Positions 1 through 64,000 of a stretch of DNA of 64,000 bases are shown here, in pieces. The first letter of the stretch is position 1. The number at the start of each line of letters is the position of its first letter. The notes beneath the pieces were generated by a model. It worked only from the letters and a program-made list of their open reading frames with translations, was not told where the DNA came from and ran no database searches. The position numbers and the translations under genes are program-made. Source of the stretch: Tricholomella constricta (taxonomy: Eukaryota; Basidiomycota; Agaricomycetes; Agaricales; Lyophyllaceae); the NCBI GenBank assembly GCA_013368375.1, contig JAACJP010000038.1:62001-126000 (forward strand). The letters are read 5' to 3'.

Positions 1-252
1 AATCCACCGCCCAACACTCCTACTCCCTCTGCGCCTGGTACACCAACTCTGCCCCCACCTCCGGTTACACGCAAGCGCAAGCATGTTGAAGGACAGACTA
101 GGCGAAAGAAATCAAAGCAGGATTTACTGCTTGCAGAGGCCGCAGACTTTGGTGCCAATACTAGGGGCAACCGCACACGCAATGGGACTACAACGCGAGC
201 CAAAACAAAGAAGTCCGCGGGGGTTGGCATCGGAAGATCAAAGCGCCGCTAG
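1..252 (+). CDS. C-terminus of a basic, proline-rich protein (partial)
   Basis: Frame 1 is open from the window edge to TAG at 250-252, giving 83 codons with no start in view. The first 25 residues are Pro/Thr-rich; the rest is Lys/Arg-rich with NLS-like clusters (RKRK, RRKKSK, GRSKRR at the very end). No domain is recognised. It may be the tail of the gene left of the minus-strand 604-aa gene in K1. A 3'UTR-like AT-rich stretch follows to about 360. It could be a fortuitous open frame, but its composition resembles a nuclear protein tail. Confidence 0.4.
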   Translation, partial: NPPPNTPTPSAPGTPTLPPPPVTRKRKHVEGQTRRKKSKQDLLLAEAADFGANTRGNRTRNGTTTRAKTKKSAGVGIGRSKRR

Positions 253-496
253 TCTTTTGCTTGTACTTGAATTCACATTTTACTTACTTGAGAAAATTCT
301 GATTTTGAAGAGCACTATTATTTTGTACATAGTACTTTGAATATATAAAACAATTTACTTCTTCTACTTGCTAATATTTGAAGAAGTGTTACAAGATATT
401 GGTAAGTTTGGTAAAAAAAAAGGATAAGGTCCGCGGGTTTGCAAAAAAAAAGATTGTCCACAGGGTCGCCAAAAAATCATGTCCGCGGGGTGCACA

Positions 497-2465
497 TCAC
501 TTTTTAGAGGGCCTATCACCACCACCCTCATCCGACGCCTTGCGCTTTTCACCTCGAGGGCTGGGAGGGGGGCTCAGGGTGGTGGGTGGTGGGGTGGTCA
601 GCCTTGGGGAGGGGGTTTTGGGGGCCGGCGGAGGACTTTGCGGATCCGCGGACTTGGCGGGGGTGGATGGTGCAGATGTCAGAGTTGACAAGCGGCTTGG
701 CCTGCCCAATGGAAAAGCACGCGGAGGGGCTGATGAAGCCATGGAATTGGCGGATGTTGGGAGGGGGGGCGGAGTTGTTTTGGGCGGAGGTGGGGATGTC
801 TTCCAGATGTCCGTTATTCCGAGAGCGACGGGGTCCGCGGCGTTGTCTGTGGCGAATGCTGCAGCCCATTCTGCAGGCACATCCTGCAACCCAGGTGTCT
901 GCGCAGGCGTCTCCGGGGGTGTCGACAGCCGGGTGTCAGCCTCAGGTGGCTCTGTGTGTGTTACCTTCTGCCCGGCTCCCCTTCTCTCAAGCCTTACCAA
1001 CCGCTTGCGGATCAGCCACAGCTCAGTCCCATGGTGCTCCCCCAACGCCGCATTGTCCATCCCTGCCTCCTTCACCACCTTGTTCTTCTCATGGAGCTCC
1101 TCCACCTCCAAATGGAGGAGCTCCAGATCCAAGGCCCTCTCCCTGTCACGCTTGAGGAGCTGCTTCACCCTGGCCTCCATGAGGCTCACGGTGGACCGCA
1201 ATGCAGCAAGCTCCGCGGACTCGGAGGGCGCGGACATGGCAGGGGCGGACGTTGCAGCGGCGCGCTCAGCGCGGGTCACTGCAATGGTGTTAACAATAGT
1301 GTGAACCAAAAAAGAAAAGACTTACTGGACGGGCCCGCGGCGTTGTCCTCCTCGCTTGGGACATACTCTGGGGTCAAGTTTCTTGCCCGCTTGCTGGGCT
1401 TCGACCATCCCGCGGAGTCGGACACCCCGAGCGCTGCTGCATGGATGCAGCTTTGCTTTGCATACTTGCAAGGCAAGCATGCAGTCGCCTTCGTTCCCCC
1501 CGGTTTCAAGCAGCCCAGCCCCTTCCGCAGGCATCGCGCACATGGGGGGTCGTAGAGCGACGCGTCCATGTCTTCATCATCCTCCCGGGCCAAGTCCTGA
1601 AATGAGCGGCCCATGTCCACAGTGGAGGGGAGGGGGTCCGCGGCACGGATACGGGGCCCTTGAATAAATGGTCAGTATGAACAATGAAAGAAAGAAGTGA
1701 ACTTACCGGGCTTTACACCCGCGGGCTCCGCTACTTCCCTGTCCTTCCCCTTTTCCTTCCTCCGCCTCTCCTTCTCTGCCCTCTCCAAGTCCACGGCCTT
1801 CTCCTTGGAGGCGCTCTTGCGGGCGGCCTTCTCCGCCCTCACCCTCTCCTTCTCCCTCTCTGCCCTTGCCCTCTCCTCCTCTTCCAGCGCCTTTCGCTCC
1901 CTCTCTGCCTCCTTCCTCTCCTTCTCTGCCCTTTTCTTGGCCTGCCTTTGGGCCTTCTCCTCCGCGGCCTTCTCCCTCAACTCCTTCTCCAACTCCTCCC
2001 TCTTTCTTCTCGCCAGCTCTGCCCTCGCCTCCTCCGCCGCGGCCTTTGCCTCCTCCGCGGCCCTTGCCTCCTCTGCGGCCCTTGCCTCCTCCGCTGCCCT
2101 TGCCTCCTCCGCAGCCCTTGCAGCATTGGCCGCGGATGCCCGCTCATGCACCCGCACAATTTTGCGGAGGCCCTTGAGCCGCTCATCGAAGTCCGTGGGG
2201 CCGTGCTGAATGCCCTGCAGTTCCCTGATAGTGGCGCCGAGGAGAGACGCGAGCCGGGCCTCGACCACCTTTGGGTCAGTGCTGGCCTTTGCCTCGGGCC
2301 AGACTTTTTTCTACATAAATAAAGTGAAGTCAGTAATCTGAAGGGAAGTCAAATAAAAATGAACCATACTGCTTTCTTGTAGACCGCGGCCAGGGCGGCA
2401 CGATCCCCGCTTGCGACCGCAATGGCAAGCTCCTGGTCAATAGATTTGAGGATGAGAATAGACAT
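497..2465 (-). CDS. Cargo protein with coiled coils and a six-cysteine cluster (four exons, 604 aa)
   Basis: Exons on the minus strand are 2465-2370, 2310-1707, 1658-1326 and 1278-497. All junctions are GT/AG with consistent phase, and the introns are 59, 48 and 47 nt (intron 2 has a TACTGAC branch site). The protein starts MSILILKSIDQE. It then has a long Ala/Glu/Arg/Lys coiled coil with AEEARA repeats (about 95-200), and a cysteine cluster C-X2-C-X6-C-X9-C-X2-C-X6-C near 260-290, like a fungal metal cluster. A second coiled coil (about 355-420) and a Pro/Ser/Thr-rich tail ending in KRK/PSKK follow. I do not recognise the family; a nuclear DNA-binding or regulatory role is inference. It diverges from the 160-aa gene across about 285 bp. 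CCGCGG lies in several exons. Confidence 0.7.
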
Positions 2466-2750
2466 GAAGCTAGTGCGCGGAGCTGGAGTGCGGGTTGGGG
2501 CGCGGGGTTGCGGATATGAGAGTGAGGAAAGAGGGGGGGAAAATTTTGAAAATTTAAACAACTATCACGTGACACCGGTGTCTAAATATAATCTTTTCTC
2601 TTATCAATCGTTCCTCATTGTTCTACCAGATTCTTATTTTGTCTTATCAATCATTCCTCATTGTTCTACCAGGTTCTTATCACACGTTGAAGGTCAAGGC
2701 CGTTCCAGACCATAAAGGTCGAGGCTCTTCTGGACCTTGTTCAGGCACTA

Positions 2751-3336
2751 ATGAACACCACACACATGAACACTGATAACTCATCAACCTCTGCGCAACC
2801 CAACCCCGCAGTCATACAGTCTGCACCGCTCCGCGGACATGTTGTCATCAAGTCTGGCGAGAAAGAGTACCTTGTTCCCCAATTTTTGGCCGCTTCTACG
2901 GAGCAGAAGCTGCTTACTGAGGCGCTAAAGGCAAAAGAGTTGAAGAAGGCTGAGGCAGATCCGGGGGTAAGCGGAACAATTGCTGATCATTGTCTTTCAT
3001 GGCTTACCTATTTGATCAGCCACATATGCACAAGGATGGGGGTTTCCAGGCTCTAGCCTCCGGTTCCGTTTTAGTCCCCGCGGACCCTGTAAATCGTTTA
3101 CTTGCACAGTTTTAACAAAACTAACAGTCATTTATTAGCCAATGACCCAGCGAGAGCTCCTTGGTCTCCACGCTGAGATCAAAGCATTTCAACAACTCCA
3201 CAACATATCATATGCCTCCGCAGCTCGTCAGCTTTACCTGGTGGAGGTTGCCAAACTTCACAGTGAGGAAACTGCTCTAAGTGCATTTCGTACCATGCGT
3301 GAAGAAATTGATGGGCCTCGGGAGGATGATTTATAA
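2751..3336 (+). CDS. Small cargo protein, unknown function (three exons, 160 aa)
   Basis: Exons 2751-2966, 3020-3088 and 3139-3336 join in phase 0, with GTAAGC...CAG and GTAAAT...TAG introns of 53 and 50 nt. The protein starts MNTTHMNTDNSS. It has a Lys/Glu/Ala helix ending exon 1, then a C-terminal half predicted helical (QRELLGLHAEIKAF, then AARQLYLVEVAKLH). No signal peptide, membrane segment or known motif is visible. It is transcribed away from the 604-aa gene; the spacer would be a shared promoter. Three clean splice junctions argue that it is real. Function unknown. Confidence 0.6.
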
Positions 3337-3574
3337 CAAGGGGGATTGGACTCATCATACTTATGTGCACCTCTGTCAGTGGTTTGAATATGAATATTCT
3401 TGCGGTAACGGAGCTCCGCGGACATATGGCTTGAAATGAGCCCCGCAGATTTGAAAATATAGCATCTAGGTGAGAATGTAACAACCCGCGGACATGTATT
3501 GTTCCGCAGACTTAGAGGCCCGCTGCCAGACACACTACATGTAGTATGCCCCACAGACAAGGATCTACATAGGT

Positions 3575-4230
3575 AAAAGATGACCCGCGGAGGTCCGCTG
3601 CCCCCCATATATGCCCCAAAAAAAGCAACCCGCGGAGGTCCGCAGAGGTAACCCCCTGTTAGCCCCCCACGCTGCCCCCATATATGCCCAAAAAGAAGTG
3701 ACCCGCGGAGGGCCGCAGAGTTGGGAACCCCCCACTAGCCCCCACCCTGCTTCCATATATGCCCGAAAGGCAACCCGCGGAGGTCCGCAGAGGTGGGCAA
3801 CCCACCCCGCTGCCCCCAGGCCCGCTGCAGTGCTGGGTGTGCCCCCAAAAAAAAAACCCGCGGAGGTCCGCAGAGGTGGGCAACCCCCCCGCTAGCCCCC
3901 CCATATATGCCCGAAAAGAAGCGACCCGCGGAGGTCCGCAGAGGTGAACAACCCCCCTGCTAGCCCCCCACCCCACTGCCCCCATATATACCCAAAAAGA
4001 AGCGACCCGCGGAGGTCCGTAGAGGTGAGCAACCCCCCCGCTAGCCCCCCACCCGCTGCACCCAGATATGCCCGAAAAGAAGCGACCCGCGGAGGTCCGC
4101 AGAGGTGAGCAACCCCCCCGCTAGCCCCCCACCCCGCTGCCCCCATATATACCCGAAAAGAAGCGACCCGCGGAGGTCCGCAGAGGTGGGCAACCCCCTG
4201 CTAGCACCCCGCTGCCCCCAGCACCATATA
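3575..4230 (+). repeat. GC-rich minisatellite near the right end of K1
   Basis: About nine imperfect units of roughly 70-85 bp, each built around CCGCGGAGGTCCGCAGAGGT, then a C-rich stretch with CCCCGCTAGCCCCC and CCATATATGCCC. Starts of the SacII core are near 3585, 3630, 3702, 3774, 3857, 3925, 4006, 4087 and 4167. The open frames through it are artefacts. The same array lies in the same place in K2 (33,775-34,330), so it belongs to the element. Confidence 0.9.
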
Positions 4231-4409
4231 GGCCGGCCCGCTGATACCATGCCAGGCAACTACATGTAGAGACCTCGCTGGTACTGTGCAACACGGCTAC
4301 ATGTAGTGGCCCCGCTGGTGCTCCAGCGGCCCCGCTGGTGCCGTCAATACGGCTACATGTATGGCCCCGCTGGACAGTGGGACATGCTACATTGTAGTGC
4401 CTGTATGTG
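4230..4409 (+). repeat. K1 subterminal palindromes and right terminus
   Basis: CTACATGTAG or close variants occur near 3531, 4257, 4292, 4352 and 4390, separated by CCCGCTGG and CCGTGCAACACGG-type stretches. K2 repeats the same series near 33,611-33,730 and 34,347-34,460. The spacing resembles subterminal transposase-binding repeats. Binding is inference. Confidence 0.65.
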
Positions 4410-4998
4410 TCTCGGATCCCTCCTCGAGTCGTCCAAGTTGCTCGCTGCCCTTGGTGATATTGTCACCCGGCGGTATGACGAAATCAAGGAACGTCTCCGC
4501 ACTCCAATGTGGAAACAAGAGAACAACGCCACTGTGTTGGACAGATGGACGGACTCGGCTCCGGCCAAGACCAAATATCAGAACCTCTCCGCGGATCTGC
4601 CGATCATCGTCAGTAGGCTTATTCTGATCGAGGATAATCGGTACCTCGCAAAAAGAATCGCCGAGAGGAAAAGACTCGCCTTAAGGCGGATGCAGATGTC
4701 GAAATGGGCGACGCATCCGACGCGCAACTAGCCGACATCGTCAAGAAGAAGGTTGCTGCGCAACTTAAGAAACTTAATCTATCGGTAAGCACCTCGCTTG
4801 AAGATAGAATCCGAGCGGACATTAAACATGTTCTTGCAGGCTTCGAAAAGATCGGGTCCCTCGAAGAAAGGCCCACAAAAGTCCGCCGGATCGAAGGCCA
4901 AGAAGGCCATCACCAAGCCGAAGAAAACGCCGCCCAAATCGCTGCAAAAGCGCGGCAAGCCTTCGGCGAAGGCAATGGGGAAGCGCAAGGCCAACTAG
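4410..4998 (+). pseudogene. Penelope/Coprina-like retroelement ORF1, C-terminal half, cut by K1
   Basis: The frame starts at K1's end in CTCGGA (Leu-Gly) and continues SLLESSKLLAALGD, which fits the end of the fragment at 34,478-35,005, so the two are halves of one ORF1 type. A -1 shift is needed near the A-run at about 4650. A 55-nt intron (4785-4839, GTAAGC...TTGCAG) leads into a Lys/Ser/Pro-rich basic tail ending GKRKAN at 4998. The basic tail suggests a nucleic-acid-binding Gag-like protein (inference). The frameshift marks it as decayed. Confidence 0.55.
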
Positions 4999-4999
4999 G

Positions 5000-5582
5000 C
5001 CTTGCTCGGATAAGGTACAACTCTCCCGATACCTATCCTGATTGGTTACTAATCATTCCTCGTCCCCTTGCTATCAGAACACTTCTCCTGCGCGCCCCGA
5101 TAGAGGTTATCAAATCGGCGAGGTTCCGCGGAGGTGTTCACCAGGGCCCGGGAGTTTTACTCCCGGATTTTATTTCTATACATTTGTCAGCCGGTGCACG
5201 CTACTTATCGGGAGTTGCGCCCCGAAATAAAATTATTCTTGATGCATACGATGATTTCTGTGATCGTCTAAGGTGGAGACTTTATTGGACACAGAGAATT
5301 GCACAAGGACAAGCCCAAGAACGTCCTTATGATCCAGACTACGACGTACCGCATGAACGTAACTCATGCTCGCTACGTATTGATTATGTCGAAGGAGGTC
5401 TTGAGAAGGGAAGGGCTTACATAGACGATTACCTATGTAATGTCGCACCCTCTCTGCAATGTCAACACAGGGTTCAGTCTGATTTCGTTGACGTCAAGAG
5501 TCTCCTTAGATTCCTGAAGGAGAACGACTATGTCGTTCTACCGACGGATAAGAACCTCGGACTATCTGTAGTCACCAGACAA
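5000..5582 (+). pseudogene. Penelope/Coprina-like ORF2, N-terminal part upstream of the RT core
   Basis: An open frame (within 4704-5849) ends with LKENDYVVLPTDKNLG, resembling the conserved D-K-x-x-G segment just before the RT core of Penelope-like elements. The RT core is missing: near 5595 the sequence turns into a 10-bp tandem repeat. The assignment rests on that motif and on telomere repeats beside the sister copy at 35.4 kb. Another non-LTR retroelement type is possible. Confidence 0.45.
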
Positions 5583-5599
5583 TGGTCCTTGGACGCGGC

Positions 5600-5830
5600 A
5601 CATCCACGGTACTGCTCACGGTACTGCACGGTACTGCTCACGGTACCGCACGGTATTGCACGGCACTGCACGGTACTGCACGGTACTGCACGGCACCTGC
5701 ACGGCACTGCATGGTACACACGGTATGCACGGCACCTGCATGGGGTATGGCATGGAATGACACTGCTCTTTGTATACCTCTTAATGTTCACACGGCACCT
5801 ACACGGACCACGACAGGGGCACACGGTACC
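5600..5830 (+). repeat. Degenerate tandem repeat of CACGGTACTG
   Basis: Ten-base units CACGGTACTG/CACGGCACTG and variants with CACGGCACCTG run from about 5605 to 5760 and fade by 5830. The expansion sits exactly where the Penelope-like ORF2 is lost. The frames through it are not genes. Confidence 0.85.
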
Positions 5831-5949
5831 CTCTCAGCTTTTGGGATGATCGAAAATGCGATCGAGGATCGAGTTCCGGCCACTGCAATGGACCGGTTTT
5901 TTTTCCCTACCTAGCTTACACGCCCACCTCTTCCAGTAAAGACTTCATC

Positions 5950-7519
5950 ATGGTTTTGGTATGTTTTTCCCCTTAACACCATGTCCAATCGTTGCTAATT
6001 ACATCACCACAGGGTTTCTTCAAACATGTTTACCGGTACTTTGTCCCTCGCGTGCAGGATAAGGATGAGGTTGAGATATCGAGAGATGGTGGAGCTTTAT
6101 TGTCGGATTCATTCATTGCTGGGGCAGTACCCATGTATGACACGACTGGTAAGTTTTGCTGAGATCGAGTTTTTTTGCACTTCTCACCTCCTCCAGGCCG
6201 CATCATAGGCTACGTACAAAACAAGCCACCCGTTTCGGAACCTGGGATCCCTAAAAATATACCGCCTCCAGGTAAGAAATTTCTATCCTTAGATATACAG
6301 CCCCCAAAGACCCGTTCTCTTACTTGTAGGCCCGACACGCATTGAAAATGCATCCAAGTTTGTCATAGGCAGTACAAATGAAATTATTTATACACGTACT
6401 CCTGAGGGACATTTTATTCCCATTCAAAACCCTGAAGAGAAGCAAGGCCACGCACAACACAAGCCATTGGATACAAAAGTTAAGGAGGACTTCCCGGGTG
6501 CTGAAGTCCACTGGGACGGGTGGCCTGATGGGAAATTTGAGCGGGACTTTACCTTGGATGAGGTGAACGAGACAAATGACCTGGCAATTCATTGGGCACA
6601 CACTGTTGGAGGTGGTGATCGCAAAGGGCAGAGATTTGCTGAGGAGTGGATGAATGGAAAGAGGGTGACTCGGACATGCCTAGGGATTCTCCAATGCGAC
6701 AATCAGGACTGCGAAATCACCATCCGACCTCATACAAAGCCACAAAGCCTCCGTACTCAGCTTCTGAAGCCATGTTCATGTGGTGCGATGCTCTATCATC
6801 TCAAGTGCGACGTCAAATCTATTCTATGGACGTGGTCAAAGGGCATCCACTACCAAAACAGTGGTTATCACGTACATCGCCGACCACCTCGAAAATTACA
6901 TCTACTCCCCCAGGAGAAGCGGCGCTTTGAGGCTATGGTCAATGCACACCCACAAGTCGGTCCGTTGCAGTTGATCGTTGGAGTTCCAGGTATCGATGGA
7001 CCTGGCGAATCGGTGGCAGATATCTCAGATGTTCTATTGAATGCTGATAGGGTCACAAAGGAGAGACAGAAGCTAAAGCGGCCAGCCGACACGGGAGGCG
7101 ATCATTTCATTCGAGCCTTTGCGAAGTTCGAACAGGAACGTCCGGGCTTCATCATTCTGTCAACTATTGGCAAGGTTACTGTCATATCCGTCCAGACGCC
7201 TTTCATGCAATCCCAGATGGTCAAGGACGAAGTTCTCGATGGGCCTGTTAATGGAATGGTCAGTGACGCTGCACACGGATGGTGGAAAGAGAGGACTTCC
7301 CTCCTTATGGTCAGCTCCACGTACTGCCCAGACCTGTTCTGCTGGGTTCCCGGAGTTCTTTCCTTTACGAATGGTGCCAGTGGGGAGCATTTCATGTACC
7401 ATTTCCTGGCCGTCTTCCAGGCTATTGCTCATGAGGCAGAGAAGCGACATCTGGAAGTAGAAGATCGTCTGTTTGCTGGGGTACGTGACTATGCTCTTTA
7501 TGATAAGCCAACACAATAA
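5950..7519 (+). pseudogene. GCM/WRKY-type zinc finger plus MULE-like transposase, 3' truncated
   Basis: Exons 5950-5958, 6013-6148, 6197-6271 and 6330 onward join in phase across short GT-AG introns, starting MVLGFFKHVYRYFV. The GCM/WRKY-like zinc region (CLGILQCDNQDC...CSCGAMLYHLKC...HVH) spans 6674-6872. A MULE-type DDE fold follows (GMVSDAAHGWW with the first Asp, then FTNGASGEHFMYHF). The frame stops at 7519, probably by running into an intron (GTACGT at 7481), and the rest of the transposase is absent. Such GCM-MULE fusions are known in Agaricomycetes. It would cut and paste DNA in the nucleus; this copy is incomplete. Confidence 0.7.
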
Positions 7520-7534
7520 GTAATGTCTAACATA

Positions 7535-7573
7535 TAACAGTGTAAGCGCGCTCCGCCGCAGGGCCCGCTACGA
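7535..7573 (+). repeat. 40-bp hairpin repeat, copy 1
   Basis: A TATAACAGTG start followed by AGCGCGCTCC-GCCGCA-GGGCCCGCT, which folds as a hairpin with one mismatch. The same 40 bp with one change recurs at 18,447-18,486 in the same orientation, with unrelated flanks. Sharing only a short hairpin fits a Helitron-type terminus, but no CTRR end is present. Confidence 0.6.
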
Positions 7574-8008
7574 GGATGTCTTGTACCACACACGTTAGAT
7601 TATCTCAAGTTCAATCACAGAAACTGCCTGTCCTGTGCGATTTTCCATCGTTGAATTCAAGAAAGATTCACGGCTACATTAGGCATGCTGCAGGCGCCTG
7701 ATAGTGATCATGACAGCGATAGTTTGCGTCTAATATAATACAGTACAATCATAGTCTTATACATGTGGAATGCTTACTGACCATAACCGACACAGGTTCG
7801 TAGGTAGAGAATACTAAGGCGTCGGCAATCCCTTCTCTCCAGCATTGTCCATGAACGTACGGAGTATTAGTTCTGAGTTACCAAAAAAAAACCGAGTACG
7901 TTCGTTGTAATCTAATTTGAATTGCCTGTGAATACGGTCTTGAATCTCGACGGCGTGAAAGCGGGTGACGGTGTTGCAAGCGATCTCGGCGGCGTGATCG
8001 TCTCTCCA
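7574..8008. other. No gene seen
   Basis: AT-balanced spacer between the 40-bp repeat and the kinase-like remnant. I see no ORF, repeat or RNA gene here. Confidence 0.5.
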
Positions 8009-8663
8009 TTACAGGATATGATTGACAATGACCTGCATGCCGCGCTCACAATGACATTTTCGATTTATGGGGTAAGGATTGCTTCTTGACCCAAGCCGAG
8101 GTACGTTTGAACTGCATAAAGAGTCTCTCCAAGGAGACGAAGAACGTGGGCATGGATCTGATTCGAAGTAGTACTCGTTCCCACGGTACACATAGTAGGG
8201 CAAGAGCAGCGTTTCCTCGCACAGACGTACCAGCGGCTTGAAAGGTTCAAAGAACGGATGGAAAGGCCGAACAATCCTCCACTCGAAAACATGTCTCGGT
8301 CGAGCAACAACTGCCGCTTTGAGTTCATCAAGGCCGGTTCATTGGTGTCGTAGTCTAGGAAGATGGTCTGGGCCAGCTCTCATCTGGAGCATAATCCTAG
8401 TGGCTTGGTTTTAGCTCCTCTCGAAGCATACCTGGACCGCTGCGCGTGTGATTAAGATAGAGGAGAACCCAAAGGAAAGAATCCATGTCGTGAACGGAAT
8501 TGTGACTGAATCCGGCTGGGCAGTTTTCGTTGTCGGTGATGGCGGAGGTAAAGAGCATCGTCAACGGCGATTGCGGTAAGACTTGAGCGCTTGAAGTGTT
8601 CTTCCCCCATTCCCCCATTCCCCTCTTCCCCCCTTCCCCCGTTCCCCCCACCCCTTCCACCAC
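8009..8663 (-). pseudogene. FunK1-like fungal protein kinase, C-terminal remnant
   Basis: On the minus strand, FSHNSVHDMDSFLWVLLYL resembles the H-x-x-x-HD(L/M)ESFLWVLLW segment of fungal FunK1-type kinases. A further open stretch (about 8345-8009) has the aromatic-rich character of their C-terminal tail. Kinase catalytic motifs are not in the window, and the pieces need frame changes. This is a 3' fragment, not a working kinase. Assignment rests mainly on one motif. Confidence 0.4.
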
Positions 8664-8713
8664 CCTCCCTCCTCCTCTCTATCGAAGCGCCTAGGCTGAG
8701 ATTCTAGTTTTTT

Positions 8714-9271
8714 TTAAAACCGAGAAAAGCACGTACCTCGCGTCGCCTGTGCCCTTCCCCGCCCTCGCCTCCATCCTCCGCGCCGCCACCGCTGTGATTG
8801 TTGTAGTTGATCTGTAATATCGTTCTCGACTGTTACAGCCTCAGGAATTTGAACAGTGACATCTGTCTGATAACATTCCGGGCTCGCTGCAAACTTCTGC
8901 ACATGCGTTTCAAAACCAGACCAGAAAAGTTTACGGTAATTGTGGCTTTTGAAATGGTCTTCAAATCCCATCAAGTATGATGCAACTTGAGGTGCAGATA
9001 GTTCTTGCCGAGCAATCATGGCCCTTGCACATTTTTGCAGCATTTTTTTAGCTCGAATAGTGACAGTGTCGTCGGAGTTATTGCGATCACCCAATTTCTG
9101 TACGGCTAATTCTAAGGCACTGTAAGCAACGTGAGCTGTAAGTGCAGATTTAGAAATATAGTTTGTGATATAATAAGCTATTGCCTTAGCTGAAACACCG
9201 GAACCGATGAACTTGATGTCCATATTGCATGAGCTTCGTCGGGAGCAGCTCCCAATAGCCGCTATCTCCAA
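8714..9271 (-). pseudogene. Helitron Rep-domain fragment (Helitron_like_N)
   Basis: The 185-codon frame contains CNMDIKFIGSGVSAK then AIAYYITNYISKSAL, the two-tyrosine motif of the HUH Rep endonuclease of fungal Helitrons, followed by the usual helical segment (SAPQVASYLMGFEDH). Homology covers about 9,230 to 8,860; both ends run into unrelated sequence. The upstream HUH motif and the helicase are absent. Rep would nick and join strands in rolling-circle transposition; this is a remnant. The 40-bp hairpin at 7,535 lies on the side where such an element's 3' end would be. Confidence 0.75.
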
Positions 9272-9296
9272 GCTGGCCGAGAGACTCAGGAGGGGG

Positions 9297-9842
9297 CTAG
9301 GCAGTGAAGATATCGCTGACGTTCTTCAGCATCGGGAGCAGGCGCATCCAAGCCTGCGGGACGTACTCTTCAAACAGCAGCTTATTCCATTCTACTGAAA
9401 TACTTGACAACAAATCAGCATTGTTAACAAACGGGCGTACAACAGACAAGAAGAAGAAAAAAAGGACATACTGATAATCCAAGCCCCTCGTGGGCATTTC
9501 CAGCCTATTCTGCGGCTTCTCCCTGGACGGGGTGAGTGCGAACAGCGCATGGACGTGCATGCAAAACTGCGTCATCAGCGGCAGGACGAGGTACGTGAAC
9601 AACCTCCCGCCAAACACCTGCTTTTCCTGCCCCTGCCCCTGCGACGTAGCAACAGACATCGGGACCGCAATCGCCAGCTTCAGGTGCAACTTATGCTTCG
9701 CCGGCGCCGCAGCGGCGTCGACCTCAGGGCCGCCCGCACCCATGCGCTTCTTCAGCGCAGCCGCCGCATGCTCAAACGGAAACACAGCATACAGAATGCG
9801 CCACCATTCAGACTCGGACGCCGCCGTAGGAGCACGCGTGCC
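9297..9842 (-). pseudogene. Sacsin/Nov (HSP90-like ATPase) family gene, downstream part, split by chromovirus 1
   Basis: Reading leftwards from the LTR: SESEWWRILYAVFPFEH, then a GGRLFTYLVLPLMTQF block and HVHALFALTPSR. After a short intron, EWNKLLFEEYVPQAW is followed by a stop at 9297. This order is typical of the large fungal proteins with a Sacsin/Nov HSP90-like ATPase region (chaperone-like role by family). The gene continues on the other side of chromovirus 1 at 16,165; removing the element and one GTGCC copy restores the frame across the junction. The C-terminal region normal for the family is missing. Confidence 0.65.
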
Positions 9843-10312
9843 TGTTAGGGGAACTCCCTTTCGCGCCCTCCGACGCTCACCGATCGTCCCCCCGCTCATG
9901 CGATCGCTCCCCCGACCGTTCGCGATCCCGACCCCCGACGCTCCGACCCAAGCGTCGGTGTATATACTTACACACTTCCTGTCGTTTCCCATCTCTCCCT
10001 GCGCGCGCCCGACGCCGATCCCGACCACCCGACATCCCGACGTCGGCTGTCCCAACTCGTGTCCGTACCCTGAGCCACGAGGATCGGACAGCGTCGGGAA
10101 CGTGTCCATACACGCGCCGCAGACCATTCCTTGATTATTATGTACAGTACTCGTATATAGTCGGCCCACTGGCATTGGGGATCCTTAGTCTATTCTCTTC
10201 GGATTCCCCTCTGCCAGGTAAGCCCCTCTTTACATTCCTTACTGTACTTAATATAACTTCGGATTCCCCTCTGCCAGTACGACTCAGCTCTGCTCGTGAG
10301 GTCGCCCTAACA
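9843..10312 (+). repeat. 5' LTR of chromovirus 1
   Basis: Terminal TGTTAG...CTAACA. It contains TATATA at 10154-10159, the putative RNA start TAGTCTATTCT at 10186-10196, and two 21-bp direct copies ending CTCTGCCAG (10197-10217 and 10257-10277) that bound a 60-bp intron-like segment starting GTAAGC. Confidence 0.97.
10154..10196 (+). promoter_or_regulatory. TATA box and inferred transcription start of chromovirus 1
   Basis: TATATA at 10154 lies 32 nt before TAGTCTATTCT, the 11-mer whose reverse complement sits just after the LTR. A TATA-start spacing near 30 nt is expected, and it puts the self-complementary 11-mer exactly at the mRNA 5' end. Confidence 0.65.
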
Positions 10313-10314
10313 GC

Positions 10315-10325
10315 AGAATAGACTA
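10315..10325 (+). other. Self-priming primer-binding site of chromovirus 1
   Basis: AGAATAGACTA begins two bases after the LTR and is the exact reverse complement of 10186-10196. No tRNA 3'-end complement is present. This matches the Tf1/sushi scheme, in which the cleaved mRNA 5' end primes minus-strand synthesis. Confidence 0.75.
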
Positions 10326-10439
10326 CACCTAAGACCCGGCAAGGCGACCGATCGAGCTCCCGCGTCGAAACACGTGTCTGCTACACGCAACCCGTCCAAC
10401 GCGCGTCCGCTCCGATCACCGCCCGAGTCCCGTCTCGAG

Positions 10440-11657
10440 ATGTCCGAATTCGGTGAATTTGACACGCCGTCGCCCCCCCCTGCGCTTACGCCAGAAGAGC
10501 GACTGGCTAGCCTTGAAACCACGATATCGGCTCTCTCCCACACCCAAACCTCCAACTCGGCCACCCTGGACCGCATCTCCTCTCTTTTAGATACCCTCGT
10601 TTTGGGGAACCCCTCCGCTGCCTCCCCAGCAGCATCTACGACCCCCGCGACGCCGGCGCAACCCTCGCCGACGTCTCCCCCTCCGCGATCAGGATCGCAC
10701 ATTCGGCCGTCGCCTCCTCCCACCTACGATGGCGCACGATCGGGCGGACGTGCCTTCTGGAATGCGTGTCAGCTCTACTTCTCGCTGACCACCGGGCAGT
10801 TCACCGACGACCACGCCCGAATTAGCTGGGTGTTGTCGTTCATGCAACACGGTCACGCTGCCGACTTCGTCGGTCGCGTCTTTCAGTGCGGGTCGGTGAA
10901 GCGCGCGTTCCCGACCTGGGACGACTTCGTATCGAACTTCGAGAAGGAGTTCTTCCTGTTTGACGAGGTCGCCGACGCCGCGCTCATCCTCGAGTCGACG
11001 GCGTATTTCCAGAACGGGCGCACCATCGACGAGTACATAGACTCGTTCAAGGCCCTGTGGGTCAAGGCCGACTACCCGGATGGTCGCCACCTGGTCCTCA
11101 AGTTCCGTCGGGGCATGGACCCGAAGCTTTCAAAGCGACTCGGAAGCATCACCACGGGTCGGCCCAACGACTCCAAGATCGAGGACTGGCTAGCGATCGC
11201 CCGCTCCCAGGACTTCATCATGAGGACCGAGGAGGACTTCCACCGTCGGACACCTCCGACCATCCCATCGGCTAGTCGCCCGACCGCCCTCGTCCCTGTG
11301 CACCCAGTCGCGCCAGTTCTCCACTGGCGACCTTCTGCGCAACCAGTCGCTCCTGCTCGTGTGTCGGCCCCGACGCATGTCGCGCACGCCCCCCGAGCGC
11401 CGGCTCTTTCTCCCGATGTCCCTATGGACATTGATCGATTCACCGGTCGCCCTGTTCGCGACGACAAGTGCCGTCGGTGCAAACAACCGGGGCACTTCTG
11501 GCGTGACTGTCCATTGCGCTTCGACGTGCGCCACATCATGCCGGAGGAACTGGATGAGCTGATCATGCAGCTACTGGCGCGCAAGGATGCGATCCCGGCT
11601 GACCCGACTCCCGAGTCGGCCGACCCGACCGCCTTGGCCACGGAAGAGGATTTTTAG
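10440..11657 (+). CDS. gag: Gag (405 aa), chromovirus 1
   Basis: I chose ATG 10440 (MSEFGEFDTP) because chromovirus 2 has the same MSEFG start; the frame is open further upstream. A short coiled-coil-like N-terminus (SLETTISALSHTQTSN) is followed by a retrotrans_gag domain (about 90-270) and a CCHC zinc knuckle, CRRCKQPGHFWRDC, near 342-355. Gag assembles the cytoplasmic virus-like particle and binds RNA. The stop TAG (11655-11657) lies directly in a five-T run, the likely -1 shift site into pol. Confidence 0.95.
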   Translation: MSEFGEFDTPSPPPALTPEERLASLETTISALSHTQTSNSATLDRISSLLDTLVLGNPSAASPAASTTPATPAQPSPTSPPPRSGSHIRPSPPPTYDGARSGGRAFWNACQLYFSLTTGQFTDDHARISWVLSFMQHGHAADFVGRVFQCGSVKRAFPTWDDFVSNFEKEFFLFDEVADAALILESTAYFQNGRTIDEYIDSFKALWVKADYPDGRHLVLKFRRGMDPKLSKRLGSITTGRPNDSKIEDWLAIARSQDFIMRTEEDFHRRTPPTIPSASRPTALVPVHPVAPVLHWRPSAQPVAPARVSAPTHVAHAPRAPALSPDVPMDIDRFTGRPVRDDKCRRCKQPGHFWRDCPLRFDVRHIMPEELDELIMQLLARKDAIPADPTPESADPTALATEEDF

Positions 11658-11668
11658 TCGCACAACGG

Positions 11669-14600
11669 GTGAAAAGTACGCCCCCGTTGTCTAGTCGTAA
11701 TCGGTTCGCCCCCCTCTCTGTAGAGTACCCCAACATACTTAATATTGCTGCTACTTCTACGGGTGAACCAATCGACGAAGACGTACAATCCCCCCCTGAC
11801 CAATCGCCATCTCCGTCGGTCGCTCCGACCAAGCCAACCGCACCGTCGCGTCGCGGACTACCACGCTGGGAAAAACGACTACCCCGCCGCTTCGTGATCG
11901 CCGCCTCCCCCGACTCCTTATCCCTGTCGCTCAAGGTCGAGCTTGAGACCACCGACACCCAGGAGACGCACTCGCTCTCTGCCCTTGTTGACAGCGGAGC
12001 CACAGGATGCTTCATTAACACCGCCTTTGTGGAGAAGCACAAGTTGAAGACCCGACAGCTGAACCGCCCGTCACTAGCCTATAACGTCGATGGGACCCCT
12101 AATCAGGCGGGCGCCATCGAATATGTTGTAGACGCGGTTCTACGCTACGACGGTCACTCCGAACGGGTGCTGTTCGCGGTCGCAGGCATCGGGAAGCAGG
12201 ATCTCATCCTCGGATTCACCTGGCTCCGAGACCACAACCCCGACATCGATTGGGCAACGAAAAAGGTGAAAATGAGTCGGGCGCCGTCGCATTGCGACAC
12301 CTGCAAGGTTGAGGCCAAGGAAGAGCGGCGCTCGCGCACCAAACTGCGAGCTGCCATTCGGGCCTGTCGGGCGGAAGGAATTCCGACCACAGAGCCGGAT
12401 CTGCGTGCCCCGACCAGCCCCTACGTCGAGGACGACTCTGACACGGACGAATTCCTCCCCTACACCCCAGTCATGGAGGAACCCGATCCAGAGCCGGACG
12501 ACTTCCTTACGGAGACCTTCCTGAACGGCGACCGCATCTTTGCGACTGCGATCCACCCTCCTCCGACTGTGGCGCACATCCGTGCCAGTCAAACGACATC
12601 GCAGCGACTCGCGGAAGCGCATGCCGCGAACTCTGTGCCCAAGTCGTTCCGCGACGCCGTCCCGACCCACCTCCACGACTTTGGGGACGTTTTCTCCAAG
12701 GTCGCGTTCGACGAACTCCCCGATCGCAAACAGTGGGATCACGCGATTGAGTTGGAGCCGGGCGCTTCGCCGTCCGGCACCAAAGTCTACCCACTGTCGC
12801 CGGCGGAGCAAGTCGAGCTCGATGCGTTCCTCAAGGAGAACCTCGAGTCGGGTCGGATCCGTCCGTCGAAGTCGCCCATGGCTTCGCCAGTGTTCTTCAT
12901 CAAGAAGAAGGATGGTGCGCTCCGGCTGGTGCAGGACTATCGGACGCTCAACGCGCTTACGGTGAAGAACCGGTACCCACTGCCACTCATTAGCGAACTG
13001 GTGAACAACCTCCGCGGCGCACGGTACTTCACCAAGCTGGACGTCCGATGGGGGTACAACAACGTTCGGATCAAGGAAGGCGACGAGTGGAAGGCAGCGT
13101 TTCGGACGAACCGCGGTCTCTTTGAGCCGCTCGTCATGTTCTTCGGCCTCACGAACAGCCCCGCCACATTCCAGACCATGATGAATGACATCTTCCGCGA
13201 TCTGATCGCCGAGGGTGTTGTTTGCGTGTACCTCGACGATATCTTGATTTACACCAAGACTCTCGAGGAACACCGTCGGGTCGCGCGACTCGTACTGGAC
13301 CGACTCCGCGAACATAAGTTGTTCTTAAAACCCGAGAAATGCGAGTTCGAACAGACCAAGGTCGAGTATCTCGGGCTGATCATCTCGCACGGGCAAGCGG
13401 AAATGGATCCGGTCAAGGTCGCTGGGGTGTCGGAGTGGCCGGCGCCGAGGAACAAGAAGGAGGTGCAAGCGTTCTTGGGCTTCACCAATTTCTACCGACG
13501 GTTCATCCAGGACTTCTCGCACCACGCCCGACCCCTGTTCGATCTGACGGGCAAGGACGTCGCCTGGCGCTGGGAAGCGTCGGAACAGTCGGCCTTTGAC
13601 CTCCTGAAGTCTGCGATCACGTCACGACCAGTGCTCGCATTCCCCGACGACGACCGACCGTACCGCATCGAAGCTGATTCGTCCGACTTCGCGACGGGCG
13701 CGGTCCTGTCGCAAGAGTCGCCGTCCGATGGCAAGTGGCACCCGGTCGCGTTCTACTCGAAGAGCTTGAACACAGTCGAGCGGAACTACGAGATCCACGA
13801 CAAGGAGATGCTGGCGATCATCCGGTCTCTGGAGGAGTGGCGACATTTTGTGGAAGGCGCAAAGCACAAGGTAGAGATCTTGACCGACCACAAAAACCTT
13901 GAGTACTTCCTCACCGCGAAGAAACTCAATCGGCGGCAAGCCCGCTGGTCGCTCTACCTCGCCAACTTCGACTTCACCCTCCACCACCGTCCGGGACGCA
14001 GCATGGGCAAACCCGATGCCCTGTCGCGTCGCGCTGATCACGGCGACGGGAGTGGCGACAATGCCGACATTGTGCTCCTCAAACCCGAGTTCTTCGCGAT
14101 TCGCGCGACCGAGGGTCTGGTACTGGTCGGAGAAGAAGACGATGTGCTGAAGGCGATTCGCAAGGGCAACCGCGACGGCGCACAGGAGGACGCGGTCGCG
14201 AAAGCGGCGCAACTGGTCAAGGCATCCAAGACTGCCGGTCGATCCCTACGCTTCGGCGAGTGGGGGGAGGAAGGCGGTCTGCTCACGTTCCGTGGACGGA
14301 TCTATGTCCCGAACGTTCCTGACCTTTGCCGACGCATTGTGGAACAACACCACGACTCTAAGATCGCCGGTCACCCGGGTCGCTGGAAGACGTTAGAGCT
14401 GGTGTCGCGCAACTACTGGTGGCCTCAGATGTCGCGCTTTGTCGGTTCCTACACCAGCACCTGCGACATGTGCTTGCGCACGAAACCCCGCCGCCAACTC
14501 CCCGTCGGACAGCTGCAGCCGCTCCCAATCCCCGAAGGTCGCTGGAACGTTGTATCGGTGGACTTCATCACCGAGCTCCCCGAGTCCAACGGCCACGACG

Positions 14601-15694
14601 CGATCATGAACGTCGTGGATTCGGTCGGAAAGCGAGCGCACTTCATCGCATCGCACACGACCTGTTCGGCCTTGGGAGCTGCCAACCTCTACCGTCGTCA
14701 CGTCTGGAAGCTGCACGGTCTCCCCGACGCATTCGTCTCCGATCGAGGTCCACAGTTCGTCGCCGAGTTCACGCGCGAGCTGTACCGACTCCTGGGTATC
14801 AAGCTGTCGGCTTCGACGGCGTACCACCCGCAGACCGACGGGCAGACTGAGCGCGTCAACCAGGAGCTGGAACAATTCCTGCGGGTCTTCTGCAACGAGC
14901 GCCAGAACGACTGGGAGGACCTGTTGCCCGACGCCGAATTCAGTTACAACAACCATGTACACTCGGCGACGCAGCAGACCCCCTTCCTGCTCGACACGGG
15001 TCGGCATCCGCGCATGGGCTTTGAGCCGCGTCAGGGCGCTTCCAAGAACGAGTCGGCCGAAGAGTTCGTGGAGCGCATGAAGGAAGCCCAGGAGGAAGCT
15101 AAGGCGGCGCTTGCAAAGGCAAAGGACGACATGGAGCGGTATTACAACCAGCGACACGCCCCAGCGCCCGACTACCAGCCTGGCGACAAGGTGTACTTGG
15201 ACGCGGCCGACATTTCTACGACCCGACCGTCTAAGAAGTTGTCGCATCGCTACCTCGGCCCTTTCGTCGTGCAAAGGCGAGTCGGCCCGCTCGCATATCG
15301 CCTTCTGTTGCCTCAGTCCATGAAGCGCATCCATCCGGTCTTCCACGTCGTAAAGCTTGTCCCCGCTGTCGCGGACCCCATCGAAGGTCGGCAGTCTGAC
15401 CCACCGCCGCCCCCAGATATCATCAACGACGAGCCCCACTACGAAGTCCACAAAATCCTCGACAGCCGCATCTTTCGCAAGAAACTCCAGTACAAGATCT
15501 TGTGGAAAGGCTACGGCTACGAAGAAGCTTCGTGGGAGCCCCGGGAGAATGTCGTCGCCCCCGACCTGGTGCGCAAATTCCACCGCGACAATCCCGATGC
15601 TGCGCGCCACATCCGCGGCATCTTCACTCTGTCCCCCGCCGTCTTCGCCACCGTCACCCCGCACCGAGCCGTTGCAATTCAAGAGGGGGGGTGA
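11669..15694 (+). CDS. pol: Pol polyprotein with chromodomain, chromovirus 1
   Basis: The frame is open from 11603, overlaps the end of gag, and has no ATG in its first 190 codons, so it is expected as a Gag-Pol fusion by -1 shift. Numbering from 11669: protease ALVDSGATG (Asp108), RT YLDD at 521-524, RNase H (EADSSDF, then ILTDHKNLEYF), integrase HHCC finger (HDSKIAGHPG...CDMC), and integrase D965, D1025, E1061 in the DD35E spacing. The chromodomain at about 1257-1310 (HYEVHKILDSR...WKGYGYEEASWEP) would steer integration to modified histones. No stop or frameshift in 1341 codons. Confidence 0.97.
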   Translation: MKSTPPLSSRNRFAPLSVEYPNILNIAATSTGEPIDEDVQSPPDQSPSPSVAPTKPTAPSRRGLPRWEKRLPRRFVIAASPDSLSLSLKVELETTDTQETHSLSALVDSGATGCFINTAFVEKHKLKTRQLNRPSLAYNVDGTPNQAGAIEYVVDAVLRYDGHSERVLFAVAGIGKQDLILGFTWLRDHNPDIDWATKKVKMSRAPSHCDTCKVEAKEERRSRTKLRAAIRACRAEGIPTTEPDLRAPTSPYVEDDSDTDEFLPYTPVMEEPDPEPDDFLTETFLNGDRIFATAIHPPPTVAHIRASQTTSQRLAEAHAANSVPKSFRDAVPTHLHDFGDVFSKVAFDELPDRKQWDHAIELEPGASPSGTKVYPLSPAEQVELDAFLKENLESGRIRPSKSPMASPVFFIKKKDGALRLVQDYRTLNALTVKNRYPLPLISELVNNLRGARYFTKLDVRWGYNNVRIKEGDEWKAAFRTNRGLFEPLVMFFGLTNSPATFQTMMNDIFRDLIAEGVVCVYLDDILIYTKTLEEHRRVARLVLDRLREHKLFLKPEKCEFEQTKVEYLGLIISHGQAEMDPVKVAGVSEWPAPRNKKEVQAFLGFTNFYRRFIQDFSHHARPLFDLTGKDVAWRWEASEQSAFDLLKSAITSRPVLAFPDDDRPYRIEADSSDFATGAVLSQESPSDGKWHPVAFYSKSLNTVERNYEIHDKEMLAIIRSLEEWRHFVEGAKHKVEILTDHKNLEYFLTAKKLNRRQARWSLYLANFDFTLHHRPGRSMGKPDALSRRADHGDGSGDNADIVLLKPEFFAIRATEGLVLVGEEDDVLKAIRKGNRDGAQEDAVAKAAQLVKASKTAGRSLRFGEWGEEGGLLTFRGRIYVPNVPDLCRRIVEQHHDSKIAGHPGRWKTLELVSRNYWWPQMSRFVGSYTSTCDMCLRTKPRRQLPVGQLQPLPIPEGRWNVVSVDFITELPESNGHDAIMNVVDSVGKRAHFIASHTTCSALGAANLYRRHVWKLHGLPDAFVSDRGPQFVAEFTRELYRLLGIKLSASTAYHPQTDGQTERVNQELEQFLRVFCNERQNDWEDLLPDAEFSYNNHVHSATQQTPFLLDTGRHPRMGFEPRQGASKNESAEEFVERMKEAQEEAKAALAKAKDDMERYYNQRHAPAPDYQPGDKVYLDAADISTTRPSKKLSHRYLGPFVVQRRVGPLAYRLLLPQSMKRIHPVFHVVKLVPAVADPIEGRQSDPPPPPDIINDEPHYEVHKILDSRIFRKKLQYKILWKGYGYEEASWEPRENVVAPDLVRKFHRDNPDAARHIRGIFTLSPAVFATVTPHRAVAIQEGG

Positions 15695-16164
15695 TGTTAG
15701 GGGAACTCCCTTTCGCGCCCTCCGACGCTCACCGATCGTCCCCCCGCTCATGCGATCGCTCCCCCGACCGTTCGCGATCCCGACCCCCGACGCTCCGACC
15801 CAAGCGTCGGTGTATATACTTACACACTTCCTGTCGTTTCCCATCTCTCCCTGCGCGCGCCCGACGCCGATCCCGACCACCCGACATCCTGACGTCGGCT
15901 GTCCCAACTCGTGTCCGTACCCTGAGCCACGAGGATCGGACAGCGTCGGGAACGTGTCCATACACGCGCCGCAGACCATTCCTTGATTATTATGTACAGT
16001 ACTCGTATATAGTCGGCCCACTGGCATTGGGGATCCTTAGTCTATTCTCTTCGGATTCCCCTCTGCCAGGTAAGCCCCTCTTTACATTCCTTACTGTACT
16101 TAATATAACTTCGGATTCCCCTCTGCCAGTACGACTCAGCTCTGCTCGTGAGGTCGCCCTAACA
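15695..16164 (+). repeat. 3' LTR of chromovirus 1
   Basis: 470 bp, one base different from the 5' LTR (CCGACG to CTGACG in the GACATC block near 15890). Preceded by the polypurine tract AAGAGGGGGGG and the pol TGA. Confidence 0.97.
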
Positions 16165-16640
16165 GTGCCCTTTTCCTCCACGTCAAAAACTGCAACGTCC
16201 ACGCTAGGCATTACCCCAGCCTGAAGGGCCCTCCTCTCTCCTATCCCAACATTCGATCGGGCGACGCACGTCCTCCACCCATCCGCATCGCTCTTGTACA
16301 TCTCGATGCACAACACACTGTTCGGGAACAGCAGCGCAATGTGTATCTCCTCTTGCGCAAAATCAAAGAATAGCTGGCAGATCTCGGCGGGCGCGTACAC
16401 CTTGCTGCTGATCTCGCTGGGAAGCGTGCGCGAGGGGAGGTGGACGACGGAACCACGGGACAAGGGGGTTGCAACGTCTGGCTGGAAAAGCGAACGGCGC
16501 AGTAAGCTCCGCACGACCAGAGGCGTCTTATCCTGTCAGACCGAGCCTGATGTCTTCTTTGTCCGCGGCCAGGATTTTGAGGGGGTCAAGGATGACCAGA
16601 GTCGATTCCGACAGCACTTAGGGCGTGTCCGTGATCTACG
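16165..16640 (-). pseudogene. Sacsin/Nov family gene, upstream part, split by chromovirus 1
   Basis: On the minus strand this reads HLPSRTLPSEISSKVYAPA, then FFDFAQEEIHIALLFPNSV and DVAVFDVEEKGT up to the target duplication. The order matches the segment before the WW-ILYAVFPF block of fungal Sacsin/Nov proteins. Further upstream (about 16,520-16,640) the reading frame changes at an intron or frameshift, and I cannot follow the N-terminus with its ATP-binding region. With 9297-9842 it forms one interrupted gene. Confidence 0.6.
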
Positions 16641-17163
16641 AAGGGAGGCGATTGAGCAGACTTTGCATATACACACATGCATACATGCTTGATTCAGGGC
16701 ACGAGAGAAATAAAACGCACATGAAAAGTCGACCGAAAGCCCATTCCATATTGTCCAAATTTTCTGTACACGCCGCAGTCAACACCAAATCGAACCCAAC
16801 AGAGCAAACAAGGGAAGAACAAAACACGCACGAGTTGTCCAGTTTCTTGAACGAATCCCATATAGTGCAGAGCGCGACTTTGTATGGTGCTGCAAGAGAT
16901 AAGCGCACTTATGAGCAGGGAGTGTCTTGCATGGCTTGCGTGCCTACTTTCGGATATCGTGAACAACGGCAGTAATGAAAGCGCCCTCATCAGCCCCACC
17001 AACAACAAGAGAAGGCGTAATGATAATCGATTGAAACATGACAGAATTATTCCGGCGCTGGTAAGCCGGTCAATTGTCGGGGAAGTCACCAAACAAGTGT
17101 AGCGGGTACGACGATAAATCTGAACTTTTCAATTTACTGGTGACTACTAGGCTCGTTTGTAAC
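16641..17163. other. No gene seen
   Basis: AT-rich spacer between the Sacsin-like remnant and the F-box gene. It should contain the F-box promoter, but I see no clear TATA box. Overlapping short ORFs on both strands look like chance. Confidence 0.5.
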
Positions 17164-18269
17164 ATGCCCGACGGTAAGATGTACGATATGTTTTTACACA
17201 AATACTGACACGAAATTTAGTGAGCCTCGACATTTGGCGTGAACACGTTATCCCCCGTGTGGTCTGGCATATGAGCAGGAAGGATATTTTGGAACTGCGA
17301 TGTTTATCAAAACTCTTCAAAGTCCTTTTTGATCCCTTCTTCTACAGACATCTCCGTCTTCACGGCATCGAACATGCAAATGAAGTGCTGGAGACCATCA
17401 GTAACCAAGACATCGCGTGCCTTCTTATCACGTTGGATCTTTGTATCGACCTATCTCCAGACGGCTTACTAGACGACATGATATCACGACGCGAAGTACA
17501 ACTATTCTGGAAGAGACTGCTGAGGTCGTTTCGATACATGACACAGCTGGACTGCTTGATAATCGAATACGCTCACGAAGATCCCCACTGTTTCGATCGT
17601 TGGTGGACAAGGACAGCAGGCGGTGCCCATATTCCTTCCTCAGTCACCCAGATCCATTTAAGAAATTTGGATATGCAGGTACAACTATGACACTCTGTTT
17701 TTACAATTTTAAAAAAATACTAATAACCATGCTTTTAGATGAACACTGGCAGAACTCCTCCTAGCACCGTTGGACCGTGGAACACGCCAAACTGGCCACG
17801 AAACCTGAGCATGTTCGCAAATTCACGATACTTGCGAGTCTCCACCGACGGTTATATGTTCTGGCCACCCACCGATGACGAACACGAAAAACTGTTAGCT
17901 CAATGGACATCATACCTACCCACCAATAGCGCCTTGGTCGAAGTGAGATTCTCATCCGCTGACCGGGATGAAGGTACATTGGCAGTGTCGTACGAAGAAC
18001 AGGTCGGGATTCAGATATCCAGTTTCCGTCCCAACATCGAGTATCGTGTCCAAGGGACCTGGAGGGTGATCGCCAATACATGGACAATTACCAACGGTGC
18101 CGAAGACATGGAGAACGACAGGATGGAGTTTTTTGAACTTGCGCAAAGTGGACAAGTTTGGGTTCACGATGAACAGGAGGGGGATTCAGATGAATCGGAG
18201 AATACAGGAGATTCGAAGGATTCGGAAGTTCGGAGGATTTGGAGGATTCAACGCAGCAATATGGCGTAA
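17164..18269 (+). CDS. F-box-like protein (three exons, 332 aa)
   Basis: Exons 17164-17173, 17221-17678 and 17739-18269. Introns of 47 nt (GTAAGA...TTTAG) and 60 nt (GTACAA...TTTTAG, branch TACTAATAAC) keep the frame. The protein starts MPDVSLDIWREHVIPRVVWH and continues ILELRCLSKLFKVLFDPFFY, an F-box-like helix set typical of the large Agaricomycete families that recruit substrates to SCF ubiquitin ligases. The middle has LRR-like hydrophobic spacing (TQLDCLIIEYA, SSVTQIHLRNLDM). The end is acidic (EQEGDSDESENTGDSKDSE) and then basic. It is the only complete host-like gene in the window. Substrate unknown. Confidence 0.75.
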
Positions 18270-18446
18270 CATGGAAAAATTTACAGTGTGCCAGGACTAT
18301 GCACTATACACTTTTTGTGATGTGTACGGCGAAGTCTCAGATTGTCTGGTTGTCGTCCGTTTACGGACTTAAGTCCACGGACCGGTCATGTGAAAATCAC
18401 GTGGATGGACCGGTCGACTCGCATTAGTGGAAATTTGCGGTGAGGT

Positions 18447-18486
18447 ATAACAGTGCAAGCGCGCTCCGCCGCAGGGCCCGCTACGT
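18447..18486 (+). repeat. 40-bp hairpin repeat, copy 2
   Basis: Same as 7,535-7,573 except T to C in the spacer before the stem (GTGCAAGCG versus GTGTAAGCG). Flanks differ on both sides, and it follows closely on the F-box gene. Confidence 0.6.
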
Positions 18487-18499
18487 TGACCCCAAACCG

Positions 18500-19657
18500 A
18501 GAACAGTTCAGACTCGTGATGACTGATAGTTTCGTCACATCTCGTGCGATGGGTTTCATCCGCCGACCGCTCAGTACACCAAAATCAATTTTATTGCGCA
18601 AGTGTCAAGGGGTCTCTCTGTCCAATACGTGGTATGTATTCACTTTTCGGAGGTGCCGAGCATGATCATGGAGAGTATTAGAGCATGAGCATCATTCACC
18701 AGGCTCTGCCATTTGAATGTCTGAAGAGTGTGTGTACTTGACGTCAACCTTATGGATTGTGTAAACGCAATGGTATTGTGCACCTTGAGCGTTCGAGCCC
18801 ATTGTCCATCTTTACAGTGCATGCTCGCTGTCCAAAAGATCATACTACATTTTTAATGTAAATTGCGGACTAATTAGAAAGACAAACGGCTTGATGAAAT
18901 TGAACTCACCGGGTGTTTCGCACTGCTACACAGCCGTCAATGGGAGAACGAACACCCGCCGTGCATCAGAGTCGCGCCTTGTGCATCATCTAGTGTTCTG
19001 TATGTGGGGTAGAACATCGCCATAAACGCATACATGCTGCTGCAGATACACACATACCTGTGTAAGTAACACAACCTAGCTGCCCATCCTGTGTCACATT
19101 CGTGCCTTTTTCTCCATTTACAGTTCTGTATGTTGGGTAGAGCGTCATCAGAAATGCGTAAACGCGGGCATAGATATGTACATACCTGTGTGTGTATCAC
19201 ACCTTCAATACATCCTCCCTCCTTCTCTCCACCGCACGTATGGCTGTATGACGTTTCGAGCGACTTGGTTTCTCCTAGATGTTCGTTAGTCAACTGTGTA
19301 CCATGTGTCAATGTATTAATCGTGTACCTGCACTCGGTTGAACTCACCTTGAGTGCCCCACATTGTACAGACGTGTCTGTGTGCTTGAAATGCGTCCCCA
19401 TCGCGCCATTTGCTTCGTTTACGAGTTCTGTGGAATATAGCGTAGTGGAAAACACGTCTGCGCAATTGCAGATGCCCACATACCTTCCTGGGTCCAGACC
19501 TTTCCCTATACCGCTCCCTTCAAGCCCCCGCCATGTGTGTGCACCTGTATATCATTTATAGCACTTGTCAGTGTCTAAAATCATATTAATATGGTCATAC
19601 TACCGCACCTTCAGTCCTGGAGGACAACCTATCGCTAGGCGCCCCATAGAATGTGCT
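18500..19657. other. No gene; imperfect repeats of about 110-120 bp
   Basis: Two modules (about 18,980-19,090 and 19,100-19,210) share TTCTGTATGT-GGGTAGA and ATACCTGTGT blocks; a weaker third lies near 19,430-19,490. Open frames on both strands follow this periodicity and have no recognisable product. Confidence 0.45.
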
Positions 19658-20147
19658 TGTTAGGGGAACGCCCGTTCACGCCCTCCGACGCTCACCGACT
19701 GTCCCCCGACACGTGCGATCACTCCCGACCGATCGCGCCCCCGACCCCGACGCTCCGACCCAAGCGTCGGTGTACATACTTATACATCCCTGTCCCTACC
19801 TCCCCTTCCAGCGCGCGCCCGATCCCGACGTCCGACATCCCGACGTCGGTCGCCCGACCTCGTGCCCGCACCCTGAGCCACGAGGATCGGACAGCGTTGG
19901 GAACGTGTACATACACGCGCCGCTGCTCATCCGTTATCATTTACGTACCATACACCCTAGAGAGCCGGCCCTCACGTATCTTACTCGTATATAGTCATCC
20001 TCCTGACATGGGGGAATCCTTTACTCTATTCTCATTGGATTCCCCTCTGCCAGGTAGGTCTACTTACGCTCTCTCTACCGTACATAATATAACATTGGAT
20101 TCCCCTCTGCCAGCACGACTAAGCTCTGCGCTGAGGTCGCCCTAACA
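19658..20147 (+). repeat. 5' LTR of chromovirus 2
   Basis: TATATA at 19988-19993; inferred RNA start TACTCTATTCT at 20022-20032; two 21-bp direct copies ending CTCTGCCAG (20033-20053, 20093-20113), exactly 60 bp apart as in chromovirus 1. The segment between them starts GTAGGT. Confidence 0.97.
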
Positions 20148-20149
20148 GC

Positions 20150-20160
20150 AGAATAGAGTG
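20150..20160 (+). other. Self-priming primer-binding site of chromovirus 2
   Basis: AGAATAGAGTG pairs with 20022-20032 through ten Watson-Crick pairs plus one G-U. The base that differs from chromovirus 1 in the RNA start (AGTCT versus ACTCT) is matched by the compensating base here (AGACT versus AGAGT). Confidence 0.75.
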
Positions 20161-20274
20161 ACTCTAGAAACCCGACGAAGCCGACCGATCCGCTTCCGCG
20201 CCGAAACACGCGTCTGCTACACGCGACCGTCCAACGCGCGCTCACTCCGATCGCCTGCCCAGTCCCGTTTCGAG

Positions 20275-21483
20275 ATGTCCGAATTTGGTGACATGTCGCA
20301 GCGACCGTTCTCTCCCTTCCTCACGACGGAGGAGCGGTTGGCGAATATGGAAGCCACAATTTCGGCTCTCTCTGCCTCCAATACCTCCAACTCGGCCTCT
20401 ATGGACCGCCTCTCCGCTCTTTTCGAAAAATTCATGTCAGGGACACCCCCCAATCCCACCCCCGCTGCTCCCGAAGCAGACACGACCCCCCCGCCGCCTG
20501 AGACGACCACCCCGCTGCCAGGCTCTCCGCGATCGGGATCGCACCACCTCCGACCGTCGCCCCCTCCCATTTACGACGGCGCCCGATCGGGCGGTCGCGC
20601 GTTCTTGAACGCCTGCAAGCTCTACTTCTCCTTGTGCGGGGGAAGTTTCGCCGACGACCACGCCCGAATAGTATGGGTGCTGTCGTACATGCAGCACGGG
20701 CGAGCCGCCGACTTCGTCAGTCGGGTGTTCCAGTTCGGAACCGCCAAAGACGTCTTTCCCGCCTGGAAGGACTTCGAAGACACCTTCCGTGGCGAGTTCT
20801 TCCTCTTCGACGAGGTCGCCGATGCCACGCTCATCCTGGAGTCGACGGCGTACTTCCAGAACGGTCAATCGATCGACGAGTACATTGACTCGTTCCGATC
20901 CCTGTGGGTCAAGGCGGGCTACCCAGATGGGCGTCACCTGGTCCTCAAATTCCGTCGGGGAATGGACCCGAAGCTCTCGAGGCGACTCGGAAGCATCACC
21001 ACGGGTCGCCCGCACGACGAGAAGATTGAGGAGTGGCTGAGGATCGCTCGTTCTCAAGATTTCATCATGAGGTCGGAGGACGACTTCCACCGTCGGATGG
21101 TCCCGACAAAGGCGCCCGACAGCCGCCCGCCCACCACTGCAGCCGCACGATGGGCGTTCGCTACCGCCCCCGCTCCCGCTCCCGCTCCCCCCGCCCCCCG
21201 CGCTCCTGCCGCACCAGCCCCCAGGCCGATCCCCCAGGGCATCCCAATGGACGTAGATCGGATGCGCGATCGAGTCGCGCCTGCCGACGACCACTGTTTT
21301 CGGTGCAAGAAAAAGGGTCACTACTCTCGTGACTGCCCTTTGCGCTGGGACGTGCGCCACATGCTCGATGATGAGCTGGAGGCGCTTATCATGGAACGTC
21401 TAGCTCGCAAGGACGCAGTCCCCCCCGACCCGACTCCATCGTCGGCCGACGCGACCACCTCCGACGCCGAGGAGGGTTTTTAA
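20275..21483 (+). CDS. gag: Gag (402 aa), chromovirus 2
   Basis: Starts MSEFGDMSQRPF. It has the same retrotrans_gag core as chromovirus 1 (FDEVADATLILESTAYFQNG), a Pro/Ala-rich linker and a CCHC knuckle CFRCKKKGHYSRDC near the C-terminus. It ends GGT-TTT-TAA, again a stop placed in a five-T run. RNA-binding capsid protein of the cytoplasmic particle. Confidence 0.95.
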   Translation: MSEFGDMSQRPFSPFLTTEERLANMEATISALSASNTSNSASMDRLSALFEKFMSGTPPNPTPAAPEADTTPPPPETTTPLPGSPRSGSHHLRPSPPPIYDGARSGGRAFLNACKLYFSLCGGSFADDHARIVWVLSYMQHGRAADFVSRVFQFGTAKDVFPAWKDFEDTFRGEFFLFDEVADATLILESTAYFQNGQSIDEYIDSFRSLWVKAGYPDGRHLVLKFRRGMDPKLSRRLGSITTGRPHDEKIEEWLRIARSQDFIMRSEDDFHRRMVPTKAPDSRPPTTAAARWAFATAPAPAPAPPAPRAPAAPAPRPIPQGIPMDVDRMRDRVAPADDHCFRCKKKGHYSRDCPLRWDVRHMLDDELEALIMERLARKDAVPPDPTPSSADATTSDAEEGF

Positions 21484-21494
21484 TTACACAACGG

Positions 21495-24400
21495 GTGGAA
21501 CGTACGCCCCCGTTGTCTAGTCGTAATCGGTTCGCTCCTTTATCCGTAGAATACGCCAATACACCTAATATTGCTGCTATTCCGACGAGTGAACCGACCG
21601 ACAAAGACGTACAAAACCCCTCCGACCCGACGACACCGATCGCAGTCGCAAAGCTGATCGCCCCGCCGCGTCGTGGCCTACCCCGCTGGGAAAAGCGACT
21701 CCCTAGTCGCTTCATCGCCGCTGCCTCCCCCTGCCCCAGATCCCTGTGGCTCAACGTCGAACTGGAGACCACCGACACCCAGGAGTCGCATGCCGTCACT
21801 GCCCTAGTGGACAGCGGAGCGACCGGCAGTTTTCTCAATGTCGCTTTCGTCGAGAAACACAAGCTCACGACCAAGGTGCTTAGTCGGCCATCCCCGGTTT
21901 ACAATGTGGACGGCACTCTCAACGAAGGCGGTTCGGTCTCTTGCATCGTAGAAGCTGTCTTGCGATACAACGGTCATACCGAACGAGCCGTCTTCGGGGT
22001 CACCCAGTTAGGCAAGCAAGACATGATCCTCGGGTTCAACTGGCTTAAAAACCATAACCCCGAGATCGACTGGGAGACCAAGGAGGTGAAGATGAGTCGC
22101 TGTCCGACGCAGTGCGGCACCTGCAAGGACGAGGTCAAAGCCGATCGGCGCGCACGCACCAAAGTGCGCGCAGCAATCCGCGCCTGTCGAGCCGACGGTA
22201 TACCGATGACTGAGCCCGACCTGCGAGCCCCGACCAACCCGTATGTTGAGGACGACTCTGATGAGGAGGAGTTCCTCCCCTACACCCCGATCCTGGAGGA
22301 ACCTGACCCAGAGTCTGACGACTTCCTGGTGGAAACCTTCCTGAGTGGCGATCGCATCTTCGCGACCGCGATCCATCCGACTCCGACCGCCGAACATATT
22401 CGGGCCAGCCAAACGACATCGCAGCGACTTGCGGAAGCGCACGCTGCTAACTCCGTGCCCAGAACTTTCCGCGACGCAGTACCGACCCACCTCCACGACT
22501 TTGAAGATGTCTTCTCCAAAGTCGCATTCGATGAGCTTCCAGAGCGCAAGCAATGGGACCATGCCATCGAACTGGAGCCGGGCGCGTCGCCGACTGGCAC
22601 GAAGGTCTACCCGCTCTCACCGGCAGAACAGGTCGAACTCGACGCGTTCCTCAAGGAGAACCTCGAGACAGGTCGCATCCGACCGTCCAAGTCGCCCATG
22701 GCGTCGCCGGTCTTCTTCATCAAGAAGAAGGACGGGTCGCTCCGACTGGTTCAGGACTATCGGACGCTCAATGCGCTCACGGTGAAGAACCGATACCCGC
22801 TGCCCCTCATTAGCGAACTGGTGAATAACCTTCGCGGCGCGCGGGACTTCACCAAGTTGGACGTCCGATGGGGGTACAACAACGTACGGATCAAGGAAGG
22901 CGACGAGTGGAAGGCAGCGTTTCGGACGAATCGCGGCCTCTTCGAGCCGCTCGTCATGTTCTTCGGCCTCACGAACAGCCCCGCCACATTTCAGACCATG
23001 ATGAATGATATCTTCCGCGATCTGATCGCTGAAGGTGTTGTTTGCGTGTACCTCGATGACATCTTGATTTATACAAAGACGCTAGAGGAACACCGTCGGG
23101 TCACGCGACTGGTACTGGACCGACTCCGCGAACATCAGCTGTTCTTAAAGCCCGAGAAATGCGAATTTGAGCAGACTAAGATCGAGTATCTCGGGCTGAT
23201 CATTTCGCAAGGGCAAGCGGAAATGGATCCGGTTAAAGTCGCTGGAGTGTTGGAATGGCCGGCGCCGAAGAACAAGAAGGAGGTGCAAGCGTTCCTAGGC
23301 TTCACCAATTTCTACCGACGGTTCATCCAGGACTTCTCGCACCACGCCCGACCCCTGTTCGATCTGACAGGCAAGGACGTCGCCTGGCGATGGGGAGAGT
23401 CGGAGCAGTCGGCCTTTGCCCTTTTGAAGTCTGCGATCACATCGGGGCCAGTCCTCATGTTCCCCGACGACGATCGACCGTACCGCATCGAAGCCGACTC
23501 GTCCGACTTCGCAACGGGCGCAGTCCTGTCGCAAGAGTCGCCGTCCGATGGCAAGTGGCACCCGGTCGCGTTCTACTCGAAGAGCTTGAACGCCGTCGAG
23601 CGGAACTACGAGATCCATGACAAAGAGATGCTGGCGATCATCCGGTCTCTGGAGGAATGGCGACACTTTGTAGAAGGCGCAAAGCACAAGGTGGAGATCT
23701 GGACCGACCACAAGAACCTTGAGTACTTCCTCACCGCGAAGAAACTCAATCGGCGTCAAGCCCGATGGTCGCTTTACCTCGCTAACTTCGACTTCGCCCT
23801 CCACCACCGTCCTGGCCGTAGCATGGGCAAACCCGACGCGTTATCGCGTCGCCCCGACCATGGCGACGGAAGCGCCGACAACGCCAACATCGTGCTGCTC
23901 AAACCAGAATTCTTCGCCGTTCGTGCAACTGAAGGCCTTGCACTGGTCGGAGAGGAGGATGATGTGCTGAAAGCGATCCGCAAGGGCAATCGCGATGGGG
24001 CTCAGGAGGATGCGGTCGCGAAAGCGGCACAACTGGTCAAAGCATCCAAGATCGCCGGCCGCTCCCTTCGCTTTGGCGAGTGGGGAGAGGAAGGCGGTCT
24101 GCTCACGTTCCGTGGACGGATCTATGTCCCGAACATCCCAGACCTTCGCCGATGCATTGTGGAGCAGCACCACGACTCCAAGGTCGCCGGTCACCCCGGT
24201 CGCTGGAAGACGCTCGAACTGGTGTCGCGCAACTACTGGTGGCCCCAGATGTCGCGCTTCATCGGTTCGTACACCAGCACCTGTGACATGTGTCTGCGCA
24301 CGAAACCTCGCCGCCAACTCCCCGTCGGACAGCTGCAGCCGCTTCCCATCCCCGAAGGCCGATGGAATGTCGTATCGGTCGACTTCATCACCGAACTTCC

Positions 24401-25514
24401 AGAGTCCAACGGCCACGACGCGATCATGAATGTCGTGGATTCGGTCGGAAAGCGCGCGCACTTCATCGCGTCGCACACAACTTGTTCGGCCCTGGGAGCT
24501 GCGAACCTCTACCGTCGCCACGTCTGGAAGCTGCACGGTCTCCCCGACGCATTCGTCTCCGATCGAGGTCCACAGTTCGTCACCGAGTTCACGCGCGAAC
24601 TGTACAGACTTCTGGGTATCAAGCTGTCGGCCTCGACGGCGTACCACCCACAGACCGACGGACAGACGGAGCGTGTCAACCAGGAACTGGAACAGTTCTT
24701 GCGAGTCTTCTGCAATGAGCGCCAGAACGATTGGGAGGATCTCCTGCCCGACGCCGAATTCAGTTACAACAACCATGTACATTCGGCGATGCAGCAGACC
24801 CCCTTCCTGCTTGACACTGGTCGGCATCCGCGCATGGGCTTTGAGCCGCGTCGGGGTGTTTCCAAGAACGAGTCAGCCGACGAGTTCGTGGAGCGCATGA
24901 AGGAAGCACAGGAGGAAGCCAAGGCAGCGCTTTCAAAGGCCAAAGACGACATGGAGCGGTATTACAACCAGCGACACGCCCCAATGCCCGACTACCAGCC
25001 TGGCGACAAGGTATACTTGGACGCGACTGACATTTCTACGACCCGACCGTCTAAGAAGTTGTCGCATCGCTACCTTGGCCCTTTCGTCGTGCAAAGGCGA
25101 GTCGGCCCGCTTGCATACCGCCTCCTGCTGCCTCAGTCCATGAAGCGCATCCACCCAGTCTTCCACGTCGTGAAGCTCATCCCTGCCGTTGCTGATCCGA
25201 TCGAAGGTCGTCGATCCGATCCCCCTCCGCCCCCCGACATAATCGACGACGAACCCCATTACGAAGTTGAAAAGATCCTCGATAGCCGAACCTTCCGCAA
25301 AAAACTACAGTACAAGGTCCTGTGGAAGGGCTATGGTTACGAAGAAGCTTCTTGGGAACCTCGCGAAAATGTCGCCGCCCCCGATCTGGTACGAAAGTTC
25401 CACCGTGACAACCCTGACGCTGCCCGCCACATTCGTGGCATATTCACGTTATCCCCGGCCGTCTTCGCCACCGCGGCCCCGCACCGAGTCGTTGCGATTC
25501 AAAAGGGGGGGTGA
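21495..25514 (+). CDS. pol: Pol polyprotein with chromodomain, chromovirus 2
   Basis: 1339 codons without interruption, in the -1 frame relative to gag and without an early ATG. Protease ALVDSGATGSF, RT VYLDDILIYT, RNase H, HHCC and DDE integrase and chromodomain (HYEVEKILDSR...WEPRENV) occur in the same order as in chromovirus 1. The TGA adjoins the 3' LTR after a G-run. It should be functional by inspection. Confidence 0.97.
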   Translation: MERTPPLSSRNRFAPLSVEYANTPNIAAIPTSEPTDKDVQNPSDPTTPIAVAKLIAPPRRGLPRWEKRLPSRFIAAASPCPRSLWLNVELETTDTQESHAVTALVDSGATGSFLNVAFVEKHKLTTKVLSRPSPVYNVDGTLNEGGSVSCIVEAVLRYNGHTERAVFGVTQLGKQDMILGFNWLKNHNPEIDWETKEVKMSRCPTQCGTCKDEVKADRRARTKVRAAIRACRADGIPMTEPDLRAPTNPYVEDDSDEEEFLPYTPILEEPDPESDDFLVETFLSGDRIFATAIHPTPTAEHIRASQTTSQRLAEAHAANSVPRTFRDAVPTHLHDFEDVFSKVAFDELPERKQWDHAIELEPGASPTGTKVYPLSPAEQVELDAFLKENLETGRIRPSKSPMASPVFFIKKKDGSLRLVQDYRTLNALTVKNRYPLPLISELVNNLRGARDFTKLDVRWGYNNVRIKEGDEWKAAFRTNRGLFEPLVMFFGLTNSPATFQTMMNDIFRDLIAEGVVCVYLDDILIYTKTLEEHRRVTRLVLDRLREHQLFLKPEKCEFEQTKIEYLGLIISQGQAEMDPVKVAGVLEWPAPKNKKEVQAFLGFTNFYRRFIQDFSHHARPLFDLTGKDVAWRWGESEQSAFALLKSAITSGPVLMFPDDDRPYRIEADSSDFATGAVLSQESPSDGKWHPVAFYSKSLNAVERNYEIHDKEMLAIIRSLEEWRHFVEGAKHKVEIWTDHKNLEYFLTAKKLNRRQARWSLYLANFDFALHHRPGRSMGKPDALSRRPDHGDGSADNANIVLLKPEFFAVRATEGLALVGEEDDVLKAIRKGNRDGAQEDAVAKAAQLVKASKIAGRSLRFGEWGEEGGLLTFRGRIYVPNIPDLRRCIVEQHHDSKVAGHPGRWKTLELVSRNYWWPQMSRFIGSYTSTCDMCLRTKPRRQLPVGQLQPLPIPEGRWNVVSVDFITELPESNGHDAIMNVVDSVGKRAHFIASHTTCSALGAANLYRRHVWKLHGLPDAFVSDRGPQFVTEFTRELYRLLGIKLSASTAYHPQTDGQTERVNQELEQFLRVFCNERQNDWEDLLPDAEFSYNNHVHSAMQQTPFLLDTGRHPRMGFEPRRGVSKNESADEFVERMKEAQEEAKAALSKAKDDMERYYNQRHAPMPDYQPGDKVYLDATDISTTRPSKKLSHRYLGPFVVQRRVGPLAYRLLLPQSMKRIHPVFHVVKLIPAVADPIEGRRSDPPPPPDIIDDEPHYEVEKILDSRTFRKKLQYKVLWKGYGYEEASWEPRENVAAPDLVRKFHRDNPDAARHIRGIFTLSPAVFATAAPHRVVAIQKGG

Positions 25515-26004
25515 TGTTAGGGGAACGCCCGTTCACGCCCTCCGACGCTCACCGACTGTCCCCCGACACGTGCGATCGCTCCCGACCGATCGCGCCCCCG
25601 ACCCCGACGCTCCGACCCAAGCGTCGGTGTACATACTTATACATCCCTGTCCCTACCTCCCCTTCCAGCGCGCGCCCGATCCCGACGTCCGACATCCCGA
25701 CGTCGGTCGCCCGACCTCGTGCCCGCACCCTGAGCCACGAGGATCGGACAGCGTCGGGAACGTGTACATACACGCGCCGCTGCTCATCCGTTATCATTTA
25801 CGTACCATACACCCCAGAGAGCCGGCCCTCACGTATCTTACTCGTATATAGTCATCCTCCTGACATGGGGGAATCCTTTACTCTATTCTCATTGGATTCC
25901 CCTCTGCCAGGTAGGTCTACTTACGCTCTCTCTACCGTACATAATATAACATTGGATTCCCCTCTGCCAGCACGACTAAGCTCTGCGCTGAGGTCGCCCT
26001 AACA
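25515..26004 (+). repeat. 3' LTR of chromovirus 2
   Basis: 490 bp, starting TGTTAGGGG directly after the pol stop and ending CCTAACA. It keeps CpG at two positions mutated in the 5' copy (GATCGCTC, GCGTCGGG). Confidence 0.97.
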
Positions 26005-26020
26005 GTAGGTCTGGACGTGG

Positions 26021-27020
26021 CTAAATTACTGTATCAGTCTGGTGCAGTGGGTCTGGTGCAATAGATTCTTGGAGGGAAAGGACATAGTCCATAAGCTTTC
26101 TTTTGAAGTCCTTTACCATGTGCGGAAAGGTATCAATGAAACCTTTGCTGATCACTCCTGCATTTGCCGCAATGCTGTCATGACTACTCCGCGGTGAACA
26201 TCAGCACAAGTCCGCAGAGTCGATGAACAACTCACGCCCGAACATTCAGTTGCCCATCTTGGCCTTTCCATACCACAAAGGTAAGGGACAGCATGCCCAT
26301 CTCTCGCCACCTGTTGGCATCCTCATTCTCCACTCGTTGAAAGCCCCGCTTATCCGCATTCCTGAGATAAGAAGGATCAACTCCGAGATGTCCGCGGACC
26401 CCGCGGAGTTACTCACTTGCGCTGCTCCTCAGGGGGAAAGCCCTTGGTGCTCCACTCACGGGCAGTGGCCTCTGCCTCCTGGAGTTGTTGCGGAGTGAGT
26501 TTGTTCATCACCCGTGCCAAAGCCTTGTTGCGTTGCTGGAAGGCCGCGGTGGGAGATTCATCGACCTCCTCCAGTATCTCTTTCAACTCTTCGGTAATCA
26601 AGCCGTGCATTGTCCGATTGACTACCTGGCGCGCAGTAACCTTCAAATTACCCGATGACTGGTTATATGATGGCTAGGGCCTCCAGTTGTTCCTCACCCA
26701 ATCTGCCAGTTTCTGTATGCTGATCAGTGTGATGATACAGAGATACACACTCTAGCCTGACGGACCGTGGTAGCTGATGCGGACTTCTTGTCGGTCTTCG
26801 GCTCTGTTCCCTTTGCCTTCCAGAAGTTAAAAATATCAACCAAGACTTTGTCCCTAAAAATGGCCGCCCTTTTTGCCTTGTCCGACTCTGACCGGTACTC
26901 CTCTCGGTACTTGTTGAGGACCGCGCGCTCGTCAGCCGGGTAACGGGGCTCCTTGCTTGTCTTCTTCAGGGCCCCAGCGGCATGTGGGACTGTTTCTGGT
27001 GTAAAAATATTTTCGGACAT
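26021..27020 (-). pseudogene. Accessory gene of K2, unknown function, one in-frame stop
   Basis: From ATG 27020 the product starts MSENIFTPETVPHAAG. Exons are about 27020-26757, 26712-26417, 26362-26236 and roughly 26147-26021. The first intron would use a GC donor. An in-frame TAG at 26674-26676 (after ADWVRNNWRP) interrupts exon 2. The protein is Lys/Glu-rich with helical stretches (LARVMNKLTPQQLQEAEATA) and a block WREMGMLSLTFVVWKGQDG. I recall similar proteins near fungal transposons, but know no function. The acceptor of the last exon is uncertain. Confidence 0.5.
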
Positions 27021-27274
27021 GATGGAGCTCCGTAAAGAAGATTTCCTATTTGGGTCAAAAAGTGTTGAACTTCACGCTTGACAGTTGTCCCACAGTACCC
27101 CATTTGGCAAGGAAGTTTCCAGTTTGGGTAATATGAGGCACGGGTACAATCGATGGCCCCGATTGTGAGTGCAGCTGACCTTTGCACCATGAGGACATGT
27201 CCGAGAGTAATCAGTGATACATCAGTAGACAGGTTCTGATTTTTCCACCAAATCAGATCTCACCCTTACCCACC

Positions 27275-30200
27275 ATGTTGCGTGCAGTAAAGCGCACACG
27301 TCGCAAGAAGGATGAAGTCCTTCAGGAAAGTTCTCGTTCACATGCCATGGATGTCGAGACAACAGTCAGGCATACCCAGAGGGGTGACATTGTGGAATCC
27401 AGGAGTGTCCCTTTGCGCAAGAGGTCACCGGACCTTGTTACATCTGCCCCTCAGGGTGTGCAAACCCATGTCCAACCCTTTGAGCATTCGGACATTCACT
27501 CAACGGAGCTGGATGACACTGATGAGGTTGCCCCCAAACGGGCCAAGGTGAATTGTTCTTTGATGTATTGTGTACATGTAACTGAATTAAAGCACAGACA
27601 CAAGCTGATTACCTTCAAGAGTTTGTGAACCATGTTCCAGAGCTGTTGGAGGGGCTCCTTGGGAGAGAGTACATTGAGAATCAAACTCAATGTTCTGATT
27701 GTCCCAAGGGCAACTATGGACGTTGGCGTTGCCGAGATTGTCTCAGTGACAGGATACTCTGCCGGGGTTGCATGCGGACAACTCACAGGGACAATCCTCT
27801 GCATCGCATTGAGTTCTGGACGGGTCAATACTTCCAGACAGCTCAGCTGCAGGAGGTTGGTACCTACTTGCTGGTCCCTCACTCCTCCGGGAAAGCACTC
27901 TGTGATACGCTACAGCTGCAACAGGAGCAATTGGAGAATTACCAGGTGGAATACGACGATAAAGAACAGAAGAACCACCGCACAGAGCAGCAAAATGACC
28001 CCACGGGTCGACATGCCAACTCCGCAGATGCCGCGGACGTGACTGAGCAGACTTCCTATGATGCAGAGGACAATGATTACATGGCGCGCTTGAGCCGTGC
28101 TTATGGTCAACAGCCAGAATTTCATCCAATTGCTGAGGCAGGGTCTACTCTGGACACAGTTGAAGTCGAAGTGGACGAGGAAGATGACGATGACACTGGC
28201 CTTAATGATGACCTTCCGACGAGAATGCCACGGCACGATGCTTTCAACAATCGTTATGTGCGCCTTGTACATGTCAATGGAATTCACTACATTCCACTTG
28301 TCTACTGTTCATGCCGCGGAGTCCGAGAGGTCAATACAGACCTGATGCACAAGCGATTGGTGCCTGCAAGCTTCACACGGTACAATACGCTCTTTACCAC
28401 TGCAGTCCTTGATGACTATCGCCTTGCAAACCTGGAATGTAAGGCATCTGCATTTCAGTATTGGCACAAGCTCAGCCGGACTACGGCTGCAGCAACAAGC
28501 TCCGCGGACATCGACAACTTTTATCGCGAACTCCGCCGGCTCTCGCGTTCATGGAGATGGCTCAAGAAGCTCAAATGGGGTGGTTTTGGCAGCAATAACA
28601 GAGATCCCATGCAGACCACCGCAGGGGAGCTTGCCATCTTTTGTCCAACATGTCCGCAGCCAGGTGTGAATCTCCCCGCGGGGTGGTCCGCAGACCCGAA
28701 TAAGTGAGTGCATTAAGTGACGACTGATCATTGTTATTGACATTACATGCAGAAAAGTATACATGAGGTCTTTTGTGGCAGACGGCAACTTCAAAGCGGA
28801 TCATGTTCGCCAAAAGAACAATGCAATGGACGTTTGGCTGTCGGAAGGGTCAGGTATGATGGCTAACCGGGCCAATTATAATGAGTTCCTGAAGGAAGCA
28901 TTCAATGTGATGACAGTGAGTCAAGTCCGATTACTTCCGCGGCATAGCCCGTGGGGTTCATCAACCCCGCGGAGTTCTGTAATAACGTCTATTTTAGAAA
29001 GCCCCTTGCGAGAATCAGTTCCGCGCTGTTGAGCAGGCAATGCTTGTGTCCAAAGCCTGTGATGTTAAAGGAATTGTAGCCATTGCATGTGCGCGGCATG
29101 GCTGTTTTGCCCCCAACAGCCTGTCGGACCTCCACGCGGGTGAGCAACAAAAGAATGTGGACTGGGCATTCCTCCAGGCGCTTAAAACAACAAATGTGGA
29201 AGACATCGACCAGGTGTTATTGATCTATGATATTGCCTGCCAATACATGGTACACTTTCTAAAGCGCATCGGCCACCTACTTTCCCCAGGAATGACTATT
29301 GCTCAGGCCATCGGACTACTCCATGTTCATGGTCACAAAGATGATTGCTTTGACCGCTTTGCAACTTCATTCATTCCGGGGGCTGCTATAGTTGCGGGTG
29401 AAATTCTGGAGAGTTTGTGGGCCGTGCTGAACACTGTGTCACCAATGACCAGAACCGCAACGTTGGCACACCGAGCGGAGATCCTCGACGATCATATGAA
29501 TGATTCTAACTGGAAGAAACTCCTGCAGATGCGTTAGTAAAATTTCATCCATTCCGTTACAATAACTGACCCTGTCCGCGGCCGCGGAGTAGCGGTCACA
29601 TTGTGTCAGACATACGAAAAGGCGACGGAGATGTTGGAGACTGCCCAAGGATATTTCAAAGGAGTTGCCCAGGGAATAAGCCGCACACAAACCGCAATTT
29701 GGGAGGCGGAGATCCAGGAGGCCGAGCAGAGGAGGGTTCATGATGTCAAGGCTATGGACATCCTCAAAGCGCGCACCGCGGACATCGGGCAGCCAGGAGA
29801 TTCCAATGGACCTGTGGAGCACGCAACAGCTGAAGAGGAGTGGATACAATCAGGCCTTGATATCGAGGAGCGCCAGTAAGACATTTTATCTCTATTTGTC
29901 TTCCGGAGCTGAACAGTTTCCATCTAGAATTGGCCTTCAAGACAAAGTCCGCCAACTTGTCCGTGAACCGCGGGAAGATGTCCGCAAAGCCGTCGAAACT
30001 GAAAGACAAAGCCTACGTGCACAAATTGATGTGTTCACGTCAAAACAGCCGAGCATAAATTTCATTCCTTTGGCCTCCGCGGAGGATGTGCCAGGGAACG
30101 TCAAAGCCTTTGATAACCTAGACGAGAACCCCGCGGACCTGCCACCCTCCGGAGATGCCGCGGTTCCGGCACAGTCAGGCCGTCCTGCACCTGCAGACGG

Positions 30201-30981
30201 ACCCCTACCACCAGAGCAGACACCTATTTGCCTGCCATCCTCAGCTGGGGAAACTGAGTCACATCTGGCTAAACTCGAGCTTGCATTGCGCAAGGTTCAA
30301 GCGGAGCGTCATCTTCAGAACCTCCGTAATGCAATTGCGGAGAAATCATTTTTGTACTCACACGTCATCCGAGTTGCTCCGCGGAAGGGTGTGATGACAC
30401 GTGCGCGGGGGAACATCACCACCCTCAATTGCACAATCACCACCCTTTGTCGGGTGTATGACAAATGCAGAGCAAAGCTCGCCTGTCTGGGTGCGGATGA
30501 AGGCACACTGGAAAGGTACAAAATTCTCGACAAGAAGCATGTCAAATCGAGCACCGCCATACTGGATCCCAACACACCGGGCTCAACTGATATCCGAAGT
30601 ACCAGTCTTTCCTGGATTTGGCAAATACCTGGTCAAGCGACAGATAGTCCGGAGGCTGTGCTGGAGTGTATGTCCTTTGGCGTCAAGTCCGCGGAGTTGT
30701 TACTGACATGATACCAATAGTCCAACGTGTTCATTTCTTGAGGGCAAGGGCACAAAAGGATCGATGGACAGAAGAATTCACTCTTGTTCAATATGAAATG
30801 ACTTGGACCACCCGATACTTCCTTCATCAGGCCCAGATCTGGATAGAGCGCGGTGCGGAGGCCGCGGCTGCAGGACAACTGCATATGCAGGGCGGAAGAC
30901 AGCCATGTGGAGGGAACTTGCTTGGTTGGCGGAGCAACGATTTAAAACTGTCAATACATCATATGTAACATTGCTTCAATA
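27275..30981 (+). CDS. KDZ transposase with CxC2 cysteine cluster (seven exons, about 1,120 aa, 3' frameshift)
   Basis: Exons 27275-27547, 27598-28703, 28753-28915, 28998-29532, 29593-29875, 29928-30667 and 30721 to about 30981 join in frame. The CxC2 cluster (QCSDCPKG...WRCRDC...LCRGCM) lies near residues 120-165. Three acidic residues fit the KDZ RNase H fold: FVADGNFKAD (about 470), LLIYDIACQY (about 592) and GEILESLWA (about 652). CARHGCFAPNS and GLLHVHGHKDDC are family hallmarks. A +1 shift is needed near 30,885 to reach the usual C-terminus (TAMWRELAWLAEQRF), so the copy may be slightly damaged. It would cut and rejoin element ends; the cysteine cluster probably helps bind DNA. Confidence 0.85.
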
Positions 30982-31345
30982 GAATGGACCATGCAGTTTT
31001 GTGTTTGCGGGGTGATAAGAATGTCCGCGGACATGAATTGTTAAATGTTGCCCAATGTCCGCAGATGTTGCCCTCCGCGGAGCCCCATAGCCTTCCCAAT
31101 TATGGTGGTGTCTCGGACAACATGATGTAACAACACCACGAACATCATAGCTTATACTGGGGATACCTTTGATTTTGAGTTTGCTTGGAGGCTAGAGGAT
31201 TACATTGATTTTGGGTTTCCTTTAAAAGCTTTGCTGTGATAGTCTGTGCAGTGATAAGAGATCCGACAGGTGTCCCCGCTGTCCACCTGATTATCAAAAC
31301 GTCCGCAAAGGCAACATCCGCGGACATCTGTAAGCAGCACGGGTC

Positions 31346-33264
31346 ATGTTTGCGGACATGGTTGTCACATGCCCTGGTCACATGACAGTGCGAAAGTCAC
31401 CATCAGTCCATGTGGCTGTGGCAACAGCTTTTTTCCTCTCGCTATCTGATCCCTTATCGCACCTCATCCAAAGCAAATCAATGACTTCCTCCGCGCTGCA
31501 CTGGATTGACTCTGAGAGCTTTTTGCTTCCGATGACGGGCAGGGCCGCAGTTCACCTCCAGGAGGTGCTTTACTACTGCGAATCCCGCTTACGTGTTGCC
31601 TTGGTGAAGTTTGCAGGTGTGGATAATGCGGAGGTCCGGGCTTCAATGCAAGTGCGCTTGGCCGCGGAGCTGGTACGTTGCTGACTTGGCCATTTTCTGG
31701 ATCATGACTTATTTCTCTACAGAACTTTGCAATGATATTCGTCGGCGCTGCAACAAGCATGATGATATCGTGCGAAATTCCCAATATCCTTCGGCTTCTC
31801 GCTTCCCATTTCCATGGGCAGCTTGAGCCTCACAGCCCACTCGTCCTTTCTGATTCACTGATTCTCGCGTTGGACGGCTCCATTCCGCTCGAGCACCCCG
31901 CGGCCGCTGTCTCTGAGTATGCCTGTGACTGGTGGCACGAGCACGAAGATAATGAGCTCCGTGAACCACTCAGTCATGACACGTTGGAGGAATGCCTTGT
32001 CCTTCACCGCTTTCAGCGGCAGCAAGTGCCACCACTCTGGGTTCCACAGACGAGAGCAACTCCACAAGTCCTGCAACAGTGTCGCACCCATGTCCAGGGC
32101 TTCGAAACAATTTATGAAGCTCAAGCCTATCAGACCGCCCGCCGTGCCGCGGGATTCCACATGATTTTTGAGGCAGCAAGGCAACAGGCCGCGGGGGCCG
32201 CGGGGGATGACAAAGAAATGAGCCCCCATGAGCTCTTCAGAATCCTTCATCCAGAGGCAATGGAGGGACCAATCGCATCGGAATTTGGGGAGGAGCTGCC
32301 ATCAGGGACGTACAAGGGAGAGGAATCAGATGAGGAGTTGGGCGTGAGCTCTGACAGCTCTGAGAGGTATGACCCACTCGGAACTGACATCCACCAGCCC
32401 AGGGAGCTGCTGCGTCACGAGATTCCTGATCACTTCCTCAGGCCGCCGCTCCGAAATAAAGATGTGGAGTATAAAAGCTACTACCAACGGCCCTTGGCAG
32501 GGCATGACAAAGGATCTGACAGTGACCCCGCGGAGGCGGACCCCGCGGACATTCAAAGTAAGAACAGTGATTCTTGTTATTTGAACTGCATTCAAACCTT
32601 TTGCAAGGCCAACCAGAATATGTTCCTTCTGAGGATGAGGACGAGCCCATGGCCGCGGATGTGGACCCCGCGGACATTCAAAGTAAGAACAGTGATTCTT
32701 GTCATTTGAACTGCATTCAACCTTTTGCAAGGCCAACCTGCACCCCGTTACGTATCCCCAGAATATGTTCCTTCTGAGAATGAGGATTCTGAGGATGAGG
32801 ACGAGCCCATGGGTGAGTTATATTGCATTTGCTTATACTTGCATATAGTTACCTTTCACCATTTTGTAGGCCAATCACATGAAGACCCCGATATGGTGTT
32901 CTCTGATGAGGACAGCCCCGCGGAGGACGCCCCTGCTGTCCAAGAACCCGATATTGAGTTTTCCGACAAGGACAGCTCTGCAGAGGACACCCCCGCTCTC
33001 CTCAAAGATCCAGATATTGTGTTTTTTGACGAAGACAGCCCTGCGGAGCAACAAGACATGGAAGTGCTTTCCCTTTCCGATGACTCAGGTGAGGAAGAGT
33101 TTAGGGTCAGGAGGAGACACAGGAGACCACCCGTTGAAATGCTTGAGGGCTTATTACGGTTTTCAGATGGTGAAATCAATGAGGAGCTTGCGGTTCAAGT
33201 ACCCCGCGGACAATACACTGCCGCCTCCTTTGCTCACATTCCGTCCAACATTCTTGATGATTAG
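31346..33264 (+). CDS. Acidic repeat-tailed cargo protein of K2 (five exons, about 570 aa)
   Basis: Exons 31346-31672, 31723-32557, 32608-32682, 32732-32812 and 32870-33264 are phase-consistent. The start could instead be the later ATG of MTSSALHWIDSE (about 31,481). The first 300 residues are probably helical with no motif I recognise. The last third is very acidic, with three repeats of the type DPD-I/M-VF-x-DEDSPAED, then RVRRRHRRPP and an acidic end. Introns 2 and 3 are near-identical copies made by a tandem duplication. A nuclear or chromatin-binding role is only suggested by charge. Confidence 0.65.
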
Positions 33265-33774
33265 GGGTAGCTTTATCTTGATGTCTTTTTTCCTTTTGCT
33301 TTGTGATAATGAATATGTTGCCTTGTGATAATAAAAATATACCAATACAGATACACCATACTTGTAAATGAAACATGGAGGGGGAACAATTGTGTCCCTT
33401 GTCTATACATTAAAAGCATCCAGAGCCCGCGGACAATTATGACCATATCCACAGACATTTATGGTCTGGTCTTCTACAGCACCATGGAGGCCCGTTGCAG
33501 CAGCGGGTTTGCCCGCGGACATGGGCAATCCCCGCGAGCCCCTTGCTGCCCTTTGTAGGACCAGATAGGCCCGCTGCAGCCCCAGCGGGGCCACTGGTAC
33601 CGTCCCCGACGGTTACATGTAGAGACCCTGCTGGTGCGGTGCCAGATGGTGACATGTAGTGGCCCCGCATCAGCCCCGCTGATGCCGTGCCAGACAGCTA
33701 CATGTAGTGATCCCGCTGGCACGTTGGACATGCTACATGGAGTCTGCCCCACAGACAAGGATTCATGGAGGTAA
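33265..33774. repeat. K2 spacer with subterminal palindromes
   Basis: No gene. Contains ACATGTAG palindromes near 33,611, 33,649 and 33,698, CCCGCTG-type blocks, and a stretch (GCCCCACAGACAAGGAT) also present in K1 near 3,550. Homology with K1 begins around here. Confidence 0.6.
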
Positions 33775-34330
33775 AAGACGACCCGCGGAGGTCCACAGAG
33801 GTGGGCAACCCCCCGCTAGCACCCCGCTCCCATATATGCCCGAAAAAAGGTAAGCCGCGGAGGTCCGCAGAGGTGGGCAACCCACCCCGCTGCCTCCAGG
33901 CCCGCTGCAGTGCTGGGTGTGCCCCCAAAGAAACAACCCGCGGAGGTCCGCAGAGGTGGGCAACCCACCCCGCTGCCCCCAGGCCCGCTGCAGTGCTGGG
34001 TGTGCCCCCAAAAAAACAACCCGCGGAGGTCCGCAGAGGTGGGCAACCCCCCGCTAGCCCTCCCATTTATGCCCAAAAAAAGGTAACCCGCAGAGGTCCG
34101 CAGAGGTGGGCAACCCCCCGCTAGCCCCCCACCCTGCCCCCACAGGCCCGCTGCAGTGCTGGGTGTGCCCCCAAAAAAACAACCCACGGAGGTCCGCAGA
34201 GGTGGGCAACCCCCCGCTAGCCCCCCCATATATGCCTGAAAAGAAGCGACCCGCGGAGGTCCGCAGAGGTGGGCAACCCCCTGCTAGCCCCCACCCCGCT
34301 GCCCCCACAGCACCATATAGGCTGGCCCGC
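33775..34330 (+). repeat. GC-rich minisatellite near the right end of K2
   Basis: Seven imperfect units of about 70-95 bp with the same core as K1 (CCGCGGAGGTCCGCAGAGGTGG), at about 33,781, 33,855, 33,938, 34,020, 34,087, 34,183 and 34,250. Two units carry CpG-type changes in the core (CCGCAG, CCACGG). Confidence 0.9.
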
Positions 34331-34477
34331 TGATACCATGCCAGGCAACTACATGTAGAGACCTCGCTGGTACCGTGCAACACGGCTACATGTAGTGGCC
34401 CGCTGGTGCCGTCAATACGGCTACATGTATGGCCCCGCTGGACAGTGGGACACGCTACATTGTAGTGCCCCTACCTG
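34330..34477 (+). repeat. K2 right terminus
   Basis: CTACATGTAG at about 34,347 and 34,385, CTACATGTAT at 34,419 and CTACATTGTAG at 34,455, then GTGCCCCTACCTG to the boundary. Nearly identical to K1 4,240-4,409. Confidence 0.75.
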
Positions 34478-35005
34478 TCCGAGATGAGTCCGTTCGTTCT
34501 CCTTGATCGCGATGATCTTATTGAGCGCCGCTGTACGGTAAGCGGCGTGCTCGTCGGAGAGTGCTTTGAGTTCAGCGGGTTGTGAGGCCGCATACTCGGA
34601 CGTGATCTCGACCTTCGGTTCATGGACCCCTTGAAGCATCGGGGGCCACGTTTTCATCGCCTTGTGCCGGTGAAGGTTATCAAGTGCCTTCGTGACACCA
34701 GACAACTTCCCGGAAAGATCGACGATCTTCCGAAGGGGGGCTCGGAGTACTTCGACATAATTGCCGGGTACGTAGGCGAGGATGTCGCCGAGGCTGTTGG
34801 CGTTCCCAAGGACAGCAGCTCGGGCGTCCGCGGAGCCAGTCTTTCCACCGGTGAGGGCGGAACCGAGACCCATAACCGTCGTCGAAGACGACGACGCTGG
34901 CAGATGGGTAATCTTGCCAATTCGAGGCATGCTTCGAATCCCGAAGGCTTCGAGAGCAGTCTGTGTATCCCGAGGGGTTCCAGAGGCCATCATAGCGAAA
35001 GACAT
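34478..35005 (-). pseudogene. Penelope/Coprina-like ORF1, N-terminal half, cut by K2
   Basis: From ATG 35005 (MSFAMMASGTPRDTQTALEA) the frame is open to K2, ending ENERTHLG in the codons CATCTCGGA. The half missing here is of the kind found at 4,410-4,998, which begins at the same Leu-Gly. The middle is Ala/Leu-rich and probably helical. The protein is a Gag-like ORF1 by position and by the basic tail of the other copy; no catalytic motif is present. Confidence 0.5.
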
Positions 35006-35600
35006 AGAGTGGAGGGCGGTAAGAGAGTAGAGAACGCGAAGACAGGCACACTGTCACGACCGCCCCTAACGACCACCCCTAAAACTCACATCCACTACGT
35101 TTTCCCACGCACGACCACTGTATATATATGGCACCACTTCTCTGTTGGACTCTTGACCTCGATATTACCATTTGTTACGACTAGTTCCCGTTCCCGTTTC
35201 TTATTCTCTCTTACTCTCTCGGTTTACTCAGCTCCGCAATTGTATCACTTGTGCTCATTCGTTCGAATAAGCTCCGGTAAACATCCTCGTCAACGCTCAC
35301 GACCTCCGATTACCCTATCAGAGCCCGTCTTCCTTGACGACGTCAGGCCTGTCCGCTTCGGTGGTCTCGGAATAACTCCGCAACCAGCGTGCTACGCAAG
35401 GTCCTAACACACACAAGCTTAGGGTTAGGGGGGGAGCGACGAACGCCGAAGGCGTTCGGAGCGACTGGATGTAGTGTGGATGAGGCTGTTTTGCAGAAAG
35501 TAAAGGCCCACCCCTCTTTCGAGTTGTAGGGACTTTCGAGCAGTTGAGCTCTCATCAGTACTCTCTGCGTGCTTTTATAGACGTCCGAGGTCTGGTATTT
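35006..35600 (-). promoter_or_regulatory. 5' region of the Penelope-like element: TATA, hammerhead-like motif, telomere repeats
   Basis: On the minus strand a CTATAAAAG box (35,572-35,580) precedes CTGATGA, GAGC, six bases, GCTC, GAAA (about 35,555-35,535), the order of a hammerhead core with a perfect 4-bp stem II. Then TTAGGGTTAGGG (35,419-35,430, written on the plus strand) precedes a pyrimidine-rich leader and ORF1. An inverted repeat GAACGCC-GAA-GGCGTTC sits at 35,441-35,457. Hammerhead motifs and telomere association are established for Penelope-like elements; the parts here are seen, the role is inferred. Confidence 0.4.
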
Positions 35601-37154
35601 GCCCGTGTTGCACTGCAACCGGACCGGTGGGTTACAACTCCCATCGTCCAGCTGATCGCTTGCCCGCGCGGTGGTGCCGTGAGGGGCGCCGTGAAGGTAG
35701 CAGACATCAGGGGACTTGGCCAGAGGGTCCACACGGCCCTGTCACGAGCAGCGAATCAGATTTCTCTGATGATCGCGATAATAATCCATGTCGCGCCAAT
35801 TTCGGAGTGACCTCGGCATAACCGAGCATGTGGTGTGTCGGTGCACACGGTGTGGCACATTGTGACAGTTTCTAGCTGTCAAAATGTTGACATCTGCCTG
35901 ATATATCATTCGATCAGGGCTGTTCTTTTATCCGAGGCGATCCGGATCAAAACCCGGCGGAATAGATCAGCAACGAAGCATGATGTCGCATCAACGGAGC
36001 TCCGATCAACCTAGGGGCTGATTGGCATGTCCTGTCAACGCATCAATCAGAGGCGACGTCATCAGATGATATTTGATGCGATCAGGTGTACAGTGGCTGT
36101 ACAGTGTCCATCGGACAATGCAGAGCGCTGCTTCGGTGGACATCGTAGGTTGTACGGTCCGCATAATTGTACATCATTACTGAGCTAACGCGTTGCCGTT
36201 TCCGGCATTGGGTCGGCTGGGCTGGCAAGGGCCCATTTAAAGTACAACAACCGACTTACTAATAACCTTCTCTCCGGCGTAACGTGGCGCAGGCCTAGTC
36301 ATTGGCGGAGTGGATAACGACCCGTTATCCATTCAGATTTTGAACCCGATTTTTCTCAAGATTGAAACAAGCAATTGGAGTCAAACCAACAGTAAAATAT
36401 ATACTTTTACATGTCCTCTAGCTCGCGCACTAATTCGTTTGACGAGATATGTATTCTCGGGGGTGCTATGGACCACCGAAAAGAGGGGCAAAAGCGTGGG
36501 AAAGTACACTATTGAGTGTCTTCAACGCTTCAACATCCGAGATCTTGGTATCGGAAGACGTTTGTATATACATTCGATGGCTCGCGCACTTTTTCTTAAG
36601 AGAATCGATGAAGAATTGAGTGAGCTATGGACAATTTTGTGTGGCTGGTTCGGGCGGGTGGATGATGTGGCTGTGCTGAAAGTCCGCTCGGGACGGTTTT
36701 CAATTTCTAAAATATTTACTACAGGTGCGCCACCCCCAAAAATTTGTGCGCGCGCTGCGTAATTTGAATCTTACCATTCATACCGCCTCGTCAGCGCCGC
36801 CGATTGCTGCCTTAGGTTCTTTGTGACGGTTGACGAGGCGACACGGCACTGGATCAAAGGCTGCGAATTCACCGTGCAGCGCCTAGACAAAGGCCAGTCT
36901 GGCAGTGCCACCACCTTCAACATTGCAGCCATCGCAGAACTAGCGGCCCCGCCATCAAACATCGCAGCCATCGCAGAACTAGCGCCCCCGCCATCGAGCG
37001 CACAACCGTGCCCTCTTCGCCATCCACGACCGCCGACGACTTCGACATAGTCGTCGTACCCGCCCCGCCAGATGCTCCGCCGCCACGCTGGCACACAGCC
37101 TACCCCGACACACCACCACCCCTATCCCCTGGTCGGCCGCCCTCACTATCCCCA
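35601..37154. other. No recognisable gene; open frame 36310-36762 and a 39-bp tandem pair
   Basis: The plus frame at 36310-36762 (150 codons, MDNDPLSIQILNPIF) has no motif I recognise. A 39-bp unit is duplicated at 36919-36957 and 36958-36996 (encoding IAAIAELA twice in one frame). The rest shows no gene. Confidence 0.4.
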
Positions 37155-38285
37155 GTGACGCCTACCTCACACTGGAGGCAAACTTTGATATTTTCAGTCA
37201 AAAGATCAAAAAAGAATGCTGTAAATATTCCAAGAAAGTTTAAAGCTTTAGTTTATTTTTTTGAGAGAAAATAATGAACAATTATTGAATGGGGGTATAG
37301 AATAAGGATTAGACATTGTTGGCGACAATGCGAAACAGAAACCATGCCACAAATGATTGCATAACATTTTGATCCCTTTCATGACATGTTTTGAATCATT
37401 TGAACAAACATATGGAATAAAAGTTTTGATCAATTTTTAAACCTTTCTGTCCACAAGATCATAGGGAGATTGTTCATTGGCTATTCGACATTTTTTTGGT
37501 ATCCTTTAGGACATTCTCTCGATATTGTTTCTGTATAGAGGTCAAAAATGTAAAAACAAAATTGAAAGCCAGGGTTAAATATTGTTTCGATATTTTCCTC
37601 TATTCCTTTTGAACATTGTCACGAAAAAGGGTTTGAAAAGATCGAAGCTCAGGTGTCACACTTTTTCCATGACAATGAGAGTCGAAATATCGAGAAAGAA
37701 TCGTTTGCCCGATCATCATCATTTTTACCAAAAATATTGAAGCAGAATTCAAAACAAATTGTTTGCTTATACATCGATATGTTGACCAAAAATATCGAAA
37801 TGATACCCAAACATAATCGATTCCATACCCAGTTACAGCGTGCCCGTAAGCGCCACACTTAGCGACACGATGAGACCGTCCACGGCAACGGTAACAGAGG
37901 CACTATAGATACAGTATATACAGTGTAAAAAATACAATATTCTACAAGATAGCGAGAGCACAACGAGACAAAAGCGATACGCAATAGCATTGCGTAGATC
38001 GGTCCAAGAAAACCAACGTCGAGCTGTACAGTCCGGTATTAAATCAGGAAATATGCCATCGAAAGGGTCGTACACACATTTACTCGCGGGGTACACCGGA
38101 CGCTCCCACCACGGGATCGCCCATGACGACGTCCTCGTCGAGGCCGAACGGTGGCAGTGCGGGAGCGCTAACAACGGTGGGCAGCGTTTGGTTGACATTC
38201 ATTGCGTTTTCGTCCGGCGCTACGTCAACTGTGTCTAGATTTATCATGAGAAGGACGGAAAAAAATGAATTGGAACACACCAGGT
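37155..38285 (+). repeat. Left arm of a long inverted repeat
   Basis: Matches 44,964-45,890 in reverse complement from GGAGGCAAACTTTGATATTTTC to AACACACCAGG. The left arm has about 190 bp extra (37,921-38,105). Identity looks high in the AT-rich 37,170-37,830 part. No transposase is visible. Confidence 0.85.
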
Positions 38286-39290
38286 GATGACGGGGCCGCG
38301 GCGGCAGTCGGCGTTGGCGCCTGAGGGCCGGGGTCAACGTCCATTGCGGCAATGAATAGGTCACCATAGCTGTGGAGCATGAAAAGCGGGACCAGGCAAT
38401 GTAAACATGCTTGCACTCACCATAGCCAGGTGGTTCCAAAAATACATGAGGTGGGGTGTCAGGTGGCAGCATGGTAATGTCTATACATTATCAAAACACA
38501 GTCTCCATGAGTAGGGGGCGCTTTCCTTGCATTGGAAGTGGATGATGGGCAGAGGCAAGTCGGGTGGTGAGGAAAAATTCAACGTTTGGTCTCGTTATGC
38601 CTTCGTTTACCAAAGCCTTCCTCAACCAACGAGACCATGAGTGCTACCACACTGCATCAATATATACATGCTGAAATCACTATCGTTCTCATGAGCAACC
38701 CCATTGCAACATCGCCCGCGCTCCAGGCTCGCGATCGCGGCTTCAGTGCGCGCTCCACCCATCTCCCAGTCCTGCATGCCAGGCGCGACCCGTTTCCCAT
38801 TCCCAATCGCTCCGTGCGCCTCGCCCTGATCCTGGCGTCTCAACATCCTGGAATGACTTTCTGACTGATCACTGGCACCGTTTCAAATGAGAGGATGTGG
38901 GTCGATATCTATGAGTCAAATACAGAAGTTGGTGGTTTTTGATTTACCTGGAATCATCTGACACGACAGAGCTCGCCGTGCACAAGAGGAAAGTCTAGGA
39001 TGTTCGGCGGTGGCTTCAGGAGGCTTTCGAGCGAGGGCTTTCCGGAACTTTGATGAGATATCGAGTACGAGCCTGCCATTACCATGTTTGGCGTTTCATT
39101 GTTGATCTCCTTCGTCCCAGTCCCAGATGATACTTGCACTGATTGGCTGGAACCGCTAAGACTACGACGATACGCGTTCTGGCGCGCGAGATGCGTTTCG
39201 TATTATGGAATGGCGAAACGCAGTCGGCGAGGGAACTCTGAATGCTTTCGGTTCGTGCTTCTTTTAAGCACTCACCAGACTCATTCAACG
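38286..39290. other. No gene seen
   Basis: Short overlapping frames only. Spacer between the inverted-repeat arm and the Rad17-like remnant. Confidence 0.4.
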
Positions 39291-39310
39291 TAGCTTCGTA
39301 TTGTCCACAG

Positions 39311-40111
39311 ATGACTCCAGCAGAACCTTCGCCGACCAAACCGACGCATCTAAGGCGTGGACCTATGACGAAGCCCCCCTTCGCCAAGTTCGAGGCCCTC
39401 CTCCACCGCGCATCGAGCTGCCAGAATCTCTTCACCGCACCCGCCCCCACTCGCGCAGGCTCTTCTTCCCAATCTCGATCCCAACCATCTTTAGTCCCAA
39501 CGCTAAAACAGCACATCGTCCGCCTTGAAGACCTCCCCAACGTCCACTCCGGCATGCAGCCCCAGTTCCATGCCGCCGTCGACGCCGTCGTCGCCTCGCC
39601 CGTATCTAACCCGCCCATCCCGATAGTCATCGTGGTCAGTGATACTGGTGTCCACGGCGAGGCAGGGGACGAGCGCATCGCCAGTGGAGGCGGAGGGTGG
39701 AAGGTAAAGGCTAGCGAGAGGGTCGTGGATGTCCGCACCGTGCTGTCAAGGGAGCTGCTGGGCCGTATATCACGCAGATCGCGTACGCTTTTGCTTTTCC
39801 ATCCTGTCCTTCCATTTTAAAGGTGACTTTGTCTTTTTATATCGTTCCGTTCTCACTTTCCTGCAAACCTTCGATTCATGTATAGGTCCAATGCAGCCGC
39901 TTGGGTCCAAAAAAAGAGGAGAGGAGGGAAAGGGGAAGCCTTGGTGTTGGGTACTGTCACGAGAAGAGAGCAGAGACCGTCGTCCACCCTCTCCGATGAG
40001 CCTCTGGCTTTAGCCTTTCCCTTGTGGGATCCCTGGGACGAGGTTTGCGGAGAGCCTGACCTCCAACTCAAATTCAGTGAACTGGATATATCTCAGCTCC
40101 GGGCCCATTGA
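39311..40111 (+). pseudogene. RAD17: Rad17-like checkpoint clamp-loader fragment
   Basis: The first part reads FAKFEALLHRASSC, then HIVRLEDLPNVHSG, QFHAAVDAVVAS, IPIVIVVSDTG and DVRTVLSRELLG, matching the conserved middle of fungal Rad17 (LEDLPN, VIIVSD, ELL blocks). It then needs a frame change to GPYITQIAYAF. After an intron-like stretch (GTGACT...TATAG, about 39,823-39,886) the next block has KKRRGGKGEALVLGTVTRREQ, also Rad17-like. Rad17 loads the 9-1-1 clamp at DNA damage. The N-terminal Walker A part is absent and frames are broken. Confidence 0.65.
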
Positions 40112-40604
40112 AGAAATATACGAATACTCACGGCTGTAAGTGGGTCAAATCTCTGAATCTGGCTCTGGCTCTGGTTGTGCTCCATTCTCATCCTGGGCGT
40201 CTCAAGCCGTTGCCGCTCGACTCTCGCATGCAAGTCTCGGCATGCAGGGACCATCCCCCACGTGAAACAGCGGCAGCGCCGCCACGCTTGGTACATCGAG
40301 CAAATTACGGTGACGACATCCTGCTTTGCTCTCAGGAGTAAGCTCACGAACTGACCATCCTGGGATGTAGCCATCAACGCGAAGCCAGTCGGGCGCGCTG
40401 CGGGTTTCTGGGCAACAGGTGCCCTTATAATCAGTGTACATGTAGAATAGATAGTAGCGTCCGGCATAGGGTATACCCCAGAAAACACTCAAGTGATGTT
40501 GTCTAGCAATAGCAATTTACGTTGCTCGCCGGCATAACCGAATGTGGCGCCTGAACAACTGAATGCCTAGCGCCTATTATTTCATGATAAATAAGTAAGA
40601 CACG

Positions 40605-40916
40605 GTGCTTTCAAGCAAAAGAAGATGGTGCGAACGCGTCCGGTCCAGGGGGATAGGTTCGTCGTCATCATCTTCATCATCATCTTGGATGAAACCATCT
40701 AGATGGGGCAGTCAATTCGAGAATATATCACAAATATTAAATCCACGAACCATCTTCATCGCCATCGTCCTCATCCTCGCTGACATCGTCGACGGTCGCT
40801 TCTAAACTCAAAAACATCCGAGCTTCCTGCGCCTAACAAATAATATGTAAGATTTAACTTGATCACGAGTTACACGTTCATCTTCGTACCTCCATTCGAG
40901 ACCGCTTGGTTGGCAT
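40605..40916 (-). pseudogene. Possible fragment of an acidic nuclear protein
   Basis: On the minus strand a model MPTKRSRME, intron, AQEARMFLSLEATVDDVSED, intron, GFIQDDDEDDDDEP joins short acidic exons. It resembles N-termini of Spt5-like or transposon-linked acidic proteins in Agaricomycetes, but there is no domain. Part of the acidity comes from an (ATC)n tract, so it may be chance. Confidence 0.25.
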
Positions 40917-41119
40917 CTTAGAAGATTTCTACGACGCAGGTGTCAGGTGGGCCTTGCAGATAGCTGACGAGAATTTTTGTCTACCTTACATTGGAAGTTT
41001 CATTCGCATCATTGTTATTGTCCATATTTCGACTATTATGATGTATGTAGTTAGACTAATGCTATGACAAACCCGCCCAGCAGCGGCAAGAGGTGGGGAC
41101 GACGGAGGTGAACGGGGAA

Positions 41120-41285
41120 CAAGTTGGGGAAAAGTTGTTTAGATTTGTGGTCCCAGATTATAACGGGCGGGTAACTTTAGGGCAGGCGTAAATCCAATTT
41201 AGGGCAGGCTTAAATAAAGCCTGCCCTAAACTCACGCGCCCGTTATAATCTGGCACCACAAGTCTAAACAACTTTTCCCAACTTG
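41120..41285. repeat. Fold-back (MITE-like) inverted repeat
   Basis: Arms 41120-41187 and 41219-41285 are inverted copies (about 67 bp, roughly 90% identical) with outer ends CAAGTTGGG and inner ends TTTAGGGCAGGC. The 31-bp centre repeats TTTAGGGCAGGC once more. No coding capacity. Confidence 0.85.
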
Positions 41286-42195
41286 ATCCCGTCCCACCAC
41301 CACCGTTCCGTATGAAGACTGTAGATTAGAATTATCGTAGCTGATTATTTGAATTGAACAACCTTTTCTGAATTGCACTACAAAGCGGTCATGTCGGTGA
41401 CTGTTGTACCGCACGCACTAGGGAGCAACCTCGCCCAGCAATACGCCACAGCAAAGGCTAAGTGTTTGATAAAATTATTCTGAACTAATCAACGTCGCTA
41501 ACATTTTTGGCTGGCAGACGATTCGGGCCGACATGCAAACTCATACTTCGAGACGACAACAAGGGTGTGCTATACAGGAACGATCCCGGGCCTCGCTGCT
41601 GGTGGAGGACGTCATGTCGCGACACACGCCGCAGTTGCAATCAATAGTTACTCCAAATCGGCGGGCTTACAGAGGGCCGTTTGACCAGATCCTGGACTAA
41701 GGTTCTTCAAGGTGCGGAACCTTTTCTCAATTTTGATCGTCGCATGTCAAACTTACCAGAGTCTACAGACACATTCATCCGCTTCTTCGACACTGGTAAG
41801 CTGTCGTTCGCCACTACCACGAGCATCACCCTTGGGGTGTTCGTCGCGTTCTGCGCATCCCGTTTTCCCTGCTCACCATCGCGCATGTCTGCCTATTCTG
41901 ATCGTCATCCGCAGATCCCTGTTGATAAGCCGAGTTTCTCTCAACTGTTCGCATCGAGGGAAGTACTTCACGCCGCAGATGCCGATGGGTCAAAGCTCAG
42001 GTCCAACGACGACTTCCAAATCGCCGACGCAGCCCGAAACTCGGATGTTGCCATCGTCCCTGTAAGCCCCAGTCCGTCACCGCCGCTGACCGACGCCCCG
42101 ACCCCGACTTCCTTCGATTCTCCCAATCTCAATCCCAAGAGCGTACGTCTGTGACTTGATCCTAAGCCAGACTCGCTTACTCTCACTTCATGTTC

Positions 42196-43960
42196 AGCTA
42201 AAAAAGAGCAAAAGGAAGCAAAGCTCGCCGCCAAGGACCCGCCGCGGACAAGAAACCAAAGGCCGAAAAGCAAAGAAGGATGATGCTCCCGATCTCCCCT
42301 TCGTCGACCTCGCCCCCAAGGGCCAAAAAAGGGTCCGTCAACTCGCACGTTGCCCCCTCCCCTACTTATACACTTATACACCTATCCCACAGCCCTGAGC
42401 GTACCACCAGTCGTACCAGGCGGCCTCGATGGCGATGGGATGGTAGCCGGCGGCCATTCTTGCTTCAAAGGTGGTGTTATCTACTCATCCTACATTCTGG
42501 CTCGCCTAACAAAACACCCATACCGCGACGATCTGGCCATAAAATCTGACCGACGATTGCTCCCATTGACATCACGCCGCTCGGTCTGGCGGGCCGAAAA
42601 ACATTTCGTTGATTCCGTATCATACCGCCAGGATAGGAAAGGCGTCGACCCCTTTCCATAAATGGTAATCCCCGAGAGCACCCAAAAGTACTTTCCCACC
42701 AGGAATAACCAGCCTCGCGGTACCTTTGTTATCTAGTCGCCCTGCCCAACGTTACTGGCGGCCTTCACTTCGGATATGGCTTGACCGTTGCTGTCCCTGA
42801 TTCTCTCGTGCGCTGGTGCCACGCCGGTATATCCACCCAGAGCGTCGTCGGGAAGCGCTTGTATAAAACTTCTGGCGAGACCGCGTCGATTGTCTCACCT
42901 TCTTCCTTTTTCGGCGACTGATTACACACCATTACAGAACCTCTCCCGCGCCGTCACTGAAACCTTTTGCAAACTACATACACGAGGACGGCATCATCTA
43001 CCGCGCCATTCGCCTCGTCAACTGGTATGTCAAGCTCAATACCACCCTCTCCAACCTCGAGGTTCGTGCCCTCCGCCATGGGCAGCCTAACTCTAACTCT
43101 AATGCCCCCTGCACAGGTCGAGCAGAAGGAGCTCACCGACAGGACTCCTCCCCGTGCCCGGCTACGATCCCAAGGAAAAGTTTGAGTTTGGAGTAATTAC
43201 CAGTTTTGCGTATGTCATTGAGGGTTCGGGTACGTGGATCTGGTTTCAGTTACATGTGCCCGTGGTGCTGACGCGATGACGGCGCAGATGAGCGCATCGT
43301 GGTCGCTGCCATCCGTCCAGAAACAATGCTCGGTGATGCTGCCATTGCTGTGCACCCCGACGATCCTAGGTACACGATACGTGTTGTCTCTTACCACGCG
43401 TACGTGCCCACTCACTGCATCGCATCGTATCCGACAGTCTACCCCTCTCTCGAGCACCGCCTCCCGATCCTCAAGGACGCCGTCGCCGTCGACATGGAGC
43501 GGGCGCGGTCAAGATCACGCCCGCGCACGACCCGAACGACTACGAGGTCGGCGTCAGGCACAACCTGGAGGTTGTGAACACCTTGGACGTTCAATGCGAA
43601 TACGGGGCCCTGGAAGTGGAAGAGGTTCCATGCTAGAGTGGAGGTGGTGAAGACATTGAAGAAGGGAGGGTGGTATGTCGAGACCAAGGATAATCCAATG
43701 CAGATCCCGATTTGCAGGTGTGTGTCCAGGTGCGGCGTAGTTGGATGGGCTGATGATGTGATATGCTTATAGTAAATCGACCCCATCGAGCCTGTGCTCA
43801 AGCCGCAGTGGTGCTGCAAGCCGCTTGGGAGGAGGCGGTCAAGGTGTGTATCGTCGAGTTGTTGTGTGGTCCCGTCTAGGCTGACGATGATGTAGCGCAC
43901 ACGCGCGGGACGAGCTCCTCATCACGCCCAAGCAGCCGGAGAACGACTGGAAGGTCAATT
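42196..43960 (+). pseudogene. VAS1: Valyl-tRNA synthetase pseudogene (cytosolic type), rearranged
   Basis: Recognisable blocks in order, in changing frames: KKEQKEAKLAAKD (42,200), PFVDLAPKGQK (42,298), [15 protein letters not shown] (HIGH region, 42,750), [30 protein letters not shown] (42,985), [20 protein letters not shown] (43,290), [15 protein letters not shown] (43,507), [16 protein letters not shown] (43,625), VETKDNPMQIPI (43,678), PVLKPQWWC (43,792), DELLITPKQPENDW (43,910). The block between the first two and the HIGH region (AAGYHPIAIEAAWYDWW) lies inverted at about 42,391-42,456. Many frameshifts; the C-terminal half with KMSKS is absent. Confidence 0.85.
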
Positions 43961-44963
43961 TGGGACATGTCGTGTCTTACTTATCATGTGAAATCCGGCG
44001 CAAGGCGTTCAGTTTTTCAGACGCCACATTCGGTCATGCCGGCGAGGACGAGGAGGATGACGATGAAGAAGGATCCGCTGCGAGTGATCTATTCATTCGT
44101 CCATCCATAGAGACTGGAAGTAACTCTTCTATCTAGAGGTCAAGCTCAGCGGTGCGCTGCAACTTGAGATGCACGTTCATGAAGGCGTCGCCAAATTAGG
44201 CAATGCGTCGACACATTGCCATATCTGGTAAATTGTTCAGAGGCAAGCGATCCCCTCAAGCTCTGCCCGCAATGGGTTCGGGTCCCTCTTTTAACGACAA
44301 CCTTTGTACGGAGGTTCGGATTTCCGAGCCTCTCACTAACTAAACTCTCATGTTATAATGTTCATATCATTTTTTGATCTCTCCCGCGCATTCTGGTTAT
44401 GACAGAGCGAGCCTTATTTTATGGTAACGGCTCAAAAAAGGGTGATGGCTGAGAAGATTGAGTAAAAAGTGCTGACTATTCGGGATATCATCTAACTACT
44501 CAAGTAGATAGTTTGCGTTTCCGCGGCCAGCGACTCCTTTGATTCTACACCCCTTTTTGCGGTGACTGCTCAATTCAGTATGTTCACGCTTCCGCCGCAG
44601 CTTGACAGCCCATAGAAAAATTCTCCTCTGCGATTCGATAGGGCTGGGACTCGCGGTCGTAGAGACGCTCGCAATTCCGGAAGGGGAGGACAAGCAGCCG
44701 CGCAAGGCTGTACCTGTCGGACTGCGATGTCGTTTTTCATGGCGGATCGGCACCATCGTCCTGAACGCAGATGCCTAGCTGCGCAACAAGAGCAGACTGA
44801 CTCTTCACAGGAAGACTGACAGCGGAGAGATCACTGATATTATGGCTGAGCAGGTAAACTTCTCGTTTCCCCGTCACAACCCTCACGATCCGCGACTTAT
44901 CTATCACGTAGATTGCTCTCCATAATGTACAGACGTTACTATACTGCCATCTGACATGTACAT
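43961..44963. other. No gene; short inverted match to 40.5 kb
   Basis: 43,990-44,047 (CGCCACATTCGG and GCCGGCGAG blocks) is an inverted copy of 40,525-40,578. Otherwise I see no gene. Confidence 0.4.
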
Positions 44964-45890
44964 ACCTGGTGTGTTCCAGTTCATTTTTTTTCCGTCCTTC
45001 TCATGATAAATCTAGACACAGTGGACGTAGCGCTGAACAAAAACCAATGAATGTCGACCTAACGCTGCCCCCCGTTGTTAGCGCTCCCGCACCGCCGCCG
45101 CTCGGCCTCGACGAGGACGCCGTCATGGTATATACTGTATCTATAGCCTCTGTTACTCTTGCCGCCGCTGGACGGTCTCATCGTGTCGGCGCTTACGGGC
45201 ACGTGCTGTAACTGGATGTGGAATCGATTATGTTTGGGTATCATTTCGATATTTCCAGTCAACATATCGATGTATAAGCAAACAATTTGTTTTGAATTCT
45301 GCTTCAATATTTTTGGTAAAAATGATGATGATCGGGCAAACGATTCTTTCTCGATATTTCGACTCTCATTGTCATGGAAAAAGTGTGACACCTGAGCTTC
45401 GATCTTTTCAAACCCTTTTTCGTGACAATGTTCAAAAGGAATAGAGGAAAATATCGAAACAATATTTAACCCTGGCTTTCAATTTTGTTTTTACATTTTT
45501 GACCTCTATACGGAAACAATATCGAGAGAATGTCCTAAAGGATACCAAAAAAATGTCGAATAGCCAATGAACAATCTCCCTATGATCTTGTGGACAGAAA
45601 GGTTTAAAAATTGATCAAAACCTTTATTCCATATGTTTGTTCAAATGATTCAAAACATGTCATGAAAGGGATCAAAATGTTATGCAATCACTTGTGGCAT
45701 GGTTTCTGTTTTGCATTGTCGCCAACAATGTCTAATCCTTATTCTATACCCCCATTCAATAATTGTTCATTATTTTCTCTCAAAAAAATAAACTAAAGCT
45801 TTAAACTTTCTTGGAATATTTACAGCATTCTTTTTTGATCTTTTGACTGAAAATATCAAAGTTTGCCTCCAGTGTCACTGACCCGCTTAT
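44964..45890 (-). repeat. Right arm of the long inverted repeat
   Basis: Reverse-complement copy of 37,155-38,285, lacking the internal 190 bp. The two arms enclose 6.7 kb containing the Rad17 and valyl-tRNA synthetase remnants. Confidence 0.85.
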
Positions 45891-46049
45891 AGCCTATGCC
45901 CACCTCAGTCTCCCCAAACCCTTCATACATGTTCTTGACCCTAAGACCTCGCACTCAACACCTGCATCGCAGGCTACCACACTCGGTTTGTGGGTGCCGC
46001 CCCAACGCCGTCCTTCACCCCGTCTTGTGCCGTCCCGCCCGTCATCACC

Positions 46050-46725
46050 ATCGCAAGAGGACCCACCGAACCCTCGCGTATCGGAACAGGTGCAAACATG
46101 CACGGCGCTTGTGCAGAAGATCTGGAGGCCGTTCGCAAACAGCGCGGTGATGCCTGAGCATCGAGCGAGTCTGGGGAGGTATGAGTGCTGGTTCGTCATG
46201 GGTGAGTCCCAGCACCTCTATATTCCTGCAGCGATATTCTGACGCCGTTTCTCGCAGGCGTTTATCCGTAAGAACCATTGCTGCCGCCTCCCAGTGCCGT
46301 GCCATTTTCATTCTCATGGGCTTTCCAGACTCGAAGCGAAGCATACCAACGACTAGGTGGAGAAGGACATGTACATTCCTCTATGGTTTTCTTTCGTCCC
46401 TAGACCTCACAACAGCATCGAAGCAATGTTCCCCCTTGCTGCGTCGGCTGGGGCGAGCTACAACAACTCACGCATGACATCTAGCAAGCAGTCTTCGCCC
46501 GTTAGATTATGCAGGCTGTATGGCTCGGTAAGCCTTTAACGGTCCACACCCATGAGGCAGAAGCCAAGGCCGAGTGCATACTCAAGGAACAAGTTCCGGC
46601 GGACCATCCCGTACGCATTCATCTCCCAATCCCCCTCCCAAAACTCTGATTTTGTAATGTACTTTATCTTTAGCGGGGACACCAGATTCACGTCCACTGC
46701 TTCACCGACTCCCTCAACGTCCCAG
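46050..46725 (+). pseudogene. TatD-type DNase pseudogene, copy A
   Basis: Blocks in order: LAYRNRCK, LVQKIWRPFANSAV, CWFVMG before an intron (GTGAGTCCC...CTCGCAG), AVFAR and IMQAVWLGKPLTVHTHEAEA, VPADHPV, then after an intron IHVHCFTDS. These match the fungal TatD (metal-dependent 3'-5' exonuclease) order, including the HT-E and HCF metal-ligand neighbourhoods. Stops and frame changes interrupt it, and the segment between VMG and AVFAR is badly decayed. It runs straight into the Pho88 remnant. Confidence 0.65.
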
Positions 46726-46737
46726 CCATGCACACTC

Positions 46738-47249
46738 TCCTCGGCCTCACCTCACCTGAAGTCCTCGGAATCTGGCATCCTCGTCACCGCCACCATCCAC
46801 GTTACGATTTCTCGGATACCTCCAAAGTTGTGCGTCTGTCCCCATAAACTCATTCGTGTCATGAAATCCCTTCCCGCAGCTCCACGCCGCCTACATGGGC
46901 ATCGCAATGATGGCGTTGATGACCTATACTCAAGTACACGTAGGCGCTCGTCATCCAGGCGCTCATGGGCTTCAAGCACTTATACGACGCCAAGCTCGTC
47001 TCCATCCATCTCCTCGCTAAGCCCACAGAGGTCGACCTCAAGCGCCCATTCAAGGCAGTCAGCGGTGCGTGTATATCTACACTTCCTTCCCCTGAGCTTT
47101 CACTTTCACCTTGCCCTCTTCAAAGCACACCCGACTAACGCCGTTTCCCTCTCCCCCTCGTCCAGCCGCACCTAAAGGCCCCGCCTCTGACGCCGCCTCC
47201 GTCGTCGAGGTCGAGAATCGCGTCGGTCCAAGAAGGAGGACTAGGCCCC
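46738..47249 (+). pseudogene. PHO88: Pho88/Snd3-like ER membrane protein, 3' fragment
   Basis: SSESGILVTATI, frame change, RYDFSDTSK, intron (GTGCGT...CCGCAG), AAYMGIAMMALM, then VIQALMGFKHLYDAKLVSIHLL, DLKRPFKAVSG, intron, and APKGPASDAASVVEVENRVG with KKED-stop in a shifted frame at 47,249. This is the C-terminal half of Pho88/Snd3, a conserved ER protein of the SND targeting pathway. The N-terminal membrane helix is missing and at least two frameshifts are present. Confidence 0.75.
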
Positions 47250-47269
47250 TACACCTACACTGCTTATCT

Positions 47270-47990
47270 AGTATCTGGTATGTGGATCTCGTGTCGTGTC
47301 GTGTCGTGTCGTGTCTGCGATGGGTGGTAGGGAATGAGAGGGAGCGGGGGACGGGGGGATGTAAGGGTATTTTGGGCATTTACATATGTGGGGCACTGCT
47401 GCTGCCGCTGCTGGGTGTATATATCATTTAAAGAATGGTATTCGGGCTGCATCTCCTTGGTCTCTATATTTTCTGTTTTCTTTTTCTCCTTTTTCCTCGG
47501 GACTTGGCGTGTGTGGACCAGTGCTCGCCGTCCATGCACCTTCAGTTTCCGTTCTTTGGTGTTTGGCTTTCGACTCAATCCTGTTTCACATCCTTTCTTT
47601 CTCTTCAATCAGGGCTCATAAGGATACTAATGCCTCCCAGAACTCCGTGCCTGTTGTCTCTCAATCCAAGTTCCCGAGGCTTCGCACAATTCATCGACGA
47701 GCTGTCATGCCACTGTCCGGGACGTCGGTGATCTGTCCACCCATTCGACTCCCTCCCCACCCAAAGCGGACAGATCTGTGATGAATTACCGCGTCTATGC
47801 AAATTGCACTGCACGATGTGGGACGCTGAATGGCTATGCGGCAAGCAAGGCAATCCATTTTCGCCTCTAATACTTCGAGTGTTCGCTATGTTTACGATCT
47901 TTGTATTGCTCTGGTGTCTCAATTCTGTGGGGTGGTAGCGCAGATGAAGGCGTAGGCTTGGCGATCTTTCCAACAGGTAAGATAGATAAA
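47270..47990. other. No gene seen
   Basis: T-rich spacer with a short GTGTC run at 47,293-47,312. Chance ORFs only. Confidence 0.4.
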
Positions 47991-48300
47991 TTCTGGTCCA
48001 ACGCTCTCTCCGAAGAAACCCTGCCAATCCCGACGCCGCGCTCTGCCCTTCCCATAGTGAACACTTACACGCACCTGGTCTCGACGTATTCGGCATATCG
48101 AAATAGGTACAAGCAAGGTAAATATCAAGATGTGCATAAATTCACGAAGAAGACGTACGAAGGGAGGCATATTTATGCCATCGTGGTTGTGAGGTGCGAG
48201 GCGCCTGTGTAGGAGATCTGGAGGACATTCGCAGACAGCGCGGTGGAGCTTGAGTTTTGGGGGTGATGGAGTACAGTTCATCATCGGTGAGTCCCACTGC
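47990..48300 (+). pseudogene. TatD-type DNase pseudogene, copy B (N-terminus)
   Basis: SALPIVNTYTHLVSTYSAYRN resembles the TatD start, where the metal-binding HTH triplet is altered to YTH. Then KGKY/GKYQDVHKF, YEGRHIYAIVVV and CEAPV are followed by a stop, and EIWRTFADSAVELEFWG repeats the exon also present in copy A. GTGAGTCCCACTGCCTC, the following intron start, is shared with copy A. The order of the two copies shows rearrangement. Confidence 0.6.
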
Positions 48301-48988
48301 CTCTCCGCCGTCCTGCAGCAACATTTTGACATCGTTTCTTCCAGGTTAAGGCCTTCCATTACGCGACACGCACGGCGCTACTTTCCAGGACAAAGAAGGG
48401 CGGGCTCATGGACTGTGGGGTGCGACTGCGACCCCCTAGCCGGCGATTTTGGACTCTCGCCGATAGTGCTTCAGCGAGGGTTGGGCAGGCGTCGTTGAGC
48501 ATTGGTGCAGTGGGGATGGTGGGGTGTACAAGGCGAGGGTGATGGCAGACGAGGACGGGAATGGAGTGAAGACAACGGCCAGCGCTTGGCATTGGGGTTG
48601 GGGGGTTGGGGATGAGCAGTACGAGGCAGTGACGGGCAGGGGCCATGCTGGGATGAACGGACATCGACAGCACCGTTCATACTGGCGCCCACGGTCGTGC
48701 CGACATGATGGTACCGTCATTACACCCCCCACTACCAGCAGCAGAGTAGCAGGATCAGCCAGCGCCTACCACCACGATCGCAACTACAGTCCTCCACGCA
48801 TGGACAGCTTCGGCGTCTCACAGACTGTATGCTCTCGTTCTCCGAGGCATCAATCTTTCCACTGACAGTTCTTTGATTAGATCTACACGGCTTCCATCAG
48901 GTCCATTTTTCCTCGGAGTAAGCAACTGACTGCACAGTCACCAGGCTTCCTGGACAATTTCAAATGGTAAGCATAGCTGCCAGCCCTC
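48301..48988. other. No gene seen
   Basis: Open frames on both strands lack recognisable products. Spacer up to the LTR of chromovirus 3. Confidence 0.4.
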
Positions 48989-49458
48989 TGTTAGGGCGAC
49001 CTCACGAGCAGAGCGGAGTCGTACTGGCAGAGGGGAATCCGAAGTTATATTAAGTACGGTGAGGAATGTAAAGAGGGGCTTACCTGGCAGAGGGGAATCC
49101 AAAGAGAATAGACTAAGGATCCCCAATGCCAGTGGGCCGACTATATACGAGTACTGTACATAATAATCAAGGAATGGTCTGCGGCGCGTGTATGGACACG
49201 TTCCCGACGCTGTCCAATCCTCGTGGCTCAGGGTACGGGCACGAGTTGGGACAGCCGACGTCGGGATGTCGGGTGGTCGGGATCGGCGTCGGGCGCGCGC
49301 AGGGAGAGATGGGAAGCGACAGGAAGTGTGTAAGTATATACACCGACACTTGGGTCGGAGTGTCGGGGGTCGGGATCGCGAACGGTCGGGGGAGCGATCG
49401 CATGAGCGGGGGGACGATCGGTGAGCGTCGGAGGGCACGAAAGGGAGTTCCCCTAACA
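48989..49458 (-). repeat. 3' LTR of chromovirus 3
   Basis: 470 bp, reverse-complement relative of the chromovirus 1 LTR, keeping the start 11-mer and the two 21-bp repeats (one with a C-to-T change, TTTGGATT). Confidence 0.96.
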
Positions 49459-50302
49459 TCACCCCCCCTCTTGAATCGCAACGGCTCGGTGCGGGGTGAC
49501 GGTGGCGAAGACGGCGGGGGACAGAGTGAAGATGCCACGGATGTGGCGCGCAGCATCGGGATTGTCGCGGTGGAATTTGCGCACCAGGTCGGGGGCGACG
49601 ACATTCTCCCGGGGCTCCCACGAAGCTTCTTCGTAGCCGTAGCCTTTCCACAAGATCTTGTACTGGAGTTTCTTGCGAAAGATGCGGCTGTCGAGAATTT
49701 TGTGGACTTCGTAGTGGGGCTCGTCGTTGATGATATCTGGGGGCGGCGGTGGATCAGACTGCCGACCTTCGATGGGGTCCGCGACGGCGGGGACAAGCTT
49801 TACGACGTGGAAGACCGGATGGATGCGCTTCATGGACTGAGGCAACAGAAGGCGATATGCGAGCGGACCGACTCGCCTTTGCACGACGAAAGGGCCGAGG
49901 TAGCGATGCGACAACTTCTTAGACGGTCGGGTCGTAGAAATGTCGGCCGCGTCCAAGTACACCTTGTCGCCAGGCTGGTAGTCGGGCGCTGGGGCGTGTC
50001 GCTGGTTGTAATACCGCTCCATGTCGTCCTTTGCCTTTGCAAGCGCCGCCTTAGCTTCCTCCTGGGCTTCCTTCATGCGCTCCACGAACTCTTCGGCCGA
50101 CTCGTTCTTGGAAGCGCCCTGACGTGGCTCAAAGCCCATGCGCGGATGCCGACCAGTGTCGAGCAGGAAGGGGGTCTGCTGCGTCGCCGAGTGTACGTGG
50201 TTGTTGCAACTGAACTCGGCGTCGGGCAACAGGTCCTCCCAGTCGTTCTGGCGCTCGTTGCAGAAGACCCGCAGGAATTGTTCCAGCTCCTGGTTGACGC
50301 GC
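49459..50302 (-). pseudogene. pol: Pol C-terminus of chromovirus 3 (integrase end and chromodomain)
   Basis: Open from the LTR through the chromodomain (HYEVHKILDSR) and integrase C-terminus to QNDWEDLLPDAEFS, then on into QELEQFLR at the insertion. Nearly identical to chromovirus 1. The integrase catalytic core is on the far side of the inserted element. Confidence 0.9.
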
Positions 50303-50639
50303 TGTCAGTTCACACCAAGCTTTATGAAAAAGATCAGTGTCCAGGCTCAACCGGAAGCTATTATATGCGACGGGAAGGTCACCTGGTGTTCGTTGGGGAA
50401 TCCTTCCAGATACGATTACCTAGGAGTGGGTTAGTTTATTATCTGGTCTAGAGATGGGTGGTTAGTCAATTGTCTTTGTTGAAGAAATATATCTCAACAA
50501 TGTTTAAGACAATGAGCAGCTGTGGAGTAGATCGCTAGTGACAGTGATGAGGGTCGTAGATAGTCGTGATAGATGTCGTGGATAGTCGTGATAGATGTTG
50601 TGAATGTGTCGTTGAAGATACTACGTGTATATGATGACT

Positions 50640-50890
50640 TGATATACGATGGCTTGATATATGATAACTTGATTAGACTTGACTTAACTTGACTTGACTG
50701 ACTTGTGTATATATAATGACTTGAATAACCTTGACTTGACTTGACTTGACTTGACTGGCAGATGTATACGATAACTTGAATAGACTTGACGGTAACTTGA
50801 CTGACTTGCAGATATATACGATGACTTGAATGGACTTGACGATGACTTGACTGACAGATGTATACGATGACTTGAATGGACTTGACGATG
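50640..50890. repeat. Tandem repeats of TTGAC/GACTTGAATGG type
   Basis: About four units of 45-60 bp built from GACTTGAATRGACTTGACG and CAGATRTATACGAT, plus a run of TTGAC pentamers at about 50,730-50,755. Confidence 0.8.
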
Positions 50891-51003
50891 ACGAAGGCTT
50901 CCTGATAACAAAAGATAGAATATAGGTCAGTAATAAATGTAATCAACTAACTGATAGCTGATCAATACGAGAAACAATGACGAAATAAATCTAACAAGGT
51001 TGC

Positions 51004-51366
51004 TCACTGTCTCTTACAGTGACGAACAAGCTTGAGAGATACGGACAATGACGAACACTAGTCTCAATCACACTCTTCTGGGCACTGCCAGGCTTGAGTA
51101 GATATATACTAGACTTGACGAAGAATACCGAGTTTGCTCACTGTTGTGGACAGTGACGAACAAACTAATTATCAACTTGCTCACTGTTTCTTACAGTGAC
51201 GGACAAGATTGACAGACAAGAACGACAGACTAGCTCACTTCGCAACTCTTCTGCCAGGCTCGAGCAGGAATTCCACTAGACTGAAACTGACTTCCTGGTT
51301 TGCTCACTGTTGGCGACAGTGACGAACAAACCAATCTACCAAGTTGCTCACTGTATCTTACAGTGA
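51004..51366. repeat. Array of five covarying hairpins
   Basis: TCACTGT-5 nt-ACAGTGA at 51004-51022, 51138-51156, 51181-51199, 51304-51322 and 51348-51366. Each has an asymmetric C / CGAA (or CGGA) internal loop and an outer stem whose base pairs differ but remain paired. Confidence 0.85.
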
Positions 51367-51520
51367 CGAACAACCTTTGGTAGACAGAAACAACAGTGAA
51401 TCAACTAAGATTACTGCCTTGGTCAACAATATGACCAATGGGGGGTGAGTGCAGGCTGTATATTGGATGAAACCACTGTTATACCACACCAGACTGGGGG
51501 GAATACTCAATTTCCTCTCC

Positions 51521-51528
51521 CTTATATA
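51521..51528 (-). promoter_or_regulatory. TATA box of the LTR-like insertion
   Basis: TATATAAG on the minus strand, 43 bp downstream of the TGAGTCA cluster and upstream of the hairpin array in the same orientation. Confidence 0.45.
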
Positions 51529-51570
51529 CATTTTGGCTACCTACGCTTACTAAGCATTGATGCAGTACAA

Positions 51571-52110
51571 TGAGTCATGTAGAGTCATATATTGTAAGTG
51601 AAGGAGTCAGAATGAGTCAGGGTGAGTCAGAATGTGTATTTATAGAAAGTAATGAGTCAGGATGAGTCAGAGCATATTTATAGAAATATAATGAGTCAGA
51701 TGTTATAAATAAACAGCCTTGACTGTAAATGAGTCATCCTGATGCAATCTATGAGTCAGATTACATGTGTAGAGTTAAAAATAGAATGGTAATGAGTCAA
51801 GTGTTATAATGACTGTAAATGAGTCATCTAGATGCAATCCATGAGTCAGATCACATGTAGAGGGTTAATTATAGAACACTTGAGTCAGATTGTCAGAATG
51901 GAGTCATATAGACATGAGTCATGTTAAGATATGGGTTATATTTAGCACACTTGAGTCAGAATGTCAGATTTGGGTCATGTAGGCAGATGAGTCATGTGGG
52001 GGTGTGAGTCATGCTGTCATATGAGTCATGCTTACATAAATGTCATGTGGAGCATGTGGACCATCCTGACATATGAGTCATAAAGGTGCAATGAGTCATG
52101 AGCTGCATAT
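51571..52110. promoter_or_regulatory. Cluster of about 20 TGAGTCA (Gcn4/AP-1-type) sites
   Basis: I count 20 exact TGAGTCA copies from 51,571 to about 52,110, plus near matches (GGAGTCA, CGAGTCA), in loosely tandem AT-rich sequence. TGA(C/G)TCA is the consensus of fungal bZIP regulators such as Gcn4/Cpc1. Confidence 0.75.
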
Positions 52111-52227
52111 GAGTCATAATGACGAAACGAGTCATATGGATCCAATCAGTCAAGTTCAGGAGTTATGACTAAGCTGAGGTCATCTGACTTGTCCTTAGGA
52201 TTACAGAATCATCAGAATGATGGAATT

Positions 52228-52405
52228 AACCATTGCGCCATGTGGGCTGCTTAGTAATCTCTTATGATTATAAAGTTTTGCACCAGGCCGGGATTGAAGC
52301 AAGGTCAAAAGTGCCAAAGCAGTAGGTGCAATTCAACCACTGAGCCATTGGGCTGTTTGTGACAAGCTAGACTTTAAACTGTTTATAAGGCAGGGATTGA
52401 ACTGG
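52228..52405 (-). repeat. tRNA-like A and B boxes in tandem
   Basis: Minus strand: TTCAATCCC (52405-52391), TGGCTCAGTGGTT (52348-52336), CTTCAATCCCGG (52299-52288), TGGCGCAATGGTT (52240-52228). The A-to-B spacing of 37 nt fits a tRNA-derived unit, but no cloverleaf forms. Confidence 0.45.
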
Positions 52406-52498
52406 TGTTATAAAATATAAGACCTTTCTTTAGAGTGATCAATTCGACTGAGTGGGCTTTTTATGTCACTTTGTCTGAAACACTTTTCAGGCGTGACA

Positions 52499-53283
52499 GC
52501 GCTCAGTCTGCCCGTCGGTCTGCGGGTGGTACGCCGTCGAAGCCGACAGCTTGATACCCAGGAGTCGGTACAGCTCGCGCGTGAACTCGGCGACGAACTG
52601 TGGACCTCGATCGGAGACGAATGCGTCGGGGAGACCGTGCAGCTTCCAGACATGGCGACGGTAGAGGTTGGCAGCTCCCAAGGCCGAACAGGTCGTGTGC
52701 GATGCGATGAAGTGCGCTCGCTTTCCGACCGAATCCACGACGTTCATGATCGCGTCGTGGCCGTTGGACTCGGGGAGCTCGGTGATGAAGTCCACCGATA
52801 CGACGTTCCAGCGACCTTCGGGGATTGGGAGCGGCTGCAGCTGTCCGACGGGGAGTTGGCGGCGGGGTTTCGTGCGCAAGCACATGTCGCAGGTGCTGGT
52901 GTAGGAACCGACAAAGCGCGACATCTGAGGCCACCAGTAGTTGCGCGACACCAGCTCTAACGTCTTCCAGCGACCCGGGTGACCGGCGATCTTAGAGTCG
53001 TGGTGTTGTTCCACAATGCGTCGGCGAAGGTCAGGAACGTTCGGGACATAGATCCGTCCACGGAACGTGAGCAGACCACCTTCCTCCCCCCACTCGCCGA
53101 AGCGTAGGGAGCGACCGGCAGTCTTGGATGCCTTGACCAGTTGCGCCGCTTTCGCGACCGCGTCCTCCTGTGCGCCGTCGCGATTGCCCTTGCGAATCGC
53201 CTTCAGCACATCGTCTTCTTCTCCGACCAGTACCAGACCCTCGGTCGCGCGAATCGCGAAGAACTCGGGTTTGAGGAGCACGA
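52499..53283 (-). pseudogene. pol: Pol middle part of chromovirus 3 (end of RNase H linker to integrase core)
   Basis: Open from LLKPEFFAIRATEGL to AYHPQTDGQTER, with the HHCC finger and the first two integrase Asp residues. It breaks at about 53,283, where a foreign LTR-like sequence starts, and at 52,499 by the 2.2-kb insertion. Confidence 0.9.
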
Positions 53284-53288
53284 TGGAG

Positions 53289-53494
53289 TGTCGCCCAGGG
53301 ACACTCCAGTACTCGAGAGGAGCAGGGAAATGGTTGTTTGGCCTTGATTGGCAAAGGCTTTGGTGCTTAGTAATGCTTGCGGTATATTCGACGAGTAGAC
53401 AGAGAAGAATACATCCAGATTTACACCGCCGTCTGCATCCTCAACCAAGTCTCGGCGAAAGCGTCAACTTGGCCATCTCCATCTGGTGACGACA
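53289..53494 (+). repeat. Probable LTR of a second gypsy family
   Basis: TGTCGCCCAG...GGTGACGACA, 206 bp with 5-bp inverted ends TGTCG/CGACA and a TATATTC near 53,378, placed 330 bp before a gag. No second copy is in the window to confirm it. Confidence 0.5.
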
Positions 53495-53824
53495 GTAATT
53501 CGACCTCGCAATTAAAGCAAAGCATCTTAGTCAAAGCTTCAAAGTTTTTAAGTCAAAGTTAAAGTTCAAAGGACCGCGATCGAAGTAAAATAAAAGAAAA
53601 AAAAGGCTAATACATCCGAACTGGCCTACAGAACGCAGTTTAGGATTAACGGCCGATTTGCCTCAAGAGTCCCAGATAGCCCACTTCCACCCTCTGACGC
53701 TCCATCCAGCCATTCGCCTTCTCCAACTCCCGATTCTCTAGGCCTGGGATCAAACCGCTCAACACCGTTCACGTCACCAGCACCGCAAGTAATCCCTCAA
53801 AATATTCTGCACGAACCGACCGAG

Positions 53825-54797
53825 ATGGCTGCCTTGTTAATTGAACCGTTCTGGGGCGATTTGCGCGAGAACGAAAATGCACAGGACTTCTGGCGCGCAT
53901 TCTGCCGCGCGATGGCAGGACGAGACGATGCGCACAAGCTTGCTGAATTCGAAAACTTCCTCCATTCCGATAGCGTAGCCGACGAGTGGTTCTCCGGGCT
54001 CGACCCAGCCGACAAGGCTACTTGGCCGCAACTCAAGGCAGCGTACGATACGCGCTGGCCCAAAGCAACGGTCGTAAGGAAGACGGCCTCGGAGTGCGAG
54101 GAAGAGCTGCTCACAACGAAGCTAAAGGACGAAGATCTCGGGCAGATGAAGGTCGTGTCGGGGAGGAAAGTGTACATGCACGTAGCATGGGCGGACGAGA
54201 TGGGGAGGTTGGCGAAGGAAGCGGGCGTGGAAGCGGGGGCCGTGTACATTGGGCAAGTCAGGAAAGGGCTGCCGTCGGTTATCAAAGCGAAGCTTGCGGA
54301 CGAGTACGCGACGTGGGCCTTGTTCCTGATGGCGGTTCGAGGAATCAGTGTGACGTATATCAAGGAGCGAGCGGAGGAAGATAAGATGAGAAAGGACGCA
54401 CTGGAGGCGGTGAGAGGTCGGATCGCCCAACTGGAGACACCGCGAACGACGCTAGGCAGGCAGTTGGCGAACACCACGCTCGGTACGGCGACCATTTCAC
54501 CGGCTGTAGGCACAACACTCTTCGGCCAAGGTGTCACGGGAAAGGGCGGTCACCAGGGCGCATACGGGAAAGGGCCGACACGCCAGTTCACAGCCGAAGA
54601 AAGGGCCGCGTTCAAGGCCAGGTACGCGTTGCTGCCCCATCATCCCGACACGGAGGCAGGACGCTTGGCACACCAAGCACAACAGCAAGCATGGGCCAAA
54701 GCACACGGGGCAGGAGGACCTGTAACGGAACTTACGCCATACCCCCTACGACCCGGAACGAGCAAAGTGAATAACAACGAGTGTTATAAGTATGGGT
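53825..54797 (+). pseudogene. gag: Gag of a second Ty3/gypsy family, 3' truncated
   Basis: MAALLIEPFWGDLRENENAQ then DFWRAFCRAM, ADEWFSGLDPADKATW and VYMHVAWADEM match the common retrotrans_gag of Agaricomycete gypsy elements. It ends at the first half of a zinc knuckle (NNECYKYG), where the sequence jumps into a duplicated chromovirus pol segment. The frame is open for about 325 codons. Pol of this family is missing here. Confidence 0.8.
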
Positions 54798-54799
54798 TA

Positions 54800-55120
54800 A
54801 GTTGCGCGACACCAGCTCTAACGTCTTCCAGCGACCCGGGTGACCGGCGATCTTGGAGTCGTGGTGCTGTTCCACAATGCGTCGGCGAAGGTCAGGAACG
54901 TTCGGGACATAGATCCGTCCACGGAACGTGAGCAGACCACCTTCCTCCCCCCACTCGCCGAAGCGTAGGGAGCGACCGGCAGTCTTGGATGCCTTGACCA
55001 GTTGCGCCGCTTTCGCGACCGCGTCCTCCTGTGCGCCGTCGCGATTGCCCTTGCGAATCGCCTTCAGCACATCGTCTTCTTCTCCGACCAGTACCAGACC
55101 CTCGGTCGCGCGAATCGCGA
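54800..55120 (-). repeat. Duplicated segment of chromovirus pol
   Basis: About 321 bp repeating 52,948-53,268 in the same orientation with two differences I can see (GATCTTGG for GATCTTAG, GTGCTGTT for GTGTTGTT). Placed between the gypsy-2 gag and the copia RT, with no target duplication. Confidence 0.9.
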
Positions 55121-57173
55121 TCTTAATGGTCGTTATCACTTCACCCGTGATGCCATCTTCAATGAATCGACTCCCGGCCATCTTGCTCCTGCTCGCGGTA
55201 CCAATTTTCCTGAAGCGCCTCCCTTACCTTCCTTTGTACCCGATCCGCGTCCGAAGCGCACCGTTAAACCTACTGAAAAGGGCGCCGCTTATCGAGAATC
55301 GCTGAAGCATCGCCCCACTGTTCTCGCTAACGACGTTGCTTCGCCTGCCGTTTCCTACCTTACTGCGCCAATTGTCGAGGACGTCGTATCTTTCGCGTCT
55401 GCCGAGGACTTCATCTCCCCCGATACTTGCTCCTCTCTTGTCGATGCTGAGGCCTCCGCCGTCCAAGAGTTCTGTTTGGGCATTGGCTCCAATAGCTCAA
55501 AGTTCTACTCTGCGAGGCTCTTTAATCTCGATAAAGCTCCTGAGTCCCAACGAGAGGCTTATAGTCGTCCCGATGCTGATGTCTGGCGCGCCGCTGAACA
55601 ACGGGAACTGGACAGCCTGCATGAGAAGGGGGTCTTCGAAGAAGCGACCTTGCCTAAAGGTCGGAATGCTATCGGTCTTGTGTGGGTCTATGCGCACAAG
55701 CACAATCCCGATGGTTCAATCATTCGAGGGAAGGAAAAAGCGCGTCTCTGTGCTCAGGGATTCAGTCAACGACCCGATGACTTTGGCGAAACGTATGCTC
55801 CTGTCGCTAAACTCACGAGCATCCGCATTGTGCTCGCTTTTGCCAATCGACATGACCTACACCTTATGAGTTTTGATGTCAAAACGGCCTTCCTGCACGC
55901 GCTCGTCAGCACCATTATTTTCACCAAACAAATCCCTGGCTATCCCCACAAGAATCGTTGCACTGTCTACCGCCTACTCCGCGCTCTTTATGGACTTCGT
56001 CAATCCGCCTACGAATTCTACATGTTACTGTTCAGGCTCCTCCTCTCCCTGGGCTTTATTCGTTGCGAAGTCGACCACGGCGTCTTCTTCGGTCACTGGT
56101 CGAGCCCACCTTCTGACGAGATCCCCATGCCTGAGGACGGTTCTGATTTATTCCTCATTGTCCCCGTTCATGTCGACGACGGTCTCGCTGCTACAAACTC
56201 CTTGCCTCTATACAACTGGTTCATTAAACAGCTTTGCAAGACCCTGGAGGTTGTCGACATGGGTCCCGCTCAACTGTATCTTGGGATTCGCATTCTTCGA
56301 GATCGCGCGTCGCGGACGCTTCGACTCTCTCAGAAGGCTTACATTGTCGATCTTCTCCAGACTTGGAAGATGGACGAATGCGCTCCATTATCTGCTCCCC
56401 TTCGGACCAAACTTTCAACCTTGCCACCGGCTCCTTCTAATTCATGCCCGGATATCTCGGATGACGACCTTACGAACACTTATCAACGACTGGTCGGATC
56501 CCTGATCTATCTTGCGGTTTGCTCCCGGCCTGATATCGCTTACGCTGCCATGGCTCTCGGCAAATACAATAGTCAACCTACCCGAGCTCACATGTTGGCC
56601 GCCAAGGGGGTGCTTCGCTACTTGAAGGGTACCGTGGATCTCTGCCTCACATATGGATCGTCCGCTGTCAGTCACCCTGAACGGCTCCATGGCGTGGTCA
56701 ATCACGGGTGCGGATTCTCCGATGCTGACTGGGCGTCTGACGAGAAGGACAGGAAGAGTATCTCCAGCTACTGCTTCTTTTACCTTGACGCACTCGTTAG
56801 TTGGTCTGCGGTCGGTCAACGTACAATCTCGTTATCATCTACGGAGTCGGAGTACTATGCCCTCGCACATGCTATGAAGGAAGCGCTCTGGCTACGGCTT
56901 TTCCTTTCCCTCCTCTCGCTACCGGTCCCGAAGCCTTTCCCTCTCCTATGCGACAACCAGGCTGCAGGATGTATCGCCGCGTCTTCTGCTACAACTTCAC
57001 GGTCGAAACACATTGATATTCGATATCATTTTATTCGAGAACACATCCACAGTGGCGACTTCTCTACGGTGTGGATTTCGACTCAGGAAATGACCGCCGA
57101 TATCATGACCAAACCTCTTGTTGCTGAGCTCTTTACGCGTCATCGGAAAGCCTTAGGTCTACTCCCCCTTTAA
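55121..57173 (+). pseudogene. pol: Ty1/copia reverse transcriptase-RNase H, 5' truncated
   Basis: RT from VWVYAHKHNPDGS through FDVKTAFLHA, LYGLRQSAYEF and VPVHVDDGLAATN (catalytic DD), then CSRPDIAYAAMALG and RNase H (SDADWASDEKDRKS, SSTESEYYALAHAMKEA, SKHIDIRYHFIRE, TADIMTKPL) to the natural stop at 57,173. Gag, protease and integrase are absent. A G-rich polypurine tract (GAAGGGGGTG) and the LTR follow. Confidence 0.92.
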
Positions 57174-57233
57174 CTCTTTTTCTTTTCTTCATTTTCTTTC
57201 AAATGCTATGGACGTTCTGTTCTGAAGGGGGTG

Positions 57234-57491
57234 TGTTGGACTCCAATCATTCTCATCACTGTCACGTCCATATCATGTGACTCGGACACGTCAATGCGTC
57301 CTCGCTCCCTCTCGTACTCTCAGTTGTCTACTATCATCGTATGACACTGAGAGTACGTGTATCTTGTTTATACCTCATTACTTATATTAACCTATCATTC
57401 CCTAGTTCGTAATACGCGTACTAGGTAATATAAGAATTGTCTACTATCATCGTATGACACTGAGATTCGTAATACGCGTACTAGCGTAACA
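57234..57491 (+). repeat. 3' LTR of the copia element
   Basis: TGTTGGACTCC...CGTAACA, 258 bp, following the polypurine tract. It contains an internal duplication of TTGTCTACTATCATCGTATG and of TTCGTAATACGCGTACTAG. Chromovirus pol resumes at about 57,501. Confidence 0.8.
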
Positions 57492-57500
57492 GGTTATGGG

Positions 57501-58683
57501 GCCGGCGACAGTGGGTAGACTTTGGTGCCGGACGGCGAAGCGCCCGGCTCCAACTCAATCGCGTGATCCCACTGTTTGCGATCGGGGAGTTCGTCAAACG
57601 CGACCTTGGAGAAAACATCCTCAAAGTCGTGGAGGTGGGTCGGAACGGCGTCGCAGAACGACTTGGGCACAGAGTTCGCGGCATGCGCTTCCGCGAGTCG
57701 CTGCGATGTCGTTTGACTGGCACGGATGTGCGCCACAGTCGGAGGAGGGTGGATCGCAGTCGCAAAGATGCGGTCGCCGTTCAGGAAGGTCTCCGCAAGG
57801 AAGTCGTCCGACTCTGGATCGGGTTCCTCCATGACTGGGGTGTAGGGGAGAATTCATCCGTGTCAGAGTCGTCCTCGACGTAGGGGCTGGTCGGGGCACG
57901 CAGATCCGGCTCTGTGGTCGGAATTCCTTCCGCCCGACAGGCCCGAATGGCAGCTCGCAGTTTGGTGCGCGAGCGCCGCTCTTCCTTGGCCTCAACCTTG
58001 CAGGTGTCGCAACGCGACGGCGCCCGACTCATTTTCACCCTCTTCGTCGCCCAATCAATGTCGGGGTTGTGGTCTCGAAGCCAGGTGAATCCGAGGATGA
58101 GATCCTGCTTCCCGATGCCTGCGACTGCGAACAGCACCCGTTCGGAGTGACCGTCATAGCGTAGAACCGCGTCTACAACATAGCCGATGGCGCCCGCTTG
58201 GTTAGGGGTTCCATCGACGTTATAGGCTAGTGTAGGGCGGTTTAACGGTCGGGTCTTCAGTTTGTGCTTCTCAACAAAGGCGGTGTTAATGAAGCATCCA
58301 GTGGCTCCGCTGTCAACGAGGGCAGAGAGCGAGTGCGTCTCCTGGGTGTCAGTGGTCTCAAGCTCGACCTTGAGCGACAGGGATAAGGAGTCGGGGGAGG
58401 CGGCGATCACGAAGCGACGGGGTAGTCGTTTTTCCCAGCGTGGTAGTCCGCGACGCGACGGTGCGGTCGGCTTGGTCGGAGCGACCGACGGAGATGGCGA
58501 TTGGTCAGGGGAGGATTGTACGTCTTCGTCGATTGGTTCACCCGTAGAAGTAGCAGCAATATTAAGTATATTGGGGTACTCTACAGATAGGGGGGCGAAC
58601 CGATTACGACTAGACAACGGGGGCGTACTTTTCACCCGTTGTGCGACTAAAAATCCTCTTCCGTGGCCAAGGCGGTCGGGTCG
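57501..58683 (-). pseudogene. pol: Pol N-terminus (protease) and gag tail of chromovirus 3
   Basis: KSTPPLSSRNRF through protease ALVDSGATG to the segment before RT, with a 1-nt deletion near 57,855 causing a frameshift. The gag end with the TTTTTAG shift site is kept; the rest of gag is cut at 58,683. Confidence 0.9.
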
Positions 58684-58969
58684 GCAAGAAACGCTACGAC
58701 ACTACTTGTATCAATGCACCAAATACAACGACGAGAGACAAGACTTTCGCTCAGCACTCGGTCGGGAAGCCCACTCAGCGGACGTAATCTATGGCACCAG
58801 AAAGGGAGCGAAGTACCTGCTGCAGTATGTCGCAGACACGGGACGCTTTAAAACCACATTCGGTGATGTTTCCCCTTACAATTATAAGCATGAAGATGAA
58901 GATGACGCCTCACAGCCAGACATCGATCACGATTATGATTGGGACGGCGCCGACGACTTCGGCAACTGA
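58684..58969 (+). pseudogene. LINE (Tad1-like) polyprotein C-terminus
   Basis: ETLRHYLYQCTKYNDERQ then RKGAKYLLQYVADTGRFK is the conserved tail after the RNase H of basidiomycete non-LTR elements (ET-x-H-x-L-x-x-C zinc-like motif, then ADTGRF). An acidic end (HEDEDDASQPDIDHDYDWDG) leads to the stop at 58,969. RT and endonuclease are absent, as is usual for 5'-truncated LINE copies. Confidence 0.75.
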
Positions 58970-59431
58970 AAAACCACAACCTACCATCGCTCGTCACAGA
59001 GGAGGCTCAAAAGGCAGGGAAAGGGGAAGGAAGGAGTCCCGAGATGGGGGCCACTTGGCCTGCCAGGGAAATTTACTTACTAACTTCTCTCCTGCAGTTA
59101 CCGTTTCTAGCGGTCCGCCTACTCGTGCAAAACCCCCTCGGGGGCCGAGCACATTGTTGCCGAACAAAACCACAGACACAAAGCACGAAGGACTGGAACA
59201 GGTACACCTCACAAGTCAGGGCGAGGTGTCTAAAACGGGACCTTATGTGGGTCTCGGACCTTTGGGGGGCGACGAGCATGGCCCGTCAAAGTGTGCATTC
59301 ACTAGCTCAGCAGGTGCAGGAATAAAGGTGGCAAGGGGGCCCCGATTTATTATTTTGTACTTAGGATAGTAAGGACCGACATGGGCTTCGCCCAGCGGTC
59401 GATAAACAGGGATTTTTTAAAAAAAAAAAAA
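58970..59431 (+). mobile_element. LINE 3'UTR ending in a poly(A) tract
   Basis: Non-coding stretch ending TTTTTTAAAAAAAAAAAAA at about 59,413-59,431, consistent with the 3' end of the LINE copy. Confidence 0.6.
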
Positions 59432-59974
59432 TCAACCTCTATATGGAATTCTTCGACAATCCCGCCCTTTCAGAAGAGGTAACTCTTCATCAACAGCAGC
59501 CAACGATCAATATTCAACTGGGCAAACTGCAGGAGGGCTCCGATCCCGGAGTGGAGTTGGAATCTGTTTTAACATCCGAAGTCCTTGCTGGTAATCTCGG
59601 CTTTCCCACAAGCACCGAGAAATGGATCGACGACGACTTTTGATGCGCGCGCTTGATGATCTTCCTGGTCCGACTGGAGATGATGATGATGCTCTGGTAA
59701 ATAATGCTCAGCCTAATGGTGCGCCTTTAGCAGGACTTCCAGTGGCCGACTTTCATCAAGAACTGGGTGACTTTGGCAACGAACTGGGCAACTGTCGGAG
59801 ATTGTCTAGACTCGAACCCAGCGGTCTTGATGGTAATCCACAGTGTTTTATCAGGAGAGCGGGACTCAATGTCAGATCGGAAAATTTTGGAGTCCGTTTC
59901 TGGATTGGGTGAGGGGGGTAATTACGGTAGTCAATTGATGCTGCAACCGTAACAGCTGTGTCGAGCCTAGCCCC

Positions 59975-60025
59975 GATATCATAACACGTCCTAAGAATAC
60001 TATACTTAGGACGTGTTATGATATC
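59975..60025. repeat. Perfect 21-bp inverted repeat with 9-nt loop
   Basis: Arms 59975-59995 (GATATCATAACACG...) and 60005-60025 are exact reverse complements around AATACTATA. Confidence 0.9.
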
Positions 60026-60399
60026 CAGGGGTGTTCGCCTCGTTCCCTCATGGGGCGCCGAACCACAACGAAGTACACCATTTTCCCCACTTACGCTGTA
60101 CTCACTGATTTCATCTCGTTTCTCTAGTACCTCCCCGGTCAGGGAATTATGGTGCTCACGCGATTTGCCTGATGCTGTGGACATCTGATCGCTCATGAAA
60201 ATTTACCAGCCGCACCAGGATGACCCAACCTACCATACTGTGGTCGCGACAAGTTCCCTTGGGGATCTCATTCGATATTCCATTATTACCAATATAAACC
60301 CACAGACGATCATAATTTATCAGATGGAACAGGAACGTCTTCAAGCGAGGGGGTGCGAACTATCGATCCAATCCCAGTCCTGACAGTACTTCTGGAGCC

Positions 60400-61260
60400 A
60401 CGCAGTGTACGCATTTCATCTCCACGGGTAAGCAATTAGACGATCCTGAGGATGGCGTTGACTGTAAGAAGCAGCATTCGAGAAACTTCTGAGGACCGAA
60501 TTTCGAGTCGGAACGATGAAAGCAGCCTACCGACCCTCACGGACTTTAATGCAAACATCGCTAACTGGGACGTGCTGTCAAATCGTGACCTGTTGAGAGG
60601 GTTCCTAGGATCGGTCGGGTACCTGGCAGACAATCTGGCTGGTGTTCGGGTACCCATGGGGGTACTGACGTCGATCAGAGGTGACGTCGTGCCATTTCGG
60701 TGGGATTACACTCAGCAGCGCGCATTCGAAAAAGTAAAATCAATAGTTGTTATGGGGCGAGGACATAGTCGCGTACCTCTCAGCTACGGGCCGAAGGGCG
60801 CACCCATCTTCATGATAACGGATGGCTGCGCCACTCGTATCTCCGGGTTGGCAAGCCAAGGCGCGGATTGGAAGTCCGCGAAGGTATCGGTGTTCTACTC
60901 CGCGAAGCTGAACTCAGCGCTACAAAACTACGCTGTACACGAAATAGAAATGTTAGCAGGTATAGAAACAATGTGACTGCATCGGGACTTACTGCAAGGT
61001 ACACACTTCACGTGAATAACAGATCACAAAGGCCTGATCCACCTGCTGAACCAGAAGAGCCTGTCAGCGGCCAGGCCGCCAAGCGCGCTGGAAGGAGAAG
61101 ATAGGTGAGTCCGACTTTGAAATAACCTATATCCCAGGCATAGAAAATGTGTTAGCGGATGCGCTGTCGCGCCTGTACTCGAACGACGCACCAGGGGCCG
61201 TGTGGGCAGCCGCTGAGTGTATACAGAACACGATGGGGCCAACGAGCACCTTAGACTACA
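60400..61260 (+). pseudogene. Ty3/gypsy RT-RNase H remnant, decayed
   Basis: NRDLLRGFLGSVGYLAD, FRWDYTQQRAFEKVK, PIFMITDGCATRISG, VFYSAKLNSALQNYAVHEIE match the RT thumb and RNase H start of the common Agaricomycete gypsy. Then an in-frame TGA, a second TGA in the DHKGL block, and a 7-bp insertion near 61,065 before FEITYIPGIENVLADALSRLY. TGA at an expected Trp (before ITDHKGL) would be a G-to-A change. 59,443-60,400 and 61,260-61,630 look like further decayed parts of the same element. Confidence 0.75.
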
Positions 61261-61630
61261 TGGCATCACGATCCGCTACTTGCTGGGGCTGAAGGGCGGG
61301 CACCACGTAGCCCAGAAAAAAATTGCCTGAGGCAGAAACCGGTCGGCCAGAGAACATCGAAAGAATTCGCCGCACGAATGAAGAAACATATCGTCCTTCG
61401 AGGCCCTAGAGAACCAAAGGAGTGGGAGAATGGAGGCAAAACCACACACAGTACCGAACACCACGGTAGCAATGAGCAGGACAACGAACAACGAAATGAC
61501 AGCTCAGAATCGTCTGTGGAACAGCTGGCGTTAGCGAGGAAATAATTAATTCAGAAACACCGAATAAGGAAGGCGATAAAACCCGAGTCGCCGCTACGAC
61601 AGCCGACGAGTCCTGATTAAAGTCGTGTCT

Positions 61631-62423
61631 GGAGGGCGGGAGGGAATACCTCGTGAACGCCAGTATGTAGAAATAAGTATCCGATGACCAGTCTTCAATG
61701 CACTCGAAACGCAAGGAATACAAACACTTTGAAGTTACCGAAGACGGACAGATGTCGTTGCAATTCGCCTGCTCTGTCACGCTGTGATCGTGTGATGGTC
61801 TGAATAGAACCATTCTAACTTCTCTCTGTTCACTTCTCTCTTTTAAAGAGTTGTGGGGAACACCAGGACTCCACAGACACCGCAGCCTCCCTCTACTCAT
61901 ACTTACCCTCTATTTCTTAGTGCTGAAATGGTTTTTTGAGATTGCTCTTTATCATCTCGGGCTAACGATGGTCCATTTACTAGATCTGGAGTGGCGGCAC
62001 TCGTGTATTCTTCTGGGCGTCCAATGCTCAGATGACCTTTGGCTCGGTCGTAGATTCCGCTCTTCTATACAAGGTGCGCACTTTGCTTCACCAAAGCATG
62101 GCAGATGGTTGACATGATGACATAGGGTACAAGGGTGGTCACAATAAAGACCGACTCAGGAAGGCTTGTAGTTATGCCGTAAGTGTAGTCACAATGACTA
62201 TAAACAAGTTCTACCGAGCTCAATTTGTCATTCAGTGTTGACGGGGTCACTAAAGTGCCTGTGTCTTCCGGGACATAAGGGGTACAAAACTTGCCTTGTA
62301 CTGTACTATTTGTTGGACTTAGTATTTCATCACCTCCTTGATCGTAACACGTGCATATCACATGACTCGTACATATAGTTTTGAACATCTCCCAAGCAGC
62401 CGCGGAACTAACTTTCCACTGCA
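61631..62423. other. No gene seen
   Basis: No recognisable coding region. Short chance ORFs on both strands. Confidence 0.4.
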
Positions 62424-63180
62424 GTAGCCACCGGCTCGACGCCCACTACTGCAACCCCAGAACCCGCCACAGCACCAGTCATGCCCACGTCCACGCCCAC
62501 ATCCTCACCAACACTCACGCCTGCCACCCTCCCCATGGACATTCCTCCACCTCCAGTGAAATGCTCATGGCTCTCCTCCGCAACCACTCACAGCACAGCG
62601 ATGCACGATCCTCAGCCCTTTAACTTCGACTCCATCCCCTCCTCCATCAACAAGGAAGTCCCATTCCTTCCCAGTCACACCATCGCCATCGCCGCCGCCA
62701 CCGCACCTTCTCGTTTAGATGCAGGACAAACACGATGAGAGCCACTAATGCCGTCCCGGCAACAACAGTTACCGTCACCCACGGAATGCACTCCCCAGGT
62801 CGCAGGAACAGCTGACGTCTCCAGTGCGCCCGAGGCCGAAGAACGAATAGGGCGTCTGAAGGGTCTGGTAGGACGTCTGCGGGAGTTGCCCGACCGTATC
62901 TGTGTCGCTTTTTTTTTTCTGCGCCCCGTCATCCTTCCTTCGTCCCTTTCCCTTATTCTTACTCACATCAGACCCATCCATCTCATTCACAGGCGTCTTC
63001 TTCCTCTTCGGCGCCAGCCGCCTCTCACTCCACCGCTCCCAACCACGCCAAAGGCTTTGGCCTCGCAAGTGCAGTATTGGAACGTCCACCACATCAGCTT
63101 CTGGGAGATCGCCGTCACGCGGCACGCGCTGTGGGAGGTCGCGGAGGTTACGAGGAAGGAGGCATGAGGTAGAGGAGTTG
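62424..63180 (+). other. Unassigned, possibly coding (Thr/Pro-rich)
   Basis: An open stretch 62,424-62,738 after an acceptor-like CTGCAG reads Thr/Pro/Ser-rich (SSPTLTPATLPMDIPPPP). A second lies at 62,748-63,167. I recognise no domain, and strand choice is uncertain for the second. Confidence 0.25.
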
Positions 63181-63530
63181 AAAGGCCCTGCGGCGTGCTG
63201 GCGGGTGGAAAAGACGCAGCAGTGAGTATGTGTGTCGAAATCTTCGTCGCCCCTTTTGACTCTGATCAACTCTGTCGAAGTTGATCTACTCGTACCTTGT
63301 CGCGTGCCTCCTTGGGACTAGGTCACGGATGAAGACACGCTAGGGCTCAAGCAGAACAGAGAGTGCATGAAGGAGGCCGCCGGAATCATAGCGCGGCGCT
63401 GGGCTTCCTGAGCGCGGAAGGGCATCGATGTTCGTCTTCTTTTCTTGTTCCATTCCTTTCAATCCTGCCGCCTTACCACCCCACCTTCGTACCACCCGAA
63501 CGACTGCTGATCCCCCCTCACTGTCCATAG

Positions 63531-63864
63531 AGCTTTGGCTTTCGCCTGCACAGCCCGCAAGATCGTCGCGCAGAAGCACCGGCACGATTGCGCTCGTCCC
63601 TCCTGCCCATCTCGCCCTTGTCCCCACTCACGCTCTCAATGCTCCCCTGAGGCTCGCCGAAGCCAACTCCGAGCTCGTGCTCACAGAACTTCACGTCGAC
63701 GCCCACGACCACGAACACCAACGCAGCCCAGGTTACACAGAGCACGTCAACATACACTCTGACATTGTCGAGCGCAGGGACATTGTATGTCCATTTAAGG
63801 ATGTCAGATACAGGACATGGAACGTAGGCGCGCGCGAGGCTGTCTGTAGCTCACCGGAAATGTA
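63531..63864 (+). CDS. Possible internal exon of an unknown gene
   Basis: Open between an acceptor-like CCATAG (63,525-63,530) and a donor-like GTACGT (63,865), with LRLAEANSELVLTELHVDAH and DIVCPFKDVRYRTWNVGA. The frame has coding-like composition but no motif I recognise, and it continues toward the window end. Confidence 0.3.
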
Positions 63865-64000
63865 CGTACTCGTCTCTGCTTCATTTTCCTCTCCATTCTC
63901 GCCTACCTCTGTGCTTTGTCTCATTTCTTTACTGCTCATCATGTTTCGCGCACACGCTGAATTCGCCTCTCTTCAGCCTGCCCCTTTCCCTTCGCCGCCC

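Follow-up and report, generated by a model that had tools for sequence, protein, structure and literature searches.

The window analysed, a 64,000-nt stretch of the Tricholomella constricta genome (GCA_013368375.1, contig JAACJP010000038.1, positions 62,001-126,000 of the forward strand), contains a KDZ transposon saturated with the palindrome CCGCGG, and this word is probably the site to which a DNA-binding protein of the element's own binds. The binder is quite likely the zinc-cluster product of gene A, a predicted Gal4-type Zn2Cys6 protein which would bind all along its own element; the element keeps about 5.6 sites/kb over its full length, exons included, with the densest sites in the terminal arrays. 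The observations behind this reading are the density of the word, its clade specificity, a different word in related elements, two diverged zinc-cluster genes and the retention of sites between copies.

CCGCGG density in the window and in the genome

The preliminary description of this DNA counted by eye 28 CCGCGG in 1-4,350 and 41 in 26,005-34,400, and both counts are exact (6.44 and 4.88/kb), as are the three sites given for chromovirus 1 (9,843-16,164). Dinucleotide-preserving shuffles (200) show means of 1.44 and 1.60 and maxima of 6 and 5 for these two regions, respectively. The other three stretches of the window (~51 kb) contain 2, 5 and 5 sites (12 in total, 0.17-0.35/kb; 18.5 expected from dinucleotide-preserving shuffles), and the whole genome 12,158 in 44.09 Mb (0.276/kb). 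An uninterrupted copy on C51, named E, shows 77 CCGCGG (5.59/kb, about one every 180 bp), which represents a ~20-fold enrichment over the genome.

Exon limits in E are approximate and so is the following split: ~47 sites lie within coding exons (5.2/kb), 15 in the terminal arrays (1.55 kb, the highest density) and 15 in non-coding DNA outside the arrays (3.27 kb); overall, the element beyond its arrays contains 62 sites (5.1/kb). The presence of sites in coding exons, introns and spacers is thus borne out; the two sites reported at 28,937 and 28,964 are intronic, but the second is at 28,967. The CCGCAG variants, regarded as products of CpG deamination, have this origin only in part, because 14 of the 29 belong to a repeated unit of the terminal arrays. 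It is hardly credible that base composition, codon use or tandem-repeat spread made these words without function: array sites and the single reading frame shared by 33 of the 46 framed coding sites point that way, but shuffles give ~1.5 sites where 28 and 41 are found, density is alike in exons and other DNA, and the stretch of this window that holds the chromoviruses shows only 0.3/kb. Moreover, aligned transposase exons of two related elements, L035 and L033, share one and none of 10 CCGCGG, respectively, yet bear 8 and 14 CCGGRT of their own.

Structure of the KDZ transposon

The two regions rich in CCGCGG, previously described as separate K elements, are halves (K1 and K2) of a single KDZ transposon of 13.8 kb, broken up by a chromovirus insertion and an inversion, as shown by alignment to the C51 copy and by the exchange of target site duplications (TSD) (Table 1). 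The inner 0.93 kb of K1 is outside the window on its left, in L031:9066-10000, next to the inverted partner chromovirus (L031:2719-9065), and the TSD pairs GTAGG and GTGCT are exchanged between both chromovirus copies.

Table 1. Coordinates of the KDZ transposon and associated features in the window.
Feature	Position	Strand	Remarks
K1, left half, inverted	1..4409	-	97.8% identical to E:3501-7580 of C51
K1 outer end	4409		followed by TSD TCTCGGA (rc TCCGAGA)
Gene D, 3' end, basic C-terminus	1..252	+	remainder in K2 and beyond the left edge of the window
Gene A, accessory protein	497..2465	-	exons ~2465-2370, 2310-1707, 1658-1326, 1278-497; splice sites by eye
Zn2Cys6-like cluster of gene A, C-x2-C-x6-C-x10-C-x2-C-x6-C	1447..1542	-	
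Gene B, small protein	2754..3336	+	limits by eye
Terminal array, ~80-bp units, most with CCCGCGGAGGTCCGCAGAGG	3575..4210	-	array search 3898-4210 plus sequence
Terminal inverted repeat (TIR), outer end of left half	4276..4409	-	matches one end of the C1 non-autonomous element (94.8%, 134 bp)
Chromovirus at the KDZ break	19658..26004	+	5-bp TSD GTAGG at inner junction
K2, right half, with transposase	26005..34477	+	98.7% identical to E:8511-16651
Transposase exon, CxC2 (PF18803)	27586..28704	+	E 9e-18
Transposase exon, KDZ core (PF18758)	28998..29534	+	E 6.4e-36
Open frame with further transposase exon	29680..30708	+	coding limits approximate
Gene C, acidic protein, several exons	31484..33265	+	limits by eye
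Terminal array, other end, like ~80-bp units	33780..34310	+	array search 33855-34310 plus sequence
TIR, outer end of right half	34344..34477	+	limit approximate
K2 outer end	34477		followed by TSD TCCGAGA

The transposase contains both the KDZ core and its associated CxC domain, and frames at the place matching the further transposase exon in the relatives L033, L035 and L038 are 39-43% identical to it. Gene C shows no Pfam match above the cut-off in the two frames scanned. By eye, the element has a 7-bp TSD (TCCGAGA in the window, AACTTTG for E) and 5'-CA..TG-3' ends. Its ~130-bp inverted ends do not match the state of two Kyakuja families of Laccaria, described without TIRs in the available part of the source (PMC12730594), and it is classed here under KDZ without assignment to Kyakuja. 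Two non-autonomous elements show like termini (TSDs CGTGGCT and ACTCGAC, by eye) and contain CCGCGG mainly towards their ends, with 27 sites over 4.25 kb in one and 44 over 5.2 kb in the other; neither has a stop-free frame longer than 246 aa.

Clade specificity and a second word

Five copies of clade I were examined (the window element, L037+L055, L032, L036 and L039) and all are enriched in CCGCGG, so that enrichment in other copies of the family, expected from the preliminary description, was found. It does not extend to all KDZ elements: none of 30 fragments from other KDZ copies is enriched (many of these are near-identical members of a single family), and three relatives of clade I (L033, L035 and L038) use CCGGRT. 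In ~3.5-kb windows around the KDZ domain, clade I copies show 13-21 CCGCGG and the three relatives 17-26 CCGGRT, and all 30 other fragments show 0-3 CCGCGG and 0-5 CCGGRT. CCGGRT reaches 46, 75 and 34 per 10 kb in L033, L035 and L038, respectively (100 shuffles: means 12.2-13.3, maxima 22-25), and the uninterrupted clade I copy contains two in 13.8 kb. In the 1.2 kb of L056, the sequence that supplied the second zinc-cluster version, four CCGGRT are not a significant excess (shuffle mean 2.1, maximum 9).

Zinc-cluster proteins recognise paired CGG triplets, and what distinguishes one protein from another is how the two triplets are oriented and spaced. For this protein class, the triplets of a site are described as lying in inverted, everted or direct orientation (PMC5415576, available part), and TCCGCGGA (PDRE) is described as the site of yeast Pdr1/Pdr3 (PMC11111045, available part). 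CCGCGG is an everted CCG-CGG pair with zero spacer, the core of that site, and relatives with a diverged zinc-cluster protein carry CCGGRT instead, often as direct CGG-N3-CGG. In E, the everted pair CCG-n0-CGG occurs 77 times and the next everted spacing 14 times; the relatives show 54, 19 and 25 direct CGG-n3-CGG pairs. Direct n9 is also frequent (19 in L033, equal or nearly equal to n3; 36 in L035; 18 in L038), so n3 is not the sole spacing.

Site retention and CpG content

Between K2 and L036, all 20 CCGCGG of K2 are kept, against 38/52 and 530/882 control hexamers, and 40/40 motif CpGs are kept against 162/199 other CpGs. In the reverse direction 20 of 27 are kept, as from L032 to K2 (20/27); with 94.8% identity over the transposase half, L036 and L032 are not independent. 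Comparisons with L039 show 15/20 (K2 to L039), 15/19 (L039 to K2) and 18/27 (L032 to L039). The diverged right part, arrays included, contains 21, 26 and 27 CCGCGG, with 9-14 shared at 60-68% identity, and here sites turn over at similar density. The idea that the motif is maintained throughout the element, and occurs in further copies too, is supported.

A second reading offered for the motif, a target of DNA methylation or modification and not a protein site, is very unlikely. Each CCGCGG holds two CpGs and the element is CpG-depleted (observed/expected 0.70, or 0.60 without the motif; TG+CA 1.23) compared with the chromoviruses (1.22-1.24) and positions 34,478-64,000 (1.03), but the neighbouring stretch L034 is likewise low (0.87; TG+CA 1.18), motif CpGs outlast the others as above, and the word of the relatives differs. 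No methyltransferase was found by Pfam in the scanned part of the element's frames. The suggested link with TET/JBP oxygenases is not supported for clade I, and this element shows no internal TET/JBP match. The genome contains 23 such matches; the nearest to E (C51:134063-134356, below cut-off) is ~200 bp beyond its left end. TET/JBP lies within 12 kb of 14 of the 112 merged KDZ copies, and in the sole clade I case among them it is outside the element. Altogether, 32 of the 112 copies have only a zinc-cluster gene, 13 have only TET/JBP and one has both nearby (~4 expected if independent): these are almost separate sets, as if they were alternative answers to DNA methylation.

The zinc-cluster gene

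Zn2Cys6 (Gal4-type) domains show the spacing C-x2-C-x6-C-x(5-16)-C-x2-C-x(6-9)-C, which is found in the window and L055 (x10 linker) and in L056 (x8 linker). In gene A the zinc segment is followed by a stretch resembling a coiled coil (by eye). PF00172 scores 10.8 bits over 14 residues of the window exon, below the cut-off of 21, and in the Pfam scan Zn_clus was matched neither by the spliced gene A protein nor by a 56-residue piece of the exon. L056 scores 12.3 bits as a 248-residue frame, where Nup88 is slightly above Zn_clus, and 17.5 bits as a 50-residue piece (profile 3-36/39, E 0.0046), against the same cut-off. Predicted models, of modest confidence (pLDDT 60 for gene A, 74 for L056), show a pair of short helices, with a C-x2-C at either one (residues 40-45 and 61-65, and 11-16 and 30-35, respectively). 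Foldseek matches are, by title or known identity, Zn2Cys6 proteins in 19/19 cases for gene A (best E 0.29) and 15/15 for L056 (best E 0.55), none at E <= 0.001; both versions have a like, Gal4-like predicted fold. Cysteine spacing and predicted fold thus back the six-cysteine protein, proposed earlier as a possible binder, as a candidate for CCGCGG.

The zinc exon of gene A has 45 genome matches at E <= 1, many upstream of KDZ copies. A six-cysteine gene lies upstream of the KDZ domain in clade I and in two of the three relatives. A homolog is present upstream, on the same strand and within 15 kb, in 33 of the 112 merged KDZ copies, including the loci of L032, L036, L037, L039, L033 and L035, and in 25 of these 33 it is 5.1-6.0 kb upstream. 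The genes located at L033 and L035 show 39% and 52% identity to L056, respectively; in L038, CCGGRT-rich, the genome homology search found no homolog upstream. Zinc-cluster places without a paired KDZ copy are 13/38 and 8/16, and a third group (C70, C72, C45, C11:118k and C33) shows 34-36% identity. In the sequences compared, two zinc-cluster versions against two motifs make one contrast only, and divergence between the clades extends to the transposase.

Binding of CCGCGG by the transposase itself, through its CxC2 or KDZ region and for end recognition, is an alternative, and quite an improbable one. The transposase diverged along with the motif (relatives to clade I: CxC2 exon 49-52% identical, KDZ exon 76-78%), the terminal arrays are densest and the non-autonomous elements carry sites mainly near their ends; but the 62 sites outside the arrays are excessive for end recognition, zinc-cluster sites typically consist of paired CGG triplets (PMC5415576, available part), and the motif was replaced although the KDZ exon is still so similar. 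That the sites serve mainly transposition is unlikely. A mainly transcriptional role, with the zinc-cluster protein switching on genes of its own element much as Pdr3 acts via sites in the PDR3 promoter, has a similarly low probability: the core is that used by Pdr1/Pdr3 (PMC11111045) and the PDR3 promoter contains two such elements (PMC3997011), in the available parts of both sources, but activation should need few promoter sites and not ~77 element-wide with ~47 in coding exons.

Comparison with known systems

VANC, encoded by VANDAL elements of Arabidopsis, is an anti-silencing protein for which motif binding and methylation loss were demonstrated (PMC5735166, available part). By analogy, coating with the zinc-cluster protein might oppose silencing of the KDZ element; the odds are slightly below even, yet this role is preferred to one mainly in transposition or transcription. 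A broader proposal, somewhat more doubtful, is that fungal KDZ transposons evolved a VANC-like system in which the Zn2Cys6 protein of an element coats all parts of it, even coding exons, and lifts silencing separately in each family, a change of pair geometry from everted n0 to direct n3 having rewritten the whole element while the transposase core remained 76-78% identical. If true, transposons would have acquired sequence-specific self-recognition a second time and independently, now in fungi and through the DNA-binding domain that is best understood there, and the co-change in specificity of a protein and dozens of sites would become a testable question. For every family, a clear prediction follows from pair geometry. 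Motif-bearing exons would be a natural record of DNA-site selection against protein selection, and the presence of TET/JBP in some KDZ elements and not in others would find a possible reason.

In En/Spm, the element-encoded TnpA has many subterminal binding sites; the likeness is an own protein with many sites in the element ends, but there they are confined to the ends and here they cover the whole element. Kyakuja/KDZ elements of Laccaria share the KDZ transposase, the 7-bp TSD and the 5'-CA..TG-3' termini (PMC12730594), but the window element lacks an internal TET/JBP match, has ~130-bp TIRs, carries a zinc-cluster gene and is saturated with a motif; the words "zinc" and "CCGCGG" are absent from that paper. 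Cryptococcus KDZ elements have a KDZ transposase, a predicted zinc-chelating CxC domain and TIRs of 139-241 bp, but with CxC1 in place of CxC2 and TSDs of 4-8 bp, and the available part of their description mentions neither a zinc-cluster gene nor a saturating motif (PMC12810828). Pdr1/Pdr3 with TCCGCGGA show the same palindrome core and domain type, with few sites in host promoters against dozens in the transposon here (PMC11111045, PMC3997011, available parts). VANDAL elements differ in their plant hosts, in motifs that are mainly non-coding and in the VANC domains DUF1985 and DUF287, both absent from the spliced gene A protein in the Pfam scan, this protein being assigned to the Zn2Cys6 type from its sequence. 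The likeness to VANDAL/VANC lies in an element-encoded protein tied to a short motif that is dense within the protein's own element family but scarce outside it, in related elements bearing other motifs, and in motifs partly in tandem repeats (PMC5735166, available part); the KDZ elements studied here likewise show a dense, family-specific motif that changes between related elements.

One KDZ element, split by a chromovirus insertion and an inversion

The two KDZ stretches of the window, K1 and K2, which the preliminary description treated as separate elements, are halves of one transposon. An uninterrupted copy on C51 includes the reversed K1 (97.8%) and K2 (98.7%), joined; its ends have the form 5'-CA..TG-3', lie in ~130-bp inverted terminal repeats and are flanked by the 7-bp TSD AACTTTG. 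The outer ends of the window halves carry one TSD in opposite orientations, TCTCGGA after 4,409 and TCCGAGA after 34,477, and these matching TSDs and the joined C51 copy rule out two elements. At each inner end a chromovirus LTR adjoins, with GTAGG as its 5-bp TSD. These chromoviruses, two copies in mutually inverted orientation, likewise match across at their other flanks (GTGCT and AGCAC), so the TSD pairs have been exchanged. Since the TSDs match across the inverted copies, the KDZ element first received a chromovirus insertion and the inverted chromoviruses then recombined, flipping the stretch between them. The exchanged pairs record the ~20-kb inversion that split the element.

Location of the KDZ element, its halves and neighbouring features
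Feature	Location	Strand	Remarks
KDZ half K1	window 1-4,409	minus	
KDZ half K2	window 26,005-34,477	plus	
Uninterrupted C51 element (L055+L037)	E:3312-17084		13,773 bp
Chromovirus, window copy	window 19658-26004		inverted relative to the L031 copy
Chromovirus, second copy	L031:2719-9065		
Inversion	window 1-26004 with L031		
Second chromovirus family	window 9843-16164		its LTR and that of the other chromovirus share 84% identity over 278 bp; CpG observed/expected 1.24, without the CpG depletion of KDZ elements
Degenerate short tandem repeat, right of K1	window 5610-5800		CACGGTACTG type

Density and distribution of CCGCGG

The window contains 28 CCGCGG in 1-4,350 and 41 in 26,005-34,400, the same numbers, to the unit, as were counted by eye in the preliminary description, and 12 in its other 51 kb; the genome-wide density is 0.276 per kb. 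This enrichment is not reproduced by dinucleotide content, as 200 dinucleotide shuffles of the two stretches give means of 1.4 and 1.6 and maxima of 6 and 5, respectively. The C51 copy shows 77 sites (5.6/kb): ~47 in coding exons (5.2/kb, exon limits by eye), 15 in terminal arrays of ~80-bp units and 15 in the remaining 3.27 kb of non-coding DNA, in agreement with the claim that sites lie in both coding and non-coding DNA. Without the arrays, 62 sites are found in 12.2 kb. The reading frame NCC GCG GNN, which encodes X-Ala-(Asp/Glu/Gly/Ala/Val), is used by 33 of the 46 framed coding sites. The TCCGCAGA variants had been ascribed to CpG deamination, and this stands only in part: CCGCAG is found 15 times outside and 14 times inside the arrays, and CCACGG eight times outside and once inside, so the array members belong to the repeat unit and a pure deamination origin is ruled out.

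The enrichment expected in other copies of the family is present in all five clade I copies compared (window, C51, L032, L036 and L039), with 56, 57 and 35 CCGCGG per 10 kb in the last three, respectively; the copies compared closely are eight of the ~30 KDZ copies nearest K2 by score, picked and not random. C1 also carries two non-autonomous elements whose termini and TSDs are similar and whose stop-free frames do not exceed 246 aa; one, of 4.25 kb, contains 27 CCGCGG, and the other, of 5.2 kb, contains 44. Locus L040 shows six in 3.0 kb, below the clade level, and is adjoined by a zinc-exon homolog (71%); this apparent remnant is counted in no clade figure. Windows of ~3.5 kb round the KDZ domain contain 13-21 CCGCGG in clade I and 0-3 in 30/30 fragments from KDZ copies outside it, a set with many near-identical members, which rules out a motif typical of every KDZ element. 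The transposase halves of L032 and L036 are ~93% identical to K2 and their right parts 60-68%, and this difference suggests that element lineages with a different gene C may have recombined to give these two copies.

Conservation of sites and CpG content

Between K2 and L036 (93.0% identity over 5 kb), CCGCGG is kept at 20/20 sites, and at 20/27 in the reverse direction. Control hexamers are kept in 38/52 cases with two CpGs and in 530/882 with one (Fisher 0.0076 and 7e-5, respectively, for CCGCGG retention from K2 to L036). From K2, 20/20 sites are kept in L032 (reverse 20/27) and 15/20 in L039 (reverse 15/19); L032 to L039 keeps 18/27 and L039 to L036 18/19. Motif CpGs are kept at 40/40 from K2 to L036 vs 162/199 other CpGs (p 0.0012), and at 34/40 vs 144/199 from K2 to L039. 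In the right part with its arrays, where the three copies have diverged to 60-68% identity, they show 21, 26 and 27 sites with 9-14 common per pair, so site density is maintained though many positions turn over. Outside the motif the element shows a CpG ratio of 0.60 and TG+CA of 1.23, the chromoviruses 1.22-1.24 and 0.90, and the neighbouring stretch L034 is intermediate (0.87 and 1.18). The CpG-poor, TG+CA-rich composition is as expected for DNA with a history of methylation and is not peculiar to the element.

A second word in related elements

Three more distant relatives, L033, L035 and L038, have a KDZ exon 76-78% and a CxC2 exon 49-52% identical to clade I. They contain 2-4 CCGCGG and carry CCGGRT, with 46, 75 and 34 per 10 kb, respectively (shuffle means 12.2-13.3, maxima 22-25); the C51 element has two CCGGRT in 13.8 kb. 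Both words contain CGG triplets, paired in different orientation and spacing: clade I shows everted CCG-CGG with zero spacer, and the relatives show direct CGG-N3-CGG (54 in L035, 19 in L033 and 25 in L038), direct CGG n9 pairs being also raised (36, 19 and 18). In aligned transposase exons, 1/10 CCGCGG of K2 is common to L035 and 0/10 to L033, and 0/8 CCGGRT of L035 and 0/14 of L033 are common to K2.

A zinc-cluster protein as candidate binder

Gene A, an accessory gene in the left half with exon limits read by eye, encodes CARCLRKGLGCLKPGGTKATACLPCKYAKQSC, with Zn2Cys6 spacing, followed by a segment which looks like a coiled coil. Its zinc-cluster domain spans window 1336-1656 on the minus strand. 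Its zinc exon has 45 genome matches at E <= 1. C31 has a KDZ copy scoring like L033 and L035, and at 6 kb upstream of it L056 encodes CRRCHLKGIRCVRPATGYVCASCQGLKVHC, 29% identical to the gene A zinc protein across the aligned stretch. L056 homologs, located by sequence match, lie upstream of L033 (39%) and L035 (52%), and the genome search detected none by L038. L056 alone (1.2 kb) contains four CCGGRT vs a shuffle mean of 2.1 (max 9), being too short for an excess. A third zinc-cluster group, 34-36% identical to gene A, is found beside other KDZ copies at C70, C72, C45, C11:118k and C33:100k. Further zinc-cluster groups are a 44% group at C27, C61 and C64 and a 50% group at C7:672k, C65 and C53.

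Pfam Zn_clus scores below cut-off in the zinc proteins and is absent from some excerpts. For two predicted models, 19/19 and 15/15 Foldseek matches are Zn2Cys6 proteins, none at E <= 0.001; among them are Gal4, Ppr1, Put3, Leu3, Hap1, Pho7 and AlcR. In a set of 5.8 billion proteins, 7,994 candidates were scored for gene A residues 225-430, none at E <= 0.01, and the zinc exon gave 10 candidates and no homolog. Against solved structures the zinc exon matches protein Tat alone, twice and weakly (E 0.56 and 0.76), and both matches are regarded as fortuitous. From its sequence and predicted fold, the gene A protein is the likely binder of CCGCGG, a reading based on a single comparison, in one genome, of two sequenced zinc-cluster versions.

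Of the 112 merged KDZ copies, 33 have a same-strand zinc-cluster homolog within 15 kb upstream: 25 at 5.1-6.0 kb, two at 4.1 and 6.6 kb, and six at 10.5-12.9 kb. One of these six, C61:25594, is probably a chance pairing because its almost identical counterpart on C30 lacks one. Zinc-cluster places without a KDZ copy are 13/38 for the zinc exon and 8/16 for L056 homologs; the inversion explains why the zinc-cluster gene of the window is one of these. The 38 are those used of 45 rows (five were taken from the L056 homolog list instead and two second pieces omitted), and the 16 are of 34 (11 clade I places, two second pieces and five weak rows omitted).

The preliminary description also linked these elements with TET/JBP oxygenases. 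A TET/JBP match is found within 12 kb of 14/112 merged copies, and the only copy with both this and a zinc-cluster homolog has a weak match outside the element; the link is not supported for clade I. Zinc-cluster and TET/JBP copies are nearly disjoint (32 and 13 of 112, one shared, ~4 expected under independence, which copies of one family do not have). Both 33/112 and 14/112 hold for 136 rows, merged to 112 copies, of ~150 KDZ matches listed and 157 reported; the 14 weak last rows left out are 13 further pieces of copies already in the set and one additional place, C7:1296295.

Proposed role and comparison with known systems

Open-licence literature combining CCGCGG, transposons and basidiomycetes was not found, weak evidence of absence, and the best matches on Zn2Cys6 proteins encoded by transposons, and on the sites of such proteins, contain nothing relevant. 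The available excerpts of open-licence KDZ/Kyakuja literature, including PMC12730594 and PMC12810828, mention neither such a motif nor a zinc-cluster gene, again weak evidence of absence. Most likely, the gene A protein would be produced, dimerise and coat its own element, binding CCGCGG throughout it and on non-autonomous derivatives, and the bound elements would stay open or unmethylated. The binding step is proposed because the motif fits the domain type, and the last step by analogy with VANC, the anti-silencing protein of plant VANDAL transposons. The sites may instead serve transposition or transcription, and those in the terminal arrays suggest end pairing as a possible second use.

According to a review, zinc-cluster sites are triplet pairs, inverted, everted or direct, whose fixed spacing largely determines specificity (PMC5415576), and yeast Pdr1 and Pdr3 bind TCCGCGGA (PMC11111045). 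VANC binds a dense family-specific motif and reduces methylation of entire VANDAL elements (PMC5735166); the KDZ element differs from that system in having sites inside coding exons.
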